Shown here: one piece after another, positions 1 to 46,211 of the stretch | Layout: each line of letters opens with the position of its first letter | Numbering within the stretch: position 1 is the first letter of the stretch | From: an uncultured Desulfobacteraceae bacterium | Lineage (GTDB): Bacteria; Desulfobacterota; Desulfobacteria; Desulfobacterales; Desulfobacteraceae | Reading direction: 5' to 3' | Length of the DNA: 46,211 nucleotides | Assembly: GCA_913041495.1 (NCBI GenBank) | Contig: CAJWHT010000020.1 | Location: 1-46,211, forward strand | Made by a program: the position numbers and the translations under genes | Notes under the pieces: generated by a model | Database searches by the model: none | Seen by the model: only the letters and a program-made list of their open reading frames with translations | Told to the model about the DNA's origin: nothing

Positions 1-2
1 CG

Positions 3-260
3 CTGTCCAATCCGCAGACAGGCGACGTGACCATCGGCAGCTACAAGGGACCGTCCGTCACCTGCAAGGCGAAGTTCATCCCCGTGGCCGGCTACCGCAC
101 GGACAGGAAATCCATCCAGTACCTGCGCGCCAATGACGATATCAGCGTCACCTTCGCGCGCAGAGGCTCGACAGACGTTTATGCTCCGGTTAAGGCGTCG
201 GTGCCGACCTATATCGGGCGGCTGACGATCGCCGCGACCCGGTTCGGGCCGGCGGACTGA
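3..260 (+). CDS. Partial CDS, C-terminal end of an unrecognised protein
   Basis: The reading frame is open from the window edge and stops with TGA at 258-260, giving the last 85 residues of a longer protein. The segment is basic and beta-rich in appearance and I do not recognise a family. There is an internal GTG at 27, but the frame is already open upstream, so it need not be the start. This stretch is visibly more GC-rich than the following kilobases, and its codon use (CGC, GCG, TCG) differs from the genes downstream. It is followed at once by a gene that has lost its own 5' end, so the two may meet at a recombination or assembly join. Confidence 0.5.
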   Translation: MSNPQTGDVTIGSYKGPSVTCKAKFIPVAGYRTDRKSIQYLRANDDISVTFARRGSTDVYAPVKASVPTYIGRLTIAATRFGPAD

Positions 261-261
261 C

Positions 262-954
262 ACGACGGCACCGGAGCCGATCCGGCTGGGCGCGTTCGAG
301 TATCCACCCTTTTACTATGAGGAGGCAGGCGAGGTCCGTGGCATTGCGGTGGATATCATTGATCAGCTTTTCACGCCCATGGGGATTCGAACGACGATCC
401 GGATGCTGCCCCTGAAAAGGGCCCTGGGGTATGCCAGGGAAGGCAGAATAGACGGGATCATGATCCTCATAAAGACAGAAGAGCGCTCCGCATATCTGCA
501 TTACACCGAACCTGTACTCACCGTCCGTGGCCTCATCTGGTCCCGGGCAGACCGTCCCGGCGGCCCCGTTCATTTTGAGCGCCTTGAAGACCTGCGCCAC
601 TATGTCATGGGCGCCACTTTGGGATACAGCTACGGACAGGCACTGGACGAATTGATGGAAACCATGATCGTAAACCGTGCGGCAAGTGATTATCTGAATT
701 ATAAAATACTGCTTACCGGCCGGATTGATATCTTTCCGGGAAACGAAATCGTTGCCAAAGGCCTGTTCAAAAGACATCCGGAGCTTCGCGGCAAATTCCA
801 TCATTCAGACCGCTCGTTTATCGAGTGGGTGCTTCATATGGGCATCAGCAAACGATCATCCCTTGTCCCCCTCATCCCCCGGATCAACACAGCGCTGGAA
901 GAACTGAAAAGTTCCGGGAAAATCCTTGAAACAGTGCGCAGATTCACGGAGTAA
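262..954 (+). pseudogene. 5'-truncated family-3 solute-binding protein (SBP_bac_3-like)
   Basis: The frame encodes the start of a mature amino-acid-type periplasmic binding protein (IRLGAFEYPPFYYEE, then GIAVDIIDQL) and runs to TAA at 952-954, about 230 residues, ending RRFTE. The homologous part begins near 262, but no ATG, GTG or TTG lies in frame between the upstream stop at 223-225 and a GTG at 349. Starting at 349 would remove the first beta strand and the signal peptide. A secreted binding protein without an export signal is probably not functional, so I call it a 5'-truncated pseudogene. Proteins of this family without an adjacent permease often have sensory roles, but nothing here shows that. 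Its 3' end is duplicated in diverged form at 14802-14847. Confidence 0.6.
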
Positions 955-973
955 TCCGTAAGGCATCTGCAAT
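928..973 (+). repeat. Diverged direct repeat, copy 1 (end of solute-binding-protein gene)
   Basis: This segment, covering the RRFTE stop-codon region and about 20 bases beyond, matches 14802-14847 at roughly 38 of 46 positions, including AGATTCAC, ATCCGT and GCATCTGC. In copy 1 the codon after GAG is TAA; in copy 2 it is TCA, so the frame stays open there. The two copies lie just outside the ectoine-type catabolic island. Confidence 0.6.
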
Positions 974-978
974 TTTTC

Positions 979-1007
979 TTGACAGGACCCATGCCAGGCC
1001 TTAAAAT
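979..1007 (+). promoter_or_regulatory. Sigma-70-type promoter of the iclR gene
   Basis: TTGACA at 979-984 is separated by exactly 17 bases from TAAAAT at 1002-1007, so transcription would start near 1014. The IclR-type operator at 1029-1048 lies just downstream, a position suited to autoregulation. Confidence 0.65.
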
Positions 1008-1028
1008 CCGTCACCTATACGAGACAAT

Positions 1029-1048
1029 TGTCACATTATATGTGACGC
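1029..1048 (+). promoter_or_regulatory. Candidate IclR operator, site 1
   Basis: The 20-mer TGTCACATTATATGTGACGC contains the inverted repeat GTCACA-TTATA-TGTGAC. It matches the site at 1933-1952 at 15 of 20 positions, including GTCAC, ATATG and GACGC. A further GAGAC-AATT-GTCAC dyad overlaps its left end (1021-1034). Two matching dyads, one before the regulator and one before the next gene, are what a local IclR regulator would be expected to bind. Confidence 0.55.
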
Positions 1049-1068
1049 AGATAAAATAAGGACCTCAC

Positions 1069-1833
1069 ATGGCAGACAAGAAATACTATCGGATTGCCTC
1101 CCTGGAAAAAGGAATACGGATTCTTGAACTTTTGGCAGAACACGGGGAGTTGAGCGTCAGTGAGGCGGCCCGGCTCATGGATACAAACCGGGCAGGCAGC
1201 CACCGGTTTATTTCCACACTCAAGGATCTGGGATACGTGGAAAAGAACAGCAGCAACAAATACCAGCCCACGCTGAAGGTCATGAGCCTTGCGACCAAGG
1301 TTGCCAACCGGTTTGAAATCCGTCGGGTTGCAAAGCCCTATATGCACAGGCTCTCCATGATGTTCAAAGAGACCATCAATCTGGGGCTGTTCAAAAACCG
1401 GGAAATCATCCACATCGATAAAATCGACAGCCTTGAAGTACTGCGCATGGACTCTGCCCTCGGGGACAAGGCACCGGCCTATTGCACGGGGCTCGGCAAG
1501 GCCATCCTGGCCTTTCTTCCCCAGCACGAACTGGCCCATTACCTGGACAATACCGAGCTTGTTCCCCTTGCCCCCAACACCATCACCGACCGGAACGAAC
1601 TTGAGGCAGAGCTTGAGCGGATACGCAAAAACGGGTATGCCGTGGATGATGAGGAATTGAACGTCGGGCTGCGCTGTATTGCCGCACCGATATTTGACCA
1701 CAACGCATACCCCGCATATGCCATCAGCATTTCAGGACCTGCCATGCGCGTTACCCACAGGACCCTGGAGGAGGCAAAAGATACCCTTTTGACCGCCTCA
1801 GCCGAGTTGTCGAAAATGATGGGCACCCCCTGA
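1069..1833 (+). CDS. IclR-family transcriptional regulator
   Basis: This 254-residue protein has the usual IclR length and architecture. An N-terminal winged helix-turn-helix spans about residues 8-65 (SLEKGIRILELLAEHGELSV, then SHRFISTLKDLGYV). A C-terminal ligand-binding domain spans about 80-250, with the conserved YCTGLGKAILAF and AVDDEELNVGLRCIAAPI segments. The start at 1069 follows an AAGGA-like site. It is transcribed in the same direction as the catabolic genes behind it, with a terminator-like hairpin in between. Known aerobic ectoine clusters usually use EnuR (MocR/GntR type) with AsnC/Lrp-type DoeX, so an IclR regulator here is a departure. The effector is unknown; by analogy it could be a pathway intermediate such as N-acetyl-diaminobutyrate. 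Confidence 0.9.
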   Translation: MADKKYYRIASLEKGIRILELLAEHGELSVSEAARLMDTNRAGSHRFISTLKDLGYVEKNSSNKYQPTLKVMSLATKVANRFEIRRVAKPYMHRLSMMFKETINLGLFKNREIIHIDKIDSLEVLRMDSALGDKAPAYCTGLGKAILAFLPQHELAHYLDNTELVPLAPNTITDRNELEAELERIRKNGYAVDDEELNVGLRCIAAPIFDHNAYPAYAISISGPAMRVTHRTLEEAKDTLLTASAELSKMMGTP

Positions 1834-1868
1834 TCGTCCATTTTCCCCCCTTTTTTTAAATTTCGCAT

Positions 1869-1901
1869 AAAAATCCTTGACAAATGTCGGGGATTTTTTT
1901 T
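1869..1901 (+). terminator. Rho-independent terminator after iclR
   Basis: AAAAATCC (1869-1876) pairs with GGATTTTT (1891-1898) around a 14-base loop and runs into a T tract. It should end the iclR transcript, so the following operon needs its own promoter. A TTGACA inside the loop (1877-1882) could be its -35, but the matching -10 (TTATCC or TATCCA near 1900-1906) is weak. Confidence 0.55.
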
Positions 1902-1932
1902 ATCCATAGTCATGTCACACATAAAACACATG

Positions 1933-1952
1933 CGTCACGCAATATGAGACGC
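1933..1952 (+). promoter_or_regulatory. Candidate IclR operator, site 2, upstream of the catabolic operon
   Basis: CGTCACGCAATATGAGACGC is an imperfect dyad (GCGTCAC against GAGACGC when the base at 1932 is included). It aligns with the site before iclR. It sits about 40 bases before the panB start, downstream of the only visible promoter candidate, fitting repression or substrate-dependent control. A further TGTCAC half-site lies at about 1913. Confidence 0.5.
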
Positions 1953-1992
1953 AAAAGAGTTATTACAAAGCTGAAAAGATGGAGAGGGGACA

Positions 1993-2841
1993 ATGGGTAA
2001 AAAGAAATTAACACGCTGGGACCTCCAGAAAATGAAGGAAAACGGCGAATCCGCCGTCTGGATCACCGCCTACGACTACTGGAACGCAAGCTTTGCCGAA
2101 GAGGCTGGCATGGACATGATTCTTGTGGGCGACTCTTTGGGAATGTGCATATACGGTTACGAGGGAACGGTTCCCGTGACAATGGACCAATGCATCTACC
2201 ATAGTGAGGCGGTCCGCAGGGGGGCGAAAAACACTTTTATCATCGGTGACATGCCCTTTTTGTCCTACCAGGTCAGCGTGGAAAAAGCCGTGTTGAACGC
2301 CGGACGCTTTCACAAGGAGGCAGGCGTGGACGCCATCAAGCTTGAAGGCGGCAAACGGGTATGCCCACAGATCCAGGCCATTTCCGACGGCGGGATGCTG
2401 GTCATGGGACATATCGGGCTGACGCCCCAGAGTTCCGGGCAGCTCGGCGGTTTCAAGGCACAGGGAAGAACGGCGGATGCGGCCTTCGAGCTGATCGAGG
2501 ATGCAAAAGCCATTGAAGCGGCAGGGGCATTTGCCCTGCTGGTGGAAGCGGTTCCACCGGAGGTATGCGATATCATCAGAAAAACGCTGTCCATACCGGT
2601 ATACAGTATCGGCGCCGGTATTGATGCCGACGGACAATTGATGATCTCTTCAGACGTAGCAGGGGTTTTTCAGGCCTTTACCCCTAAGTTTGTTAAAAAA
2701 TATGAAAACCTAGCAGACAAGACCATCCAGGCGTTTTCAGCCTACAGGGACGATGTAAAAAATGGGCGATTCCCCGCCCCTGAACACACCTACAAAATGG
2801 TGGATGGTGAACTGGACCAATTAACAGCCAAATTAAACTAA
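1993..2841 (+). CDS. panB: Ketopantoate hydroxymethyltransferase (PanB) family aldolase in a catabolic operon
   Basis: This 282-residue protein is a clear PanB homologue (usual length about 265). The metal ligands correspond to D47 (VGDSLGM), D86 (IGDMPF) and E118 (IKLEGG). The GHIGLTPQS loop, LGGFKAQGRT and the catalytic glutamate in LLVEAVPPE (about E185) are all present, so the active site looks intact. PanB transfers the methylene group of 5,10-methylene-THF to C3 of a 2-oxo acid, and the reaction is reversible. The gene is first in the catabolic operon, with a good GAGAGGGG ribosome site and 13 bases to the next gene. No other pantothenate gene is nearby, which argues for a catabolic retro-aldol role rather than vitamin synthesis. 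That substrate assignment is my inference. Confidence 0.85.
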   Translation: MGKKKLTRWDLQKMKENGESAVWITAYDYWNASFAEEAGMDMILVGDSLGMCIYGYEGTVPVTMDQCIYHSEAVRRGAKNTFIIGDMPFLSYQVSVEKAVLNAGRFHKEAGVDAIKLEGGKRVCPQIQAISDGGMLVMGHIGLTPQSSGQLGGFKAQGRTADAAFELIEDAKAIEAAGAFALLVEAVPPEVCDIIRKTLSIPVYSIGAGIDADGQLMISSDVAGVFQAFTPKFVKKYENLADKTIQAFSAYRDDVKNGRFPAPEHTYKMVDGELDQLTAKLN

Positions 2842-2854
2842 AGGACACAAAAAG

Positions 2855-3802
2855 ATGAGCGACAGACTGAACCAGATCAGAGATTTCATGGAAAAACAAG
2901 GTATTCCCGGACGGGACGGATATGAACTTGCGCCCAGCGGCAAGGCCTTTCCCGACGGAGCCAACTTCAGAATCGAGATCGCCGGCGTCGAAAGGGCCTC
3001 CACCATGGAAGCCATGATCAAGGAAGCAGACAGACGCAACGTTGTGGTTCACAGAGCCATTGCTGCTGTGGGCGGCGCCACCTTCTGCGATTTTGAAGAG
3101 CTCAAAGCCATGGCCCAGATGGCCAAAGAGGCAAAGATCGAAACCATCCTGACCGTGGGACACCGCAAGGGTTGGGACACCGGTGCCAGCGAACTGAAAA
3201 CCCGGGAAGGCGGGATGCAGGGCTTCCGTTTGAGAGGCTCGGACAATATCTCCTTTCACATCGCCGATATCATGCGGGGCATCGACGCCGGTTTCAGGGG
3301 ATTTCTCGTCTACGACGAAGGGGTCCTTTTTATCCTGAACAAGATGCGCGAAGAGGGATTGATTCCCAAAGAAACCATCTTTAAATTTTCCGTATTCGGC
3401 GGCTACTGCTCGGCAGCCGGTGCCAAGGTGATCGAGAGCATGGGCGCCAACTCCATGAACCCCATCTCCGATGTATCCCGCCCCATTTTGTCCTCCATCA
3501 GGCAGGCCATCAACATCCCCCTTGACGTGTACACCATCGTTGTCAACTCCTTTGGCGGCAGCTTCAGGGCCTATGAAGCACCGGAAATCGCCAAGGTGGC
3601 ATCCCCGTGTTACTTCAAATTCGAACCGGGCACGGCGGAAGACGAAATCTACATGCCCTGGATTGCCGAAGAGTGGCACGAGAACTTTATTAAAGAAAAG
3701 GTCAAAATCGCCTCCATCGTCATGGAAATCATGGACAAACATGCCCCCGAGATGAAGACCTCTCTTCAGGGCCCTGACGACCTGGTACTGACAACCCCAT
3801 AA
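2855..3802 (+). CDS. Conserved protein of unknown function, probable TIM-barrel
   Basis: I do not recognise this 315-residue protein with confidence. It has no signal peptide or membrane segment. Alternating short hydrophobic strands and amphipathic helices (VVVHRAIAAVGG, IETILTVGHRKG, GFRGFLVYDEGVLFIL, IPLDVYTIVVNSFGGS, CYFKFEPG) suggest a cytosolic TIM barrel. Conserved-looking polar spots are VGHRKGWDTG (about 107-116), YDEG (about 153), GYCSAAGAK (about 187-195) and FEPGTAEDE (about 254). It follows the PanB gene by 13 bases with an AAAGGA ribosome site and precedes the aminotransferase by 14, so it is almost certainly co-transcribed and works in the same pathway. A lyase or aldolase partner for PanB is possible but not shown. 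Confidence 0.55.
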   Translation: MSDRLNQIRDFMEKQGIPGRDGYELAPSGKAFPDGANFRIEIAGVERASTMEAMIKEADRRNVVVHRAIAAVGGATFCDFEELKAMAQMAKEAKIETILTVGHRKGWDTGASELKTREGGMQGFRLRGSDNISFHIADIMRGIDAGFRGFLVYDEGVLFILNKMREEGLIPKETIFKFSVFGGYCSAAGAKVIESMGANSMNPISDVSRPILSSIRQAINIPLDVYTIVVNSFGGSFRAYEAPEIAKVASPCYFKFEPGTAEDEIYMPWIAEEWHENFIKEKVKIASIVMEIMDKHAPEMKTSLQGPDDLVLTTP

Positions 3803-3816
3803 GCGAGCGTGACATC

Positions 3817-4983
3817 ATGAGTATAGAATCATTATTTTCCGAACGGAATGCCGGTGTTGAATGGTCGGGCATCCGCATCATGTTTGCCATGGCCGATAAA
3901 ATCGACGGCATCGTGAACCTGGGGATCGGCCAGCCCGACTTTGACACCCCGGTCCACATCCGGGATGCGGCAAAAGAAGGGCTGGACCAGGGATTCACCC
4001 GGTATCCGCCGGCGGCGGGGTTTCAGGACCTAAGAGAGGCGGTGGCTGAAAAGCTGGAACGGGAAAACAAGATCAAAGCCGATCCCGAATCCGAAATTTT
4101 CATATCAGTGGGCGCCATGCAGGGCATCTTCAACGTGATGCTCCACCTGGTGAACCCTGGAGATGAGGTCATGGTGGTGGACCCCGGCTATGACTATTAC
4201 TCCCAGATCCGCCTTTTCGGCGGGGTGCCGGTGCGGATTCCCGCCAGGGAAGAAAACCTGTTCAAGGTCGATCCTGCCGATATAAAACAGGCGATCACCC
4301 CAAAAACCAAAGCACTCATCCTCAACACCCCGTCAAACCCCACAGGTGCGGTGTTTGACAGGCAGATCTTAGAAGAGATCGCCGACCTGTGCAAGGAACA
4401 CAATATCATTGTGATCTCGGACGAACCCTACGAACACATCCTGTTCGACGGCAACCAGCACATCTCCATCGGGGCGCTGCCCGGGATGAAGGATCTGACC
4501 GTCTCCATTTACACCCTGTCCAAGTCCTACGCCATGACCGGCTGGCGGGTGGGGTATGTGGCCGGCCATTCCGCCATCATCAGCGAGATGGAAAAACTGA
4601 TGGAGCACATGGTCTCCGGAGTCACGGCCGTGGCCCAGCGGGCCGCCCTGGCCGCCATAGCCGGATCACAGCAATGTGTGGCAAAGATGGTGGACCGGTA
4701 TGCCAAAAGAAGAGAACTGGTATACGAAGGGTTAAACGCGATCCCGGGGATTTCCTGCATCAAACCGGAATCCACCTTTTACGCCTTTCCCAATATCTCG
4801 TCCTTGGGGATGAGTTCCTGGGATTTTGCCAAGTATATGGCCAAAGAACACAAGGTGGCGGTGGTGCCCGGATCCATCTTCGGTGAAAACGGTGAAGGAT
4901 ACGTGCGCATCTCCTTTGCCACTTCGTCTGAAAATCTTGAAACCGCGCTGGAACGTCTCGCAAGAGGCGTGGCAGCCATATAA
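3817..4983 (+). CDS. Class I/II PLP-dependent aminotransferase
   Basis: At 388 residues this matches fold-type I aminotransferases of the AspC/AlaT group. Visible motifs are NTPSNPTGAVF with the substrate-carboxylate region, DEPYEHI with the PLP-binding aspartate, and SKSYAMTGWRVGY with the PLP lysine. The arginine near the end (YVRISFA) would bind the alpha-carboxylate of the substrate. In the cluster the expected amino donor is L-2,4-diaminobutyrate. Gamma transamination would give aspartate semialdehyde as DoeD does, whereas alpha transamination would give 4-amino-2-oxobutanoate. DoeD is a class III enzyme, so this would be a non-orthologous replacement. Regiospecificity cannot be read from the sequence. 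Confidence 0.85.
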   Translation: MSIESLFSERNAGVEWSGIRIMFAMADKIDGIVNLGIGQPDFDTPVHIRDAAKEGLDQGFTRYPPAAGFQDLREAVAEKLERENKIKADPESEIFISVGAMQGIFNVMLHLVNPGDEVMVVDPGYDYYSQIRLFGGVPVRIPAREENLFKVDPADIKQAITPKTKALILNTPSNPTGAVFDRQILEEIADLCKEHNIIVISDEPYEHILFDGNQHISIGALPGMKDLTVSIYTLSKSYAMTGWRVGYVAGHSAIISEMEKLMEHMVSGVTAVAQRAALAAIAGSQQCVAKMVDRYAKRRELVYEGLNAIPGISCIKPESTFYAFPNISSLGMSSWDFAKYMAKEHKVAVVPGSIFGENGEGYVRISFATSSENLETALERLARGVAAI

Positions 4984-4994
4984 ACGGTTAAACC

Positions 4995-5025
4995 GCCCCC
5001 CGGCCCGGTTATTCGGGCCGGGGGC
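4995..5025 (+). other. Strong intergenic stem-loop inside the operon
   Basis: A near-perfect GC-rich stem (CCCCCGGCCCG against CGGGCCGGGGG, loop GTTATT) fills most of the gap between the aminotransferase and the M24 hydrolase. No T tract follows; a ribosome site (CGGAGGA) and start codon do. It is more likely to affect mRNA processing or stability than to terminate. Confidence 0.5.
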
Positions 5026-5037
5026 GCTTGCGGAGGA

Positions 5038-6216
5038 ATGATGGCCTTATTTTCCAGAACAGAGTTTCTAACGCGGATTGCCAATACCAAATCGGCCATG
5101 GCCCACAAGGGCATTGACATCCTTATGGTCTGCGACCCTGCCAATATGAACTACCTGACCGGTTATGACGGCTGGTCCTTTTACGTGCCCCAGGCGGTCC
5201 TGGTGATAGATGACCGGGAAGAGCCCATATGGATCGGCAGAAAAATGGATGCCAACGGAGCCCGTCATACAGCCTTTATAAAGGAAGATAATATCATTGG
5301 CTATCCAGAGGATTATATCCAGACCGATGTCAAACACCCGATGAACTTTATGGGTGACTTTATTAAGGAAAAGGGATGGGCCGGCAAATCTATCGGCGTT
5401 GAAACCGATGCCTATTACTACACGGCCCGAAGTGATGCCGAACTTAAAAAGAGCCTGGGACGGGATACCCTTCTCAACGGCAACCTCCTGGTCAACTGGG
5501 TAAGGATCGTCAAGTCCGATGCAGAGATCGCCATGATGAAACAGGCAGGCCTCATCGCCGAAAATGTCATGGCCACTGCCATAGATAAAATATCGGCAGG
5601 CACCCGGGAATGCGATGCCGTGGCCGCGGTTTACCAGGCCCAGGTTTCGGGTACCCAGGAATTTGGCGGAGATTACCCGTCAATCGTTCCCATGATGCCC
5701 ACAGGGGAAAAGACAAGCGCCCCACATCTCACTTGGACAGACGAACCCTATGTCAGCGGCCAGGCCGTAAACCTGGAGTTAGCGGGCTGCCGGAACCGCT
5801 ACCACTGCCCCATTGCCAGAACCGCTTTCATCGGCGGGACACCTCCGGAAAAGCTTCAGAATCTGGCGGATATCACCGTAGAGGGGCTCAACCTGACCCT
5901 CGATGCCATAAAGCCCGGCATGACAGGGGAAGATGTGGAACGGGTATGGCGGGAACATATTGCAAAGAAGGGGTTTGAGAAGGAATCGCGCATCGGGTAC
6001 TCCATGGGACTGAACTATCCCCCGGACTGGGGTGAGCACACGGCCAGCCTGCGGCCCGGAGACAAGACCGAACTTGTACCCAATATGACCTTTCACATGA
6101 TCCTGGGAATGTGGATGGACGATTTCGGGTTTGAATGCTCGGAATCCTTCAGGGTGACGCAGACAGGAGCGAAAACCTTTGCCAGTTTTGACAGGAAGCT
6201 GTTTGTCATTGATTGA
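5038..6216 (+). CDS. Ectoine hydrolase-like M24 (creatinase/prolidase fold) protein, paralogue 1
   Basis: This 392-residue protein has the creatinase N-terminal domain (about 1-150, with DPANMNYLTGYDGWSFYV) and the pita-bread catalytic domain (about 160-390, with GLNYPPDWGEHT). It matches EutD/DoeA ectoine hydrolases in length and motifs and is closely similar to the second copy at 11887. Where metal-dependent M24 peptidases carry an aspartate pair, this protein reads NLELAGCRNRYHCPIARTAF, so the metal site appears to be missing, as in creatinase. EutD opens the ectoine ring to N-acetyl-diaminobutyrate. Start: ATG at 5038 and 5041 are in tandem; 5041 has better spacing from GGAGG. The two copies may split ectoine and hydroxyectoine, or act on alpha and gamma acetyl isomers. 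Confidence 0.8.
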   Translation: MMALFSRTEFLTRIANTKSAMAHKGIDILMVCDPANMNYLTGYDGWSFYVPQAVLVIDDREEPIWIGRKMDANGARHTAFIKEDNIIGYPEDYIQTDVKHPMNFMGDFIKEKGWAGKSIGVETDAYYYTARSDAELKKSLGRDTLLNGNLLVNWVRIVKSDAEIAMMKQAGLIAENVMATAIDKISAGTRECDAVAAVYQAQVSGTQEFGGDYPSIVPMMPTGEKTSAPHLTWTDEPYVSGQAVNLELAGCRNRYHCPIARTAFIGGTPPEKLQNLADITVEGLNLTLDAIKPGMTGEDVERVWREHIAKKGFEKESRIGYSMGLNYPPDWGEHTASLRPGDKTELVPNMTFHMILGMWMDDFGFECSESFRVTQTGAKTFASFDRKLFVID

Positions 6217-6247
6217 AAAATAAACAAGGGGATTAAAAAAGGCCGTT

Positions 6248-7420
6248 ATGGACCCTATTCAACAGCGTATCCACGAGTTAAAAAACGAGGTGATCGACCT
6301 GCGCCGGGATTTTCACATGCATCCGGAACTCGGGTTTGCCGAGTTTGAAACCGCCAAAAAGATAGAGCGCTATCTTAAGGATATCGGTTTTACCACCACC
6401 CGGATGGCCGGGACCGGTGTTGTGGCGGTTCTTGACAGTGGCAGACCGGGCCCCTGCCTGATGCTCCGTGCCGATATGGATGCCCTGCCTGTCACCGAAG
6501 CCAATGATATCCCCTATAAATCAAAGAATGACGGCGTGATGCATGCCTGCGGCCACGATGCCCATATGGCCATGCTGCTGGTGGCGGCAAAAGTCCTTTC
6601 GGAAAACCGGGATCTGCTCAAGGGACGTATCAAATTCGTTTTCCAGCCGGACGAGGAAATTGCCGGCGCCATAAAGATGGTGGAAAACCATGTACTGGAA
6701 GGGGTGGACGGCGTGATGGGGCTTCATATCTGGAGCCTGACCCCATCCGGACGGGTCTCCATCTCCCCGGGTGTGGTCATGGGAGGCCTGGATGTATTCA
6801 AGGTGAGGGTCATCGGCAAAGGAGGCCATACCGGCTATCCCCACGAAGCCGTTGATCCGGTGATTGCCGCAGCCAGCATCATCCAGTCGGTCCAGGCCAT
6901 TCAAACCAGGGAAATGGATGCCCAGAAGCCCGTAATTATCATGTTCGGAAAACTTTCGGCCGGGAAAAAATCCAACATCATTCCCGAAGAGGTCTATCTG
7001 GAAGGGACCATCCGGTTTCTCCACGATGCAGATCCGGGAGACCCACAAAGTCCCACCAACCGGTTCATCCGCATCTGTGAATCGGTGTGCCAGGCACATC
7101 TTTGCACCTGCAAAATCGATATCGAACATGAGAACATCCCCCTGGTCAATGATCCCAGGATGACGGATTTTGCAAAGACGATTGCCACAGATGTATTCGG
7201 CAGCCCGGATGTCATTGACGCCGGCCGGTATATCGCAAGTGAGGATTTCAGTGAATACACCTCCCGCATTCCGGGGGTGTTCATATTCCTGGGCTGTGCC
7301 AACACGGATAAGCAAAGCGATATCCCCCTGCACAACCCTAAATTCAACATTGATGAAGACGTATTAACAAAAGGAGTAGAGCTGCATGTCAAAGGCGCTG
7401 TAAATTATACAAATAAGTAG
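6248..7420 (+). CDS. M20-family amidohydrolase, candidate N-acetyl-diaminobutyrate deacetylase
   Basis: This 390-residue protein is an M20D amidohydrolase of the hippurate hydrolase/N-acyl amino acid deacylase type. The N-terminus carries DLRRDFHMHPELGF. Metal-binding motifs are HACGHDAHMAM, with the cysteine ligand typical of this group, and PDEEIAGA. GLHIW and GKGGHTGYPHEAVDP mark the lid/dimerisation domain, and a final histidine lies near the C-terminus (PLHNPKFNIDED). No signal peptide is seen, so it is cytosolic. Standard ectoine pathways use DoeB/EutE, an aspartoacylase-type deacetylase absent here; this enzyme would fill that step. Substrate is inferred from neighbours only. Confidence 0.8.
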   Translation: MDPIQQRIHELKNEVIDLRRDFHMHPELGFAEFETAKKIERYLKDIGFTTTRMAGTGVVAVLDSGRPGPCLMLRADMDALPVTEANDIPYKSKNDGVMHACGHDAHMAMLLVAAKVLSENRDLLKGRIKFVFQPDEEIAGAIKMVENHVLEGVDGVMGLHIWSLTPSGRVSISPGVVMGGLDVFKVRVIGKGGHTGYPHEAVDPVIAAASIIQSVQAIQTREMDAQKPVIIMFGKLSAGKKSNIIPEEVYLEGTIRFLHDADPGDPQSPTNRFIRICESVCQAHLCTCKIDIEHENIPLVNDPRMTDFAKTIATDVFGSPDVIDAGRYIASEDFSEYTSRIPGVFIFLGCANTDKQSDIPLHNPKFNIDEDVLTKGVELHVKGAVNYTNK

Positions 7421-7471
7421 CGCCCCACCCATAAACCATAAAACAGTAACCCAAACAAAAGGAGCTGGATA

Positions 7472-8500
7472 ATGAAAACAAGTCTGTATTTAAAAACGGT
7501 TAAACTATTGGTTGCAAGTTTTCTGCTAATGATCGCCACAAACCTGCACGCCGAAGAATGGAAGTACGCCATGGGAGAGGGAGAGACTGATCCCCAGGGC
7601 ATCTACGCAACCGCATTTAAAGATTTTATTGAAGAAAACTCAAGGCATACGATCAAGATCTACCCTGTGGGCAGCCTTGGAGAAGAGACAGACATGATGG
7701 AGCAGACCAAAGCCGGTATCCTTCAATTCTTGGGACAGTCCACAGGTTACATGGGCGGCACCATTCCCGAGATGGATCTTTTCACCCTGCCCTACGTAAT
7801 GCCCACAGATACCAAGCAGCTGGACTATTTTTTCAAAAACTCAAAAGCCATCAACGAGATGCTCCCCCCGATTTTCAACGACCACGGGCTTGAGCTGCTC
7901 TCGATCTTTCCCGAAGGCGAGATGGCGGTGACCACTTTTGAGCCCTTTCACTCTCCCGCCGATCTTGCGGGTAAAAAAATGCGTGTCATGCCCGGATCCC
8001 CCATCCTGGTTGAAACCTATAAATCCTTTGGTGCCTCTCCCGTACCCATGACCTGGGGTGACCTGATCGGTGCTCTGAAAACCAACATGGTGGACGGCCA
8101 GGAAAATCCCACGGTTTGGATCGAAGCCTATGACCTGGACCATCTGACAAAAGTATTGACCTATACCGGCCACGGTCATTTCAACGCCTCTGCCTCTGCG
8201 AACAAAGCCTTTTTTGACGCGCTGAGCGAACGGGATAAAAAACTGGTCCGTGCGGCTGCCGACCATGCCCACCAGGTCATCCTTGAAGAAGCTGAAAAAC
8301 TGGATGCCTATGGGATCGGCCGCATCGTCAGGACCAACCCGGATTATAAAATCGTCACCCTGACTGAAAAAGAACGCGCCCCCTTTAAAAAAGCGGCAAC
8401 GGCTGTACAGGCATCCTTTGCCTCAAAGAGCGATTCCAACAAAAAACTGCTGGATCAGATGATGGCAGACCTGAAAGAGGCTGAAGCAAAGACCAAATAA
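7472..8500 (+). CDS. uehA: TRAP transporter substrate-binding protein, TeaA/UehA-like
   Basis: This is a 342-residue periplasmic DctP-family protein with a signal peptide (about residues 1-27, cut after NLHA). The mature part resembles TeaA/UehA ectoine-binding proteins along its length: EEWKYAMGEG with DPQGIYA, MEQTKAGILQF, PEGEMAVTT, and MVDGQENPTVW near the substrate-clamping region. The ribosome site is strong (AAAGGAGCTGGATA). It precedes the two membrane subunits, with a stem-loop in the gap. TeaA and UehA bind ectoine and hydroxyectoine through aromatic residues; several tryptophans and phenylalanines are present, but I cannot confirm each ligand contact. Confidence 0.85.
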   Translation: MKTSLYLKTVKLLVASFLLMIATNLHAEEWKYAMGEGETDPQGIYATAFKDFIEENSRHTIKIYPVGSLGEETDMMEQTKAGILQFLGQSTGYMGGTIPEMDLFTLPYVMPTDTKQLDYFFKNSKAINEMLPPIFNDHGLELLSIFPEGEMAVTTFEPFHSPADLAGKKMRVMPGSPILVETYKSFGASPVPMTWGDLIGALKTNMVDGQENPTVWIEAYDLDHLTKVLTYTGHGHFNASASANKAFFDALSERDKKLVRAAADHAHQVILEEAEKLDAYGIGRIVRTNPDYKIVTLTEKERAPFKKAATAVQASFASKSDSNKKLLDQMMADLKEAEAKTK

Positions 8501-8515
8501 ATCCGTAACCGAACA

Positions 8516-8554
8516 GAACGGCAAGACAGATCTGACGGGTCTGTTTTGCCGTTC
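8516..8554 (+). other. Stem-loop between binding-protein and permease genes
   Basis: GAACGGCAA (8516-8524) pairs with TTGCCGTTC (8546-8554), and an inner ACAGA/TCTGT pair extends the stem. Such structures after binding-protein genes often stabilise the upstream message, giving more binding protein than permease. Confidence 0.55.
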
Positions 8555-8564
8555 AGGAGAACCA

Positions 8565-9152
8565 ATGGATGCCATAGAAAAACGCACTCCCCCGGAGGTC
8601 AGGTCCAATCCTTTGCTGAAAACCATTGATTTCATTGACACCCAGATCAGCAGGCTTGAAGGGGTCATGCTGGCCTTCGGGGTGATCGCCATGACCGTCA
8701 ATACCATTGCCGCAGTAATCAGCCGGTTTATCTTTAACGATGCCATTACCTTCACCGATGAACTCAACGTGATATTCATTGTCCTGGTGACCTATGCGGG
8801 CTTAAGCTATGCCGCACGAAACGGTCGTCATATAAGGATGTCCGCCATTTATGACGCCATGCCCGAACAGGTGCGCAGAATTTTAATGGTGGTAATGACC
8901 TCCGTGACCTCGGCCTTTATGTTCTTTTTATCCTTTTATTCTATTACCTACATCGCAGAGGTATACGAGAGCGGCCGGATTCTGCCGGCCCTGGGCCTGC
9001 CGGTATTCTATATTTACCTGTGGGTGCCTGTGGGCTTTGTCATGACGGGGCTGCAGTACGGGTTTACGGCTGTAAAGAACTTAACACAATCTGATGTCTA
9101 TCTGTCCACCAGTGTTAAAGACGGATATACCGACACCCAAATCGATATGTAA
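8565..9152 (+). CDS. uehB: TRAP transporter small membrane subunit (DctQ family)
   Basis: This 195-residue protein has four hydrophobic segments (about residues 37-60, 71-90, 108-130 and 150-172), the normal DctQ layout, and the typical TDELNVIFIVLVTYAGLSYA with RHIRM motif after the second segment. A CAGGAGA ribosome site precedes the start. It would sit in the inner membrane with the large subunit encoded six bases downstream. Confidence 0.88.
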   Translation: MDAIEKRTPPEVRSNPLLKTIDFIDTQISRLEGVMLAFGVIAMTVNTIAAVISRFIFNDAITFTDELNVIFIVLVTYAGLSYAARNGRHIRMSAIYDAMPEQVRRILMVVMTSVTSAFMFFLSFYSITYIAEVYESGRILPALGLPVFYIYLWVPVGFVMTGLQYGFTAVKNLTQSDVYLSTSVKDGYTDTQIDM

Positions 9153-9158
9153 GGCACA

Positions 9159-10853
9159 ATGAAACCATTAAAAACATTTTTCCTGTTATGTATTCTCAGC
9201 TGTCTTTGGACCATTCACTGGGCCGCCACTTTATTTGCTGCAGATGATGTCAGGCTGGTGATCGAAGAGACGGTCATTGAGCAAAAAACGCAGCTTTCCG
9301 TATACGGCTATGCAGAAGGGGTGGAGCCATGGCAGACTGTCCGCATCACCCTGGGTGATGAAAAGGGAAACACCATTGAAAAGGCCCCTAAAATCAATAA
9401 AATCGGTAATTGGGAAGTTGAGGCCGTGGATATCAGCGCCCTGGCCGACGGTAACATCACCATTGCGGCAACGGTCAATGATGACCGGGGAACCATCGTG
9501 GCGCAAACCTCTGCCCAGACAGTTCTGGACAGAAGTTTCAGTCTTATGGACTTTTTGAACAAACATTTTGCCCTGTCCATCTTTTTGTTGATGATCCTGT
9601 TGCTGCTGCTCGGCTTTCCCATGAAAATTCCCCTGATTGCCGGCGCCACCCTGGGGATTTACCTGCTGTACGAGGGGGACTTTTCCAAGACCCAGTTCAT
9701 GATCCAGCAGATGATGGCCGGGATCCGGCCGGCAGCGCTTATCGCCGTTCCCATGTTTATCCTTTCCGCCGACATCATGACCCGGGGCAAGTCATCTGAA
9801 AAGCTGATCGACCTGGTCATGGCCTTTGTCCGGCATATCAAAGGAGGCCTTGCCGTCAGCACCGCAGGCGCCTGCACCATATTCGGGGCGGTTTCAGGCT
9901 CCACCCAGGCAACGGTTGTGGCAATCGGTTCCCCCCTGCGTCCCGAGCTTCTCAAGGGGGGATACAAGGACTCGTTTATCCTGGCCCTTATCGTCAACTC
10001 CAGCGACATTGCCTTTTTGATTCCCCCAAGTATCGGCATGATCATCTACGGCATCGTGGCCAAAACCTCCATACCGGAACTCTTTATTGCTGGCATCGGA
10101 CCGGGTCTGCTGATCCTTTTTTTGTTTTCCATCTACAGCGTGATCTATGCCTATGCCAACAACATTCCCACCGAACCCAAGGCCTCGTGGAAGGAACGGG
10201 GAACGGCACTATACCATGCCCTGTGGCCCCTGGGATTCCCCGTTATCATTATCGGCGGGATCTTCGGCGGAATTTTCAGCCCGACGGAGGCCGCGGCGGT
10301 CAGCGTAGGATACGCCATCCTCCTTGAAGGGTTTATCTTCAAGACCATGAAGCTTTCCGACTTTTATGCCACAGCCTTGTCCACCGGACTTGTAACCGCA
10401 GTTGTCTTTATCCTGGTGGGTGCCGGAGCCGCCTTTGCCTGGGTGCTCTCCTATGCCCAGGTTCCCCAGCAAATCCTGGGGCTGATCGGCATAGAGGAAA
10501 TGGGCCAGTACGGGGTTCTTTTTGTGATTTCTTTTGCCTTTTTCACCGGCTGCATGTTTGTGGATCCCATAGTGGTCATCCTGATCCTGGTCCCGATCTT
10601 TGCCCCTGTGGTAAATAATGTGGGGCTTGATCCGGTGCTGGTAGGTACGATTATCACCCTTCAGGTGGCCATCGGTTCTGCAACACCGCCTTTTGGCTGC
10701 GACATTTTTACGGCCATCGCCATATTTAAACGGCCCTACTTTGAAGTGATCAAGGGAACGCCGCCTTTTATTTTCATTCTTTTAAGCGTGGCCGTGGCCA
10801 TGATTTTCTTTCCGGAGATCGCGCTGTATCTAAGGGATGTGGCGTTCAGGTAA
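9159..10853 (+). CDS. uehC: TRAP transporter large subunit (DctM) with an N-terminal extracytoplasmic Ig-like domain
   Basis: The C-terminal 430 residues are an ordinary DctM permease, with GAVSGSTQATVVAIGSPLRP, SSDIAFLIPPSIGMIIYG and SATPPFGCDIF. The protein is 564 residues, about 135 longer than usual. The extra part begins with a signal peptide or signal anchor (about 1-27, ending TLFA). A beta-rich segment (about 28-127) follows: LVIEETVIEQKTQLSVYGYA, WQTVRITLGDEKG, ITIAATVNDDRGTIV. It looks like a bacterial Ig-like or Big-type domain and would lie in the periplasm. The fusion is not a frameshift artefact, because the frame is continuous. Its role, perhaps docking the binding protein, is unknown. 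Confidence 0.88.
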   Translation: MKPLKTFFLLCILSCLWTIHWAATLFAADDVRLVIEETVIEQKTQLSVYGYAEGVEPWQTVRITLGDEKGNTIEKAPKINKIGNWEVEAVDISALADGNITIAATVNDDRGTIVAQTSAQTVLDRSFSLMDFLNKHFALSIFLLMILLLLLGFPMKIPLIAGATLGIYLLYEGDFSKTQFMIQQMMAGIRPAALIAVPMFILSADIMTRGKSSEKLIDLVMAFVRHIKGGLAVSTAGACTIFGAVSGSTQATVVAIGSPLRPELLKGGYKDSFILALIVNSSDIAFLIPPSIGMIIYGIVAKTSIPELFIAGIGPGLLILFLFSIYSVIYAYANNIPTEPKASWKERGTALYHALWPLGFPVIIIGGIFGGIFSPTEAAAVSVGYAILLEGFIFKTMKLSDFYATALSTGLVTAVVFILVGAGAAFAWVLSYAQVPQQILGLIGIEEMGQYGVLFVISFAFFTGCMFVDPIVVILILVPIFAPVVNNVGLDPVLVGTIITLQVAIGSATPPFGCDIFTAIAIFKRPYFEVIKGTPPFIFILLSVAVAMIFFPEIALYLRDVAFR

Positions 10854-10888
10854 AATAAAAAAGTACATAAATTTCGAGATTATACACC

Positions 10889-11866
10889 ATGACGGATATC
10901 ACACTGAAAGAGGTGTTCAAGGCCAGAAAAAGGATTGCGCCCATTGTCCGTACAACGCCCTTGATACAGGCACCGCAGCTTTCTGAACAGCAGGGCCGGC
11001 CGGTTCATCTGAAGCTGGAAAATCTTCAGGAGACCGGCTCCTTCAAGCTGAGGGGGGCGGCCAATGCCCTGCTGGGCTTAAGTGACGATGAAAAGGCAAG
11101 GGGGGTGCTGGCCTTTTCCACCGGGAACCACGGCCGGGCCGTGGCCTGGGTGGCACGGGAACTGAACATTTCCTGCACCATCTGCCTGTCCGAACGGGTA
11201 CCGGCCTACCGGGTGGCTGCCATGGAAGCCTTCGGGGCCCGGGTGGTCCAAAAAGGGGCCAGCCAGGATGACGCCTATAATGTGGCCCTGGCACTTGAAA
11301 GGGACAAGGGCCTGACCATGGTAAAGCCATTTGATGATCCCAATGTCATTGCAGGCCAGGGCACCATCGGCCTGGAAATCCTTGAAGCTGTGCCTGAGGT
11401 GGATACCCTGGTGGTGCCAGTCTCCGGCGGCGGCCTTGCGGCCGGGGTTGCCCGGGTTCTCAAGGCCGCGGACCCTGCGATCCAGGTCATCGGGGTTTCC
11501 ATGGAGGTGGCCCCGGCCATGTATCACTCCCTGAAATCCGGGAAACCTGTGGAGGTAACGGAAAAGGACAGTATAGCCGATGCCCTTTTAGGCGGGATCG
11601 GCCTGGACAATGCCTATACCTATCCCATGGTGGAAAGATACCTGGACCGCATCGACCTGGTGTCAGAAGCACAGATTGAAAAGGGGATGATCTTTGCCCA
11701 CGACCACTTAGGCATCCTCATTGAGGGGGCGGCAGCCGTCACCCTGGCCTGGCTGCTCACCCACCGGTGCCCGGGCAAATCCGTTGTGGGCATTCTTTCC
11801 GGCGGTAACGTGGATACAGGCCTGCTGTTTGATATCCTGGCCCGCCATAACAAACCCAATCCATAA
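10889..11866 (+). CDS. eutB: Hydroxyectoine utilisation dehydratase EutB
   Basis: At 325 residues this is a fold-type II PLP enzyme of the threonine dehydratase/serine racemase group. It has the PLP lysine in GSFKLRGAANAL (K53), FSTGNHGRAVAW for the substrate and the glycine loop SGGGLAAG (about 179-186). There is no C-terminal ACT regulatory domain, unlike biosynthetic IlvA. Together with EutC and EutD close downstream it matches EutB, which with EutA and EutC converts 5-hydroxyectoine to ectoine. The ribosome site is weak. The gap from dctM is 35 bases, so one operon with the transporter is likely. Confidence 0.85.
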   Translation: MTDITLKEVFKARKRIAPIVRTTPLIQAPQLSEQQGRPVHLKLENLQETGSFKLRGAANALLGLSDDEKARGVLAFSTGNHGRAVAWVARELNISCTICLSERVPAYRVAAMEAFGARVVQKGASQDDAYNVALALERDKGLTMVKPFDDPNVIAGQGTIGLEILEAVPEVDTLVVPVSGGGLAAGVARVLKAADPAIQVIGVSMEVAPAMYHSLKSGKPVEVTEKDSIADALLGGIGLDNAYTYPMVERYLDRIDLVSEAQIEKGMIFAHDHLGILIEGAAAVTLAWLLTHRCPGKSVVGILSGGNVDTGLLFDILARHNKPNP

Positions 11867-11886
11867 AGAATAAGGATTCAAAAGGC

Positions 11887-13053
11887 ATGCTTTTCACCCC
11901 GGAAGAATACCGGCAGCGCATGGAAAAAACCCGGTCTGCCATGGCGGAAAAGGGGCTGGATCTTTTGATCATCACCGATCCTGCCAATATGAACTATCTG
12001 ACCGGGTATGACGGATGGTCATTTTATGTCCACCAGGGAGTGATCATATTCCAGGACCGGGACCAGCCCCTCTGGTTCGGCCGCCAACAGGACAGCAACG
12101 GTGCCAGGATCACCACCTGGCTGGACGACGATCACATCCTGGGATATGAAGACCATTATGTCCAGTCCCGGACCGTGCACCCCTATGATGTGGTCGCAGA
12201 CCTGATCCGGTCAAAAGGATACCAGCGCAGCCATATCGGTGTGGAAAAGGACAACTATTACTTTACGGCCCGGTGTCTTGAACATCTGGCCGCAGGCCTT
12301 CCGGAGGCACGTATCCTGGACGGGGAGCTGATCGTCAACTGGGTCCGGTGCATCAAGTCCCAAGCCGAACTTACCTATATGAAAATGGCGGGAAAAATTC
12401 TGGAATCGGTGATGGACACAGCGGTACGCCTCATTGAACCGGGGGTAAGAGAGGGGGATGTGGCCGCCCAGGTCTACCGTGCCATGATCAGCGGCACAGC
12501 CGAATTCACAGGGGATTACTCCGCCATCATCCCCATCATGCCGTCGGGTAGGCGAACCACCACGGCCCACCTTTCCTGGACCGACCGCAGGTATAAAAAG
12601 GATGAAATCGTCCTGCTGGAGCTTTCCGGCTGCAAACACCGCTACCATGCCCCGCTTTCCAGAACCGTGATCACAGGCAAACCGGACCCTGTACTCGAAG
12701 AGATATCCAAAACCGTCATCCACGGCCTGAATACGGTGGTGGATGCCATCCGGCCGGGGATTCAAGCCCGGGACATCGAGGCCCTGTGGCGCAAATCCAT
12801 ATCCGGCTCCCGGGTGGTTAAAGAATCACGTATCGGCTATGCCTTCGGACTGAACTATCCCCCGGACTGGGGAGAGCATACCATCAGTCTCAGACCGGGG
12901 GACACCACGGTGCTTGAACCCGGAATGACCATCCATGTCATGCCCGGCATCTGGACCGACACCCTGGGGTTTGAATGCAGCGAGGCCATCTATGTGACCG
13001 ACACCGGGTGCCAGACCTTTGCCCGGGTGCCCAGGCAATTGTTCATCAAATAG
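11887..13053 (+). CDS. eutD: Ectoine hydrolase EutD/DoeA, paralogue 2
   Basis: This 388-residue M24 protein has the same architecture as the copy at 5038 and shares long identical stretches with it, such as DPANMNYLTGYDGWSFYV and GLNYPPDWGEHT. The metal-site region reads LLELSGCKHRYHAPLSRT, so the aspartate pair of metallo-M24 enzymes is absent here too. EutD/DoeA opens the ectoine pyrimidine ring to N-acetyl-L-2,4-diaminobutyrate. Its position between EutB and EutC-type genes is that of eutD in known hydroxyectoine clusters, so I give this copy the name. It starts 21 bases after eutB with an AAAGG ribosome site. Confidence 0.85.
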   Translation: MLFTPEEYRQRMEKTRSAMAEKGLDLLIITDPANMNYLTGYDGWSFYVHQGVIIFQDRDQPLWFGRQQDSNGARITTWLDDDHILGYEDHYVQSRTVHPYDVVADLIRSKGYQRSHIGVEKDNYYFTARCLEHLAAGLPEARILDGELIVNWVRCIKSQAELTYMKMAGKILESVMDTAVRLIEPGVREGDVAAQVYRAMISGTAEFTGDYSAIIPIMPSGRRTTTAHLSWTDRRYKKDEIVLLELSGCKHRYHAPLSRTVITGKPDPVLEEISKTVIHGLNTVVDAIRPGIQARDIEALWRKSISGSRVVKESRIGYAFGLNYPPDWGEHTISLRPGDTTVLEPGMTIHVMPGIWTDTLGFECSEAIYVTDTGCQTFARVPRQLFIK

Positions 13054-13060
13054 AGGGCAG

Positions 13061-13795
13061 ATGAAATACATCCGCAAAAACAGACAGGTCTCATACGGTG
13101 AAGCGATCGGCATCCTTTTGCTGGACTCCCCTGTTCCCTTTATCCCGGGGGATGTTGCCAATGCCACATCCTATGGGTTTCCGGTGAGGTTTAAACGGGT
13201 CAAAGGCTTTTCCGTTGAAAAGGCATTGGGACGGGATCCTGACATCTATCCCGCCCTTTTGGAAGCGGCAAAGGCACTTCAGGCCAACGGTGTCAGGGCC
13301 GTGACCGGAGACTGCGGGTTCATGGCGCTTCACCAGAAAAAACTGACACACGATCTTGATATTCCCGTCTGCCTGTCCAGTCTTTTCCAGCTCCCGTTTA
13401 TCCGGCAGATGATGCCTGCGGCCACTGCCGCTATCGGCATTATCACTGCCGACAGCCGCAGCCTGACCCCGGATTTCCTGGAGCGCATAGGAATCCCCTA
13501 TGGCCCGGACCTGTTGTTTGCAGGCCTTGAAACCTGCCCGGAATTCTTCTCCGCCGTGATCCAGGAAAAGGGCAGCCTGGACGATGATTTAATCCGGCAG
13601 GAGGTGGGCCGGGCAGCACTTGCCCTTGCAAGGCCGGAAAACCGGCTCGGCGCCATCCTGCTGGAATGCAGCGTATTGCCGCCCTATGCCGCCCATGTCA
13701 ATAAACTGACGAATCTTCCCGTATTCGATTACATCACCATGATCAACTACATGTTTTCCGCCGTGGTCCCCCGGACCTATGACGGTTTTATGTAA
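13061..13795 (+). CDS. Asp/Glu racemase-superfamily protein, probable EutA counterpart
   Basis: Translated from ATG at 13061, after AGAGGG and eight bases past the eutD stop, the protein has 244 residues. An earlier in-frame ATG at 13019 would overlap eutD and is unlikely. It has the Asp/Glu/hydantoin racemase layout with two catalytic cysteines: one in TGDCGFMALH (about residue 88) and one in LLECSVLPPYA (about residue 205). EutA of known clusters belongs to the same superfamily and is thought to invert a stereocentre of hydroxyectoine before EutB acts. This protein is not a close textbook EutA, so I leave the symbol blank, but its place in the operon makes that role likely. Confidence 0.7.
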   Translation: MKYIRKNRQVSYGEAIGILLLDSPVPFIPGDVANATSYGFPVRFKRVKGFSVEKALGRDPDIYPALLEAAKALQANGVRAVTGDCGFMALHQKKLTHDLDIPVCLSSLFQLPFIRQMMPAATAAIGIITADSRSLTPDFLERIGIPYGPDLLFAGLETCPEFFSAVIQEKGSLDDDLIRQEVGRAALALARPENRLGAILLECSVLPPYAAHVNKLTNLPVFDYITMINYMFSAVVPRTYDGFM

Positions 13796-13804
13796 GGAGG
13801 CTTC

Positions 13805-14797
13805 ATGAGCGTTTTAATTCTGACGGAAAAAGAACTTAAAAACATTGTCAAAATCGATATCCCTGCCATTGATGCCATTGAACAGGCCTTTGCCTGGTTG
13901 TCACAGGGCAAGGTGTCCATGCCCCCCATCATGCATATTGAAGTCCCCGAGTACGAGGGTGATGTGGATATCAAAAGCGCATACGTAAAAGGGCTGGAGC
14001 GGTTTGCCGTCAAAATCGGGGCCGGCTTTTTCAACAATGCGGCGTTGGGCCTGCCCTCCTCTCCTGCCATGATGGTGGTCATCAGTGCAAAAACCGGGAT
14101 GGCCGAAGCCGTCCTTCTGGACAACGCCTATCTTACCGATGTGAGAACGGCAGCCGCAGGGGCTGTGGCAGCCAGGCACCTTGCCCCTGAAACCGTTTCC
14201 TGCGCGGGAGTGGTGGGTGCGGGTGCCCAAGGCCGGTACCAGCTTATGGCGTTAGCCCAGGTCAGACCCTTTGACCGCGCACTGGTGTATGACCGGGATG
14301 ATGACCTGGCGGCCCGGTATGCCCTTACAATGACCGAAAAATTAGGCCGGCCGGTGGAAGTGGCGGCAGATGTCAACGATCTTGTGGCCCGGAGCCAGAG
14401 TGTTGTCACCTGCACCCCGTCAAAAATCCCCTATGTGGATCCAGACGCCCTGCATCCGGGGCTGCACATCACAGCCATGGGCGCAGACCTGCCGGAAAAG
14501 CAGGAACTGATGCCAAAGGTATTTGAACGGTCAGATATCATCGCCTGTGATGTCAGATCCCAGAGTTTTTCCGCAGGGGAGCTTTACAATGCCATCAAGG
14601 CCGGGGTGGATATTACGGCCTCTCAGGTGGCTGAGCTTGGGGAAATCATCACCGGAAAGGCTCAGGGCAGACAAGATCAGGAGCAGATCACGGTGTGCGA
14701 TCTGTCCGGCACCGGTGTTCAGGATACAGCCATTGCCGCCTTTGCCCTGTCCAGGGCCGCAGGCAAAGATATGGGAACTGCCATCCGGACAGATTAA
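13805..14797 (+). CDS. eutC: Ectoine utilisation protein EutC (ornithine cyclodeaminase family)
   Basis: This 330-residue protein is of the ornithine cyclodeaminase/mu-crystallin family. It has MPPIMHIEVPE with DVDIKSAYV at the substrate side, DNAYLTDVRTAAAGAVAARHLAP, and the NAD-binding loop GVVGAGAQGRYQ (about 136-147). These features and the neighbours fit EutC, which completes the EutA-EutB-EutC conversion of hydroxyectoine to ectoine. The ribosome site is excellent (AAGGAGG, overlapping the end of the preceding gene). It is the last gene of the island; no terminator hairpin is obvious behind it. Confidence 0.85.
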   Translation: MSVLILTEKELKNIVKIDIPAIDAIEQAFAWLSQGKVSMPPIMHIEVPEYEGDVDIKSAYVKGLERFAVKIGAGFFNNAALGLPSSPAMMVVISAKTGMAEAVLLDNAYLTDVRTAAAGAVAARHLAPETVSCAGVVGAGAQGRYQLMALAQVRPFDRALVYDRDDDLAARYALTMTEKLGRPVEVAADVNDLVARSQSVVTCTPSKIPYVDPDALHPGLHITAMGADLPEKQELMPKVFERSDIIACDVRSQSFSAGELYNAIKAGVDITASQVAELGEIITGKAQGRQDQEQITVCDLSGTGVQDTAIAAFALSRAAGKDMGTAIRTD

Positions 14798-14801
14798 CCG
14801 G

Positions 14802-14847
14802 GAAATGGTGAGAAGATTCACAGAGTCATCCGTTAAGCATCTGCGAT
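14802..14847 (+). repeat. Diverged direct repeat, copy 2 (solute-binding-protein gene remnant)
   Basis: Starting five bases after the eutC stop, this stretch translates as EMVRRFTESSVKHL and matches 928-973. It is a remnant of the 3' end of a family-3 binding-protein gene, unrelated to eutC, and marks the far edge of the island. Confidence 0.6.
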
Positions 14848-14900
14848 ATCCCTTTGATTTCGGATCGGCCACAGAATCCTGCCGCTGCTAAAAGGCCATA

Positions 14901-15944
14901 TCAATAGCCACTGCTGAAGTCTTTCCAACTGTTGAAGGTCCGGTTTGAAGAACATTTGATCTTAGGCGCGGTACTGTATTTATCGTGATGGGGCAGCCGG
15001 ACAAAGAAACTGCCCCGGACGCTGTTATTGCCGGTATCCAGTTCGTTACCGGAATACAGCACCTGGGCGGAGACGGTTTTAGTGCCGGCCCTGCCCCAGC
15101 GATGCCGCCGCTTAACTGCGTAAGAGTTGCCCTGCTCCAGAGGCGGGATATCGTAGATCTTGGTCCCCTTTCCCTCCACATGGAACCTGAGCCGCACCTT
15201 TCTGGGGGGACCGGTGTCAGAAGTTCCCTGGTTGATGACCACTGCCCGGATTTCCCGTTTCCGGCCCACCGGCGGCCGTTTCCCGTTGTCGATACAGACC
15301 ACGAGATCCGGCAGGGGATGCACCCCGAACACCCAGCTTGCCGTGTTGTTGGAATCATCCAGTTCCGGCACTGCCCCTGCGGGGTCCAGGGTGACGAGAC
15401 AGGTATAGTTCCCGGGTTCGGGAACGCTGAACTGCTGGACAAAGGTAATGCCCTGATTGCGCGGCAGCGTCACATCCATTTCCTTTTGAAAAGTTTTGGG
15501 CGGAAGGCCGCCGGGACGGTTCACCCGCAACCCCACCACCGGCTTTTCCACAGGCACGTTCCCATAGTTCATGATATTGGCCTTAAAGGTCACGGTCTGC
15601 CTTTGCCCCGGATTTTGGGGACTCACGGTAATCACCCCCACCTTAAGATCCGGCCTGTCGCAGTCCGTCATCGTGATAAGCCCGGACTCCCCGGTGACAA
15701 TATCCGGATATTCAGGCGTCGGGGACACCCGGACCCGAATGAAGTATTCCCCGCTATACCCCCCGCCGCTCCACAGAAACTGCCCCGTATTGGGGGCGGA
15801 AGGGTGTATGGTCTGCCTGACGGCGACGCCACCGGGATACATCAGGGAAATTCGGACCCGATCCCCCATGTCCCCCGACGTCTGCCACCGGATCATCTGC
15901 TGCCAGAACAGACAGATCTCCTCCCCGCCCGACGGCTGCGTCAC
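14901..15944 (-). CDS. CARDB-domain extracytoplasmic protein, possibly frameshifted at its start
   Basis: The open frame gives 347 residues from a GTG at 15944. The first part is a Kre9/KNH-like beta domain (TQPSGGEEI, IRWQTSG, VRISLMYPGG). Two CARDB adhesion modules follow (about 95-205: PDLKVGVITVSPQNPGQ, VPELDDSNNTASW; and about 210-320: LPDLVVCIDNG, GNELDTGNNSV). Such proteins are secreted. The frame stays open upstream of the GTG and encodes FFLIQAEAAHSATLTV, which looks like the end of a signal peptide, but it meets no start codon. A run of eight T (minus strand, 15982-15989) lies there. With one more T, a TTG at 16006 would give MKYRIAFFLIQAEAAHSA, a normal export signal. The gene is therefore a decayed, phase-variable or mis-sequenced secreted protein. 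Confidence 0.6.
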   Translation of the reverse strand: MTQPSGGEEICLFWQQMIRWQTSGDMGDRVRISLMYPGGVAVRQTIHPSAPNTGQFLWSGGGYSGEYFIRVRVSPTPEYPDIVTGESGLITMTDCDRPDLKVGVITVSPQNPGQRQTVTFKANIMNYGNVPVEKPVVGLRVNRPGGLPPKTFQKEMDVTLPRNQGITFVQQFSVPEPGNYTCLVTLDPAGAVPELDDSNNTASWVFGVHPLPDLVVCIDNGKRPPVGRKREIRAVVINQGTSDTGPPRKVRLRFHVEGKGTKIYDIPPLEQGNSYAVKRRHRWGRAGTKTVSAQVLYSGNELDTGNNSVRGSFFVRLPHHDKYSTAPKIKCSSNRTFNSWKDFSSGY

Positions 15945-16170
15945 CGTCAGGGTTGCAGAATGCGCAGCCTCAGCCTGGATTAAAAAAAAGCTATGCGGTA
16001 TTTCAATGGTTGGAATTGGAAGTGACGATTATATGCTATGAAACGAAATCTTCGACAGGGACCTCCATCGAAACATTATCCTGAATGTTATCATGTTGAG
16101 TTCACCGGCACCACCAACAGCTTTTTTTGGTAAGCGGATACATACCGTTCGCAACGTCCGGTGGAACGCC

Positions 16171-16473
16171 TTATACCCGTCGTTGCTTTAACTGCTCTGT
16201 TGTTCTATTGGGATTTTTTCTGCAATCCAAAACCGCATGACTTTTGATCATATTGCCTCTGAAGGTGTAGTACACCGCAAAAGGAAAAGTCCTTGATAAT
16301 AAACGAAAGTATCCATCCACTTGAATATGCCCGCCAGCGTAAAGCATTAGTGAGTCTATGTCTGAGAACAGGCTATCAAGAAAATATGTTCCCAACCCAG
16401 AGCTTTGCCGTTCATAGAATTAAGCGCCTTCTCGTAAATCAGCTTGAGCTTCATCAAGGATCTGTATTTTCAT
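16171..16473 (-). pseudogene. RelE/ParE-type toxin interrupted by a nonsense codon
   Basis: From ATG at 16473 the frame reads MKIQILDEAQADLREGA, then TAA (16420-16422). It continues FYERQSSGLGTYFLDSL and ends LDCRKNPNRTTEQLKQRRV. Apart from the stop it has full ParE/RelE length (100 codons) and family features: GLGTYF, TFPFAVYYTFRGN with the basic beta strand, and VLDCRKNP. Its start overlaps the antitoxin stop (ATGA), the usual coupling in these operons. The toxin should be dead unless the stop is read through. Confidence 0.75.
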
Positions 16474-16688
16474 TTGAACTCTGATCTTAATTCAGATTTC
16501 ACAGATTCAAAATCCTTAAAATGAGCGTCACCTTCTTTTATGCGTTCGGCTCGTGCAGACAAAACTTCTTTATGCCACTCTGGGGCCGGAATATCATCCG
16601 AATTGCGAAGAAGATCGTCCCAAATCTGATTTATCACAACAAGTTTCTCGGTGGTGGTCATCTTATCTAATGGTAATTTTTTTTGCAT
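16470..16688 (-). CDS. Addiction-module antitoxin (TIGR02574-like)
   Basis: Starting at ATG 16688, four bases after AGAGGG, the protein has 72 residues and the family pattern: TTTEKLVVINQIWDDLLR, then PAPEWHKEVLSARAERI and FESVKSELRSEFK. The frame is open to an ATG at 16769, giving 99 residues, but that part has no family features. It precedes and overlaps the broken toxin gene. With the toxin inactivated, the pair is a relic or an immunity remnant. It lies just downstream of glpB on the same strand. Confidence 0.75.
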   Translation of the reverse strand: MQKKLPLDKMTTTEKLVVINQIWDDLLRNSDDIPAPEWHKEVLSARAERIKEGDAHFKDFESVKSELRSEFK

Positions 16689-16845
16689 TACACCCTCTCT
16701 TTCTTGGACCAAATTCATCGTACATTTTTTTTGAAGGATAGGCAATGTTAAGGATATCCTCAAGGGCATAACGTTTCATAATCGCCGGCTTGCCTGTGTA
16801 TGTTTTATTTGTTGAATATTTAACTCATACAGCAAATGAAAGAAG

Positions 16846-18144
16846 CTAAAGCGTTTCAGCCAGATGTGCCACAGCTTTATAGGCACTGACAATGGATATC
16901 CCGGCACCGGATTTTTCCCGCTTCCAGTCCTGATGGGCCAGTACGGAGCCTGCGGCGTAAAGACCTTCGGCAAAAGGCTTTTTATCACGGCCAAGGGGCC
17001 TGAAGACGACATCGGTTTCCAGACCGGCACGGTTCACGGCATGGCCTTTTTTATTGAAAAAATCCCTGTCAAACCACTGGGATCTGTGTCCGGTCTGTAC
17101 CACGGGCAGGTCAAAAAGCATCTCCCTGATGGCACCGGTATCGTTAACACCCAGGCCCTTGCCCAGGAAGCGGCCGGTGGCCAGGATCATCCGCTCTGCA
17201 TTTACTTCAAAATTTTGAAAGCCTTCCGTGACCTCAAAACAAAATCCGCCGTTCTTTCCGGTTTGAATGTCTTTCACTGACACGGGAAAGTGACGAACGG
17301 AAGTGTTCCCAAGATGGCCGATATAGGCTTCCTTGGTCCGCAGGCCGGTGACGGACGGCGCCAGGGTGGGGATTTCAAAAACGGTGGTGCCCAATGCTTT
17401 TTCCATTTTTGTCCGCAGTTCCTCAAACCGGTAAATGCCGAGGATGGCGGGCAGGCCGATGGCGTCGTAGCCGGCCACATGGGGGCGAAGCACTTTGATG
17501 AAGCGTTTGAGGACGTCCGGGGCTTCCAGGTCCCAGGTGAGGCGTTCGCACATGAGGTCACCGGATTTTTCACGGCCCGGGAACTCCACGGTGATGCTGC
17601 CCATGCAGGGATGGGCGGCCTTGAGGTTCTGGGCCATCTGCCGGGCGCCGAAGCCCTTGAGACCCCGGATATCCACGATGAGGATACGTTTCTTTTCTGC
17701 CAGGGCCCGGGTGCCGGCATACATGGCGGACGGGACGCACCAGGAGGATTTCAGGGTGCCGGCAGGGGTGACAATCTTTTGATTGCTTTGGGGGGTGCAG
17801 TGGTATCGGATGCCGGCGGCGTTCATGAAGGCGGTGAATTCTTCAAAGCCCTGGACGATCTCATCCCGGGAAACCTTGGCGTAGGGGTGACAGGGCTGTT
17901 CTGCCGTCAGGACGTCGATGCCTTCAAAGGGATTGTCAAAGGAGCGCAGGGTCTCACCGGGGATGGTGGAAAAAAGGTCGAGGCAGCCGGAGGAAAAGCT
18001 GATTTCCGAGGGTTTGCCCACCTGGACCACGGAAAGGCCGCGGTTGGCGGCAAAGATGGCGGCGGCCATGCCGGCCATGCCGGAGCCGATGACGGCCACC
18101 TGGCAGTTGAGTGTGTTTCCGGTCTGGGTGACGGCAGCGTTCAT
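16846..18144 (-). CDS. glpB: Anaerobic glycerol-3-phosphate dehydrogenase subunit B
   Basis: From ATG at 18144 the protein has 432 residues. This start shares one base with the glpA stop (TGATG) and has a strong GGAGGA site, so I prefer it over the longer frame. The N-terminus has the FAD dinucleotide fold (CQVAVIGSGMAGMAAAIFAA), then SFSSGCLDLFS, as in GlpB. In E. coli GlpA and GlpB form the catalytic dimer, with GlpC anchoring it and passing electrons to menaquinone. No glpC follows here; the next genes downstream are a toxin-antitoxin relic, so GlpC or another electron acceptor must be encoded elsewhere. Confidence 0.88.
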   Translation of the reverse strand: MNAAVTQTGNTLNCQVAVIGSGMAGMAAAIFAANRGLSVVQVGKPSEISFSSGCLDLFSTIPGETLRSFDNPFEGIDVLTAEQPCHPYAKVSRDEIVQGFEEFTAFMNAAGIRYHCTPQSNQKIVTPAGTLKSSWCVPSAMYAGTRALAEKKRILIVDIRGLKGFGARQMAQNLKAAHPCMGSITVEFPGREKSGDLMCERLTWDLEAPDVLKRFIKVLRPHVAGYDAIGLPAILGIYRFEELRTKMEKALGTTVFEIPTLAPSVTGLRTKEAYIGHLGNTSVRHFPVSVKDIQTGKNGGFCFEVTEGFQNFEVNAERMILATGRFLGKGLGVNDTGAIREMLFDLPVVQTGHRSQWFDRDFFNKKGHAVNRAGLETDVVFRPLGRDKKPFAEGLYAAGSVLAHQDWKREKSGAGISIVSAYKAVAHLAETL

Positions 18145-19697
18145 CAATCTTCCTCCATTCCAAAAAGGGCGCACAGGAAACTTTCCTGGAGTTCCACCCG
18201 CATGAGTTCGCGGTCCCGGACCAGGGGCCTAAAGCCTTTCCACCGCCCGTTGACAAAATCCCGGACCTGATCCATGCCCTGGTCGTCGATGAGTTCTCCC
18301 TTGCGGTAAAGGTAGGCGGCCAGGCGGAAGGAGCAGAAGGTGCCCTGGCATGGGCCTTTGCCGATGCGGCTGCGTCGGCCGATCTCTTCTAAGGTAGGCT
18401 GCGCCCCTTCATCTTTTAATGACCGGACGATCTCGTCTACCATATATTCGGAGACCATCTCACACTCGCAGATCAGGGTGTCCCGGCGTTCGGGATTTGA
18501 CATCCATACCCGGGGGGATTTGCCCGGTTCGGTCCATTCCCCTTTGGCACTGGCCGGCAGGTGTTCTTTATCCGTGAGGCAGGGCTTGGTATTTCCCATC
18601 CGCTTTGCCACGATGTCGGCAGCCTTTTGGGCCATCAGACGGAAGGTTGTCAGCTTGCCGCCGGTGATGGTGACAAGGTTTTCAATATTATCTTCCGAAT
18701 GGGTCTTTAACGTGTAGTTCCGGCTGATGCTCCGGCCGCCGGAACCCGAGGTGCCAGCCAGATCCCGTACTAGGGGCCGAACACCGGCGTAAGCACGGAT
18801 GTATCGGGCGCGGGCCAATTCCGGCACCATATCCGCTCCTTCCCGGATGATGGCGTCCACTTCAGCCGTGGTGGGGCGGATGTCGTCCAGGTTGTCGATT
18901 TCCAGAGAGGTGGTGCCGATGATGGAGACCGTGCCCCCAGGGACCAGAATGTCAGCATCGGAGGCCGGCCGCAGACGGTTGATCACCCGTTCGTTTATCC
19001 GGGTCTGGGTGATGAGCAGCGACCCTTTGGAGTAGCTCATGGAGATGTTGGCACCGGCCATGGTTGCCACGGAATTGGCCCAGGCCCCTGTGGCATTCAC
19101 AAACTGGCCGGCGGAAATGGTGAAGGGTTTCCCGGTTCGCCGGTGTTCCACCCGGGCGGCCAGGATTTTCCCGTTGTCCGTATCAAACCCTGTGAGTCTG
19201 ACATTTCTTAATACGGTGGCACCGTTGGCCATGGCGTCGGCCGCGTTGTCCAGCGAGAGCATAAAGGGATCAATCACGGCATCCTGAACGGCAAAGGCCG
19301 CTTTCAGGTCTTTGGCCAGGCAGGGCTCTATCTGCCGGGCGGCTTCCGGGGTCAGGTCCGCCACTGGGATACCGAATTTACGGCAGAGTTCGGGGAACCT
19401 TGCCACATAATCGTCATCATCCTTTTCAACGGCCACGAACAGGCCGCCGGTATCTTCGATGCAGTGGGGGGCAAGGCGCTTGAGTAACTGGTTTTCCCGG
19501 TGGCATTCAGCCGCGGCCTCCCCGTCTTTGAAGACATATCTGGCACCGGAGTGCAGCAGCCCGTGGTTGGCACCGGAAGCACCTGAGTTGATATCCTTTT
19601 GATCGATAAGGATACAATCGATCCCACGGAGGGCCAGATCCCTGGCCACCCCGGTACCGGTTGCCCCCCCGCCTATGACTAACACCTGTGTCTCCAC
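18144..19697 (-). CDS. glpA: Anaerobic glycerol-3-phosphate dehydrogenase subunit A
   Basis: At 517 residues, the start is a GTG at 19697 followed by ETQVLVIGGGATGTGVARDL, the FAD-binding fold. The middle is the DAO domain (GASGANHGLLHSGARYVF, YAGVRPLVRDLAGTSG, ITGGKLTTFRLMAQKAAD). The C-terminus carries a BFD-type [2Fe-2S] domain with cysteines in LICECEMV and GKGPCQGTFC. It oxidises sn-glycerol 3-phosphate to dihydroxyacetone phosphate. It is transcribed away from the ABC transporter genes across a 400-base control region. Length and domains are normal for GlpA. Confidence 0.92.
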   Translation of the reverse strand: METQVLVIGGGATGTGVARDLALRGIDCILIDQKDINSGASGANHGLLHSGARYVFKDGEAAAECHRENQLLKRLAPHCIEDTGGLFVAVEKDDDDYVARFPELCRKFGIPVADLTPEAARQIEPCLAKDLKAAFAVQDAVIDPFMLSLDNAADAMANGATVLRNVRLTGFDTDNGKILAARVEHRRTGKPFTISAGQFVNATGAWANSVATMAGANISMSYSKGSLLITQTRINERVINRLRPASDADILVPGGTVSIIGTTSLEIDNLDDIRPTTAEVDAIIREGADMVPELARARYIRAYAGVRPLVRDLAGTSGSGGRSISRNYTLKTHSEDNIENLVTITGGKLTTFRLMAQKAADIVAKRMGNTKPCLTDKEHLPASAKGEWTEPGKSPRVWMSNPERRDTLICECEMVSEYMVDEIVRSLKDEGAQPTLEEIGRRSRIGKGPCQGTFCSFRLAAYLYRKGELIDDQGMDQVRDFVNGRWKGFRPLVRDRELMRVELQESFLCALFGMEED

Positions 19698-20110
19698 GCG
19701 GAAACCCCTTTGTTTAAGCTTTATTCCAACCGGAATCTTCCGGATTCACTTCGAAACAAAACGTCCATTTCTGAACTATTGGATGAACGTTTTATTTCGT
19801 TTTTTTATCATACTTCTGCACTAAAAAGAATGTTTGTGTTCTTTTCTAATCTTTTTTTGTATTAATTTCAACTTTTTATTATCTTTTTTTAACTTTTTTT
19901 TCTTGACTTCATAACGGAACTCTAATAACAGATAACATAACTTTAATAGTAGCAATCGCTAAGATTGAAGTACGTATGATGATGGGAAAATCAGTTCGTT
20001 TGTAATTGTTTTTCGTCTTTCAGCGGAATACGTTCCGTTTTTTGCGGAAGCGGTTTCGCCGGATTGCGTCAAACGGACGGGCACAATTGTTTGCAGGAGG
20101 CAATCAAAGA
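19698..20110 (+). other. Divergent control region between glpA and the transporter operon
   Basis: About 410 bases with no gene. The part at 19795-19930 is very AT-rich, with T tracts. A TTGACT at 19903-19908 could be a -35 for the rightward operon, but no good -10 stands at 17 bases. The segment 20030-20060 contains CGGAA-TACG-TTCCG and several TTTCG motifs. A ribosome site (CAGGAGG) lies 10 bases before the ATG at 20111. Confidence 0.5.
19752..19799 (+). promoter_or_regulatory. Inverted repeat, candidate GlpR operator
   Basis: CGAAACAAAACGT (19752-19764) is matched by ACGTTTTATTTCG (19787-19799); 12 of 13 bases pair, with a 22-base spacer. The arms contain TTCG/CGAA boxes like those bound by DeoR/GlpR proteins, and a GlpR-type gene is at 28248. 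It lies about 55 bases before glpA. Confidence 0.45.
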
Positions 20111-21217
20111 ATGGGGCTTACCCTAGAGCGTATTAATAAAGTGGTGGAGGGTGAACATCACCTGGCCGATATCAGCCTTGATCTAAAGGCAGGTTCGCGT
20201 CACGTGATCCTCGGCAGAACCCTCGCCGGAAAAACCTCGTTGCTGAGAATCATGGCAGGATTGGACAGGCCCACGTCCGGCAGACTCCGGGTTGACGGCC
20301 AGGACGTCACCGGCGTTTCGGTCCGCAAAAGATCCGTTGCCATGGTCTATCAGCAGTTTATCAACTACCCTTCCTTTACCGTTTACAACAATATCGCATC
20401 CCCATTGAAAGTCAGTGGCGTGCCTGCGGACGAGATCAAGGAAAGGGTCATGGACACCGCCAGGGTGCTGCATCTGGAACCCATGCTGGACCGTCTGCCG
20501 TCGGAGCTTTCCGGCGGGCAGCAGCAGCGGGTGGCCATTGCCAGAGCCCTGATGAAGGACACCGATCTTCTGCTGCTGGACGAGCCCCTGGTGAACCTGG
20601 ACTATAAGCTTCGAGAAGAGCTTTTGGAAGAACTTCAGGCCATATTTGACCAGCGTAAATCCGTGGTCGTCTACACCACCACCGAGCCTTCCGAAGCCCT
20701 GAAGCTGGGGGGCAATATCGTTGTGATGGACGAAGGAAAGGTACTTCAGACCGGCGAGACCTCCAACGTCTACCGGAACCCTGCCACCGTCAAAACCGCA
20801 GAACTTTTTTCCGACCCGCCCATCAACTTTTTCAACGGGCGTATTGAAGCGGACAAGGTCGTCATCGGCCAGGACCTGAGCTTTTCCACCCAGGCCCCCT
20901 TCAACACCCTTGAAACCGGCAGCTACCAGTTCGGAATCCGTCCCAACCACCTTTTCCTCAATCCCCAGGCGGATGATGATGTGCAGATCCGCTCCAAGGT
21001 GGAGATCTCGGAGATCAACGGTTCGGAAACCTTTATTCATTTCAAGTTTGACGGCTGCCAGACCGTTCTCCACGAGGTGGGGATCGACACCCGGAAAAGC
21101 GGTTCCGATATTACGGCCTACGTCAATCCGAAATATTTTTTTGTATATTCCCAGGACGGAAACCTGCTGGTCTCACCGGACGGACAGGCGTCCCCGGCTG
21201 GCCAAGGGGAGGTTTAA
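20111..21217 (+). CDS. glpS: Glycerol-type ABC transporter ATP-binding protein GlpS
   Basis: From ATG at 20111, after CAGGAGG, the protein has 368 residues. A longer frame from 20006 has no ribosome site and reads through leader DNA. Walker A is GRTLAGKT (about residues 37-44), the signature is LSGGQQQR, and Walker B is DLLLLDEPL. A C-terminal MalK-like TOBE/OB region follows (about 240-360). The order of two ATPases, two permeases, a small DUF2160 protein and a binding protein matches the rhizobial glpSTPQUV glycerol transporter. It would act in the cytoplasm with GlpT on the GlpPQ permease. Confidence 0.85.
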   Translation: MGLTLERINKVVEGEHHLADISLDLKAGSRHVILGRTLAGKTSLLRIMAGLDRPTSGRLRVDGQDVTGVSVRKRSVAMVYQQFINYPSFTVYNNIASPLKVSGVPADEIKERVMDTARVLHLEPMLDRLPSELSGGQQQRVAIARALMKDTDLLLLDEPLVNLDYKLREELLEELQAIFDQRKSVVVYTTTEPSEALKLGGNIVVMDEGKVLQTGETSNVYRNPATVKTAELFSDPPINFFNGRIEADKVVIGQDLSFSTQAPFNTLETGSYQFGIRPNHLFLNPQADDDVQIRSKVEISEINGSETFIHFKFDGCQTVLHEVGIDTRKSGSDITAYVNPKYFFVYSQDGNLLVSPDGQASPAGQGEV

Positions 21218-21227
21218 GGAGAGATAA

Positions 21228-22328
21228 ATGGCTCAAATTTTTTTAGATGAAATTGCCCATTCCTACCTGCCGGAGACCCAAAAAGAAGATGAATACGCCC
21301 TCAAGCGCATTCACAACATCTGGGAAGACGGCGGTGCCTACGCCCTTTTAGGGCCGTCGGGCTGCGGCAAAACCACCCTGCTCAACATTATTTCAGGGCT
21401 GCTGGTCCCAAGCTCCGGCCGGGTACGTTTTGACGACACCGACGTCACCGACCTGCCCCCGGAAAAACGGAACATCGCCCAGGTCTTCCAGTTTCCCGTT
21501 CTCTACGACACCATGACCGTGTTCAACAACCTGGCCTTTCCCCTGCGCAACCGCGGATTCGATAAGGATTATATTGACCGCAGGGTGCGGGAGGTGGCGC
21601 AGATACTCGAACTCGAACCCTTTCTCAACAAGAAGGCGGCAGGGTTAGGCGCCGATGCCAAGCAAAAAATCTCCCTGGGCCGCGGCCTGGTAAGGGAAGA
21701 TGTGGCCGCCATCCTCTTTGACGAGCCGCTGACGGTCATCGACCCCCAGCTCAAGTGGCAGTTGCGCTGCAAGCTCAAAGAGATCCATGAGAAACTGAAA
21801 CTCACCCTCATTTACGTGACCCACGACCAGGTGGAGGCCCTGACCTTTGCCGACAAGATCGTTGTCATGTACGAAGGCTGGATCGTACAGATCGGCACCC
21901 CCCAGGAATTGTTCGAATATCCCAACCACAAGTTCGTGGGGTATTTCATCGGGTCCCCGGGCATGAACTTTATCCCCTGCAGCATGGAAGACGGAAAAGT
22001 AAAAATCGGCAACAGCCTGATCCCTGTGGACGAAACCACCGCGCGCCTGGCCAATGCAGCCGAAGGAAAGCTGGAATTAGGTATCCGGCCGCTCTATCTT
22101 AACATCTCCGACACACCGGTGGACGGGGCATTTGAGGCAAGGGTCAAGGGCGTTGAAGACCAGGGCAGCCACAGGATCGTCACCGTGGACTTTGAGGGGC
22201 ACCCCCTCAAGGCCCGGATCGCTGAAAACGATACCGTGCCCCAAGGCAAGGCCTACCTCACCTTCCCCATAGAATGGATCCGCCTCTTTGCCGACGAACA
22301 TTTAATCAAAGAGAATAAGGAGAACTAG
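21228..22328 (+). CDS. glpT: Glycerol-type ABC transporter ATP-binding protein GlpT
   Basis: This is a 366-residue ABC ATPase of the MalK type. Walker A is GPSGCGKTT, the Q-loop is VFQFPVLYDT, and Walker B is AILFDEPLTVIDPQ, with YVTHDQVEAL holding the switch histidine. The signature normally LSGGQ reads GLGADAKQKISLGRG and is clearly degenerate, whereas GlpS has a canonical signature. A heterodimer with one weak composite ATP site would follow. A C-terminal TOBE domain spans about 240-360. Eleven bases separate it from glpS, with GGAGAGA as ribosome site. This GlpT is an ATPase and is not the E. coli G3P antiporter of the same name. Confidence 0.85.
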   Translation: MAQIFLDEIAHSYLPETQKEDEYALKRIHNIWEDGGAYALLGPSGCGKTTLLNIISGLLVPSSGRVRFDDTDVTDLPPEKRNIAQVFQFPVLYDTMTVFNNLAFPLRNRGFDKDYIDRRVREVAQILELEPFLNKKAAGLGADAKQKISLGRGLVREDVAAILFDEPLTVIDPQLKWQLRCKLKEIHEKLKLTLIYVTHDQVEALTFADKIVVMYEGWIVQIGTPQELFEYPNHKFVGYFIGSPGMNFIPCSMEDGKVKIGNSLIPVDETTARLANAAEGKLELGIRPLYLNISDTPVDGAFEARVKGVEDQGSHRIVTVDFEGHPLKARIAENDTVPQGKAYLTFPIEWIRLFADEHLIKENKEN

Positions 22329-22333
22329 CATCC

Positions 22334-23209
22334 ATGAAAAAATGGCAAGATAATAAAGGATGGCTGTTCATCCTCCCGGTTTTTCTCATCGTTGCCTTCT
22401 CCGCCATCGTGCCCCTGATGACGGTGGTCAACTACTCCATCCAGGATATTTTCGGTCCGGGAGAACGGGTATTTGTGGGAACGGAATGGTTCAGGGAAGT
22501 GCTCACCGACCAACGCCTCCACGAGGCGCTCTGGCGCCAGTTGCTCTTTTCCGGCCTGGTGCTGCTCATTGAAATGCCATTAGGAATCGCCATTGCATTG
22601 CTCATGCCCAGTAAAAAAGGCTTTGGCGCATCAGTCGTCCTGGTGACCCTGGCCCTGCCCCTGCTGATTCCATGGAACGTGATCGGCACCATCTGGATCA
22701 TCTTCACCCGCCCGGATATCGGACTGATGGGGGCGACCATCAACGCCTTAGGGCTGACCTTCGACCATACGGCCTCGGGACTGCATGCCTGGATCACCCT
22801 GATGCTCATGGAAGTCTGGCACTGGACCCCGCTGGTGGCACTGCTGGCCTATGCCGGCCTGCAGTCCATCCCGCCGGCCTATTACCAGGCGGCCAAGATT
22901 GACGGCGCATCCGCCTGGTCCATCTTCCGCTACATCCAGCTTCCCAAGATGAAAGGGGTGCTCACCATCGCCTTGCTGCTCCGGTTCATGGACTCCTTCC
23001 TGATTTACGCGGAACCCTTTGTCCTCACCGGCGGCGGCCCCGGCAACACCACCACCTTTTTGTCCATCTACCTGGTCAAAATCGCTGTGGGACAGTTTGA
23101 TTTAGGGCCTGCAGGTGCCTTTTCCATCATTTACTTTCTCATCGTTCTGCTGTTCTGCTACCTGTTCTACCAGGTACTGCAGAGTGCCGAGGAAGGAGAG
23201 CAATCATGA
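22334..23209 (+). CDS. glpP: Glycerol-type ABC transporter permease GlpP
   Basis: This 291-residue protein has six hydrophobic segments and the permease EAA-type loop (YYQAAKIDGASAWSIFRYIQLPKMKG) that docks on the ATPases. The beginning is KGWLFILPVFLIVAFSAIVP, typical of the MalF-like family. It ends by overlapping the next permease by four bases (ATGA). It would form the membrane channel with GlpQ. Confidence 0.88.
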   Translation: MKKWQDNKGWLFILPVFLIVAFSAIVPLMTVVNYSIQDIFGPGERVFVGTEWFREVLTDQRLHEALWRQLLFSGLVLLIEMPLGIAIALLMPSKKGFGASVVLVTLALPLLIPWNVIGTIWIIFTRPDIGLMGATINALGLTFDHTASGLHAWITLMLMEVWHWTPLVALLAYAGLQSIPPAYYQAAKIDGASAWSIFRYIQLPKMKGVLTIALLLRFMDSFLIYAEPFVLTGGGPGNTTTFLSIYLVKIAVGQFDLGPAGAFSIIYFLIVLLFCYLFYQVLQSAEEGEQS

Positions 23210-24003
23210 AAAAAAGATATATCGTTCTGACAATTTACCTGGTCATCATCATGCTGCCCATCTACTGGATGCTCAACATGTCTCTTCGGACCAATGCGGA
23301 TATCATGGCCAAGCTGGCGTTCTTTCCCACGGACATCACCTTTTCCAATTACATGAAAATCTTTACGGACCCGTCCTGGTACTCAGGTTACATCAACTCC
23401 ATCATTTATGTGGTGCTGAACACGGTGATCTGCCTTGTAACGGCCCTGCCCGCCGCATATGCCTTTTCCCGGTATAACTTCATCGGTGACAAGCATGTCT
23501 TTTTCTGGCTGCTCACCAACAGGATGTCTCCGGCCGCCGTATTCCTGCTGCCCTTCTTCCAGCTTTACTCTACCTTCGGCCTGATTGACACCCATATTGC
23601 CGTGGCCCTGGCCCACTGCCTGTTCAACATCCCGCTGACCGTATGGATACTGGAAGGGTTTATCTCCGGGGTGCCCATAGAAATAGATGAGATGGCCTTC
23701 ATCGACGGATACAAGTTCCCCAGGTTCTTCTTCTTTGTATTCGTCCCCCTGATCCGGTCCGGTATCGGCGTTGCCGCCTTCTTCTGCTTCATGTTCTCAT
23801 GGGTGGAACTGCTCTTTGCCCGGACCCTGACCACCACGGCTGCCAAGCCCATTGCCGCCACCATGACCCGGACGGTATCGGCTTCCGGCCTGGACTGGGG
23901 GCTGCTCGCCGCCGCCGGCATCCTGACCATCGTGCCCGGCGCCCTGGTGATCTATTTTGTCCGTAACTACCTTGCCAAGGGCTTTGCCCTGGGCCGCGTA
24001 TAA
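23206..24003 (+). CDS. glpQ: Glycerol-type ABC transporter permease GlpQ
   Basis: This is a 265-residue MalG-like permease with six membrane segments. A first segment (YIVLTIYLVIIMLPIYWML) and the EAA-type loop (EIDEMAFIDGYKFPRFFFFV) are visible. Its ATG lies inside the stop of glpP, so translation is coupled. A ribosome site (AAGGAGAGC) is embedded in the end of glpP. This GlpQ is a permease and is unrelated to the E. coli phosphodiesterase of the same name. Confidence 0.88.
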   Translation: MKKRYIVLTIYLVIIMLPIYWMLNMSLRTNADIMAKLAFFPTDITFSNYMKIFTDPSWYSGYINSIIYVVLNTVICLVTALPAAYAFSRYNFIGDKHVFFWLLTNRMSPAAVFLLPFFQLYSTFGLIDTHIAVALAHCLFNIPLTVWILEGFISGVPIEIDEMAFIDGYKFPRFFFFVFVPLIRSGIGVAAFFCFMFSWVELLFARTLTTTAAKPIAATMTRTVSASGLDWGLLAAAGILTIVPGALVIYFVRNYLAKGFALGRV

Positions 24004-24023
24004 CTTAGAAGGAGGAAAGTGAA

Positions 24024-24302
24024 ATGAATCTTGAATGGATGGCATGGACAGTTCCTGCTGCCTGCTTTTTTTCCTTCATCGTCCTGATGCTCATCGGGAT
24101 GACCATCTGGGAAATCAAATCCCCTACCGTGAAACGAAAAGGCTTTCTCCCCATCGCCACAACCCGTGGAGACCGCCTTTTTATCGGCCTGCTCAGCACC
24201 GCCTATATCCATCTGGCATGGATCGGGCTCACTGAGCTTGCCATCTGGTTTGCCCTTGGCATATCTCTTGTCTGGATCTTTGTGGTGATGCGCTGGGGCT
24301 AG
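24024..24302 (+). CDS. glpU: Small membrane protein of the glycerol transporter (DUF2160, GlpU)
   Basis: This 92-residue protein has two or three hydrophobic segments (about 8-30, 52-70 and 72-90). Between them lies the motif TIWEIKSPTVKRKGFLPIATTRGDRLFIGLL, written here only as landmarks WEIKSP, RKGFLP and TTRGDRLF, typical of DUF2160. It always travels with this transporter type; its function is not established. It has a strong AGAAGGAGG ribosome site 20 bases after glpQ. Confidence 0.85.
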   Translation: MNLEWMAWTVPAACFFSFIVLMLIGMTIWEIKSPTVKRKGFLPIATTRGDRLFIGLLSTAYIHLAWIGLTELAIWFALGISLVWIFVVMRWG

Positions 24303-24317
24303 CTATTTGTTGTTTTG

Positions 24318-24363
24318 CCCGGAAGAAGGTTTTTCACTCAGGGCCTTCAAATCTTCTTCCGGG
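24318..24363 (+). other. Stem-loop before the glycerol-binding protein gene
   Basis: CCCGGAAGAAG (24318-24328) and CTTCTTCCGGG (24353-24363) form a perfect 11-bp stem around a 24-base loop. The TTGCTCTTCTTATC that follows is not a clean T tract. It may partly terminate, or protect the 5' end of the glpV message; a similar hairpin flanks the TRAP binding-protein gene. Confidence 0.55.
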
Positions 24364-24411
24364 TTGCTCTTCTTATCAAACCGCACAAGAAGGCCTTAGG
24401 GAGGATCGTAG

Positions 24412-26115
24412 ATGAAAAAACTTTTAACAGCAGCTTTGGGGCTGTGCCTGATGGCCGCACCGGCCTTCGCAGGCATGGACGCCGCCAAGAAATGGGTTGA
24501 CGGGGAATTCCAACCGTCCACCCTTTCCAAGGCAGATCAGCTCAAAGAAATGGAATGGTTCATGAAAGCTGCCGAACCGTTCAAAGGCATGGAAATCAAA
24601 GTGGTTTCCGAAACCATCCCCACCCATGAGTATGAATCCAAAGTCCTGACCAAGGCCTTCGAGGAAATCACCGGCATCAAGGTGACCCACGACCTGATCC
24701 AGGAAGGTGACGTCATTGAAAAACTCCAGGTGCAGATGCAGTCCGGTAAAAACGTGTTTGACGCCTATGTCAACGACTCCGACCTCATCGGTACCCATTT
24801 CCGTTACGGCCACGCCGTCAACCTCACCGACTGGATGGCCGGCGAAGGCAAAGACGTGACCCTGCCGACCCTGGACATTGACGACTTCATGGGCAAATCC
24901 TTTACCACCGGTCCTGACGGAAAACTCTACCAGCTCCCGGACCAGCAGTTTGCCAACCTCTACTGGTTCAGATACGACTGGTTCCAAAGAGATGACTTCA
25001 AGAAAAAGTTCAAAGAACTTTACGGCTATGAGCTTGGCGTTCCCGTAAACTGGTCCGCCTATGAAGACATTGCCGATTTCTTCGGCAACCATGTCAAGGA
25101 AATTGATGGCAAAGCCGTATACGGCCACATGGATTACGGTAAAAAAGCACCGGATCTTGGCTGGCGGTTCACCGATGCCTGGCTCTCCATGGCCGGTTGC
25201 GGCGACAAGGGTCTTCCCAACGGCAAGCCCGTTGACGAATGGGGTATCCGTGTAAATGAAAAAAACCAGCCCGTGGGTTCTTCTGTTGAACGTGGCGGCG
25301 CCACCAACTCTCCGGCAGCCAAATATGCCCTGAGAAAGTACATGGAATGGCTGAGAAAGTATGCCCCTCCGGGCGCCCTTGGCATGGACTTCTACCAGAG
25401 CCTTCCCGCACTTGCCAAAGGCAATGTGGCACAGCAGATCTTCTGGTACACCGCCTTCACCGCCGATATGGTTAAAGAAGGCACCCCGGTTGTCAACGAC
25501 GACGGCACCCCCAAATGGCGCATGGCCCCCTCTCCCCACGGTCCTTACTGGGAAGAAGGCATGAAGCTGGGTTACCAGGACTGCGGTTCCTGGACCATGC
25601 TGAAGTCCACCCCGGTTGACAGACGCAAGGCTGCCTGGCTCTATGCCCAGTTCTGCGTTGCCAAAACCGTATCTTTGAAGAAAACCCACGTGGGCCTGAC
25701 CCCGATCCGCGACAGCGACATCCGTCACCAGTCTTTCACCGACCGTGCTCCCAAACTGGGCGGCCTGGTGGAATTCTACAGAAGTCCTGCCCGCGTACAG
25801 TGGACCCCCACCGGCACCAACGTGCCTGATTACCCGAAACTGGCCCAGCTCTGGTGGCAGAACATCGGTGAAGCCGTTTCCGGTGAGGTAACGGTTTCCC
25901 GTGCCATGGACAACCTGGCCAAAGAACAGGACAAGATCCTGGCCCGTATCGAACGTGCCGGCATCCAGGGCGACAAAGGCCCGAAACTGAACAAGAAGGT
26001 TGATCCCGAAGACTGGCTGAAAAAGCCCGGATCTCCCAAGGCCAAACTGGCCAATGAAAAACCCCAGGGTATGACCGTGGATTATGACGAGCTGATCAAG
26101 AAGTGGCAGCAGTAA
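24412..26115 (+). CDS. glpV: Glycerol-type ABC transporter substrate-binding protein GlpV
   Basis: This 567-residue periplasmic binding protein has a clear signal peptide (MKKLLTAALGLCLMAAPAFA). It is longer than most sugar-binding proteins but normal for the GlpV group. Landmarks are VVSETIPTHEYES, the DVIEKLQVQMQSG segment, PDQQFANLYWFRYDWF and LTPIRDSDIRHQSF. Codon use is strongly biased toward GGC, ACC, CTG and AAC, as expected of an abundant protein. The start has a GGGAGGATC ribosome site. A terminator follows at 26150. Confidence 0.88.
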   Translation: MKKLLTAALGLCLMAAPAFAGMDAAKKWVDGEFQPSTLSKADQLKEMEWFMKAAEPFKGMEIKVVSETIPTHEYESKVLTKAFEEITGIKVTHDLIQEGDVIEKLQVQMQSGKNVFDAYVNDSDLIGTHFRYGHAVNLTDWMAGEGKDVTLPTLDIDDFMGKSFTTGPDGKLYQLPDQQFANLYWFRYDWFQRDDFKKKFKELYGYELGVPVNWSAYEDIADFFGNHVKEIDGKAVYGHMDYGKKAPDLGWRFTDAWLSMAGCGDKGLPNGKPVDEWGIRVNEKNQPVGSSVERGGATNSPAAKYALRKYMEWLRKYAPPGALGMDFYQSLPALAKGNVAQQIFWYTAFTADMVKEGTPVVNDDGTPKWRMAPSPHGPYWEEGMKLGYQDCGSWTMLKSTPVDRRKAAWLYAQFCVAKTVSLKKTHVGLTPIRDSDIRHQSFTDRAPKLGGLVEFYRSPARVQWTPTGTNVPDYPKLAQLWWQNIGEAVSGEVTVSRAMDNLAKEQDKILARIERAGIQGDKGPKLNKKVDPEDWLKKPGSPKAKLANEKPQGMTVDYDELIKKWQQ

Positions 26116-26149
26116 TTCCCTGGCGTTTTTTCAAAACTTAGGATAAAGG

Positions 26150-26195
26150 CAAAGGGGTATTTCCGATAGGGGAATACCCCTTTGTTGATTTTTAT
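26150..26195 (+). terminator. Terminator after the transporter operon
   Basis: CAAAGGGGTATT-CC pairs with GG-AATACCCCTTTG (26150-26184), followed by TTGATTTTTATTT. This is a strong stem with a moderate T tract, probably partial read-through into the chemoreceptor gene. Confidence 0.75.
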
Positions 26196-26222
26196 TTCCC
26201 TGATAATTTTAAGGAGCGCCCG

Positions 26223-28220
26223 ATGTTAGATCGTTTCAAACGCAGCCTGAAGTTTAAGTTATTATCCGTTCTCGCTCTTATTCTTGCGCTCTCTTTTACC
26301 ATCATCTCCCTGTCCATCTTCAGCGTCCAGACCTCCATTCTTTCCACCATGGCAAGGCAGGTGAATGACCGGCTTGCCCAGACCGCATCCCAAGCCGGGG
26401 AAAAATTCTTGGCACTGGAAACATCCACTGCCGATTCCCTGAACAGCATGACGGAAAACGCCGTGGCCAACCTGTCCACAAAAACCGCAGCCGCCCTCTC
26501 ACGGGAAGAAGACACCATCAAATCAGGCCTGGAAGGCATGGTGAAGGCCAATGCCGAGGTCATGAGCGGACTGCTCAAAAAAATAACCCTCAACTTCATC
26601 GTTGAAAAGAACTACACCGAACTGAGAAAATACAGCCGTCTGGCCTCGGGGTCGGACGAAGTGATCTACGTGATGTATCTGGAGGCCGACGGCACCCCCA
26701 TGCCCGGCTACCTGGATGACGTGGATGACCGCATTTTTGAATATATGGAAAAACGCCCCACTGAGGATGAATTCCAGGTGGTGCTGGAAGAGTCCAGAAA
26801 AGACAGCCGGGTCCTGGTCCATGAACAAAAAATTGAGTACTTTGGCGAGGCCCAGGGCAGCATTGTGGTCTGCCTGGCCAAGGACAGGGTCAACAACCAG
26901 CTCAAGGCACTGACGGAACGCTTTATTGCCGTTAGGACGGCCAACAGCGAAGAGATTACCAATACACTGGGCACGGAATCCGGAAAGGTGCTTGCCGCCA
27001 TTCAGAACGGCCTTAAGACCGTGGTTGCGGAAAACAGATCCGCCATTGACGACACCGCGGATCTGCTCAAGTCCTCCAGATCCGAAGCCGCCAGAAAAAC
27101 CGCCCGCCTCATACTTTTCACGGGTCTGGCCTGCTGTGCCGGCACCCTCATATTGATCGGCTTTTTTCTCTCCCGCATGTTTATCAAACCCGTCACCCGG
27201 ATCTCCGAAGGCCTGAAAGACATTGCCCAGGGTGAAGGGGACCTTACCAAACGCCTTGAGGTGACAAGTGCGGATGAGGTCGGGGAGCTGGGCACCTGGT
27301 TCAATACCTTTATCACCCGGATCCACGATATCATCACCGATCTTGCCGGCAGTGCCGCACGCCTGGACCGGAGTTCTAAAATCCTGACCGGCCTTTCCGG
27401 AGAGATGACAGAAGCGGCCGGAAATGCCAACCTAAAAACCGTAAGGGTCGGTGAAAAGGCATCCGCCATTGCCGACTCCATGAACACCGTGGCAGGCACC
27501 ATGGAAGACTCCGCTGCCAACATCACCATGGTGGCGGCTTCCGCAGAGGAAATGACCGCCACCATCCAGGAAATATCCGGGAATACCAGCCGGGCCAGAT
27601 CGGTGACGGATGAAGCCGTTGCCAACGTCAACAGCGCCTCCGGCCAGATCCAGGCCCTGGAAACGGCAGCCAGCGAAATCGAAGCGGTGGTGGAAAGCAT
27701 TGCCGATATTTCCGCCCAGGTGAACCTGCTGTCCCTGAACGCCACCATTGAGGCGGCAAGGGCGGGTGAGGCCGGCAAAGGGTTTGCCGTCGTGGCCAAC
27801 GAGATCAAAGAACTTGCCGCACAGACCGAAACCGCCACCAACGACATCAAGGAAAAGGTGTCGGGCATCCAGGCCAGCGCTGCCGGCACCATCGGACAGA
27901 TTAAGTCCATCAGTGATGTGGTGGGAGACGTGGACGGCATCGTTTCCACCATATCCGCAGCAGTGGAGGAGCAATCCGCCACCACCCGGGAGATTGCCGC
28001 AAGCGTGGGCCAGGTTTCCGAAGCCATTGGACGGGTCAACGACATCATCAGCCAGAGCAGTGCGGATATCGCAGAAATCTCAGACGACATCACCCAGCTG
28101 GGAGACACCTCCGAAACCATTTCAGCCAAAAGCACGGGGGTCCAGCAAAGCGCCGGGGAATTGTCTGAATTGGCGCAGCAGCAAACCCGGGTGGTGGGGA
28201 AATTTAAAATTTCATCATAA
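26223..28220 (+). CDS. Methyl-accepting chemotaxis protein
   Basis: This 665-residue protein has a first membrane segment (about 13-35: [20 protein letters not shown]). A periplasmic or helical sensor part (about 36-290) follows, then a second membrane segment (about 297-317: [20 protein letters not shown]) and a HAMP domain (about 318-370: [20 protein letters not shown]). The long signalling domain carries the conserved hairpin tip [20 protein letters not shown]. It lies between the binding protein and the GlpR-type regulator of the glycerol region, on the same strand. I infer that it senses the transported compound, perhaps through GlpV. A good AAGGAGC site precedes the start. Confidence 0.9.
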
Positions 28221-28247
28221 TATTAACCAATAATCGGAAATCAATTC

Positions 28248-29024
28248 ATGGCACAGACGTATATACCTGCAGACAGGCAGACACGGATTCGGAAAATCAT
28301 TGAAGAGACAGGCGTGGTCAAAGTGGTTGATCTGAGCCAGAAGTTCAACGTCACGGAACTGACCATCCGCCGGGATCTCGACGTCCTGGAAAAACAAGGC
28401 ATCCTGGACAGAACCCACGGCGGCGCCATCTTGCGCCACCGGATGAAGACCGAACCCCTTTATACGGAAAAAGACCAGGTCCACCGCAGGGAAAAAGAGT
28501 TGATCGGCCTTGCCGTCAACCGGGTGGTGGAGTCCGGGGATACCCTGCTGATCAATACAGGTTCCACCACAAGCCAGGTGCTGCGCCATCTGTCCGGCAA
28601 GCAGCTTAGGGTCATTACCAGCAATGCCAATGCCCTGCTTGAGGTTTCCGATCCCAACATCGAACTGATTCTCACCGGCGGTATATTCAGGCGGGAATCC
28701 AACTCTATGGTGGGGTTCTTTGCCCATTCCGTCCTGGACCAGGTGGCCGGCTCCAAGGCCATCATCGGTGTGGACGGCCTGAGCATCAAGTTCGGTCTTA
28801 CCACCCCTATCCAGCAGGAGGCGGAAGTCACCCGTCTCATGATCGAACGCACCCAGGGACCGGTGGTGGTGGTCACGGACCATAGCAAGATCGGTGTGGT
28901 ATCCAACTTCGTTACCGCCCCCATTAAAAAAATCGATGTGCTGGTCACCGATGCCGGCATCAAACCGGACTTTAAAAAGATGCTGGAGGACCTTGGCATT
29001 AAAGTAATAATTGCCCGGGAGTAA
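28248..29024 (+). CDS. glpR: DeoR-family regulator, GlpR type
   Basis: This 258-residue protein has an N-terminal DeoR helix-turn-helix (about 8-65: VVKVVDLSQKFNVTELTIRR, then LEKQGILDRTHGGA). The C-terminal sugar-phosphate sensor domain (about 80-250) has GDTLLINTGSTT, ITSNANALLEV, LILTGG and VVVTDHSKIG. The glycerol genes upstream make glycerol 3-phosphate the likely effector. Regulatory targets would be the dyad between glpA and glpS and possibly its own operon. The ribosome site is weak, and a terminator follows. Confidence 0.85.
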   Translation: MAQTYIPADRQTRIRKIIEETGVVKVVDLSQKFNVTELTIRRDLDVLEKQGILDRTHGGAILRHRMKTEPLYTEKDQVHRREKELIGLAVNRVVESGDTLLINTGSTTSQVLRHLSGKQLRVITSNANALLEVSDPNIELILTGGIFRRESNSMVGFFAHSVLDQVAGSKAIIGVDGLSIKFGLTTPIQQEAEVTRLMIERTQGPVVVVTDHSKIGVVSNFVTAPIKKIDVLVTDAGIKPDFKKMLEDLGIKVIIARE

Positions 29025-29059
29025 CAAAGGATACCATAAATGGCCAATACCATAAGCAG

Positions 29060-29104
29060 ACACCCCGCTGTGCCCTTGAGAGGTGCAGCGGGGTGTTTTA
29101 TTTT
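29060..29104 (+). terminator. Rho-independent terminator after glpR
   Basis: ACACCCCGCTG (29060-29070) pairs with CAGCGGGGTGT (29086-29096), a perfect 11-bp stem, followed by TTTATTTT. Confidence 0.85.
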
Positions 29105-29113
29105 CCGAGCCCC

Positions 29114-29142
29114 TTGACAATACAACTATATTCATTTTATTT
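29114..29142 (+). promoter_or_regulatory. Promoter of the DUF819-lyase operon
   Basis: TTGACA at 29114-29119 with a 17-base spacer leads to TTATTT at 29137-29142. The -10 is poor by consensus, but this is the only candidate between the terminator and the gene, and it is overlapped by the palindrome at 29138-29157. Confidence 0.5.
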
Positions 29143-29157
29143 CACTATAGTGAAATA
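29138..29157 (+). promoter_or_regulatory. Perfect 20-bp palindromic operator
   Basis: TATTTCACTATAGTGAAATA is self-complementary over all 20 bases and lies on the -10 and start region of the operon promoter. Its size and symmetry suit a TetR-family repressor; a TetR gene lies at the other end of this two-gene operon (31768-32427). No second copy is seen before the tetR gene itself. Confidence 0.65.
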
Positions 29158-29185
29158 TTAGTCATCATCACCCATAGGAGACGCA

Positions 29186-30325
29186 ATGATTCCCGTACTT
29201 GTGTTTTACCTCGTATTCCCGGCGGCCATCATCTGGGCCTGCATCCGCTATCCCGTGCTGGATAAAATCGGGATGATCATCCTCTGCTACGGGGCGGGCC
29301 TGATCCTCGGCAACTCAGGTGTCCTGCCCCCGGGGATTTCCGGTATACAGGAGCAGGTCTGCGAAGCCACCGTGGCCCTTTCCCTGCCCCTGCTGCTCTT
29401 TTCCCTGGATCTGAAACAATGGGTCCATCTGGCGGGCAAAACCATCCTGTCCATGGGGCTTGCCACCCTTTCCATCATTCTGGTCTCCGCCACAGGCCTG
29501 CTATTTCTTTCCGGACCGGACAATTGGAAACTTATGGGGATGGCCGTAGGCGTTTACACAGGCGGCACCCCGAACCTTGCTGCCATCAAAACCGCCCTGG
29601 ATGTGGACCCGGAACTCTTTCTCACCTTCCACACCTATGACATCTTCATCAGCATGCTTTGCGTGGTCTTCTTCATTACCATTGCCCAAAGGGTCTGTCT
29701 TTCTTTTCTACCCCGCTTTACACGGCTTGAATCCGAAGGCACCCTTCAGGACCACGGAGAAGACATTGATCAATACAAAGGGATGATGACACCGGCCAGC
29801 CTGAAAGCCTTTGGTGCGGCCCTGCTGCTTTCCGGCCTCATCGTGGGGGGATCACTGGGCATCAGCAGTTTTCTTCCCAAAAGCCAGGCCACGGCAGCCA
29901 CCATCCTGTCCATCACCACCTTGGGCATCGCAGGTTCTTTTGTCCCCCGCATCCGACAGATACCCAAAAGCTTTCAGTTGGGTATGTACCTGATCATGAT
30001 ATTCTGCCTGACCGTAAGTTCCATGTCCTCCCTGGAACGGCTGGTAAACCTGAATCTGCCCCTTTTAGGCTATGTGACCCTTTGCGTTTTCGGCTCCCTT
30101 AGCCTCCACGCCCTGTTATGCCGGATGTTCAGGATTGATACGGATACCTTTATTATCACATCGGCGTCAGCCATCTGCTCACCGCCCTTTGTTCCGGTGG
30201 TGGCGGCCGCCCTGAAAAACAAGACCATCATCATCTCCGGACTGACCACGGGTATCATCGGATACGCCATCGGCAACTACCTGGGAATCTCCATGGCCTA
30301 CATCGTTCACACATTTATCCAATGA
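29186..30325 (+). CDS. DUF819-family membrane protein (YjcL-like putative transporter)
   Basis: This 379-residue protein has about ten hydrophobic segments and the DUF819 landmarks: GIQEQVCEATVALSLPLLLF, GVYTGGTPNLAAIKTAL with its conserved GGxPN, ITSASAICSPPFVPVVAAA and GLTTGIIGYAIGNYLG. Members are inner-membrane proteins of unknown substrate with two inverted halves, related in fold to cation/carboxylate symporters. The start has a CATAGGAGACGC site. The stop overlaps the reading frame of the PLP lyase gene, so transport of that enzyme's substrate or product is the natural guess. Confidence 0.82.
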   Translation: MIPVLVFYLVFPAAIIWACIRYPVLDKIGMIILCYGAGLILGNSGVLPPGISGIQEQVCEATVALSLPLLLFSLDLKQWVHLAGKTILSMGLATLSIILVSATGLLFLSGPDNWKLMGMAVGVYTGGTPNLAAIKTALDVDPELFLTFHTYDIFISMLCVVFFITIAQRVCLSFLPRFTRLESEGTLQDHGEDIDQYKGMMTPASLKAFGAALLLSGLIVGGSLGISSFLPKSQATAATILSITTLGIAGSFVPRIRQIPKSFQLGMYLIMIFCLTVSSMSSLERLVNLNLPLLGYVTLCVFGSLSLHALLCRMFRIDTDTFIITSASAICSPPFVPVVAAALKNKTIIISGLTTGIIGYAIGNYLGISMAYIVHTFIQ

Positions 30326-30333
30326 GGCAATTC

Positions 30334-31746
30334 ATGACATCCATACCTGACACCGGCCGGGACTATGAATCGGTTCTGGACGAGTTAAAAACATTCAGCC
30401 ACGATGACCCGGATTACAAATCCGGGCGGACCTGGAGCCTGGTCTACTATCTGGATGAGGCGCATACGGACTTTCTGAACCGGGCAAGCGGGCTGTATGC
30501 CTCGGCCAACGGACTGAATCCCATGGCATTTAAAAGCCTGAAACGCCTTGAAACAGAAGTGGTCAGGATGACCGCAGACCTGCTCCACGGAGATGACGGG
30601 GCCTGCGGTATCGTCACCTCCGGGGGAACGGAAAGCTGCCTTCTGGCGGTGAAGACCTACCGGGATATGGCGGCAAAGCAAAAAAAAATACGGCGGCCGG
30701 AAATGATCCTTCCTGAATCCGCCCATGTGGCCTGGGACAAGGGGGCACAATACTTTAATGTCAAGCCGGTGCGCATCCCCCTGGATGACGGGTTCCGGGT
30801 GGATGCGGAAAAAGTGAGGCGCGCCGTAACCCGGAATACGGTAATGATCCTGGGATCGGCCCCGGGATATCCACACGGTGTTGTGGATCCCATAGAGGAA
30901 CTGGGTGAAATCGCCAGGGCCAAAAACATCCCCCTTCATGTGGATGCCTGTGTGGGCGGATACCTTCTGCCCTTTGTGGAAGCCCTGGGCCATCCGGTGC
31001 CGCCCTTTGATTTCCGGGTGCCGGGGGTCACAAGTATTTCCGCGGATACCCATAAGTACGGATACAGTGCCAAAGGGGCCTCCACCATCCTCTACCGCAA
31101 TATGGATATCATGGAACACCAGATCTTTGTCTCAACGGAATGGCCCGGGGGGGTATTTGCCTCCCCCGGACTTCTGGGCACCCGGCCCGGCGGCGGTGTG
31201 GCTGCGGCCTGGGCCGCCATGCAGGCCATGGGCCGCGAAGGCTACCTCAGCCGTGCCCGGGAAATCATGGATACCACACAAAAGCTGATGGACGGTATCA
31301 ATGCCATTGAGGGGCTTAAGATTCTGGGTTCACCGGAGATGAGCCTTTTTGCCTACAGGTCCACGGAGAAGAAGTTAGGGATATACGCCGTCGGGGACCG
31401 GATGGAAAAACGGGGCTGGCATATCGACCGTCAACAGAAACCCGAATGCCTCCATGCCATGGTGACGCCCCGCCACCGGGATATCGCAGAAACCTACCTG
31501 AAGGATCTTGCCGAAAGTGTGGCCGAAGTCAGGGCAAACCCAAAGCTATCCGTGCAGGGCGGTGCCGCAACTTACGGTATGGTGTCCAAGGTGCCTTTCA
31601 GAAAAATGGTGAAAAAAAACGTTCTTGAAATGATGCGGCAGATGTACGGCCCGGACGGTCAGGCGCTGAACCTCGCTGAGGAGAATGCAGGCAAAGGGGG
31701 CATCGCTGACCGGCTCGGCCGTCTTTTTCTAAGGCTTAGATCCTGA
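30334..31746 (+). CDS. Sphingosine-1-phosphate-lyase-like PLP-dependent enzyme
   Basis: From ATG at 30334, preceded by GAGG six bases away, the protein has 470 residues. An ATG at 30322 that overlaps the DUF819 stop would add four. It is a fold-type I, group II decarboxylase-family protein. GIVTSGGTESCLLAVKTYRD binds the phosphate of PLP, HVDACVGGYLLPF supplies the aspartate, and SADTHKYGYSAKGAS holds the PLP lysine. The last motif is that of sphingosine-1-phosphate lyases rather than glutamate decarboxylases. Those enzymes split a phosphorylated long-chain base into an aldehyde and phosphoethanolamine. There is no N-terminal membrane anchor, as in other bacterial homologues. The true substrate is open. 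Confidence 0.82.
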   Translation: MTSIPDTGRDYESVLDELKTFSHDDPDYKSGRTWSLVYYLDEAHTDFLNRASGLYASANGLNPMAFKSLKRLETEVVRMTADLLHGDDGACGIVTSGGTESCLLAVKTYRDMAAKQKKIRRPEMILPESAHVAWDKGAQYFNVKPVRIPLDDGFRVDAEKVRRAVTRNTVMILGSAPGYPHGVVDPIEELGEIARAKNIPLHVDACVGGYLLPFVEALGHPVPPFDFRVPGVTSISADTHKYGYSAKGASTILYRNMDIMEHQIFVSTEWPGGVFASPGLLGTRPGGGVAAAWAAMQAMGREGYLSRAREIMDTTQKLMDGINAIEGLKILGSPEMSLFAYRSTEKKLGIYAVGDRMEKRGWHIDRQQKPECLHAMVTPRHRDIAETYLKDLAESVAEVRANPKLSVQGGAATYGMVSKVPFRKMVKKNVLEMMRQMYGPDGQALNLAEENAGKGGIADRLGRLFLRLRS

Positions 31747-31767
31747 CAACAAACAATTTTCGAGATG

Positions 31768-32427
31768 TCAGGTCAGGGATTTGGCAGTCATATCCAGAAA
31801 GGTGTTGAAAAGATTTTCATAAGAGGTGCCGTAGGTATCGCTGAACCCTTCGCGCCGCATGAGTATGATCTGGATCACCCCGAACACCTGGCCCCAGAGA
31901 ATCAGCATGAGTTGTTCCGGTGTCAGGTCGGTGCGGATCTGCCCGTCCTCCATAGCCCTTGCCAGGCACCGGGTCATGAGATCGGCCAGGGCATCTGTTT
32001 TTTCCTGGCATTTTCTTTTATAGGTGTCCGGTTCTGCCCGCTCCCCGTCCGGTGAGTCCTGCCGGTAAACACAGGTGCTGGCTTCATAGACCATGATCAA
32101 TTTGAGGTAGTCCGGATGGGCCAGGGAAAAATCATAAAATGCCCTGCCCAATTTTTTGAGATCCAGGGGCGCGTTGCCCGAAATACCGGAAGCCGTTTCA
32201 ATTTCGGTGTACAGCAAAGAGAGTCCCCGCAGGACGACCGCAAGGAAGATATCTTCCTTATCTTTAAAGTACAGATAGATGGACCGCTTGTTATAGCCGG
32301 AAGCGTCTGCGATTTCGATGATGGTGGTGGCGTCGTACCCTTTTTTGAAAAAGACGGGTTCAGCCATGTCAATGATACGGTTTTCCCGCTGCTGCCGTTC
32401 CCAGGCTTTTCGGTCTTCGCTTGTCAT
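31768..32427 (-). CDS. TetR/AcrR-family transcriptional regulator
   Basis: This 219-residue protein has an N-terminal TetR helix-turn-helix (about 15-62: IIDMAEPVFFKKGYDATTII, then SGYNKRSIYLYFKDKEDIF). A helical ligand-binding domain follows, with a C-terminal part typical of AcrR relatives (LTPEQLMLILWGQVFGVIQI). It is convergent with the PLP lyase gene, whose operon carries a 20-bp palindromic operator, and is its best candidate regulator. Confidence 0.88.
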   Translation of the reverse strand: MTSEDRKAWERQQRENRIIDMAEPVFFKKGYDATTIIEIADASGYNKRSIYLYFKDKEDIFLAVVLRGLSLLYTEIETASGISGNAPLDLKKLGRAFYDFSLAHPDYLKLIMVYEASTCVYRQDSPDGERAEPDTYKRKCQEKTDALADLMTRCLARAMEDGQIRTDLTPEQLMLILWGQVFGVIQIILMRREGFSDTYGTSYENLFNTFLDMTAKSLT

Positions 32428-32482
32428 TGAATTTCCGTATTATCCTAATTCATTGCTATCCGGTTCTGTATTATCCGGCTCT

Positions 32483-33010
32483 CTATTTTTCAAGCGCAGC
32501 CGACAGCCGGTCTGACAGTTCCGGATTGCGGCCGGAAGGCAGTGCAGCGAGAAGGGAAGAAAATAGCTCCCGGACAACGGCGGTTTTAGGCTCCGGCGAC
32601 AGCAGGTGCACCTCTATGGTTTTCAGGTCGAAGACCACGGATTCCAGGGCGGTGAAGTGATCGGCCCCGCCTGTTATTGCGGATCTGGTCTCATCCAGCA
32701 GGGTATTGATCAACTCCCTGTCCGGGTCCGTGATCACCCGCTCTTTGCTGAGACGTTGTTTTGCCCCGCCGGCAGGGGCAATCCCCAGTTCTTTTTGTCC
32801 CATGGCAGTGATTCCGATGCCGCCGGAAAGGGTTTTCAGCTCTGCATGTCCGCCCATGAACAGGGTTTCTGCCATCTTTGCGGCCTCATCCCGGCCCACA
32901 CCCAATGCATCACCCACCTCGTACATTGACACCTGGGTGTCCGGGTCACCGTTCGCCATGGTGTTCAACTGCGCCAGATATGCCGTCAACTCCGGGGAAT
33001 CTAAACTCAA
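32483..33010 (-). CDS. Hypothetical protein with winged-helix-like N-terminus
   Basis: I choose the TTG at 33010 because GGAGGT stands five bases before it; this gives 175 residues beginning SLDSPELTAYLAQL. The frame is open up to 33061, but that part overlaps a terminator hairpin. Residues about 25-75 (VSMYEVGDALGVGRDEAAKM, then GHAELKTLSGGIGITAMGQKEL) resemble a winged helix of the MarR/ArsR sort. The C-terminal half is helical and unrecognised. It may form a unit with tetR, 55 bases downstream on the same strand. Confidence 0.6.
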   Translation of the reverse strand: MSLDSPELTAYLAQLNTMANGDPDTQVSMYEVGDALGVGRDEAAKMAETLFMGGHAELKTLSGGIGITAMGQKELGIAPAGGAKQRLSKERVITDPDRELINTLLDETRSAITGGADHFTALESVVFDLKTIEVHLLSPEPKTAVVRELFSSLLAALPSGRNPELSDRLSAALEK

Positions 33011-33041
33011 AGGGACCTCCACATTGTAAGAATATAAAATA

Positions 33042-33071
33042 CCCCCTGCAGGCACAGGCACCCGCAGGGGG
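33042..33071 (-). terminator. Terminator between the small Cys protein and the next gene
   Basis: On the minus strand CCCCCTGC and GCAGGGGG form a perfect 8-bp stem around 14 bases, followed by TATTTTATATTC. It would end the transcript of the 52-residue gene. Confidence 0.6.
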
Positions 33072-33093
33072 AAAACGGTTCAAGTCAGAGGGA

Positions 33094-33252
33094 TCAGGAA
33101 GACATGCAGCCGTCTTCTTTGGTTACCTTGGTGTAACATTCATTGCGCTCTTTCTCGTTTTTGGCCGTGTTGTCACACTCAGTCATCTTTTCAACCACTT
33201 TTTTCTGATCGTCGGCATCGCAATAGTCTTTTTTATCTTTGGAATCAGTCAT
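33094..33252 (-). CDS. Small 52-residue four-cysteine protein
   Basis: ATG at 33252 follows a strong AAAGGAGGAAACGC site and the frame runs to TGA at 33094-33096, giving 52 residues, rich in Lys, Asp and Glu. It starts MTDSKDKKDYCDADD. Four cysteines stand at positions 11, 26, 39 and 49. There is no signal peptide or membrane segment. I do not recognise the family; a small helical, metal- or disulphide-containing cytosolic protein is possible. Good translation signals and its own terminator make it a real gene. Confidence 0.7.
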   Translation of the reverse strand: MTDSKDKKDYCDADDQKKVVEKMTECDNTAKNEKERNECYTKVTKEDGCMSS

Positions 33253-33292
33253 GCGTTTCCTCCTTTTAATAATTTGCCAAAGTTCCTGATCC

Positions 33293-33318
33293 GCGGCCCG
33301 ATGTCTTGTTTGGGCCGC
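33293..33318 (-). other. GC-rich hairpin downstream of the PGPGW gene
   Basis: GCGGCCC (33293-33299) and GGGCCGC (33312-33318) form a perfect 7-bp stem. No T tract follows on the minus strand, so it may only mark the end of the message. Confidence 0.35.
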
Positions 33319-33410
33319 ATTCCGTACATTTCAGGTAAGCCTCACGGTATTAAACATAAGCTAAAACGGTAAATGTGAATGTCAACTGTTTCCAAAGATC
33401 CAAGACCGCG

Positions 33411-33818
33411 TTAATCGGGGAACTTCAGCGGGGCAGCCCCTTTTTTGCTGCGTACCCAGTTCAAGGAGGACTGCACCGCCTTTTTGCGGACAAGAAAAAT
33501 CACCCCCGCAGTTTTGCCGGGAAAATCCAGCAGGAGCAGTCCCACCAGCATGGTCAGCAGGCCCTGCCCCGGTATGAAAAGCATGATGATCCCCATCACA
33601 AGAAGGCATACGCCGGTAAGATTCTTCAATATCCGGATCACCGGGTGGCGTCCGGCGCCGGAGTTGCCCTTTTCATCTATGGCTAAATCACGAAAATAAG
33701 ATACGGGTATCCTGGCCACCATCCAGGGTACGGCTGCCAGACTAAAGAGAAAAAAGGCCAGGGAAATCCCGGAAATCCACATCAGCATCGTCTGGTATGT
33801 CAGAATCATTTCTACCAT
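33411..33818 (-). CDS. PGPGW-family transmembrane protein
   Basis: This 135-residue protein has an N-terminal pair of hydrophobic segments (about 7-35) and a second pair (about 68-98). The latter contains GVCLLVMGIIMLFIPGQGLL, the variant of the PGPGW turn that names this family, followed by LVGLLLLDFPGK. Function is unknown in the family. The C-terminus is basic and cytoplasmic. No ribosome site stands out. Confidence 0.7.
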   Translation of the reverse strand: MVEMILTYQTMLMWISGISLAFFLFSLAAVPWMVARIPVSYFRDLAIDEKGNSGAGRHPVIRILKNLTGVCLLVMGIIMLFIPGQGLLTMLVGLLLLDFPGKTAGVIFLVRKKAVQSSLNWVRSKKGAAPLKFPD

Positions 33819-34093
33819 GGAATCATGCTATACCATGGCCGGGCTGCCGGATGAAATGAAAAATAATGCGGCCCGAATTCCGTCCTGCCGTATTGACAAT
33901 TTGCTGATTTTCCTTTAAAAACGTTGCGGTTAAAAATTGTTTAACCATTGCATAAGCAGTGCTTGACAAAGCAGGACATGGAAACACGGGGTTGTTCTTT
34001 GACAATTCGTGAAATCTGGTCAGCCCACAAGGCAGATAGAGCCATGTCCGCTTGACGGGCCTTACACATGAACAGCAAGACTTTGGAGGTTGA

Positions 34094-35446
34094 ATGACTT
34101 CGGTTTCACAACGGGACAGCTTTACAGGCAAATACGGCTTTATTGCCGCAGCGGCAGGCTCTGCCATCGGCCTTGGAAATATATGGAAATTCCCCTATAT
34201 CACGGGTGTGTACGGGGGGTCCGCGTTTATTATTGTTTATCTTATCTGTATCCTGCTCATCGGCTTGCCTGTGATGCTTTCAGAAATCACGGTGGGCAGA
34301 CGGGCCCAGAAAGGGGGATTCGGCGCTTACAAAAACCTGGCCCCGGGAACCCCCTGGTTTTTCTCCGGCTACATGGGCATCGCCGCCGCCTTTTTGATCC
34401 TTTCCTTTTACGGTGTGGTGGCCGGTTGGACCATGGAATACGTGGTAAAGGCACTGACCGGTGCCTTCAGCGGCAAAACGCCGGATGAAATCGGCGCCAT
34501 GTTCGGCGGGTTTATCGGGCAGACAGCTAAACCCATTTTCTGGCAGATCGGCTTCATGTCCCTGACCTGCTTTATTGTTATCGCGGGCATTAAAAACGGG
34601 ATTGAACGCTACTCCAAGATACTCATGCCCGTGCTCCTGGTAATCCTATTTTTCCTCTGCGCAAGATCCGTCACTCTGGACGGCGCAGCCAAGGGATTTG
34701 AGTTTCTCTTCAAACCGGATTTCTCAAAACTGTCCAGCGAAGCGGTACTTGCCGCCCTGGGCCACGCCTTTTTCTCACTGAGCCTGGGCATGGGCACCCT
34801 GGTCACCTATGGGTCCTATGTAAAGAAGAATGAGAGCCTGGGCCCCCTGGCTGTGCACATTACCACCGCAGATACCATCATCGCCCTTCTGGCCGGCATT
34901 GCGATTTTTCCGGCGGTGTTTGCTTTCGGTATCGAACCGGCCGCAGGTCCGGGCCTGGTGTTCGTCACCCTGCCCAACGTTTTCCAGCAGATGCCCTTTG
35001 GCAGCTTTTTCTGCGTCCTGTTTTTCTTTCTTTTGGCCATTGCGGCACTGACCTCATCCATATCCATCCTTGAGGTTGTGGTTACCCACCTGGTGGAAGA
35101 CTTCAGGGTGTCCAGAAAAACAGCCACCATTGTGACCACCCTGGTGATCACGCTGTTCGGCATCCCCTGCTCCCTGTCCTTTGGCGTAATGTCCGAGTTC
35201 AAGTTCCTGGGGGCAAATTTCTTTGACAATGTGGACCACATCGCATCCAATTTCCTGCTGCCCCTGGGCGGTCTTTGCATCTCCCTTTTTGTGGGCTGGA
35301 AGATGGCCAGAAAAGATGTGGAAGATGAGCTGTCCAACGGCGGCACCCTGGGCACAGGGTATCTGACGATTTTCCTCTTTCTTGCGAAAATTGTTGCCCC
35401 CATTGCCATTACAGCGGTGTTCCTCCACGGGCTGAATATTATCTGA
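34094..35446 (+). CDS. Neurotransmitter:sodium symporter (SNF/NSS) family transporter
   Basis: This 450-residue protein has about 11 membrane segments. The first carries the NSS sodium and substrate-binding signature (FIAAAAGSAIGLGNIWKFPY). Helix 6 has HAFFSLSLGMGTLVTYGSY, and LTSSISILEVVV lies in helix 8. Bacterial members such as LeuT, TnaT and MhsT take up amino acids with sodium. The start has CTTTGGAGGTTG. It stands alone, followed by a strong terminator, so the substrate cannot be guessed from neighbours. Confidence 0.92.
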   Translation: MTSVSQRDSFTGKYGFIAAAAGSAIGLGNIWKFPYITGVYGGSAFIIVYLICILLIGLPVMLSEITVGRRAQKGGFGAYKNLAPGTPWFFSGYMGIAAAFLILSFYGVVAGWTMEYVVKALTGAFSGKTPDEIGAMFGGFIGQTAKPIFWQIGFMSLTCFIVIAGIKNGIERYSKILMPVLLVILFFLCARSVTLDGAAKGFEFLFKPDFSKLSSEAVLAALGHAFFSLSLGMGTLVTYGSYVKKNESLGPLAVHITTADTIIALLAGIAIFPAVFAFGIEPAAGPGLVFVTLPNVFQQMPFGSFFCVLFFFLLAIAALTSSISILEVVVTHLVEDFRVSRKTATIVTTLVITLFGIPCSLSFGVMSEFKFLGANFFDNVDHIASNFLLPLGGLCISLFVGWKMARKDVEDELSNGGTLGTGYLTIFLFLAKIVAPIAITAVFLHGLNII

Positions 35447-35473
35447 TTCTTGTCAGCTTAAGAACAGTGAAAC

Positions 35474-35512
35474 AAAAAGGCTGATGGATGTCATTCCATC
35501 AGCCTTTTTTGT
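35474..35512 (+). terminator. Rho-independent terminator after the NSS transporter
   Basis: AAAAAGGCTGATGGA (35474-35488) pairs perfectly with TCCATCAGCCTTTTTT (35495-35510) across a six-base loop, ending in a T run. It could work on both strands and serve the gene at 35600 as well. Confidence 0.9.
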
Positions 35513-35599
35513 CAGACAAGCAAACGTCGTTTAAATCTTCAGCATAGATCAACGGCCCTTTTTTCAGCGCAACCTAATTTTAAAACTGCTCACCTGCAA

Positions 35600-35899
35600 T
35601 CAAATTTTGAGAACCATAAAGACATACTCGCCGTTGTTGATGTTTATGGTAAGGTTTGCCCCCCTGCCCTCTGCATACCTTATCCAGAAGGGTTTTCCCT
35701 CGACGCCGCACTCGTAGTTCGGGTGGGATTCTCCTGTTTTCCCGTTCTTCCAGGATAGGATCATGGGGTGGTCACAGCGTTCAAAAGCCTTATCCTTGGC
35801 CGCCTGCTTAGCAGAAACGAAATCCAGATCAGCCCCGGGGATATCCATATTGATATATTCATTGTTCTGGTTATCGGTCACATGACGAATCTGTGCCAT
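35600..35899 (-). CDS. Small conserved protein, AF1514-like
   Basis: This 99-residue protein contains ERCDHPMILSWKNGKTGESH, YECGVEGKPFWIRYAEGRGA and NLTININNGEYVFMV. The pattern (HPMxLxWxxGKTGE, AExRGxNLTI) recalls the AF1514/DUF5619 family, but I am only moderately sure. There is no signal or membrane segment. An AGAGGG site precedes the ATG. It is monocistronic. Confidence 0.6.
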   Translation of the reverse strand: MAQIRHVTDNQNNEYINMDIPGADLDFVSAKQAAKDKAFERCDHPMILSWKNGKTGESHPNYECGVEGKPFWIRYAEGRGANLTININNGEYVFMVLKI

Positions 35900-36042
35900 A
35901 ATACCCTCTCTTTTTTAGGATTTCTCTATTTCGAAAGCCGGGCCGGAGTCTTCACCACCGGCCGATGACCTGAATATAAGACCGGATTTTCAATTGACAA
36001 CGCCCCGGACTTCGCTATAGATACCGGAACCAGGGAAAGCAC

Positions 36043-36744
36043 ATGGGCAAATCAAAGAAAAAAACATTCGGGGGGTGGCTGATCAGGACAGTGCTAAAAT
36101 GCATTTTAGCACTGGTATTTTTGACCTGCCTTCAGGTTCTGACATTTAAATTCGTAAATCCTCCCGGTACCGTAAACATGGTATATGAATGGACCATGGG
36201 ACGTTTTTTTGAGGCCCCCTATGTCCCTTCGGCCTACCACTGGAATGATATGGACGACATCTCACCACATCTTAGGCGGGCTGTTCTGGCATCCGAGGAC
36301 CAACGTTTTTTAACCCACCACGGGTTTGATTTCACCGAGATCAGGAATGTGATTGATGACATGATGGAGAACAAAGGCTTCAGGGGGGCGTCCACCATCA
36401 GCATGCAGGCGGCAAGATCCTTGTATCTGCCTGCCAGCAGAACGGTATACCGTAAAGCGGCGGAAGCCTGGTACACGATTCTGATCGAACTTTTCTGGGA
36501 TAAAAAAAGAATTCTTGAGATTTACCTGAATACCGTTGACTGGGGTACCGGCATTGTGGGGGCCCAGGCCGGTGCACGAGCCTATTTTTCCAGGGATGCT
36601 GCAACACTTACCGCCCCCCAGGCCGCTCTAATGGCGGCGGTACTTCCCAGTCCCCACAAGTGGTCTGCAAAAAAACCGGGACCCTACGTAAAGAAACGTC
36701 AGAAACGGATCCTCGCCCAGATGAAAGCCATGCCTGTGCTTTAA
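36043..36744 (+). CDS. mtgA: Monofunctional biosynthetic peptidoglycan transglycosylase
   Basis: This 233-residue protein is a single GT51 domain behind one N-terminal membrane anchor (about 12-32). The catalytic glutamate lies in AVLASEDQRFLTHHGFD (about residue 86). GASTISMQAARSLYL and the second acidic motif region ILEIYLNTVDWGTGIVGAQAGA follow. It polymerises lipid II into glycan strands at the periplasmic face. A transpeptidase domain is absent, so it is MtgA and not a class A PBP. The end is convergent with the peptidyl-prolyl isomerase gene, only seven bases apart. A 26-bp perfect palindrome lies in its anchor-coding part. Confidence 0.9.
   Translation: MGKSKKKTFGGWLIRTVLKCILALVFLTCLQVLTFKFVNPPGTVNMVYEWTMGRFFEAPYVPSAYHWNDMDDISPHLRRAVLASEDQRFLTHHGFDFTEIRNVIDDMMENKGFRGASTISMQAARSLYLPASRTVYRKAAEAWYTILIELFWDKKRILEIYLNTVDWGTGIVGAQAGARAYFSRDAATLTAPQAALMAAVLPSPHKWSAKKPGPYVKKRQKRILAQMKAMPVL
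36089..36114 (+). repeat. Perfect 26-bp palindrome inside mtgA
   Basis: The 26 bases from 36089 to 36114 are exactly self-complementary; the left half is CAGTGCTAAAATG. It covers the codons for the middle of the membrane anchor. The half-site AGTGCTAA...TTAGCACT uses the same 8-base words as the HrcA operator CIRCE, but pointing inward rather than outward. Confidence 0.7.
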
Positions 36745-36751
36745 AAAGAGC

Positions 36752-37855
36752 CTACTTGAAATTCACCAGTTCCACATCAAAAATCAGGGTGGCCTTAGGC
36801 GGAATAACACCGGGATACCCTTTTTCCCCATAGGCCAGATAATACGGAATGAGAAGTTTCCGCTGTTCCCCTTTTTTCATTCCGGCAATCCCCAGGTCCC
36901 AGCCGGGAATGACTTCCCCTGCCCCCAGGGTGAACCGGATGGGACGTCCGCGGTCTCTTGATGAGTCAAATTTTGTGCCGTCAGTCAACATCCCGGTGTA
37001 ATGCACACTGACCTTTGCCCCCTTGGTCACGGCGGGACCGCTTCCCTTTTGCTGGAGCACAAACATCACCCCGGAATCGGTTGCAACGGCTTTGGGGTGT
37101 TTTTTACGCATTTCCCGTTCAAAACTGAGCTTCGCGACCTTGAGTCGCTCTTGTTCTCCCTTTGCACGCTTGTTTAGAATCCTGTCAAACCCTTCCTGAT
37201 CCAGAGGAAAGGCCTTTGCTTCATCCCCCACCGCTATGATGTTCAGCTGTTTGATTTGATCCCCTTTGCGAATGGCATCCACGACCTTCTGCCCTTTGAC
37301 CACACGGCCGAACACCGTATGCTTGAAATCCAGCCAGGGCGTCGCTTTATGGGTGATAAAAAACTGGCTGCCATTGGTCCCGGGCCCGGAATTGGCCATG
37401 GAAAGAATGCCGGGCGCATCGTGACGAAGTTCGGGATGAAACTCATCCGGGAACTTGTAACCGGGTCCTCCGGTACCGTTTCCCCGGGGATCTCCCCCCT
37501 GGATCATAAAATCAGGAATAACCCGGTGGAAGGTCAGCCCGTCATAAAACTTTTGCCCCTGCCTGACATCCGTATCCATCGTTCCTTTGGCCAGTGCAGC
37601 AAAGTTGGTCACCGTCAAAGGAGTACGTTTGTAAAAGAGTTCAAGCAGAATGGTTCCCCGACCGGTTTCCATTTCAGCATAAAGCCCTTCTTTGAGATCC
37701 AGATGGTCTTTTTCAGCCGCGATACTTGCCGGTGGTGCGACTAAAAGACAAACCAGACAGGCCCACCCCATGAGGGTTTTTAAAATATAAGGGAACATTT
37801 CTGCAACGATGGCATTGATCCTGCCGCTCCGACGGGCACTATTTTTTTGTGTCAT
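36752..37855 (-). CDS. Peptidyl-prolyl isomerase: cyclophilin-FKBP fusion, secreted
   Basis: This 367-residue protein has a hydrophobic export segment (about 23-47) after a basic stretch. A cyclophilin domain (about 55-205) follows, with [48 protein letters not shown] and [15 protein letters not shown] charged linker (about 215-255) leads to a C-terminal FKBP domain (about 258-367: [62 protein letters not shown]). Both active sites look intact, including the cyclophilin FHRVIPDF arginine and the FKBP Tyr/Asp/Trp. It is likely a periplasmic or lipid-anchored chaperone for secreted proteins. The start has a TAGGA site. Confidence 0.9.
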
Positions 37856-38378
37856 TGTATTTCCTAAGACTTAGACATAAAACGGGAACAGGCCAAGAGC
37901 CTTTGGGATTCACCCAAAAGGCTGATATTAAAGCCAATCCCCCCACTTGCCCTGCAATCCAATCCCGAGCAATTTCACCGGCGTGTTTATATCAATTTGG
38001 AAAGATGTTGTCCATGTTAAATGTAGAGAAGTCACTCTTGAAAGTTTGAGATAACGGCCATGGGCCGCCCATGATTGTCATTGGCCGTGCCCACAACAAA
38101 ACATGAAAGGATATAATAGTTTGCTTGGTTCTTTCATTTGAATAATAGCATAGATTTCTACAACCTTTATAACTGGATTTCCCCCCAAAGTGCCGTGTTG
38201 TTGATTATACTTTGAACCTTAATAGTTCAAAAGTTGGTGCCCAATATTACCTTAAGGCTTTTCCTTATATGGGAACTTGCACACAGGCATTATGTGAATA
38301 CCCTTCGTTCTTTACGTTAGGACAAAGACAATCATGCAATCACGAACACTCCAGGGGTAACAATGCATTTTTTTTGGG
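37856..38378 (+). other. 523-base stretch without a gene
   Basis: The stretch holds the first copy of the 87-bp structured repeat (38051-38137). Beyond that I see only AT-rich DNA and no convincing open frame, RNA gene or promoter. Frames on the plus strand at 38212-38571 overlap dodecin antisense and look spurious. Confidence 0.5.
38051..38137 (+). repeat. 87-bp structured repeat, copy 1
   Basis: It aligns without gaps to 39051-39137 at 73 of 87 positions, exactly 1000 bp away. It contains nested inverted repeats (ACGGCCA/TGGCCGT and CATGGGC/GCCCATG) and a second hairpin closed by ATGAAAG/CTTTCAT at the right end. Confidence 0.8.
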
Positions 38379-38585
38379 TTACTCTAACTTAAACGAAACT
38401 TTCAATTTCGTACGATATCCGACAATTCTATTATCTTCTAAACGCATATCCATCTTGACCACCTCAGCTACTCGCATATCACGAACAGAACTATCGACAG
38501 TTCCAACGGCGGCTTTGGCAGCATCTTCCCATGATTTTTCAGAGAACCCTACTACCTCAATTATTTTGTAGACGCTATTATCCAT
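38379..38585 (-). CDS. Dodecin, flavin-binding
   Basis: At 68 residues this is the standard dodecin length. VYKIIEVVGFSEKSWEDAAKAAVGT and the end VVKMDMRLEDNRIVGYRTKLKVSFKLE follow the family pattern: VYK-IE-VG-S-SWEDA near the start and IEDG-V--Y-V-LKV-F-LE at the end. Bacterial dodecins form hollow dodecamers that store flavin. The aromatic residue that usually stacks on the flavin (WFEV in many bacteria) is replaced here by RVAEV, so binding may differ. The ribosome site AAGGAG before the ATG is strong. It lies between the two 87-bp repeats. Confidence 0.85.
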   Translation of the reverse strand: MDNSVYKIIEVVGFSEKSWEDAAKAAVGTVDSSVRDMRVAEVVKMDMRLEDNRIVGYRTKLKVSFKLE

Positions 38586-38824
38586 GACAATCTCCTTTCA
38601 GGGATATAAGTTATTGAAATGAGAGTGTTACATTTTTAGACGTCTAAGACCTATTACCTTTCGCCATATAATACTGATATAATTAGATTTTGTATACTTG
38701 TTTTAATGTTTATTTTTTGATAGGGTTGTTAGGATATCGGGTGTTCGTCGGTCTCATTTCTGTATTTTCGTAGCGAACTTGTTTGTTTGAAACTTAGTTT
38801 ACCAATTTAAATAGGAAGCAATTC

Positions 38825-39043
38825 ATGCCTCAAATATGCCAAAATTGCCATGAAAAATTTTTAAATCTTTATGATGGGATCTGCCACCAGTGTTGGAGTA
38901 AGAAAAAAAGTTATTCTGAAGATCAAAATGAAAAATTCACAGAATACATTTGCCCCAGTTGTGATAAATTATTATTCAAAGGAAAAGTATCAAAATTGAC
39001 CATGACATGCCCACGCTGCAATAAGTTTGTAAAACTTCCTTAA
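38825..39043 (+). CDS. Small zinc-ribbon protein with Com-like C-terminus
   Basis: This 72-residue protein has two zinc-binding units: CQNCHEKF with CHQCW (residues about 5-23), and CPSCDKLLFKG with LTMTCPRCNKFV (about 43-69). The second unit follows the Com protein of phage Mu, which activates translation of the mom DNA-modification gene (C-NC-KLLF-...-I-CPRC). No mom-like gene is in the window. A GGAAGCAATTC segment precedes the ATG. Base composition is AT-rich compared with the chromosome core, suggesting a mobile origin. Confidence 0.65.
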   Translation: MPQICQNCHEKFLNLYDGICHQCWSKKKSYSEDQNEKFTEYICPSCDKLLFKGKVSKLTMTCPRCNKFVKLP

Positions 39044-39050
39044 GTACCAA

Positions 39051-39137
39051 ATATCGGCCATGGGCCGCCCATGAACGTCATGCGCCGCGCCCACAACAAA
39101 CCATGAAAGAATTCAACGAGTTGCTTGGTTCTTTCAT
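39051..39137 (+). repeat. 87-bp structured repeat, copy 2
   Basis: It begins eight bases after the stop of the zinc-ribbon gene. The right-end hairpin is one step longer than in copy 1 (ATGAAAGAA/TTCTTTCAT). CATGGGC/GCCCATG and the CCCACAACAAA segment are unchanged, while changes cluster in the presumed loops. Confidence 0.8.
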
Positions 39138-39261
39138 ATAAATATCGATCCCAGAGCCCAGTTTCCCTTAGTTCAAGATGTGCCATCATGATTTCCGATT
39201 AATCACGTTACGGAGCGACACGCCATACAACTGATATGTCTTTGGAAAATAAGCTTGCAAT

Positions 39262-39430
39262 AGAACAGATTCAAAGGGGGGTGCACCCGCCATGTGTCAG
39301 ATGCATTCAAAAGGTATATGCTGCCGGATAAAAATGAGGCTGTTCAGTGCGCTTTGGACGTCCAAAAAATACAGCCTAAAAGTGATCCACCACTGATCCA
39401 CCTCCCACAAACAAAAAAAGCAGCTAAATA
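39262..39430 (+). pseudogene. Remnant of a tyrosine-recombinase gene (C-terminal end)
   Basis: This segment matches the last 150 or so bases of the intact integrase gene (44629-44791). EQIQRG, then after a one-base insertion VSDAFKRYMLPDKNEA and QKIQPKS are readable, ending KKAAK and stop. The frameshift and missing 5' part show that it is dead. It even keeps the terminator hairpin (AGCAGCTA/TAGCTGCT) and runs into a tRNA-His 3' fragment, so it is the trace of an earlier element at the same site. Confidence 0.85.
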
Positions 39431-39450
39431 GCTGCTTTCATTGATATTTT

Positions 39451-39478
39451 GTGGGGTGAGTGACGGGATTTGAACCCG
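39451..39478 (+). other. Attachment site attL (tRNA-His 3' fragment)
   Basis: These 28 bases are identical to 44811-44838, the 3' end of tRNA-His including CCA and the T arm. The rest of the tRNA is missing here, so this is the duplicated crossover region at the far end of the integrated element. Confidence 0.85.
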
Positions 39479-39558
39479 ACTCCCCACAACATTCCTTCTT
39501 TAATTTCAACCCGTTAAAAAACAGATGATCAACACACGGTCAACCTAAGGAGTCATGA

Positions 39559-39798
39559 ATGGGAAAAGGTAAACGATTAAAGATGGAGCGTAAAATTAAA
39601 GCAGGAGCATTTAAAAAAACGTCTGAAAGCATTATTAATGGCCCGGAATTGGAACCATTGACGGATAAACTGATTTCCGAGCTACACAAAACACAGGGAA
39701 TCCCATTGAAGGATTTAAAGGATCTTCAGAACAGTGGGGCCAAGTTTATCAGGTCAACGAATTCATTCTGGTTTCCACCTGAAATCGAATTGTCTTGA
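39559..39798 (+). CDS. Hypothetical small basic protein of the integrated element
   Basis: This 79-residue protein has a basic N-terminus (GKGKRLKMERKIKAGAFKK) and a helical middle (LTDKLISELHKTQGIPLKDLKDL). GGAG stands six bases before the start. I do not recognise it. As the first gene inside attL it could be a small DNA-binding or packaging-related protein, but nothing proves this. Confidence 0.55.
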   Translation: MGKGKRLKMERKIKAGAFKKTSESIINGPELEPLTDKLISELHKTQGIPLKDLKDLQNSGAKFIRSTNSFWFPPEIELS

Positions 39799-39882
39799 AT
39801 CTTCTTTAGGAAAGTGAATGTGCAGGGGCTTCGCAGGCCCCCGCACATAGTTTACCCCACCTTAATGCAGTAAGGAGGAATA

Positions 39883-40185
39883 ATGAAAAAATATATCAAA
39901 GATGGTGAAAAAACGCTTGAAGTAAAGCCCGGATGGATTGAACATTGTTTCGGAAGTCCCGGTTTTGAAGTCAATTGCTCTGTGCATCCAACTCTTAAGG
40001 GCAGCACTATCAATCCATTGAAAGACGAACTACACATAGCCCCAGACGGTGATTATATGTGCCGTGACTGTTATCTTAAGTTTAAATCAGGAGATACCGA
40101 GGGGCTGAGACTTGATCATTTAAAAGAACTGGACCCGGTCATGTGTCCACATTGTCGTGAGGAAATTGAATTCTTGCCGATTTAA
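39883..40185 (+). CDS. Hypothetical zinc-binding protein of the integrated element
   Basis: This 100-residue protein has two cysteine pairs, MCRDCYLKF (about residues 59-67) and MCPHCREEIEF (about 87-97), plus His and Cys in HCFGSPGFEVNCSVH near the N-terminus. They look able to hold one or two zinc ions. There is no signal peptide. AAGGAGGAATA gives a strong ribosome site. A 12-bp hairpin about 90 bases downstream may end the transcript. Function unknown. Confidence 0.6.
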   Translation: MKKYIKDGEKTLEVKPGWIEHCFGSPGFEVNCSVHPTLKGSTINPLKDELHIAPDGDYMCRDCYLKFKSGDTEGLRLDHLKELDPVMCPHCREEIEFLPI

Positions 40186-40208
40186 CGTGTACATTCTGTG
40201 AATGGATC

Positions 40209-40444
40209 GGTTACCATTCAAACTTTTTTAAATGAGTTTGCTATTCTTAATAATGGATTCAAACTTCAAAGGAAGGGCAAAGGAGAAATGATTCTATTAT
40301 CCTTTGCCCTTTCTCATTTCATCAAATCTGGTACCATTTTATACTTCTCAGACAGTCGGATCTGGCCGGCGCCGGTCAGCAAAGTTGAAAAAATGGTACC
40401 ATTATATGGGATTGCAGGGTTGGCCAGCCTGCAAAATGGTATCA
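40209..40444 (+). repeat. Four ATGGTACCAT-like palindromic sites
   Basis: GGTTACCATT (40209-40218), GGTACCATT (40330-40338), the perfect 12-bp palindrome AATGGTACCATT (40392-40403) and AATGGTATCA (40435-40444) recur within 240 bases. A further perfect palindrome CCGGCGCCGG lies between them near 40367. They could be binding sites of an element-encoded protein. Confidence 0.45.
40273..40311 (+). terminator. 12-bp perfect stem-loop, probable terminator
   Basis: AAGGGCAAAGGA (40273-40284) pairs with TCCTTTGCCCTT (40300-40311) across 15 bases, followed by TCTCATTTC. It stands between the plus-strand zinc protein gene and the minus-strand ASCH gene, so it may end either message. Confidence 0.55.
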
Positions 40445-40849
40445 ATCTTCGAACAACAGCATTTGCTTTTCCTTTTTCACCACTTCGGTATTGAAACTGA
40501 AATCAAAGATACTCAATTGCCCCCTGAGCGGATGGAATTCTATTTTTTGAGGAGATTGGAAAACAAAACCGTATTTCCCCTGAAACCATTTTGATCGGTG
40601 ACTTTTGACACAATCTATCATCTGAACCTTGCCTATAAGGCCTCCCCTGAGCTGGTCTGATTTTTCAATCAGGGTTCTATACTCCGGGTACTTCATCGTC
40701 AGCACATTTGCCCCCTGGATATCGAAACCTTTGCTTGCATGGATGTAGAGAAGCCCTCTATAATAAGTGAACCAATTCCGGTTTTCGATATCCTTGATTC
40801 CTTCAACGATGAGGGATGCCCAGGGCTGTTTTATACTGATCGCCTTCAT
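40442..40849 (-). CDS. ASCH-domain protein
   Basis: This 135-residue protein has the ASCH hallmark at its N-terminus: SIKQPWASLIVEGIKDIENR, then YRGLLYIHASK (about residues 30-40) and GGLIGKVQMIDCV. The domain is a beta barrel related to PUA, and members bind or process RNA or modified nucleosides. A hydrophilic tail of about 40 residues follows. The ribosome site AAAGGAGATATC is strong, and a TATAAT-like box lies about 60 bases upstream on the minus strand. As the only gene of its strand in the element it looks like cargo with its own promoter. Confidence 0.82.
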   Translation of the reverse strand: MKAISIKQPWASLIVEGIKDIENRNWFTYYRGLLYIHASKGFDIQGANVLTMKYPEYRTLIEKSDQLRGGLIGKVQMIDCVKSHRSKWFQGKYGFVFQSPQKIEFHPLRGQLSIFDFSFNTEVVKKEKQMLLFED

Positions 40850-40871
40850 GATATCTCCTTTACCTGTTTGT

Positions 40872-40935
40872 CCAGGTTTTTTAAACCTGGCCCCCGGAGG
40901 GATTATTAATTATAAAACATTTTTCCTCCTGGGGG
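40872..40935 (+). repeat. Two adjacent hairpins upstream of the ASCH gene
   Basis: CCAGGTTT/AAACCTGG (40872-40879, 40883-40890) is followed at once by CCCCCGGAGG/CCTCCTGGGGG (40891-40900, 40925-40935). The first lies in the ASCH leader and could affect its translation. Confidence 0.55.
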
Positions 40936-40962
40936 CGCGTCTGTCACAGGGCAAAAACGGAA

Positions 40963-41101
40963 GGACGTCAATAAAAAATTCGGAGGCTCCGAAAATCTTT
41001 TTCCATAAGACTTTTGCTTGAATAACGATGTTTTAATTTTATCTTGAATTTAAAAATGTTGAGAAAAAGATTTTTGGAAACCGTAGTTTTTATTGACTTC
41101 C
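40963..41101 (+). repeat. Long imperfect inverted repeat, 40-base arms
   Basis: The arm 40963-41003 is the reverse complement of 41063-41101 apart from a few mismatches. Shared blocks are GTCAATAAAAA and TCYRAAAATCTTTTTC. The 59-base spacer is AT-rich. No convincing gene covers it. As single-stranded DNA or RNA it would fold into one large hairpin. Confidence 0.8.
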
Positions 41102-41163
41102 TGTAGTGTTGCCCTATACGCGATCGCACCCCAGGAGAACAAATCCCTTTTCAGTCTGTTTAT

Positions 41164-41303
41164 CCAGCTTTCTAAAAGCTGGCCCTCGGAGAGCCTCCGG
41201 AGGAACTCCCGGTAGGGCCGTCGGAGACACCCGCCGGTAGGCGGAAAGGGGGATCGCGCCATGGCGCTTGCGGGAGGGCTTTGGGCTTCAGGCGCGATCC
41301 CCC
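41164..41303 (+). repeat. GC-rich, multiply folded non-coding segment
   Basis: It contains CCAGCTTT/AAAGCTGG (41164-41182), the palindrome CCTCCGGAGG (41194-41203), repeated TCGGAGA words, and a perfect 13-bp stem GGGGGATCGCGCC/GGCGCGATCCCCC (41248-41260 and 41291-41303). The composition differs sharply from the AT-rich rest of the element. A replication origin, packaging signal or structured RNA are possible. Confidence 0.7.
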
Positions 41304-41410
41304 CATTTCAATCGTTGATAAGCTCCTCATTTTGTAATATAGGAGGCTTACCGAGTCCCACCTCTTTTGGGAACGGTTTCAATCAAAATCTATTCGAGAG
41401 GCTCTGTTCT

Positions 41411-41809
41411 ATGGATGACGCGTTTGTAAAGGCAATGATGAGCATGGGCTTAAAGGCCGTTATTTTTACTGGCTTTCTTTCCTTTGTGTTCTCTGTTGTA
41501 TTTTGGCTGCTTATGAGACCCGTTTTACTATGGTATTTCAAAATCGATTTAGTAGCGGAGCGTTTGACCGAAATCAGAGATTTACTCATTGAGAATACAT
41601 CGGCGTTCCCTTCATCTGGTCTTGAATCAGACAACATACGAGAGGGAATAATAGAAACACCAATTTCCCCTAAAGTTTCCTTAGAACCAAAGATAAAAGC
41701 AGAAATAAAGCCCAAAATAAATCCAGATCAAGTTCTACCCACATCTTCATGGAACGTGGATAAGCCAATGATGCATAATCAAGAGACTAAATCACCGCCC
41801 AAAAAGTAA
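41411..41809 (+). CDS. Small membrane protein of the integrated element
   Basis: I start it at ATG 41411 (132 residues, MDDAFVKAMMSMG), with AGAGG about 12 bases upstream. The frame is open to 41261 but would run through the GC-rich hairpin segment. One long hydrophobic stretch (about residues 14-42: AVIFTGFLSFVFSVVFWLLM, then VLLWYF) is followed by a charged helix (VAERLTEIRDLLIE). A Pro/Lys-rich tail (LEPKIKAEIKPKINPD) ends the protein. Small membrane proteins with this plan occur in filamentous phages and their satellites, but I see no specific homology. Confidence 0.55.
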   Translation: MDDAFVKAMMSMGLKAVIFTGFLSFVFSVVFWLLMRPVLLWYFKIDLVAERLTEIRDLLIENTSAFPSSGLESDNIREGIIETPISPKVSLEPKIKAEIKPKINPDQVLPTSSWNVDKPMMHNQETKSPPKK

Positions 41810-41816
41810 CGAAGTT

Positions 41817-41876
41817 TTTCCGATGTGCCTGGGGGGCGCTGGAGGCTGTGCCCCAGCCCCCCAGGTCCATCGGAAA
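41817..41876 (+). terminator. Very stable two-part hairpin after the membrane protein gene
   Basis: TTTCCGATG (41817-41825) pairs with CATCGGAAA (41868-41876). After a two-by-two internal loop CCTGGGGGGC (41828-41837) pairs with GCCCCCCAGG (41856-41865). It begins seven bases after the stop codon. The flanking T/A runs are short, so it could equally be an origin-type hairpin rather than a terminator. Confidence 0.5.
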
Positions 41877-41970
41877 TTTTAACTTGATTCTTATAGAATA
41901 ACTGTCACCCGTGCCACTACGGCACGCTTCAATCCGCAAATAGTCATCCCTTTTCAGAAAACAACAAAAA

Positions 41971-42016
41971 AATAGTGCATCAATTATTGACTTTTACCTA
42001 CAAAATAGTGCATAAA
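41971..42016 (+). promoter_or_regulatory. Promoter with two direct operator repeats before the RHH gene
   Basis: TTGACT (41987-41992) and CATAAA (42011-42016) form a promoter with 18-base spacing. AATAGTGCAT occurs twice, at 41971-41980 and 42004-42013, 33 bp apart (about three helical turns), bracketing the -35 and covering the -10. This is a fitting target for the ribbon-helix-helix protein encoded next. Confidence 0.6.
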
Positions 42017-42045
42017 CATAGAAACTTGATAAGCAAAGGCCGATA

Positions 42046-42426
42046 ATGACAATACCAGATGGCAAAACTCGATGTAATATGTATCTCGATAAAGAGAACG
42101 TTTCTAAAGTCAAAGAATTCATCAAAGGAACCGGCCTAAATTTTTCATCCTACCTTGATCTCTTGGTAAAAAGAGCCGCAAATAAAATTGAACTTTACGA
42201 AGACCTCCTTCAGGACGGAGATATTTCAGATCCCATTTTTACAGAAGAAAATGGCAAATTGTATTTTGATATCAATTTAGCTCATGACATTTTGGGAATT
42301 GGTGATGGTAAACACTTCGATGTCACTGAATCCCAAAGAAAAAAAATAAACGAAGGCAAATGGAAATATGAAATTGATAAAGAAAAAGGTCCTATATTGG
42401 TTGTCGGAAAAGTAAAAAATAAATAA
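42046..42426 (+). CDS. Ribbon-helix-helix (CopG-like) putative repressor
   Basis: This 126-residue protein has an N-terminal part (about 7-48: KTRCNMYLDKENVSKVKEFI, then GLNFSSYLDLLVKRAANKI) with the beta strand and two helices of RHH proteins. The C-terminal 75 residues are acidic then basic and not recognised. It stands between direct operator repeats and the replication gene, like copy-control repressors of rolling-circle plasmids. I infer that it controls its own promoter and perhaps replication. The ribosome site is weak. Confidence 0.65.
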   Translation: MTIPDGKTRCNMYLDKENVSKVKEFIKGTGLNFSSYLDLLVKRAANKIELYEDLLQDGDISDPIFTEENGKLYFDINLAHDILGIGDGKHFDVTESQRKKINEGKWKYEIDKEKGPILVVGKVKNK

Positions 42427-42470
42427 AAAACCCCTGAGAAGGTGCGCCAACACCTAACCAGGGGTTTTTC
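42425..42470 (+). terminator. Terminator after the RHH gene
   Basis: AAAACCCCTG pairs with CAGGGGTTTT, with an inner GGTG/CACC pair, ending in a T5 run at 42465-42469. It overlaps the stop codon region and separates the repressor transcript from rep. Confidence 0.85.
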
Positions 42471-42554
42471 ACAAGTGTTCCAGAGAGCATAACGCCTACC
42501 AAGCAATTATAATCTAGGAACCCTCCTTTTATACCGGGTTTCAAAAGCAGTGTC

Positions 42555-42615
42555 AAAACCTCTTTGGGGCATTTGAATACAACAACTTGTATTTAAATCA
42601 TGAAGAGGTTTTTTT
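42555..42615 (+). promoter_or_regulatory. Leader hairpin sequestering the rep ribosome site
   Basis: AAAACCTCTT (42555-42564) pairs with AAGAGGTTTT (42603-42612). Inside it ATTTGAATACAA (42571-42582) pairs with TTGTATTTAAAT (42587-42598), with one G-T pair and a four-base loop. The right outer arm contains the ribosome site GAAGAGG and ends in seven T directly before the rep ATG. The structure can act as a terminator and also hide the start, typical of attenuation or antisense-RNA copy control. Confidence 0.65.
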
Positions 42616-43494
42616 ATGGAAAAATCGAATCGCCCTCTTAATCGGTGCCCAAATCCCATTGGCGCATTCTCAGGCATTACAATTGATGGAAAAAAAGTCG
42701 TTGCCGGTTCACTGCGATGCAACATGTGGGAGTGCCGCTTTTGCCGGGAAAGATTAAAGAAGAAATTATTCAAACGGATACTTACCGGTGCTATCGGAGA
42801 GGAGTTATCCTCCCCTTATTCTTTGAAATTCTTAACACTTACTTTTGGTGGGACTGAAGCCAGAATCAACGCTGTGCTTCGACTTGAAAAAGAGAATAAA
42901 AGTCGCGAATCAGAAGGGGAACCACCTCTATCTCTAAAAGAATATATTTACAATATAATGATTCACAATTTTCATAAACTGATTCGAGCCTTGAAAAAAA
43001 AATATGGGCAGTTTCATTACTTTAGAGTTTGCGAGCTTCATAAAGATGGTATCCCACATTTTCATATTCTTTTCGCAGGCGATGCCATTGCCCCCAAACA
43101 TATACTTGATTCTATCGAAAACCTTTGGAGGGGGTTTTACGGCATGGGATATGTCAAAATAAACTGTGTCAGATTCAGAGACAAAAAACATGCGGTCCGC
43201 TACATGTTGAAATATATCACTAAAGACATCCAGAAAGTCGGCAAATGGAAAAGAATCTTTTCCGCAAGTAGAGGCTCTCTAACCAAAATTGAGAAAATGG
43301 ATTGGTTCTCTGTCAATGTTCAAATTGGTCGAGTAACTGATCGTGGGTTGATTGAAATAGAACTTGATGAAGCCAGAATTAAAGAGACATTGTTACCAGA
43401 TTTCAAACCAGTCAGTCAGCTTGCCCTTGATACAATGAAATTCCTTTTCCAAATGGTGGTAGCACCACACTCATACCAACCAACCTCAAATTAG
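42616..43494 (+). CDS. HUH-endonuclease rolling-circle replication initiator
   Basis: This 292-residue protein has an N-terminal cysteine cluster (C35, C40, C43 in RCNMWECRFCRERLKKK) common in plasmid and phage Rep proteins. Motif I is SLKFLTLTF (about 69-77). The metal-binding HUH motif is GIPHFHILFAG (H148, H150). The tyrosine motif is AVRYMLKYITKD (Y196 and Y200, with K199 and K203), where one tyrosine would nick DNA and stay bound to the 5' end. It would start replication at a hairpin origin in the element. I place it near filamentous-phage and small-plasmid Rep proteins. It starts one base after the attenuator T run. Confidence 0.82.
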   Translation: MEKSNRPLNRCPNPIGAFSGITIDGKKVVAGSLRCNMWECRFCRERLKKKLFKRILTGAIGEELSSPYSLKFLTLTFGGTEARINAVLRLEKENKSRESEGEPPLSLKEYIYNIMIHNFHKLIRALKKKYGQFHYFRVCELHKDGIPHFHILFAGDAIAPKHILDSIENLWRGFYGMGYVKINCVRFRDKKHAVRYMLKYITKDIQKVGKWKRIFSASRGSLTKIEKMDWFSVNVQIGRVTDRGLIEIELDEARIKETLLPDFKPVSQLALDTMKFLFQMVVAPHSYQPTSN

Positions 43495-43597
43495 AATTTG
43501 AAATCATTTGGGACACTCGATATTGACGAACTTCAGGCCCACAGCATACAATCACCGCATAAAATCCAGTTACGTTTGGAAAGGAGGTGATTTATGT

Positions 43598-44791
43598 ATG
43601 AAAGGCTCAATCTACACCGCTCAAAAATGCTTTGAGTGCGGTAAAAGTCTGAAGTATGTTGAGGGCCATGGAATCCTTGCCTGCCCAGATCATCCGAAAA
43701 TTATTTGGCGCAACAATTGTCAGGTTCGTTTCGGTCGAGAGCACCATAAAAGGTTTACCACTGTAGATGAAGCAGAACGACACTTGACCTTTTTGCGTGT
43801 CCAAACAGATCGAGGAGAATTCGATCAGAGGGAATGGGCAAAAGATCAGCCTCTCTCTTTCTATTCGTTAAGGAAAAAATTCCATGCACAGAAGAAAGAG
43901 TCAGGTATCAGCAAAAAACAAGTCCAGCATATTGCCCATGTTTTGAAGGTAGCAGGAAAATCCTGGGACCGACTTCAAGTTAGAGAGATTGCGGAAGCAG
44001 AGATTGAAGACTTTTTCCTGACCCTGAAAGTCAGCGGAAAAACGAAAAAGAACTACCACGCGGTTCTTCATAATTTCTGGACTTGGATTGTTCGCAGAGA
44101 AAAGAGGCGGTCTGGTCTCAGTATGCCAGAGTTTCCCGAGATCAAATTCAAGCTTGCCTGGAGAAATATTGTATCAATGGATGACCAGGCCACTATCCTT
44201 GATGAGGTGAAAAGGCTGACATTTGATACCAACCCACGTCTCTGGCTTGGAATCAAACTTCTTTCAATGTACCCCAAAGTGCGGCCAGCAGAAATGCTTG
44301 ACGTAAAAGAAGGGCACATCAACTTGAAAGAAAACTGGATCTTGTTTCCAGATCCGAAGGAAGGAGTCCCCAAGTTTATACACCTGTTGCCGGAACACTC
44401 GGAGCTAATTCGAGAGATCCGCGGCCCCAAAGGTCTGCCGGATATGTATTTTTTCCGGCATGTAAGGGCATATTCAGGTGTAAAAGCCGGTACCCGTTTT
44501 GGGCAAAAGCAGTTTAGAATGTGGTGGAACCGGGCTTGCAAAAACCTGGGCATTGAAGGTGTTGACCTCTATGGAGGAACCAAACACTCAACCGTAACCG
44601 CTTTGGGTCAAGAGTTAACGCCCGAACAGATTCAAAGGGGTGTCACTGGTCATGTATCAGATGCGTTTAAAAGATATATGTTACCGGACAAGAATGAGGC
44701 CATCCAGGGGGCCTTGGCTGTGCAGAGAATACAGCCGAAAAGTGGTAAACCTGTGGTAAACCGTCTGGAAATAAAAAAAGCAGCTAAGTAG
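43598..44791 (+). CDS. Tyrosine recombinase (integrase) of the element
   Basis: The ATG at 43598, seven bases after AAGGAGGTGA, gives 397 residues; a longer frame from 43508 lacks such a site. A zinc-ribbon-like N-terminus (CFECGKS, ACPDHP) is followed by a core-binding domain (about 85-170) and a catalytic domain (about 190-365). R229 (KVRPAEML), H352 (TGHVSDAF) and the nucleophile Y360 (KRYMLP) are present. The second box, usually HxxR, reads YGGTKHST, so glycine replaces the histidine and lysine (K329) the arginine. It points at the tRNA-His 3' end, its attachment site. Confidence 0.85.
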   Translation: MKGSIYTAQKCFECGKSLKYVEGHGILACPDHPKIIWRNNCQVRFGREHHKRFTTVDEAERHLTFLRVQTDRGEFDQREWAKDQPLSFYSLRKKFHAQKKESGISKKQVQHIAHVLKVAGKSWDRLQVREIAEAEIEDFFLTLKVSGKTKKNYHAVLHNFWTWIVRREKRRSGLSMPEFPEIKFKLAWRNIVSMDDQATILDEVKRLTFDTNPRLWLGIKLLSMYPKVRPAEMLDVKEGHINLKENWILFPDPKEGVPKFIHLLPEHSELIREIRGPKGLPDMYFFRHVRAYSGVKAGTRFGQKQFRMWWNRACKNLGIEGVDLYGGTKHSTVTALGQELTPEQIQRGVTGHVSDAFKRYMLPDKNEAIQGALAVQRIQPKSGKPVVNRLEIKKAAK

Positions 44792-44800
44792 CTGCTTTTC
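44776..44800 (+). terminator. Terminator overlapping the integrase stop
   Basis: AAAAGCAGCTA (44776-44786) pairs with TAGCTGCTTTT (44789-44799), with the integrase stop TAG inside the right arm. Being symmetrical in A and T runs, it should also end tRNA-His transcription from the other side. The dead copy at 39410-39440 keeps the same hairpin. Confidence 0.8.
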
Positions 44801-44810
44801 TTGGTATGTT

Positions 44811-44838
44811 GTGGGGTGAGTGACGGGATTTGAACCCG
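44811..44838 (+). other. Attachment site attR (tRNA-His 3' end)
   Basis: The 28 bases are identical to attL (39451-39478) and form the acceptor and T-arm part of the functional tRNA. Confidence 0.85.
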
Positions 44839-44888
44839 CGGCCACCAGGGCCACAACCTAGTGCTCTACCAACTGAGCTACACCCACC
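44812..44888 (-). tRNA. tRNA-His (GTG anticodon)
   Basis: On the minus strand all arms fold: acceptor GTGGGTG/CACTCAC, D arm GCTC/GAGC, anticodon stem CTAGG/CCTGG with loop TTGTGGC, and T arm GCGGG-TTCAAAT-CCCGT. CCA is encoded. The extra 5' G needed by histidyl-tRNA (44888) is present and faces the discriminator C. Its 3' end is the insertion target of the element on its left. Confidence 0.95.
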
Positions 44889-44976
44889 TCAAAAAAACTC
44901 GCATAAAGTATCAGAGGCTGATTTCTTTTTCAAGCTTTTTTTGAAAAATTTGTCATTTCCTAAAAAACATTAAGGA

Positions 44977-45005
44977 TTGACCTGGGTTCGGTGTTTGACT
45001 ATTAT
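44977..45005 (+). promoter_or_regulatory. Sigma-70-type promoter before the small membrane protein and selB
   Basis: TTGACC (44977-44982), 17 bases, then TATTAT (45000-45005). It lies 44 bases before the ATG at 45049. Confidence 0.65.
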
Positions 45006-45048
45006 TCTTCGGATATGAGCTAAACATTAAAGTTAGGGTTATTTATAT

Positions 45049-45231
45049 ATGAACGCATTGATCATTTTTACGGTTCGCCTGATTCTCGGCCTGGCCTTCG
45101 GCATCATTCTGACACGGTTTTTCAAGCCTGACTGGGGTGTGTACCATGGGGCAGGCACAGGGCTTGTCCTGGTCGCGCTGGCATACGGTATGAGCTATTT
45201 TCGGAAATCCAAAAATAAGAACGGATCCTAA
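45049..45231 (+). CDS. Small two-helix membrane protein
   Basis: This 60-residue protein has two hydrophobic segments (about 3-23: ALIIFTVRLILGLAFGIIL, and 33-50: HGAGTGLVLVALAYGMSYF) with FFKPDWGVYHG between them and a basic tail. I do not recognise it. It ends two bases before the selB start, so the two are probably co-transcribed. The ribosome site is poor (only TTAGGG, about 12 bases before the ATG). Confidence 0.6.
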   Translation: MNALIIFTVRLILGLAFGIILTRFFKPDWGVYHGAGTGLVLVALAYGMSYFRKSKNKNGS

Positions 45232-45233
45232 CC

Positions 45234-46211
45234 GTGGAAAATATTATATTAGGTACGGCAGGCCACATTGATCATGGAAAAACCAGCCTGGTCAAGGCCT
45301 TGACCGGCATTGAAACCGACCGCCTCAAAGAGGAAAAAGAGCGGGGCATCACGATTGAACTTGGATTTGCCTCTCTGGATCTGCCCAACGGCCAGCATAT
45401 CGGCATTGTGGATATGCCGGGCCATGAAAAATTTGTAAAGAATATGGTAGCGGGCTCCAGCGGTATTGATGTGGTAACCATGGTGATTGCCGCGGACGAG
45501 GGGGTGATGCCCCAGACCCGGGAGCATATGGAGATCTGCAATCTCATGGGAATCCGGGACGGGATGATCGCCCTGACCAAAACAGACCTGGTGGATGAGG
45601 ATCTTCTGGAGCTTGCCATGGATGATATCAATGATTTCGTACAAGGGACCTTTCTGGAGGATAAACCCGTTATTCCGGTATCCTCTGCCACCGGCCAGGG
45701 ACTGGAAGAGTTCACAAAGACCCTGGAAAAGATCTGTACCACCCTGCCGGAAAGGAAATACTCCTCCATATTCCGGCTGCCCGTTGACCGGGTGTTTTCA
45801 ATGAAAGGATTTGGCACGGTAATTACCGGAACCCTGATTTCCGGGCAGATCAGCGTGGGTGAAGACATCATGGTCTACCCCAAACGTATCACCTCCAAGG
45901 TCAGGGGCATTCAGGTGCATTCCAGCGGCGTGGAATCCGCCGGTGCAGGCACCCGGACCGCCATCAACTTCCAGGGCCTGGATAAAGAATCCGTATTCCG
46001 GGGGGATGTATTGTCCACCCCGGCCACACTGATTGAAAGCTACATGGTGGATGCCAACTTCACCTATCTTAAATCCAATGCCAAGCCGGCCAAGGCCAGA
46101 ACCCGGGTGCGGTTTCACTCCGGCACCAGCGAAATCCTTGGATATATGGTCCTGCTGGACCGCGAGGAACTGGAGGACGAGGCTGAGGAGTCTGAGGAAG
46201 TGGCCGCCGCC
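45234..46211 (+). CDS. selB: Selenocysteine-specific elongation factor SelB (N-terminal part, cut by window edge)
   Basis: From GTG at 45234, 326 residues are visible. The G domain starts at once (ENIILGTAGHIDHGKTSLVK) with G1 GHIDHGKT, G2 ERGITIELGF, G3 DMPGHEKF and G4 TKTD. Domain 2 follows (FRLPVDRVFSMKGFGTVITG), then the start of domain 3. The ELGFA and MPGHEKFVKNM words are those of SelB rather than EF-Tu. SelB carries Sec-tRNA to UGA codons with a SECIS hairpin, so the organism makes selenoproteins. I see no selA, selC or selD here. The C-terminal winged-helix domains lie beyond the window. Confidence 0.93.
   Translation, partial: MENIILGTAGHIDHGKTSLVKALTGIETDRLKEEKERGITIELGFASLDLPNGQHIGIVDMPGHEKFVKNMVAGSSGIDVVTMVIAADEGVMPQTREHMEICNLMGIRDGMIALTKTDLVDEDLLELAMDDINDFVQGTFLEDKPVIPVSSATGQGLEEFTKTLEKICTTLPERKYSSIFRLPVDRVFSMKGFGTVITGTLISGQISVGEDIMVYPKRITSKVRGIQVHSSGVESAGAGTRTAINFQGLDKESVFRGDVLSTPATLIESYMVDANFTYLKSNAKPAKARTRVRFHSGTSEILGYMVLLDREELEDEAEESEEVAAA

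Follow-up and report, generated by a model that had tools for sequence, protein, structure and literature searches.

A putative ectoine and hydroxyectoine operon in a predicted sulfate-reducing Desulfobacteraceae bacterium, and a candidate route through a 2-oxo acid

In a 46,211-nucleotide stretch of a contig from an uncultured Desulfobacteraceae bacterium (the window, by which we mean the whole stretch of DNA analyzed), we find a 13-gene operon that very likely serves (hydroxy)ectoine catabolism, since its TRAP binding protein resembles TeaA/UehA and each of its two M24 proteins is a sister of EutD. Within it, we put at about even the chances of a model for the whole operon in which 2,4-diaminobutyrate (DABA) and hydroxy-DABA are both converted to 4-amino-2-oxobutanoate, a compound that a PanB relative, here PanB2, would split together with a protein matching no family, here X. 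A broader proposal, held tentatively and with somewhat less than even confidence, is that this constitutes an oxygen-independent route via the alpha-carbon 2-oxo acid and backward-running PanB2/X, the pair being a wider module of anaerobes for other 2-hydroxy and 2-oxo acids.

The genes form a single co-directional run on the plus strand (1069-14797), with open reading frames agreeing with those of the initial annotation and intergenic gaps of 6-64 nt, except for 159 nt 3' of the IclR gene (Table 1). Family scans identify IclR, PanB, class I aminotransferase, M24, M20 and DctP proteins, with X falling in no family, followed by EutB-like, second M24, Asp/Glu-racemase-like and EutC-like proteins; TRAP Q and M were named by position. 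The downstream set that had been described as rewired (M20, class I aminotransferase, PanB, X and IclR) is in place. The EutB, EutC and two EutD proteins proposed at the outset stand as best families or homologues, mostly below the NCBIfam equivalog cut-offs, and by these scores most of the Eut-type proteins are divergent homologues. The host is supported as an anaerobe and sulfate reducer by dsrA, at 597 bits, and by CdhC of CODH/ACS, at 238 bits, each of which exceeds its cut-off, in line with the strict anaerobe suspected initially.

Table 1. Features of the operon and its upstream region
Feature	Positions	Strand	Basis
Inverted repeat TGTCACATTATATGTGACG, candidate IclR operator	1029..1047	.	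Pattern counts
IclR-family regulator	1069..1833	+	PF01614 and PF09339
PanB2, ketopantoate hydroxymethyltransferase paralogue, proposed cleaving direction	1993..2841	+	PF02548, 341 bits
X, TIM-barrel protein, proposed lyase/hydratase on a 2-oxo acid	2855..3802	+	Model pLDDT 91.7
Class I aminotransferase, proposed alpha-deamination of 2,4-diaminobutyrate	3817..4983	+	PF00155
M24a, putative EutD/DoeA-like ectoine hydrolase	5038..6216	+	PDB match DoeA 6twk and tree
M20 amidohydrolase, proposed N-alpha-acetyl-DABA deacetylase (DoeB2-like)	6248..7420	+	NCBIfam matches
TRAP binding protein (DctP), TeaA/UehA-like	7472..8500	+	3gyy/3fxb/2vpn, 305-297 bits
TRAP small membrane subunit	8565..9152	+	Position and ORF; co-travels with DctP in relatives
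TRAP large membrane subunit	9159..10853	+	Position and ORF; also in relatives
EutB-like PLP dehydratase, proposed hydroxy-DABA dehydratase	10889..11866	+	PRK07476
M24b, second EutD-like hydrolase, proposed for hydroxyectoine	11887..13053	+	TIGR02993, 469 bits
Asp/Glu-racemase-superfamily protein	13061..13795	+	PRK07475
EutC-like ornithine-cyclodeaminase-family reductase	13805..14797	+	PRK08291

Many other genomes contain a homologous run of genes, as the initial annotation had proposed to look for, and the arrangement is therefore not due to chance. Relatives of X are encoded by 215 stretches, and the locus counts below come from 78 loci in the best 80 of these confirmed stretches, that is, from the best-matching part, with many of the loci ending early; the 45 loci with an M24 match include L145, whose match is spurious (19%), and L132, which is pieced together. 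Distribution of the cluster is patchy, since a strong X match is absent from 14 other listed genomes of the same genus, one of which has a 38% match. Base composition gives no sign of a horizontal island, with a GC content of 0.538 in the run, 0.552 to its left and 0.508 to its right, and we set that idea aside.

Of the solved chains matched to the binding protein, 3gyy, 3fxb and 2vpn, which we take to be structures of TeaA and UehA, are far nearest, the next-best chain reaching 127 bits. Six of ten TeaA positions are kept (E9, W167, N184, W188, F209 and A234) and four are changed (F66, T145, E169 and M213), in a comparison that weighs little either way. The transporter would import ectoines. 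Some relatives carry a second TRAP type with a weaker TeaA/UehA match (169 bits versus 143 for the next).

Ring opening by M24a for ectoine and M24b for hydroxyectoine would yield N-alpha-acetyl-DABA or its hydroxy form. TIGR02993 (EutD/DoeA) is the best family for both proteins, at 479 and 469 bits against a cut-off of 613, and M24a matches DoeA at 357 bits, with the next other protein in the PDB at 75. In the M24 tree, built from longer matches of at least 45% identity, with M24b represented by just five additional larger loci, both proteins fall in a 59-row clade (95/91) that is sister to canonical EutD (6 rows, 100/99), the join having a support of only 91/62 with long branches flagged. 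Of 83 EutD-specific residues, they keep 44 and 42. Whether the M24 proteins lie outside the ectoine clades, which the initial annotation had raised as a point against its reading, thus receives an intermediate answer. Across loci, the second M24 tracks EutB. That the clade is a sister and not a subclade of canonical EutD, scoring below the curated cut-off, would suit a related cyclic amidine or an N-acylated diamino acid as substrate in place of ectoine, as would the weaker second TRAP type of relatives. We consider this very unlikely, given how much nearer the window's own binding protein is to TeaA/UehA than to other solved chains and given that EutB, EutC and EutD kin occur together. The use of (hydroxy)ectoine, as first proposed, is thus supported by the binding protein and the M24 sisters of EutD.

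The M20 protein would then strip acetate to leave DABA or hydroxy-DABA. It scores over the cut-off for the amidohydrolase subfamily TIGR01891 (372 bits versus 154), and its kin in the PDB include IAA-amino acid hydrolase, YxeP and N-acyl-glutamine aminoacylase. With DoeB2, the M20-type acetyl-DABA deacetylase of NCBIfam, it shares the M20 family and the proposed place in the pathway, but it scores 289 bits against a cut-off of 550, and the CpsA model scores higher (395 bits, likewise below cut-off). No EutE/DoeB protein (TIGR02994) exceeds the cut-off in its own genome, where three matches reach at most 49 bits, or in any of 16 other genomes. The absence of DoeB reported initially therefore holds for the EutE model, while the function is probably filled by the M20 protein, as it matches DoeB2, which makes the exchange one of a type already known.

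Deamination is where the operon appears to depart from known pathways. The nearest solved structures to its aminotransferase are aromatic and aspartate aminotransferases. Among the 45 M24-bearing loci, 20 have only an aminotransferase, 21 only a glutamate dehydrogenase (GDH) homologue (L145 being one of these), none both and 4 neither; for the one homologue scanned, from L112, glutamate dehydrogenase is the best NCBIfam model, at 391 bits below a cut-off of 750. GDH-type enzymes act on alpha-amino acids. Because the aminotransferase and the GDH homologue replace each other, the pattern suggests that DABA is deaminated at the alpha carbon, unlike in the known gamma route; the aminotransferase of this operon, or a GDH-type dehydrogenase in relatives, would turn it into 4-amino-2-oxobutanoate.

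In the alternative, the operon's class I aminotransferase, or a class III enzyme encoded outside it, takes off the gamma-amino group of DABA, a dehydrogenase from outside the operon oxidizes the semialdehyde to aspartate, and PanB2 and X meet some other need that arises under those growth conditions. The known pathway does end in aspartate (PMC13188858; PMC8739950), and the host genome has 20 matches, some of them pieces, below the cut-off for diaminobutyrate 4-transaminase (TIGR00709). The absence of DoeD, as initially annotated, is consequently not proven, though no match exceeds that cut-off; the many other aminotransferase matches in the genome also count against an alpha-only reading. We nonetheless regard gamma-deamination as quite unlikely, because the GDH-type enzymes that replace the aminotransferase are, so far as is known, specific for the alpha position, nothing of DoeD type passes the threshold, and the run itself contains PanB2 and X.

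For hydroxy-DABA, alpha-deamination has a potential counterpart in EutB, which would turn it into 4-amino-2-oxobutanoate, by analogy with threonine dehydratase, whose product is a 2-oxo acid; in clusters that have EutC, this enzyme could instead reduce the imine to DABA. EutB models score best for the EutB-like protein, with PRK07476 at 401 bits just under its cut-off of 413, and the EutC-like protein passes PRK08291 ("cyclodeaminase"; 422 bits versus 408) and falls below TIGR02992 (376 versus 472). Five EutB-bearing genomes lack a cluster-type EutC match, the best scores being 148 (G291), 126 (G294), none (G297), 20 (G298) and 175 bits (G299), compared to 351-382 bits for cluster EutC in six genomes; the EutB cut-off is passed by the proteins of G298, G297 and G291 and failed by those of G294 and G299. 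In Ruegeria pomeroyi grown on hydroxyectoine, substantial amounts of DABA were found (PMC8739950), and EutB may therefore ordinarily act together with EutC. The same source calls the EutB and EutC steps uncertain, and the occurrence of EutB without cluster-type EutC makes them testable.

The protein between M24b and EutC has no role in our model. It passes PRK07475 (270 bits versus 231), with a trace of PRK10481 and a Pfam Asp_Glu_race score of 21 bits, below cut-off. Its initial annotation as an EutA-like racemase does not stand, as it shows no match to the EutA model, which we take to be TIGR02990, at E<=0.001 or 0.01 and also occurs in clusters without EutB.

From its tree and alignment, the "PanB" of the operon is a specialized paralogue with intact catalytic residues and a changed pocket. 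With canonical PanB it shares the family and these residues; it passes the curated TIGR00222 cut-off, yet lies outside the canonical clade, in a separate one of 59 rows versus 29 (100/99, stem 0.88). Seven residues with presumed catalytic roles (D45, S46, D84, K112, E114, H136 and E181, E. coli numbering), are kept in 59/59, whereas pocket positions 65, 200, 201 and 214 differ in 58, 51, 52 and 58 of the 59 (counts of the commonest new residue, same numbering). It is also an extra copy, as the host genome has a canonical-clade PanB on contig C18 and another type-2 copy on C202. Adjoining this third PanB is a 426-residue protein, Y, with eight strands (pLDDT 77) and no PDB match at E<=0.001.

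Association of PanB2 with X was counted over 291 genomes. Among the matches listed (at least 50% identity), type-2 PanB, defined by at least 62% identity, is present in 26 of 29 X genomes, compared with 38 of the remaining 262 (Fisher p 1.6e-16), a statistic that ignores kinship, reflects mostly the same cluster and comes from X and PanB tables joined by hand. The X group comprises 27 genomes with matches of at least 226 residues and at least 58% identity, plus G180 (a 59-residue X fragment) and G288 (a broken X copy); three weak X matches (31-38% identity) are counted with the 262. The three exceptions are G232 and G159 (contig starts at or within X) and G288 (broken cluster), with G232 counted as lacking type 2 because the identity of its one PanB match is not listed. 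As those 38 genomes carry type-2 PanB without X, PanB2 is not ectoine-specific. A link to one-carbon (C1) metabolism is drawn from Desulfosarcina widdelii, in which one PanB2 has as its neighbours a methyl-THF:corrinoid methyltransferase (285 bits against a cut-off of 259) and a protein of the Rid family, and from the CODH/ACS gene of the host.

X is an unclassified TIM-barrel family spread over several lineages that, to judge by their names, are anaerobic; no Pfam or NCBIfam model matches it at E<=0.001, in line with the unrecognized TIM-barrel-like protein described early on. Foldseek places it nearest to class II aldolase barrels (best E 3.6e-8), but a TM score of only ~0.5 and ~10% identity led us to keep "TIM barrel" only. 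Readings of X as a U32 protease or Fe-S hydroxylase are not supported either. Conserved Fe-S cysteines are a feature of the U32 hydroxylase members, whereas in an alignment of 57 X sequences no column that is invariant or nearly so holds a cysteine; for Peptidase U32 (PF01136), two distant kin score 23.0 and 25.3, above the gathering cut-off of 22.4, and two others fall below it. Ectoine does not fix the substrate of X, which is found away from ectoine genes too: 33 of the 78 loci have no M24 match, some just because they are short. At L122 and L160, X and PanB2 adjoin a protein named from sequence as 2-hydroxyacid dehydrogenase-like, another potential maker of 2-oxo acids, which fits a 2-oxo acid input.

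It is conceivable, but unlikely, that X alone cleaves or converts the 2-oxo acid formed by alpha-deamination, with PanB2 not acting on it but, for example, making a branched product or scavenging formaldehyde. PanB adjoins in 27 of the 45 M24-bearing loci, and clusters without it beside X (e.g., L108, L110, L116, L119, L159, L161, L163, L164, L166 and L170), along with the aldolase-like fold, would agree with such a division. Against it, the genomes of L108, L116 and L166, the three examined, hold type-2 copies elsewhere, in keeping with the 26 of 29 above.

From gene content, relationships and co-occurrence, we infer each reaction in the model, including the joint action of X and PanB2, which would break the C3-C4 bond of 4-amino-2-oxobutanoate. 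X could replace the beta-amino group with water, and the resulting 4-hydroxy-2-oxobutanoate would undergo retro-aldol cleavage by PanB2, or PanB2 could run a retro-Mannich cleavage directly. The products would be pyruvate, NH3 and 5,10-methylene-THF, the latter feeding the sulfate reducer's acetyl-CoA pathway; aspartate semialdehyde would not be needed, and the end of the route would be a one-carbon unit, not aspartate. Ectoines, which are rich in nitrogen, are common solutes in the sea. If the proposal is true, sulfate reducers and fermenters send ectoine to one-carbon and acetyl-CoA metabolism and not to the TCA cycle, a PanB relative is a degradative C1-releasing enzyme, and X together with M24 is a marker for ectoine use in metagenomes. 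The synthetic homoserine cycle likewise relates 4-hydroxy-2-oxobutanoate to pyruvate and a C1 compound, but as engineered assimilation by the aldolase RhmA (PMC8879981), not as the natural degradation with THF proposed here.

The anaerobic version of ectoine catabolism anticipated initially is supported here in a sulfate reducer, but the cluster itself is not new to print. A 2026 paper reports putative ectoine clusters with two eutD and no eutE or ssd in Desulfospira joergensenii and other Thermodesulfobacteriota, and complete conventional clusters in Maridesulfovibrio bastinii and Oceanidesulfovibrio marinus, species of sulfate-reducer type (PMC13188858); Desulfovibrio bastinii had been named earlier in an ectoine context (PMC5924519). 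The main text of the 2026 paper has no mention of panB, pantoate, hydroxymethyltransferase, glutamate dehydrogenase or "anaerob", its abstract and sections 3, 8 and 9 leave the extra genes as unknown and propose no route, and among open-licence papers we found no prior description of an oxygen-free breakdown route. Added here are the alpha-deamination logic, the PanB2 clade, the X family and EutB without cluster-type EutC. The D. joergensenii run is syntenic, with 63-90% identity over the 12 genes seen in the locus, and in its genome an EutC match follows. Desulfoferrobacter suflitae is another carrier of the cluster (L111), and its genome shows no EutC match higher than 20 bits. Bacillota EutB/EutD clusters (Priestia megaterium pBMV_1) share EutB, EutC, M24 and M20 kin (PMC13188858) but carry cystathionine-gamma-synthase-like, homoserine dehydrogenase and aldehyde dehydrogenase genes, with no aminotransferase/GDH, X or PanB2. 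The Doe/Eut systems of Halomonas elongata and R. pomeroyi have in common with the operon an EutD-type hydrolase, deacetylation to DABA, TeaA/UehA-type uptake and EutB/EutC homologues; the operon differs in having M20 and not EutE, IclR and not EnuR/AsnC, expected alpha-deaminating enzymes and not a gamma-transaminase with a semialdehyde dehydrogenase, and PanB2 and X in addition.

Separately, records of PanB2/X come from Desulfobacterota, Dehalococcoidia, Synergistota, Spirochaetes and Firmicutes. The IclR protein would control the operon for anaerobic ectoine and hydroxyectoine use, with the repeat TGTCACATTATATGTGACG as candidate operator. The repeat has one match at <=3 mismatches in the window against a shuffle mean of 0.11. 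At the same stringency, it is found in 13 of 33 loci, the window counted, either upstream of IclR or in the gap between IclR and PanB, compared with 0.06% of 5244 control windows, a partly circular comparison, as the pattern was drawn from the same loci.

Evidence on the substrate of the operon comes from its transporter and from its candidate ectoine enzymes. The TRAP binding protein matches three solved chains, which we take to be TeaA and UehA, at 305-297 bits, with the next chain at 127, so the TeaA/UehA-like transporter of the initial annotation is upheld. Of ten TeaA positions compared, six are kept (E9, W167, N184, W188, F209, A234) and four differ (F66, T145, E169, M213), weak evidence either way. 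For M24a, one of two EutD-like hydrolases, the best solved match is ectoine hydrolase, with 357 bits; the next other protein scores 75. In a tree built with canonical EutD plus three further M24 proteins, M24a and M24b belong to a 59-row clade (95/91) that is sister to canonical EutD (6 rows, 100/99); they keep 44 and 42, respectively, of 83 EutD-specific residues, that is, residues invariant in five canonical EutD and missing from three outgroups. Their designation as EutD type is probable at this sister level; the pair is divergent, the join to canonical EutD has 91/62, and long branches were flagged in the tree. The EutB-like and EutC-like proteins have EutB and cyclodeaminase models as their best matches, mostly under cut-off. 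Together, these proteins suggest that the substrate is very probably ectoine/hydroxyectoine, processed via a divergent branch of the EutD family, and we are highly confident that the operon serves ectoine catabolism.

Uptake, ring opening and deacetylation by the TRAP, M24 and M20 proteins are likely by homology. DoeB is missing, as first noted, and the M20 amidohydrolase in its place is of the known DoeB2 type, though scoring below cut-off. The racemase had been called EutA-like; a model search gave no EutA match, so by model it is not EutA, and the protein has no place in the proposed route.

The host is very likely a sulfate-reducing member of the Desulfobacterota, given that its genome has dsrA (597 bits, cut-off 393) as well as CdhC, a component of CODH/acetyl-CoA synthase (238 bits against a cut-off of 24), and that Desulfospira joergensenii is the top-ranked named record sharing the cluster; this agrees with the anaerobe initially proposed. 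The gene set was sought in related Desulfobacterota, as had been suggested, and recurs there, D. joergensenii included. For X, the unclassified TIM-barrel protein encoded by the third gene, a search of 291 genomes of the class gave matches in 32, weak in 3 of them, and the species collection yielded 215 confirmed stretches. All locus counts rest on the best 80 of these 215 stretches, equal to 78 loci, whose record titles name Desulfobacterota, Dehalococcoidia, Synergistota (e.g., Acetomicrobium), Spirochaetes, Firmicutes and one Opitutae MAG, lineages that, judging from these names, would be anaerobes.

Among these 78 loci from the best 80 stretches, 45 carry an M24 match, and the 45 divide into 20 with only an aminotransferase, 21 with only a glutamate dehydrogenase (GDH) homologue, none with both and 4 with neither (L131, L132, L144 and L146); one GDH-only locus, L145, depends on a spurious 19% M24 match. 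The same 45 loci hold M20 in 35, racemase in 30, PanB in 27, EutB in 22 and EutC in 2, absences being soft as many loci end early. The aminotransferase is closest to aspartate/aromatic aminotransferases, and the single GDH homologue scanned has glutamate dehydrogenase as its best models, below cut-off. That two unrelated enzymes substitute for each other argues for the same reaction, and since both types, as far as known, act on alpha-amino groups, the expected product is a 2-oxo acid. There is good circumstantial support, then, for deamination of 2,4-diaminobutyrate (DABA) at the alpha carbon. The known ectoine route uses a gamma-transaminase. The reported absence of a DoeD-type enzyme stands insofar as no gamma-transaminase exceeds cut-off in the whole genome, but weaker matches are present.

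On the hydroxyectoine side, EutB accompanies 14 of 15 loci with at least two M24 matches versus 8 of 30 with one (p 2e-5; best 80 of 215 stretches). Of the 17 genomes surveyed, 6 have cluster-type EutC (351-382 bits). In five that carry EutB in the cluster, no EutC match exceeds 175 bits (G291, 148; G294, 126; G297, none; G298, 20; G299, 175), and for G198 this survey showed only a EutC fragment; EutB exceeds the curated cut-off in G298 (L111), G297 (L134) and G291 (L166) and falls under it in G294 (L140) and G299 (L121). EutB, acting like a threonine dehydratase, could convert hydroxy-DABA directly to 4-amino-2-oxobutanoate, the same compound as from DABA alpha-deamination, which would make EutC dispensable. 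Against this direct route, R. pomeroyi on hydroxyectoine is reported to contain substantial DABA (PMC8739950), so flow may pass through DABA where EutC is present.

L048 (G263), the same cluster as L108 (G292), has no PanB beside X; EutC and M24b lie ahead of the run on the opposite strand, and an agmatinase-like protein (331 aa, read from sequence) lies downstream beside EutB. In L203, Priestia megaterium plasmid pBMV_1, EutB, PdxS, M24 (56% to M24b), cyclodeaminase, cystathionine-gamma-synthase family, M20, homoserine dehydrogenase and aldehyde dehydrogenase genes stand in a row, perhaps a third route from DABA through homoserine and aspartate semialdehyde to aspartate.

X remains unrecognised, as first described: it has no Pfam/NCBIfam family match at E<=0.001, no Pfam match over cut-off at E<=1 and no PDB sequence match below E 0.1. 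Its model is an alpha/beta barrel (pLDDT 91.7), closest to class II aldolases (TM about 0.5). Against U32, two distant relatives score narrowly over cut-off and two under. X has no conserved cysteine; K177 and K255, in barrel strands of the model and invariant in 57 sequences, are speculative candidates for forming a Schiff base with a 2-oxo acid. An M24 match is lacking at 33 of the 78 X loci (best 80 of 215 stretches). There, for instance, X lies with PanB and a protein reading like a 2-hydroxyacid dehydrogenase (L122, L160), with a GDH homologue (L114), or with PanB and an aminotransferase (L150). All three enzyme kinds yield 2-oxo acids, and this speaks for such an acid as the substrate of X and PanB2, the PanB paralogue of the window. 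In L153, X, a GDH homologue, PanB2 and a EutB homologue are adjacent. L122, a Dehalococcoidia record, has at 2321-9610 an MttB methyltransferase, corrinoid protein, 2-hydroxyacid dehydrogenase and LarA-like protein (read from sequence), then X and two PanB pieces, possibly marking another substrate of the module. Distant X relatives (30-34%) occur in L202 (Enterobacter chuandaensis plasmid), amid aminotransferase, oxidoreductase and phosphotransferase genes, in L058, amid genes whose sequences read as sugar-nucleotide-type and ComB-like, and in L061; the superfamily therefore extends past anaerobes and past the ectoine pathway.

Besides the window copy, the genome encodes two more PanB proteins, C18 and C202. 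In an 88-protein tree, 59 rows, C202 included, form the window-type clade, split from 29 others (100/99) by a long stem, with C18 among the others. Relative to E. coli PanB, seven catalytic residues are kept in 59/59 PanB2 rows, and the commonest residue is changed at positions 65 (Cys, 58/59), 200 (Tyr, 51/59), 201 (Ser, 52/59) and 214 (Ile, 58/59). Type-2 PanB, defined by at least 62% identity, occurs in 26/29 X genomes versus 38/262 others (p 1.6e-16, kinship not corrected), the exceptions being G232 and G159 (contig starts at or within X) and G288 (broken cluster). L057, the G288 cluster, has in-frame TGA stops in its X and PanB matches and looks like a decayed copy. In the three loci followed up for lacking PanB beside X (L108, L116 and L166), the genome carries a type-2 copy at another place. 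In Desulfosarcina widdelii, one type-2 PanB has as neighbours a Rid-family protein and a methyl-THF:corrinoid methyltransferase that runs off the locus end, which ties the type to one-carbon and imine chemistry. C202 (L090) and its counterparts in L086, L087, L088, L183, L189 and L196 adjoin Y, a 426-aa protein without a Pfam match whose model, from 7 sequences, shows a barrel-like set of eight strands (pLDDT 77); PanB2 and Y would be a second PanB2-partner pair. L090 also has an Lrp/AsnC-like regulator (read from sequence) beside them.

In the proposed route, the aminotransferase or GDH homologue would convert DABA to the 2-oxo acid, which X and PanB2, in either order, would cleave to pyruvate and methylene-THF, the beta-amino group being removed by X or by PanB2 via retro-Mannich chemistry. 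This cleavage is plausible, unproven, and we give the full route about an even chance. Discovery of the cluster is already in print, with that of D. joergensenii (2026, PMC13188858); its chemistry is not, insofar as a word search of the main text found no occurrence of PanB, pantoate, hydroxymethyltransferase or glutamate dehydrogenase, nor any reference to anaerobic life, and a mostly cursory search of other literature showed no comparable proposal.

The 13 genes (1069-14797), all on the plus strand, are separated by 6-64 nt, except for 159 nt after the IclR gene, whose product stands as the IclR-type regulator first noted. The inverted repeat before it is the single match in the window versus 0.11 expected. 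Similar repeats (at most 3 mismatches) lie 5' of IclR or in the IclR-PanB gap in 13 of 33 loci, counting the window, versus 0.06% of 5244 control windows; as the pattern was derived from the very loci scored, its apparent recurrence across related clusters is suggestive only.

Features of the window
Feature	Position	Strand	Description
Inverted repeat	1029-1047		TGTCACAT-N3-ATGTGACG, directly before IclR
Genes 1-7	1069 onward	+	IclR, PanB-like, X, class I aminotransferase, M24a, M20, TRAP P
Genes 8-13	to 14797	+	TRAP Q, TRAP M, EutB-like, M24b, racemase-like, EutC-like
Replication protein	42616-43494		G2P-type, rolling-circle
Integrase	43508-44791		weak match
tRNA-His	44812-44887		

Elsewhere in the window, 37500-44900 is low in GC (0.41-0.43 versus about 0.54), contains the replication protein, weak integrase match and tRNA-His of the table, and looks like an integrated filamentous-phage-like element. 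The stretch at 16846-26115 encodes two minus-strand FAD proteins, of which one carries a BFD-like Fe-S domain, and an ABC-importer-like set of two ATPases, two permeases and a solute-binding protein (the scan covered one ATPase and the binding protein), perhaps a glycerol or glycerol-phosphate system. At 45234-46211, the start of an elongation-factor-like GTPase reads like SelB, Pfam giving only EF-Tu-type domains.
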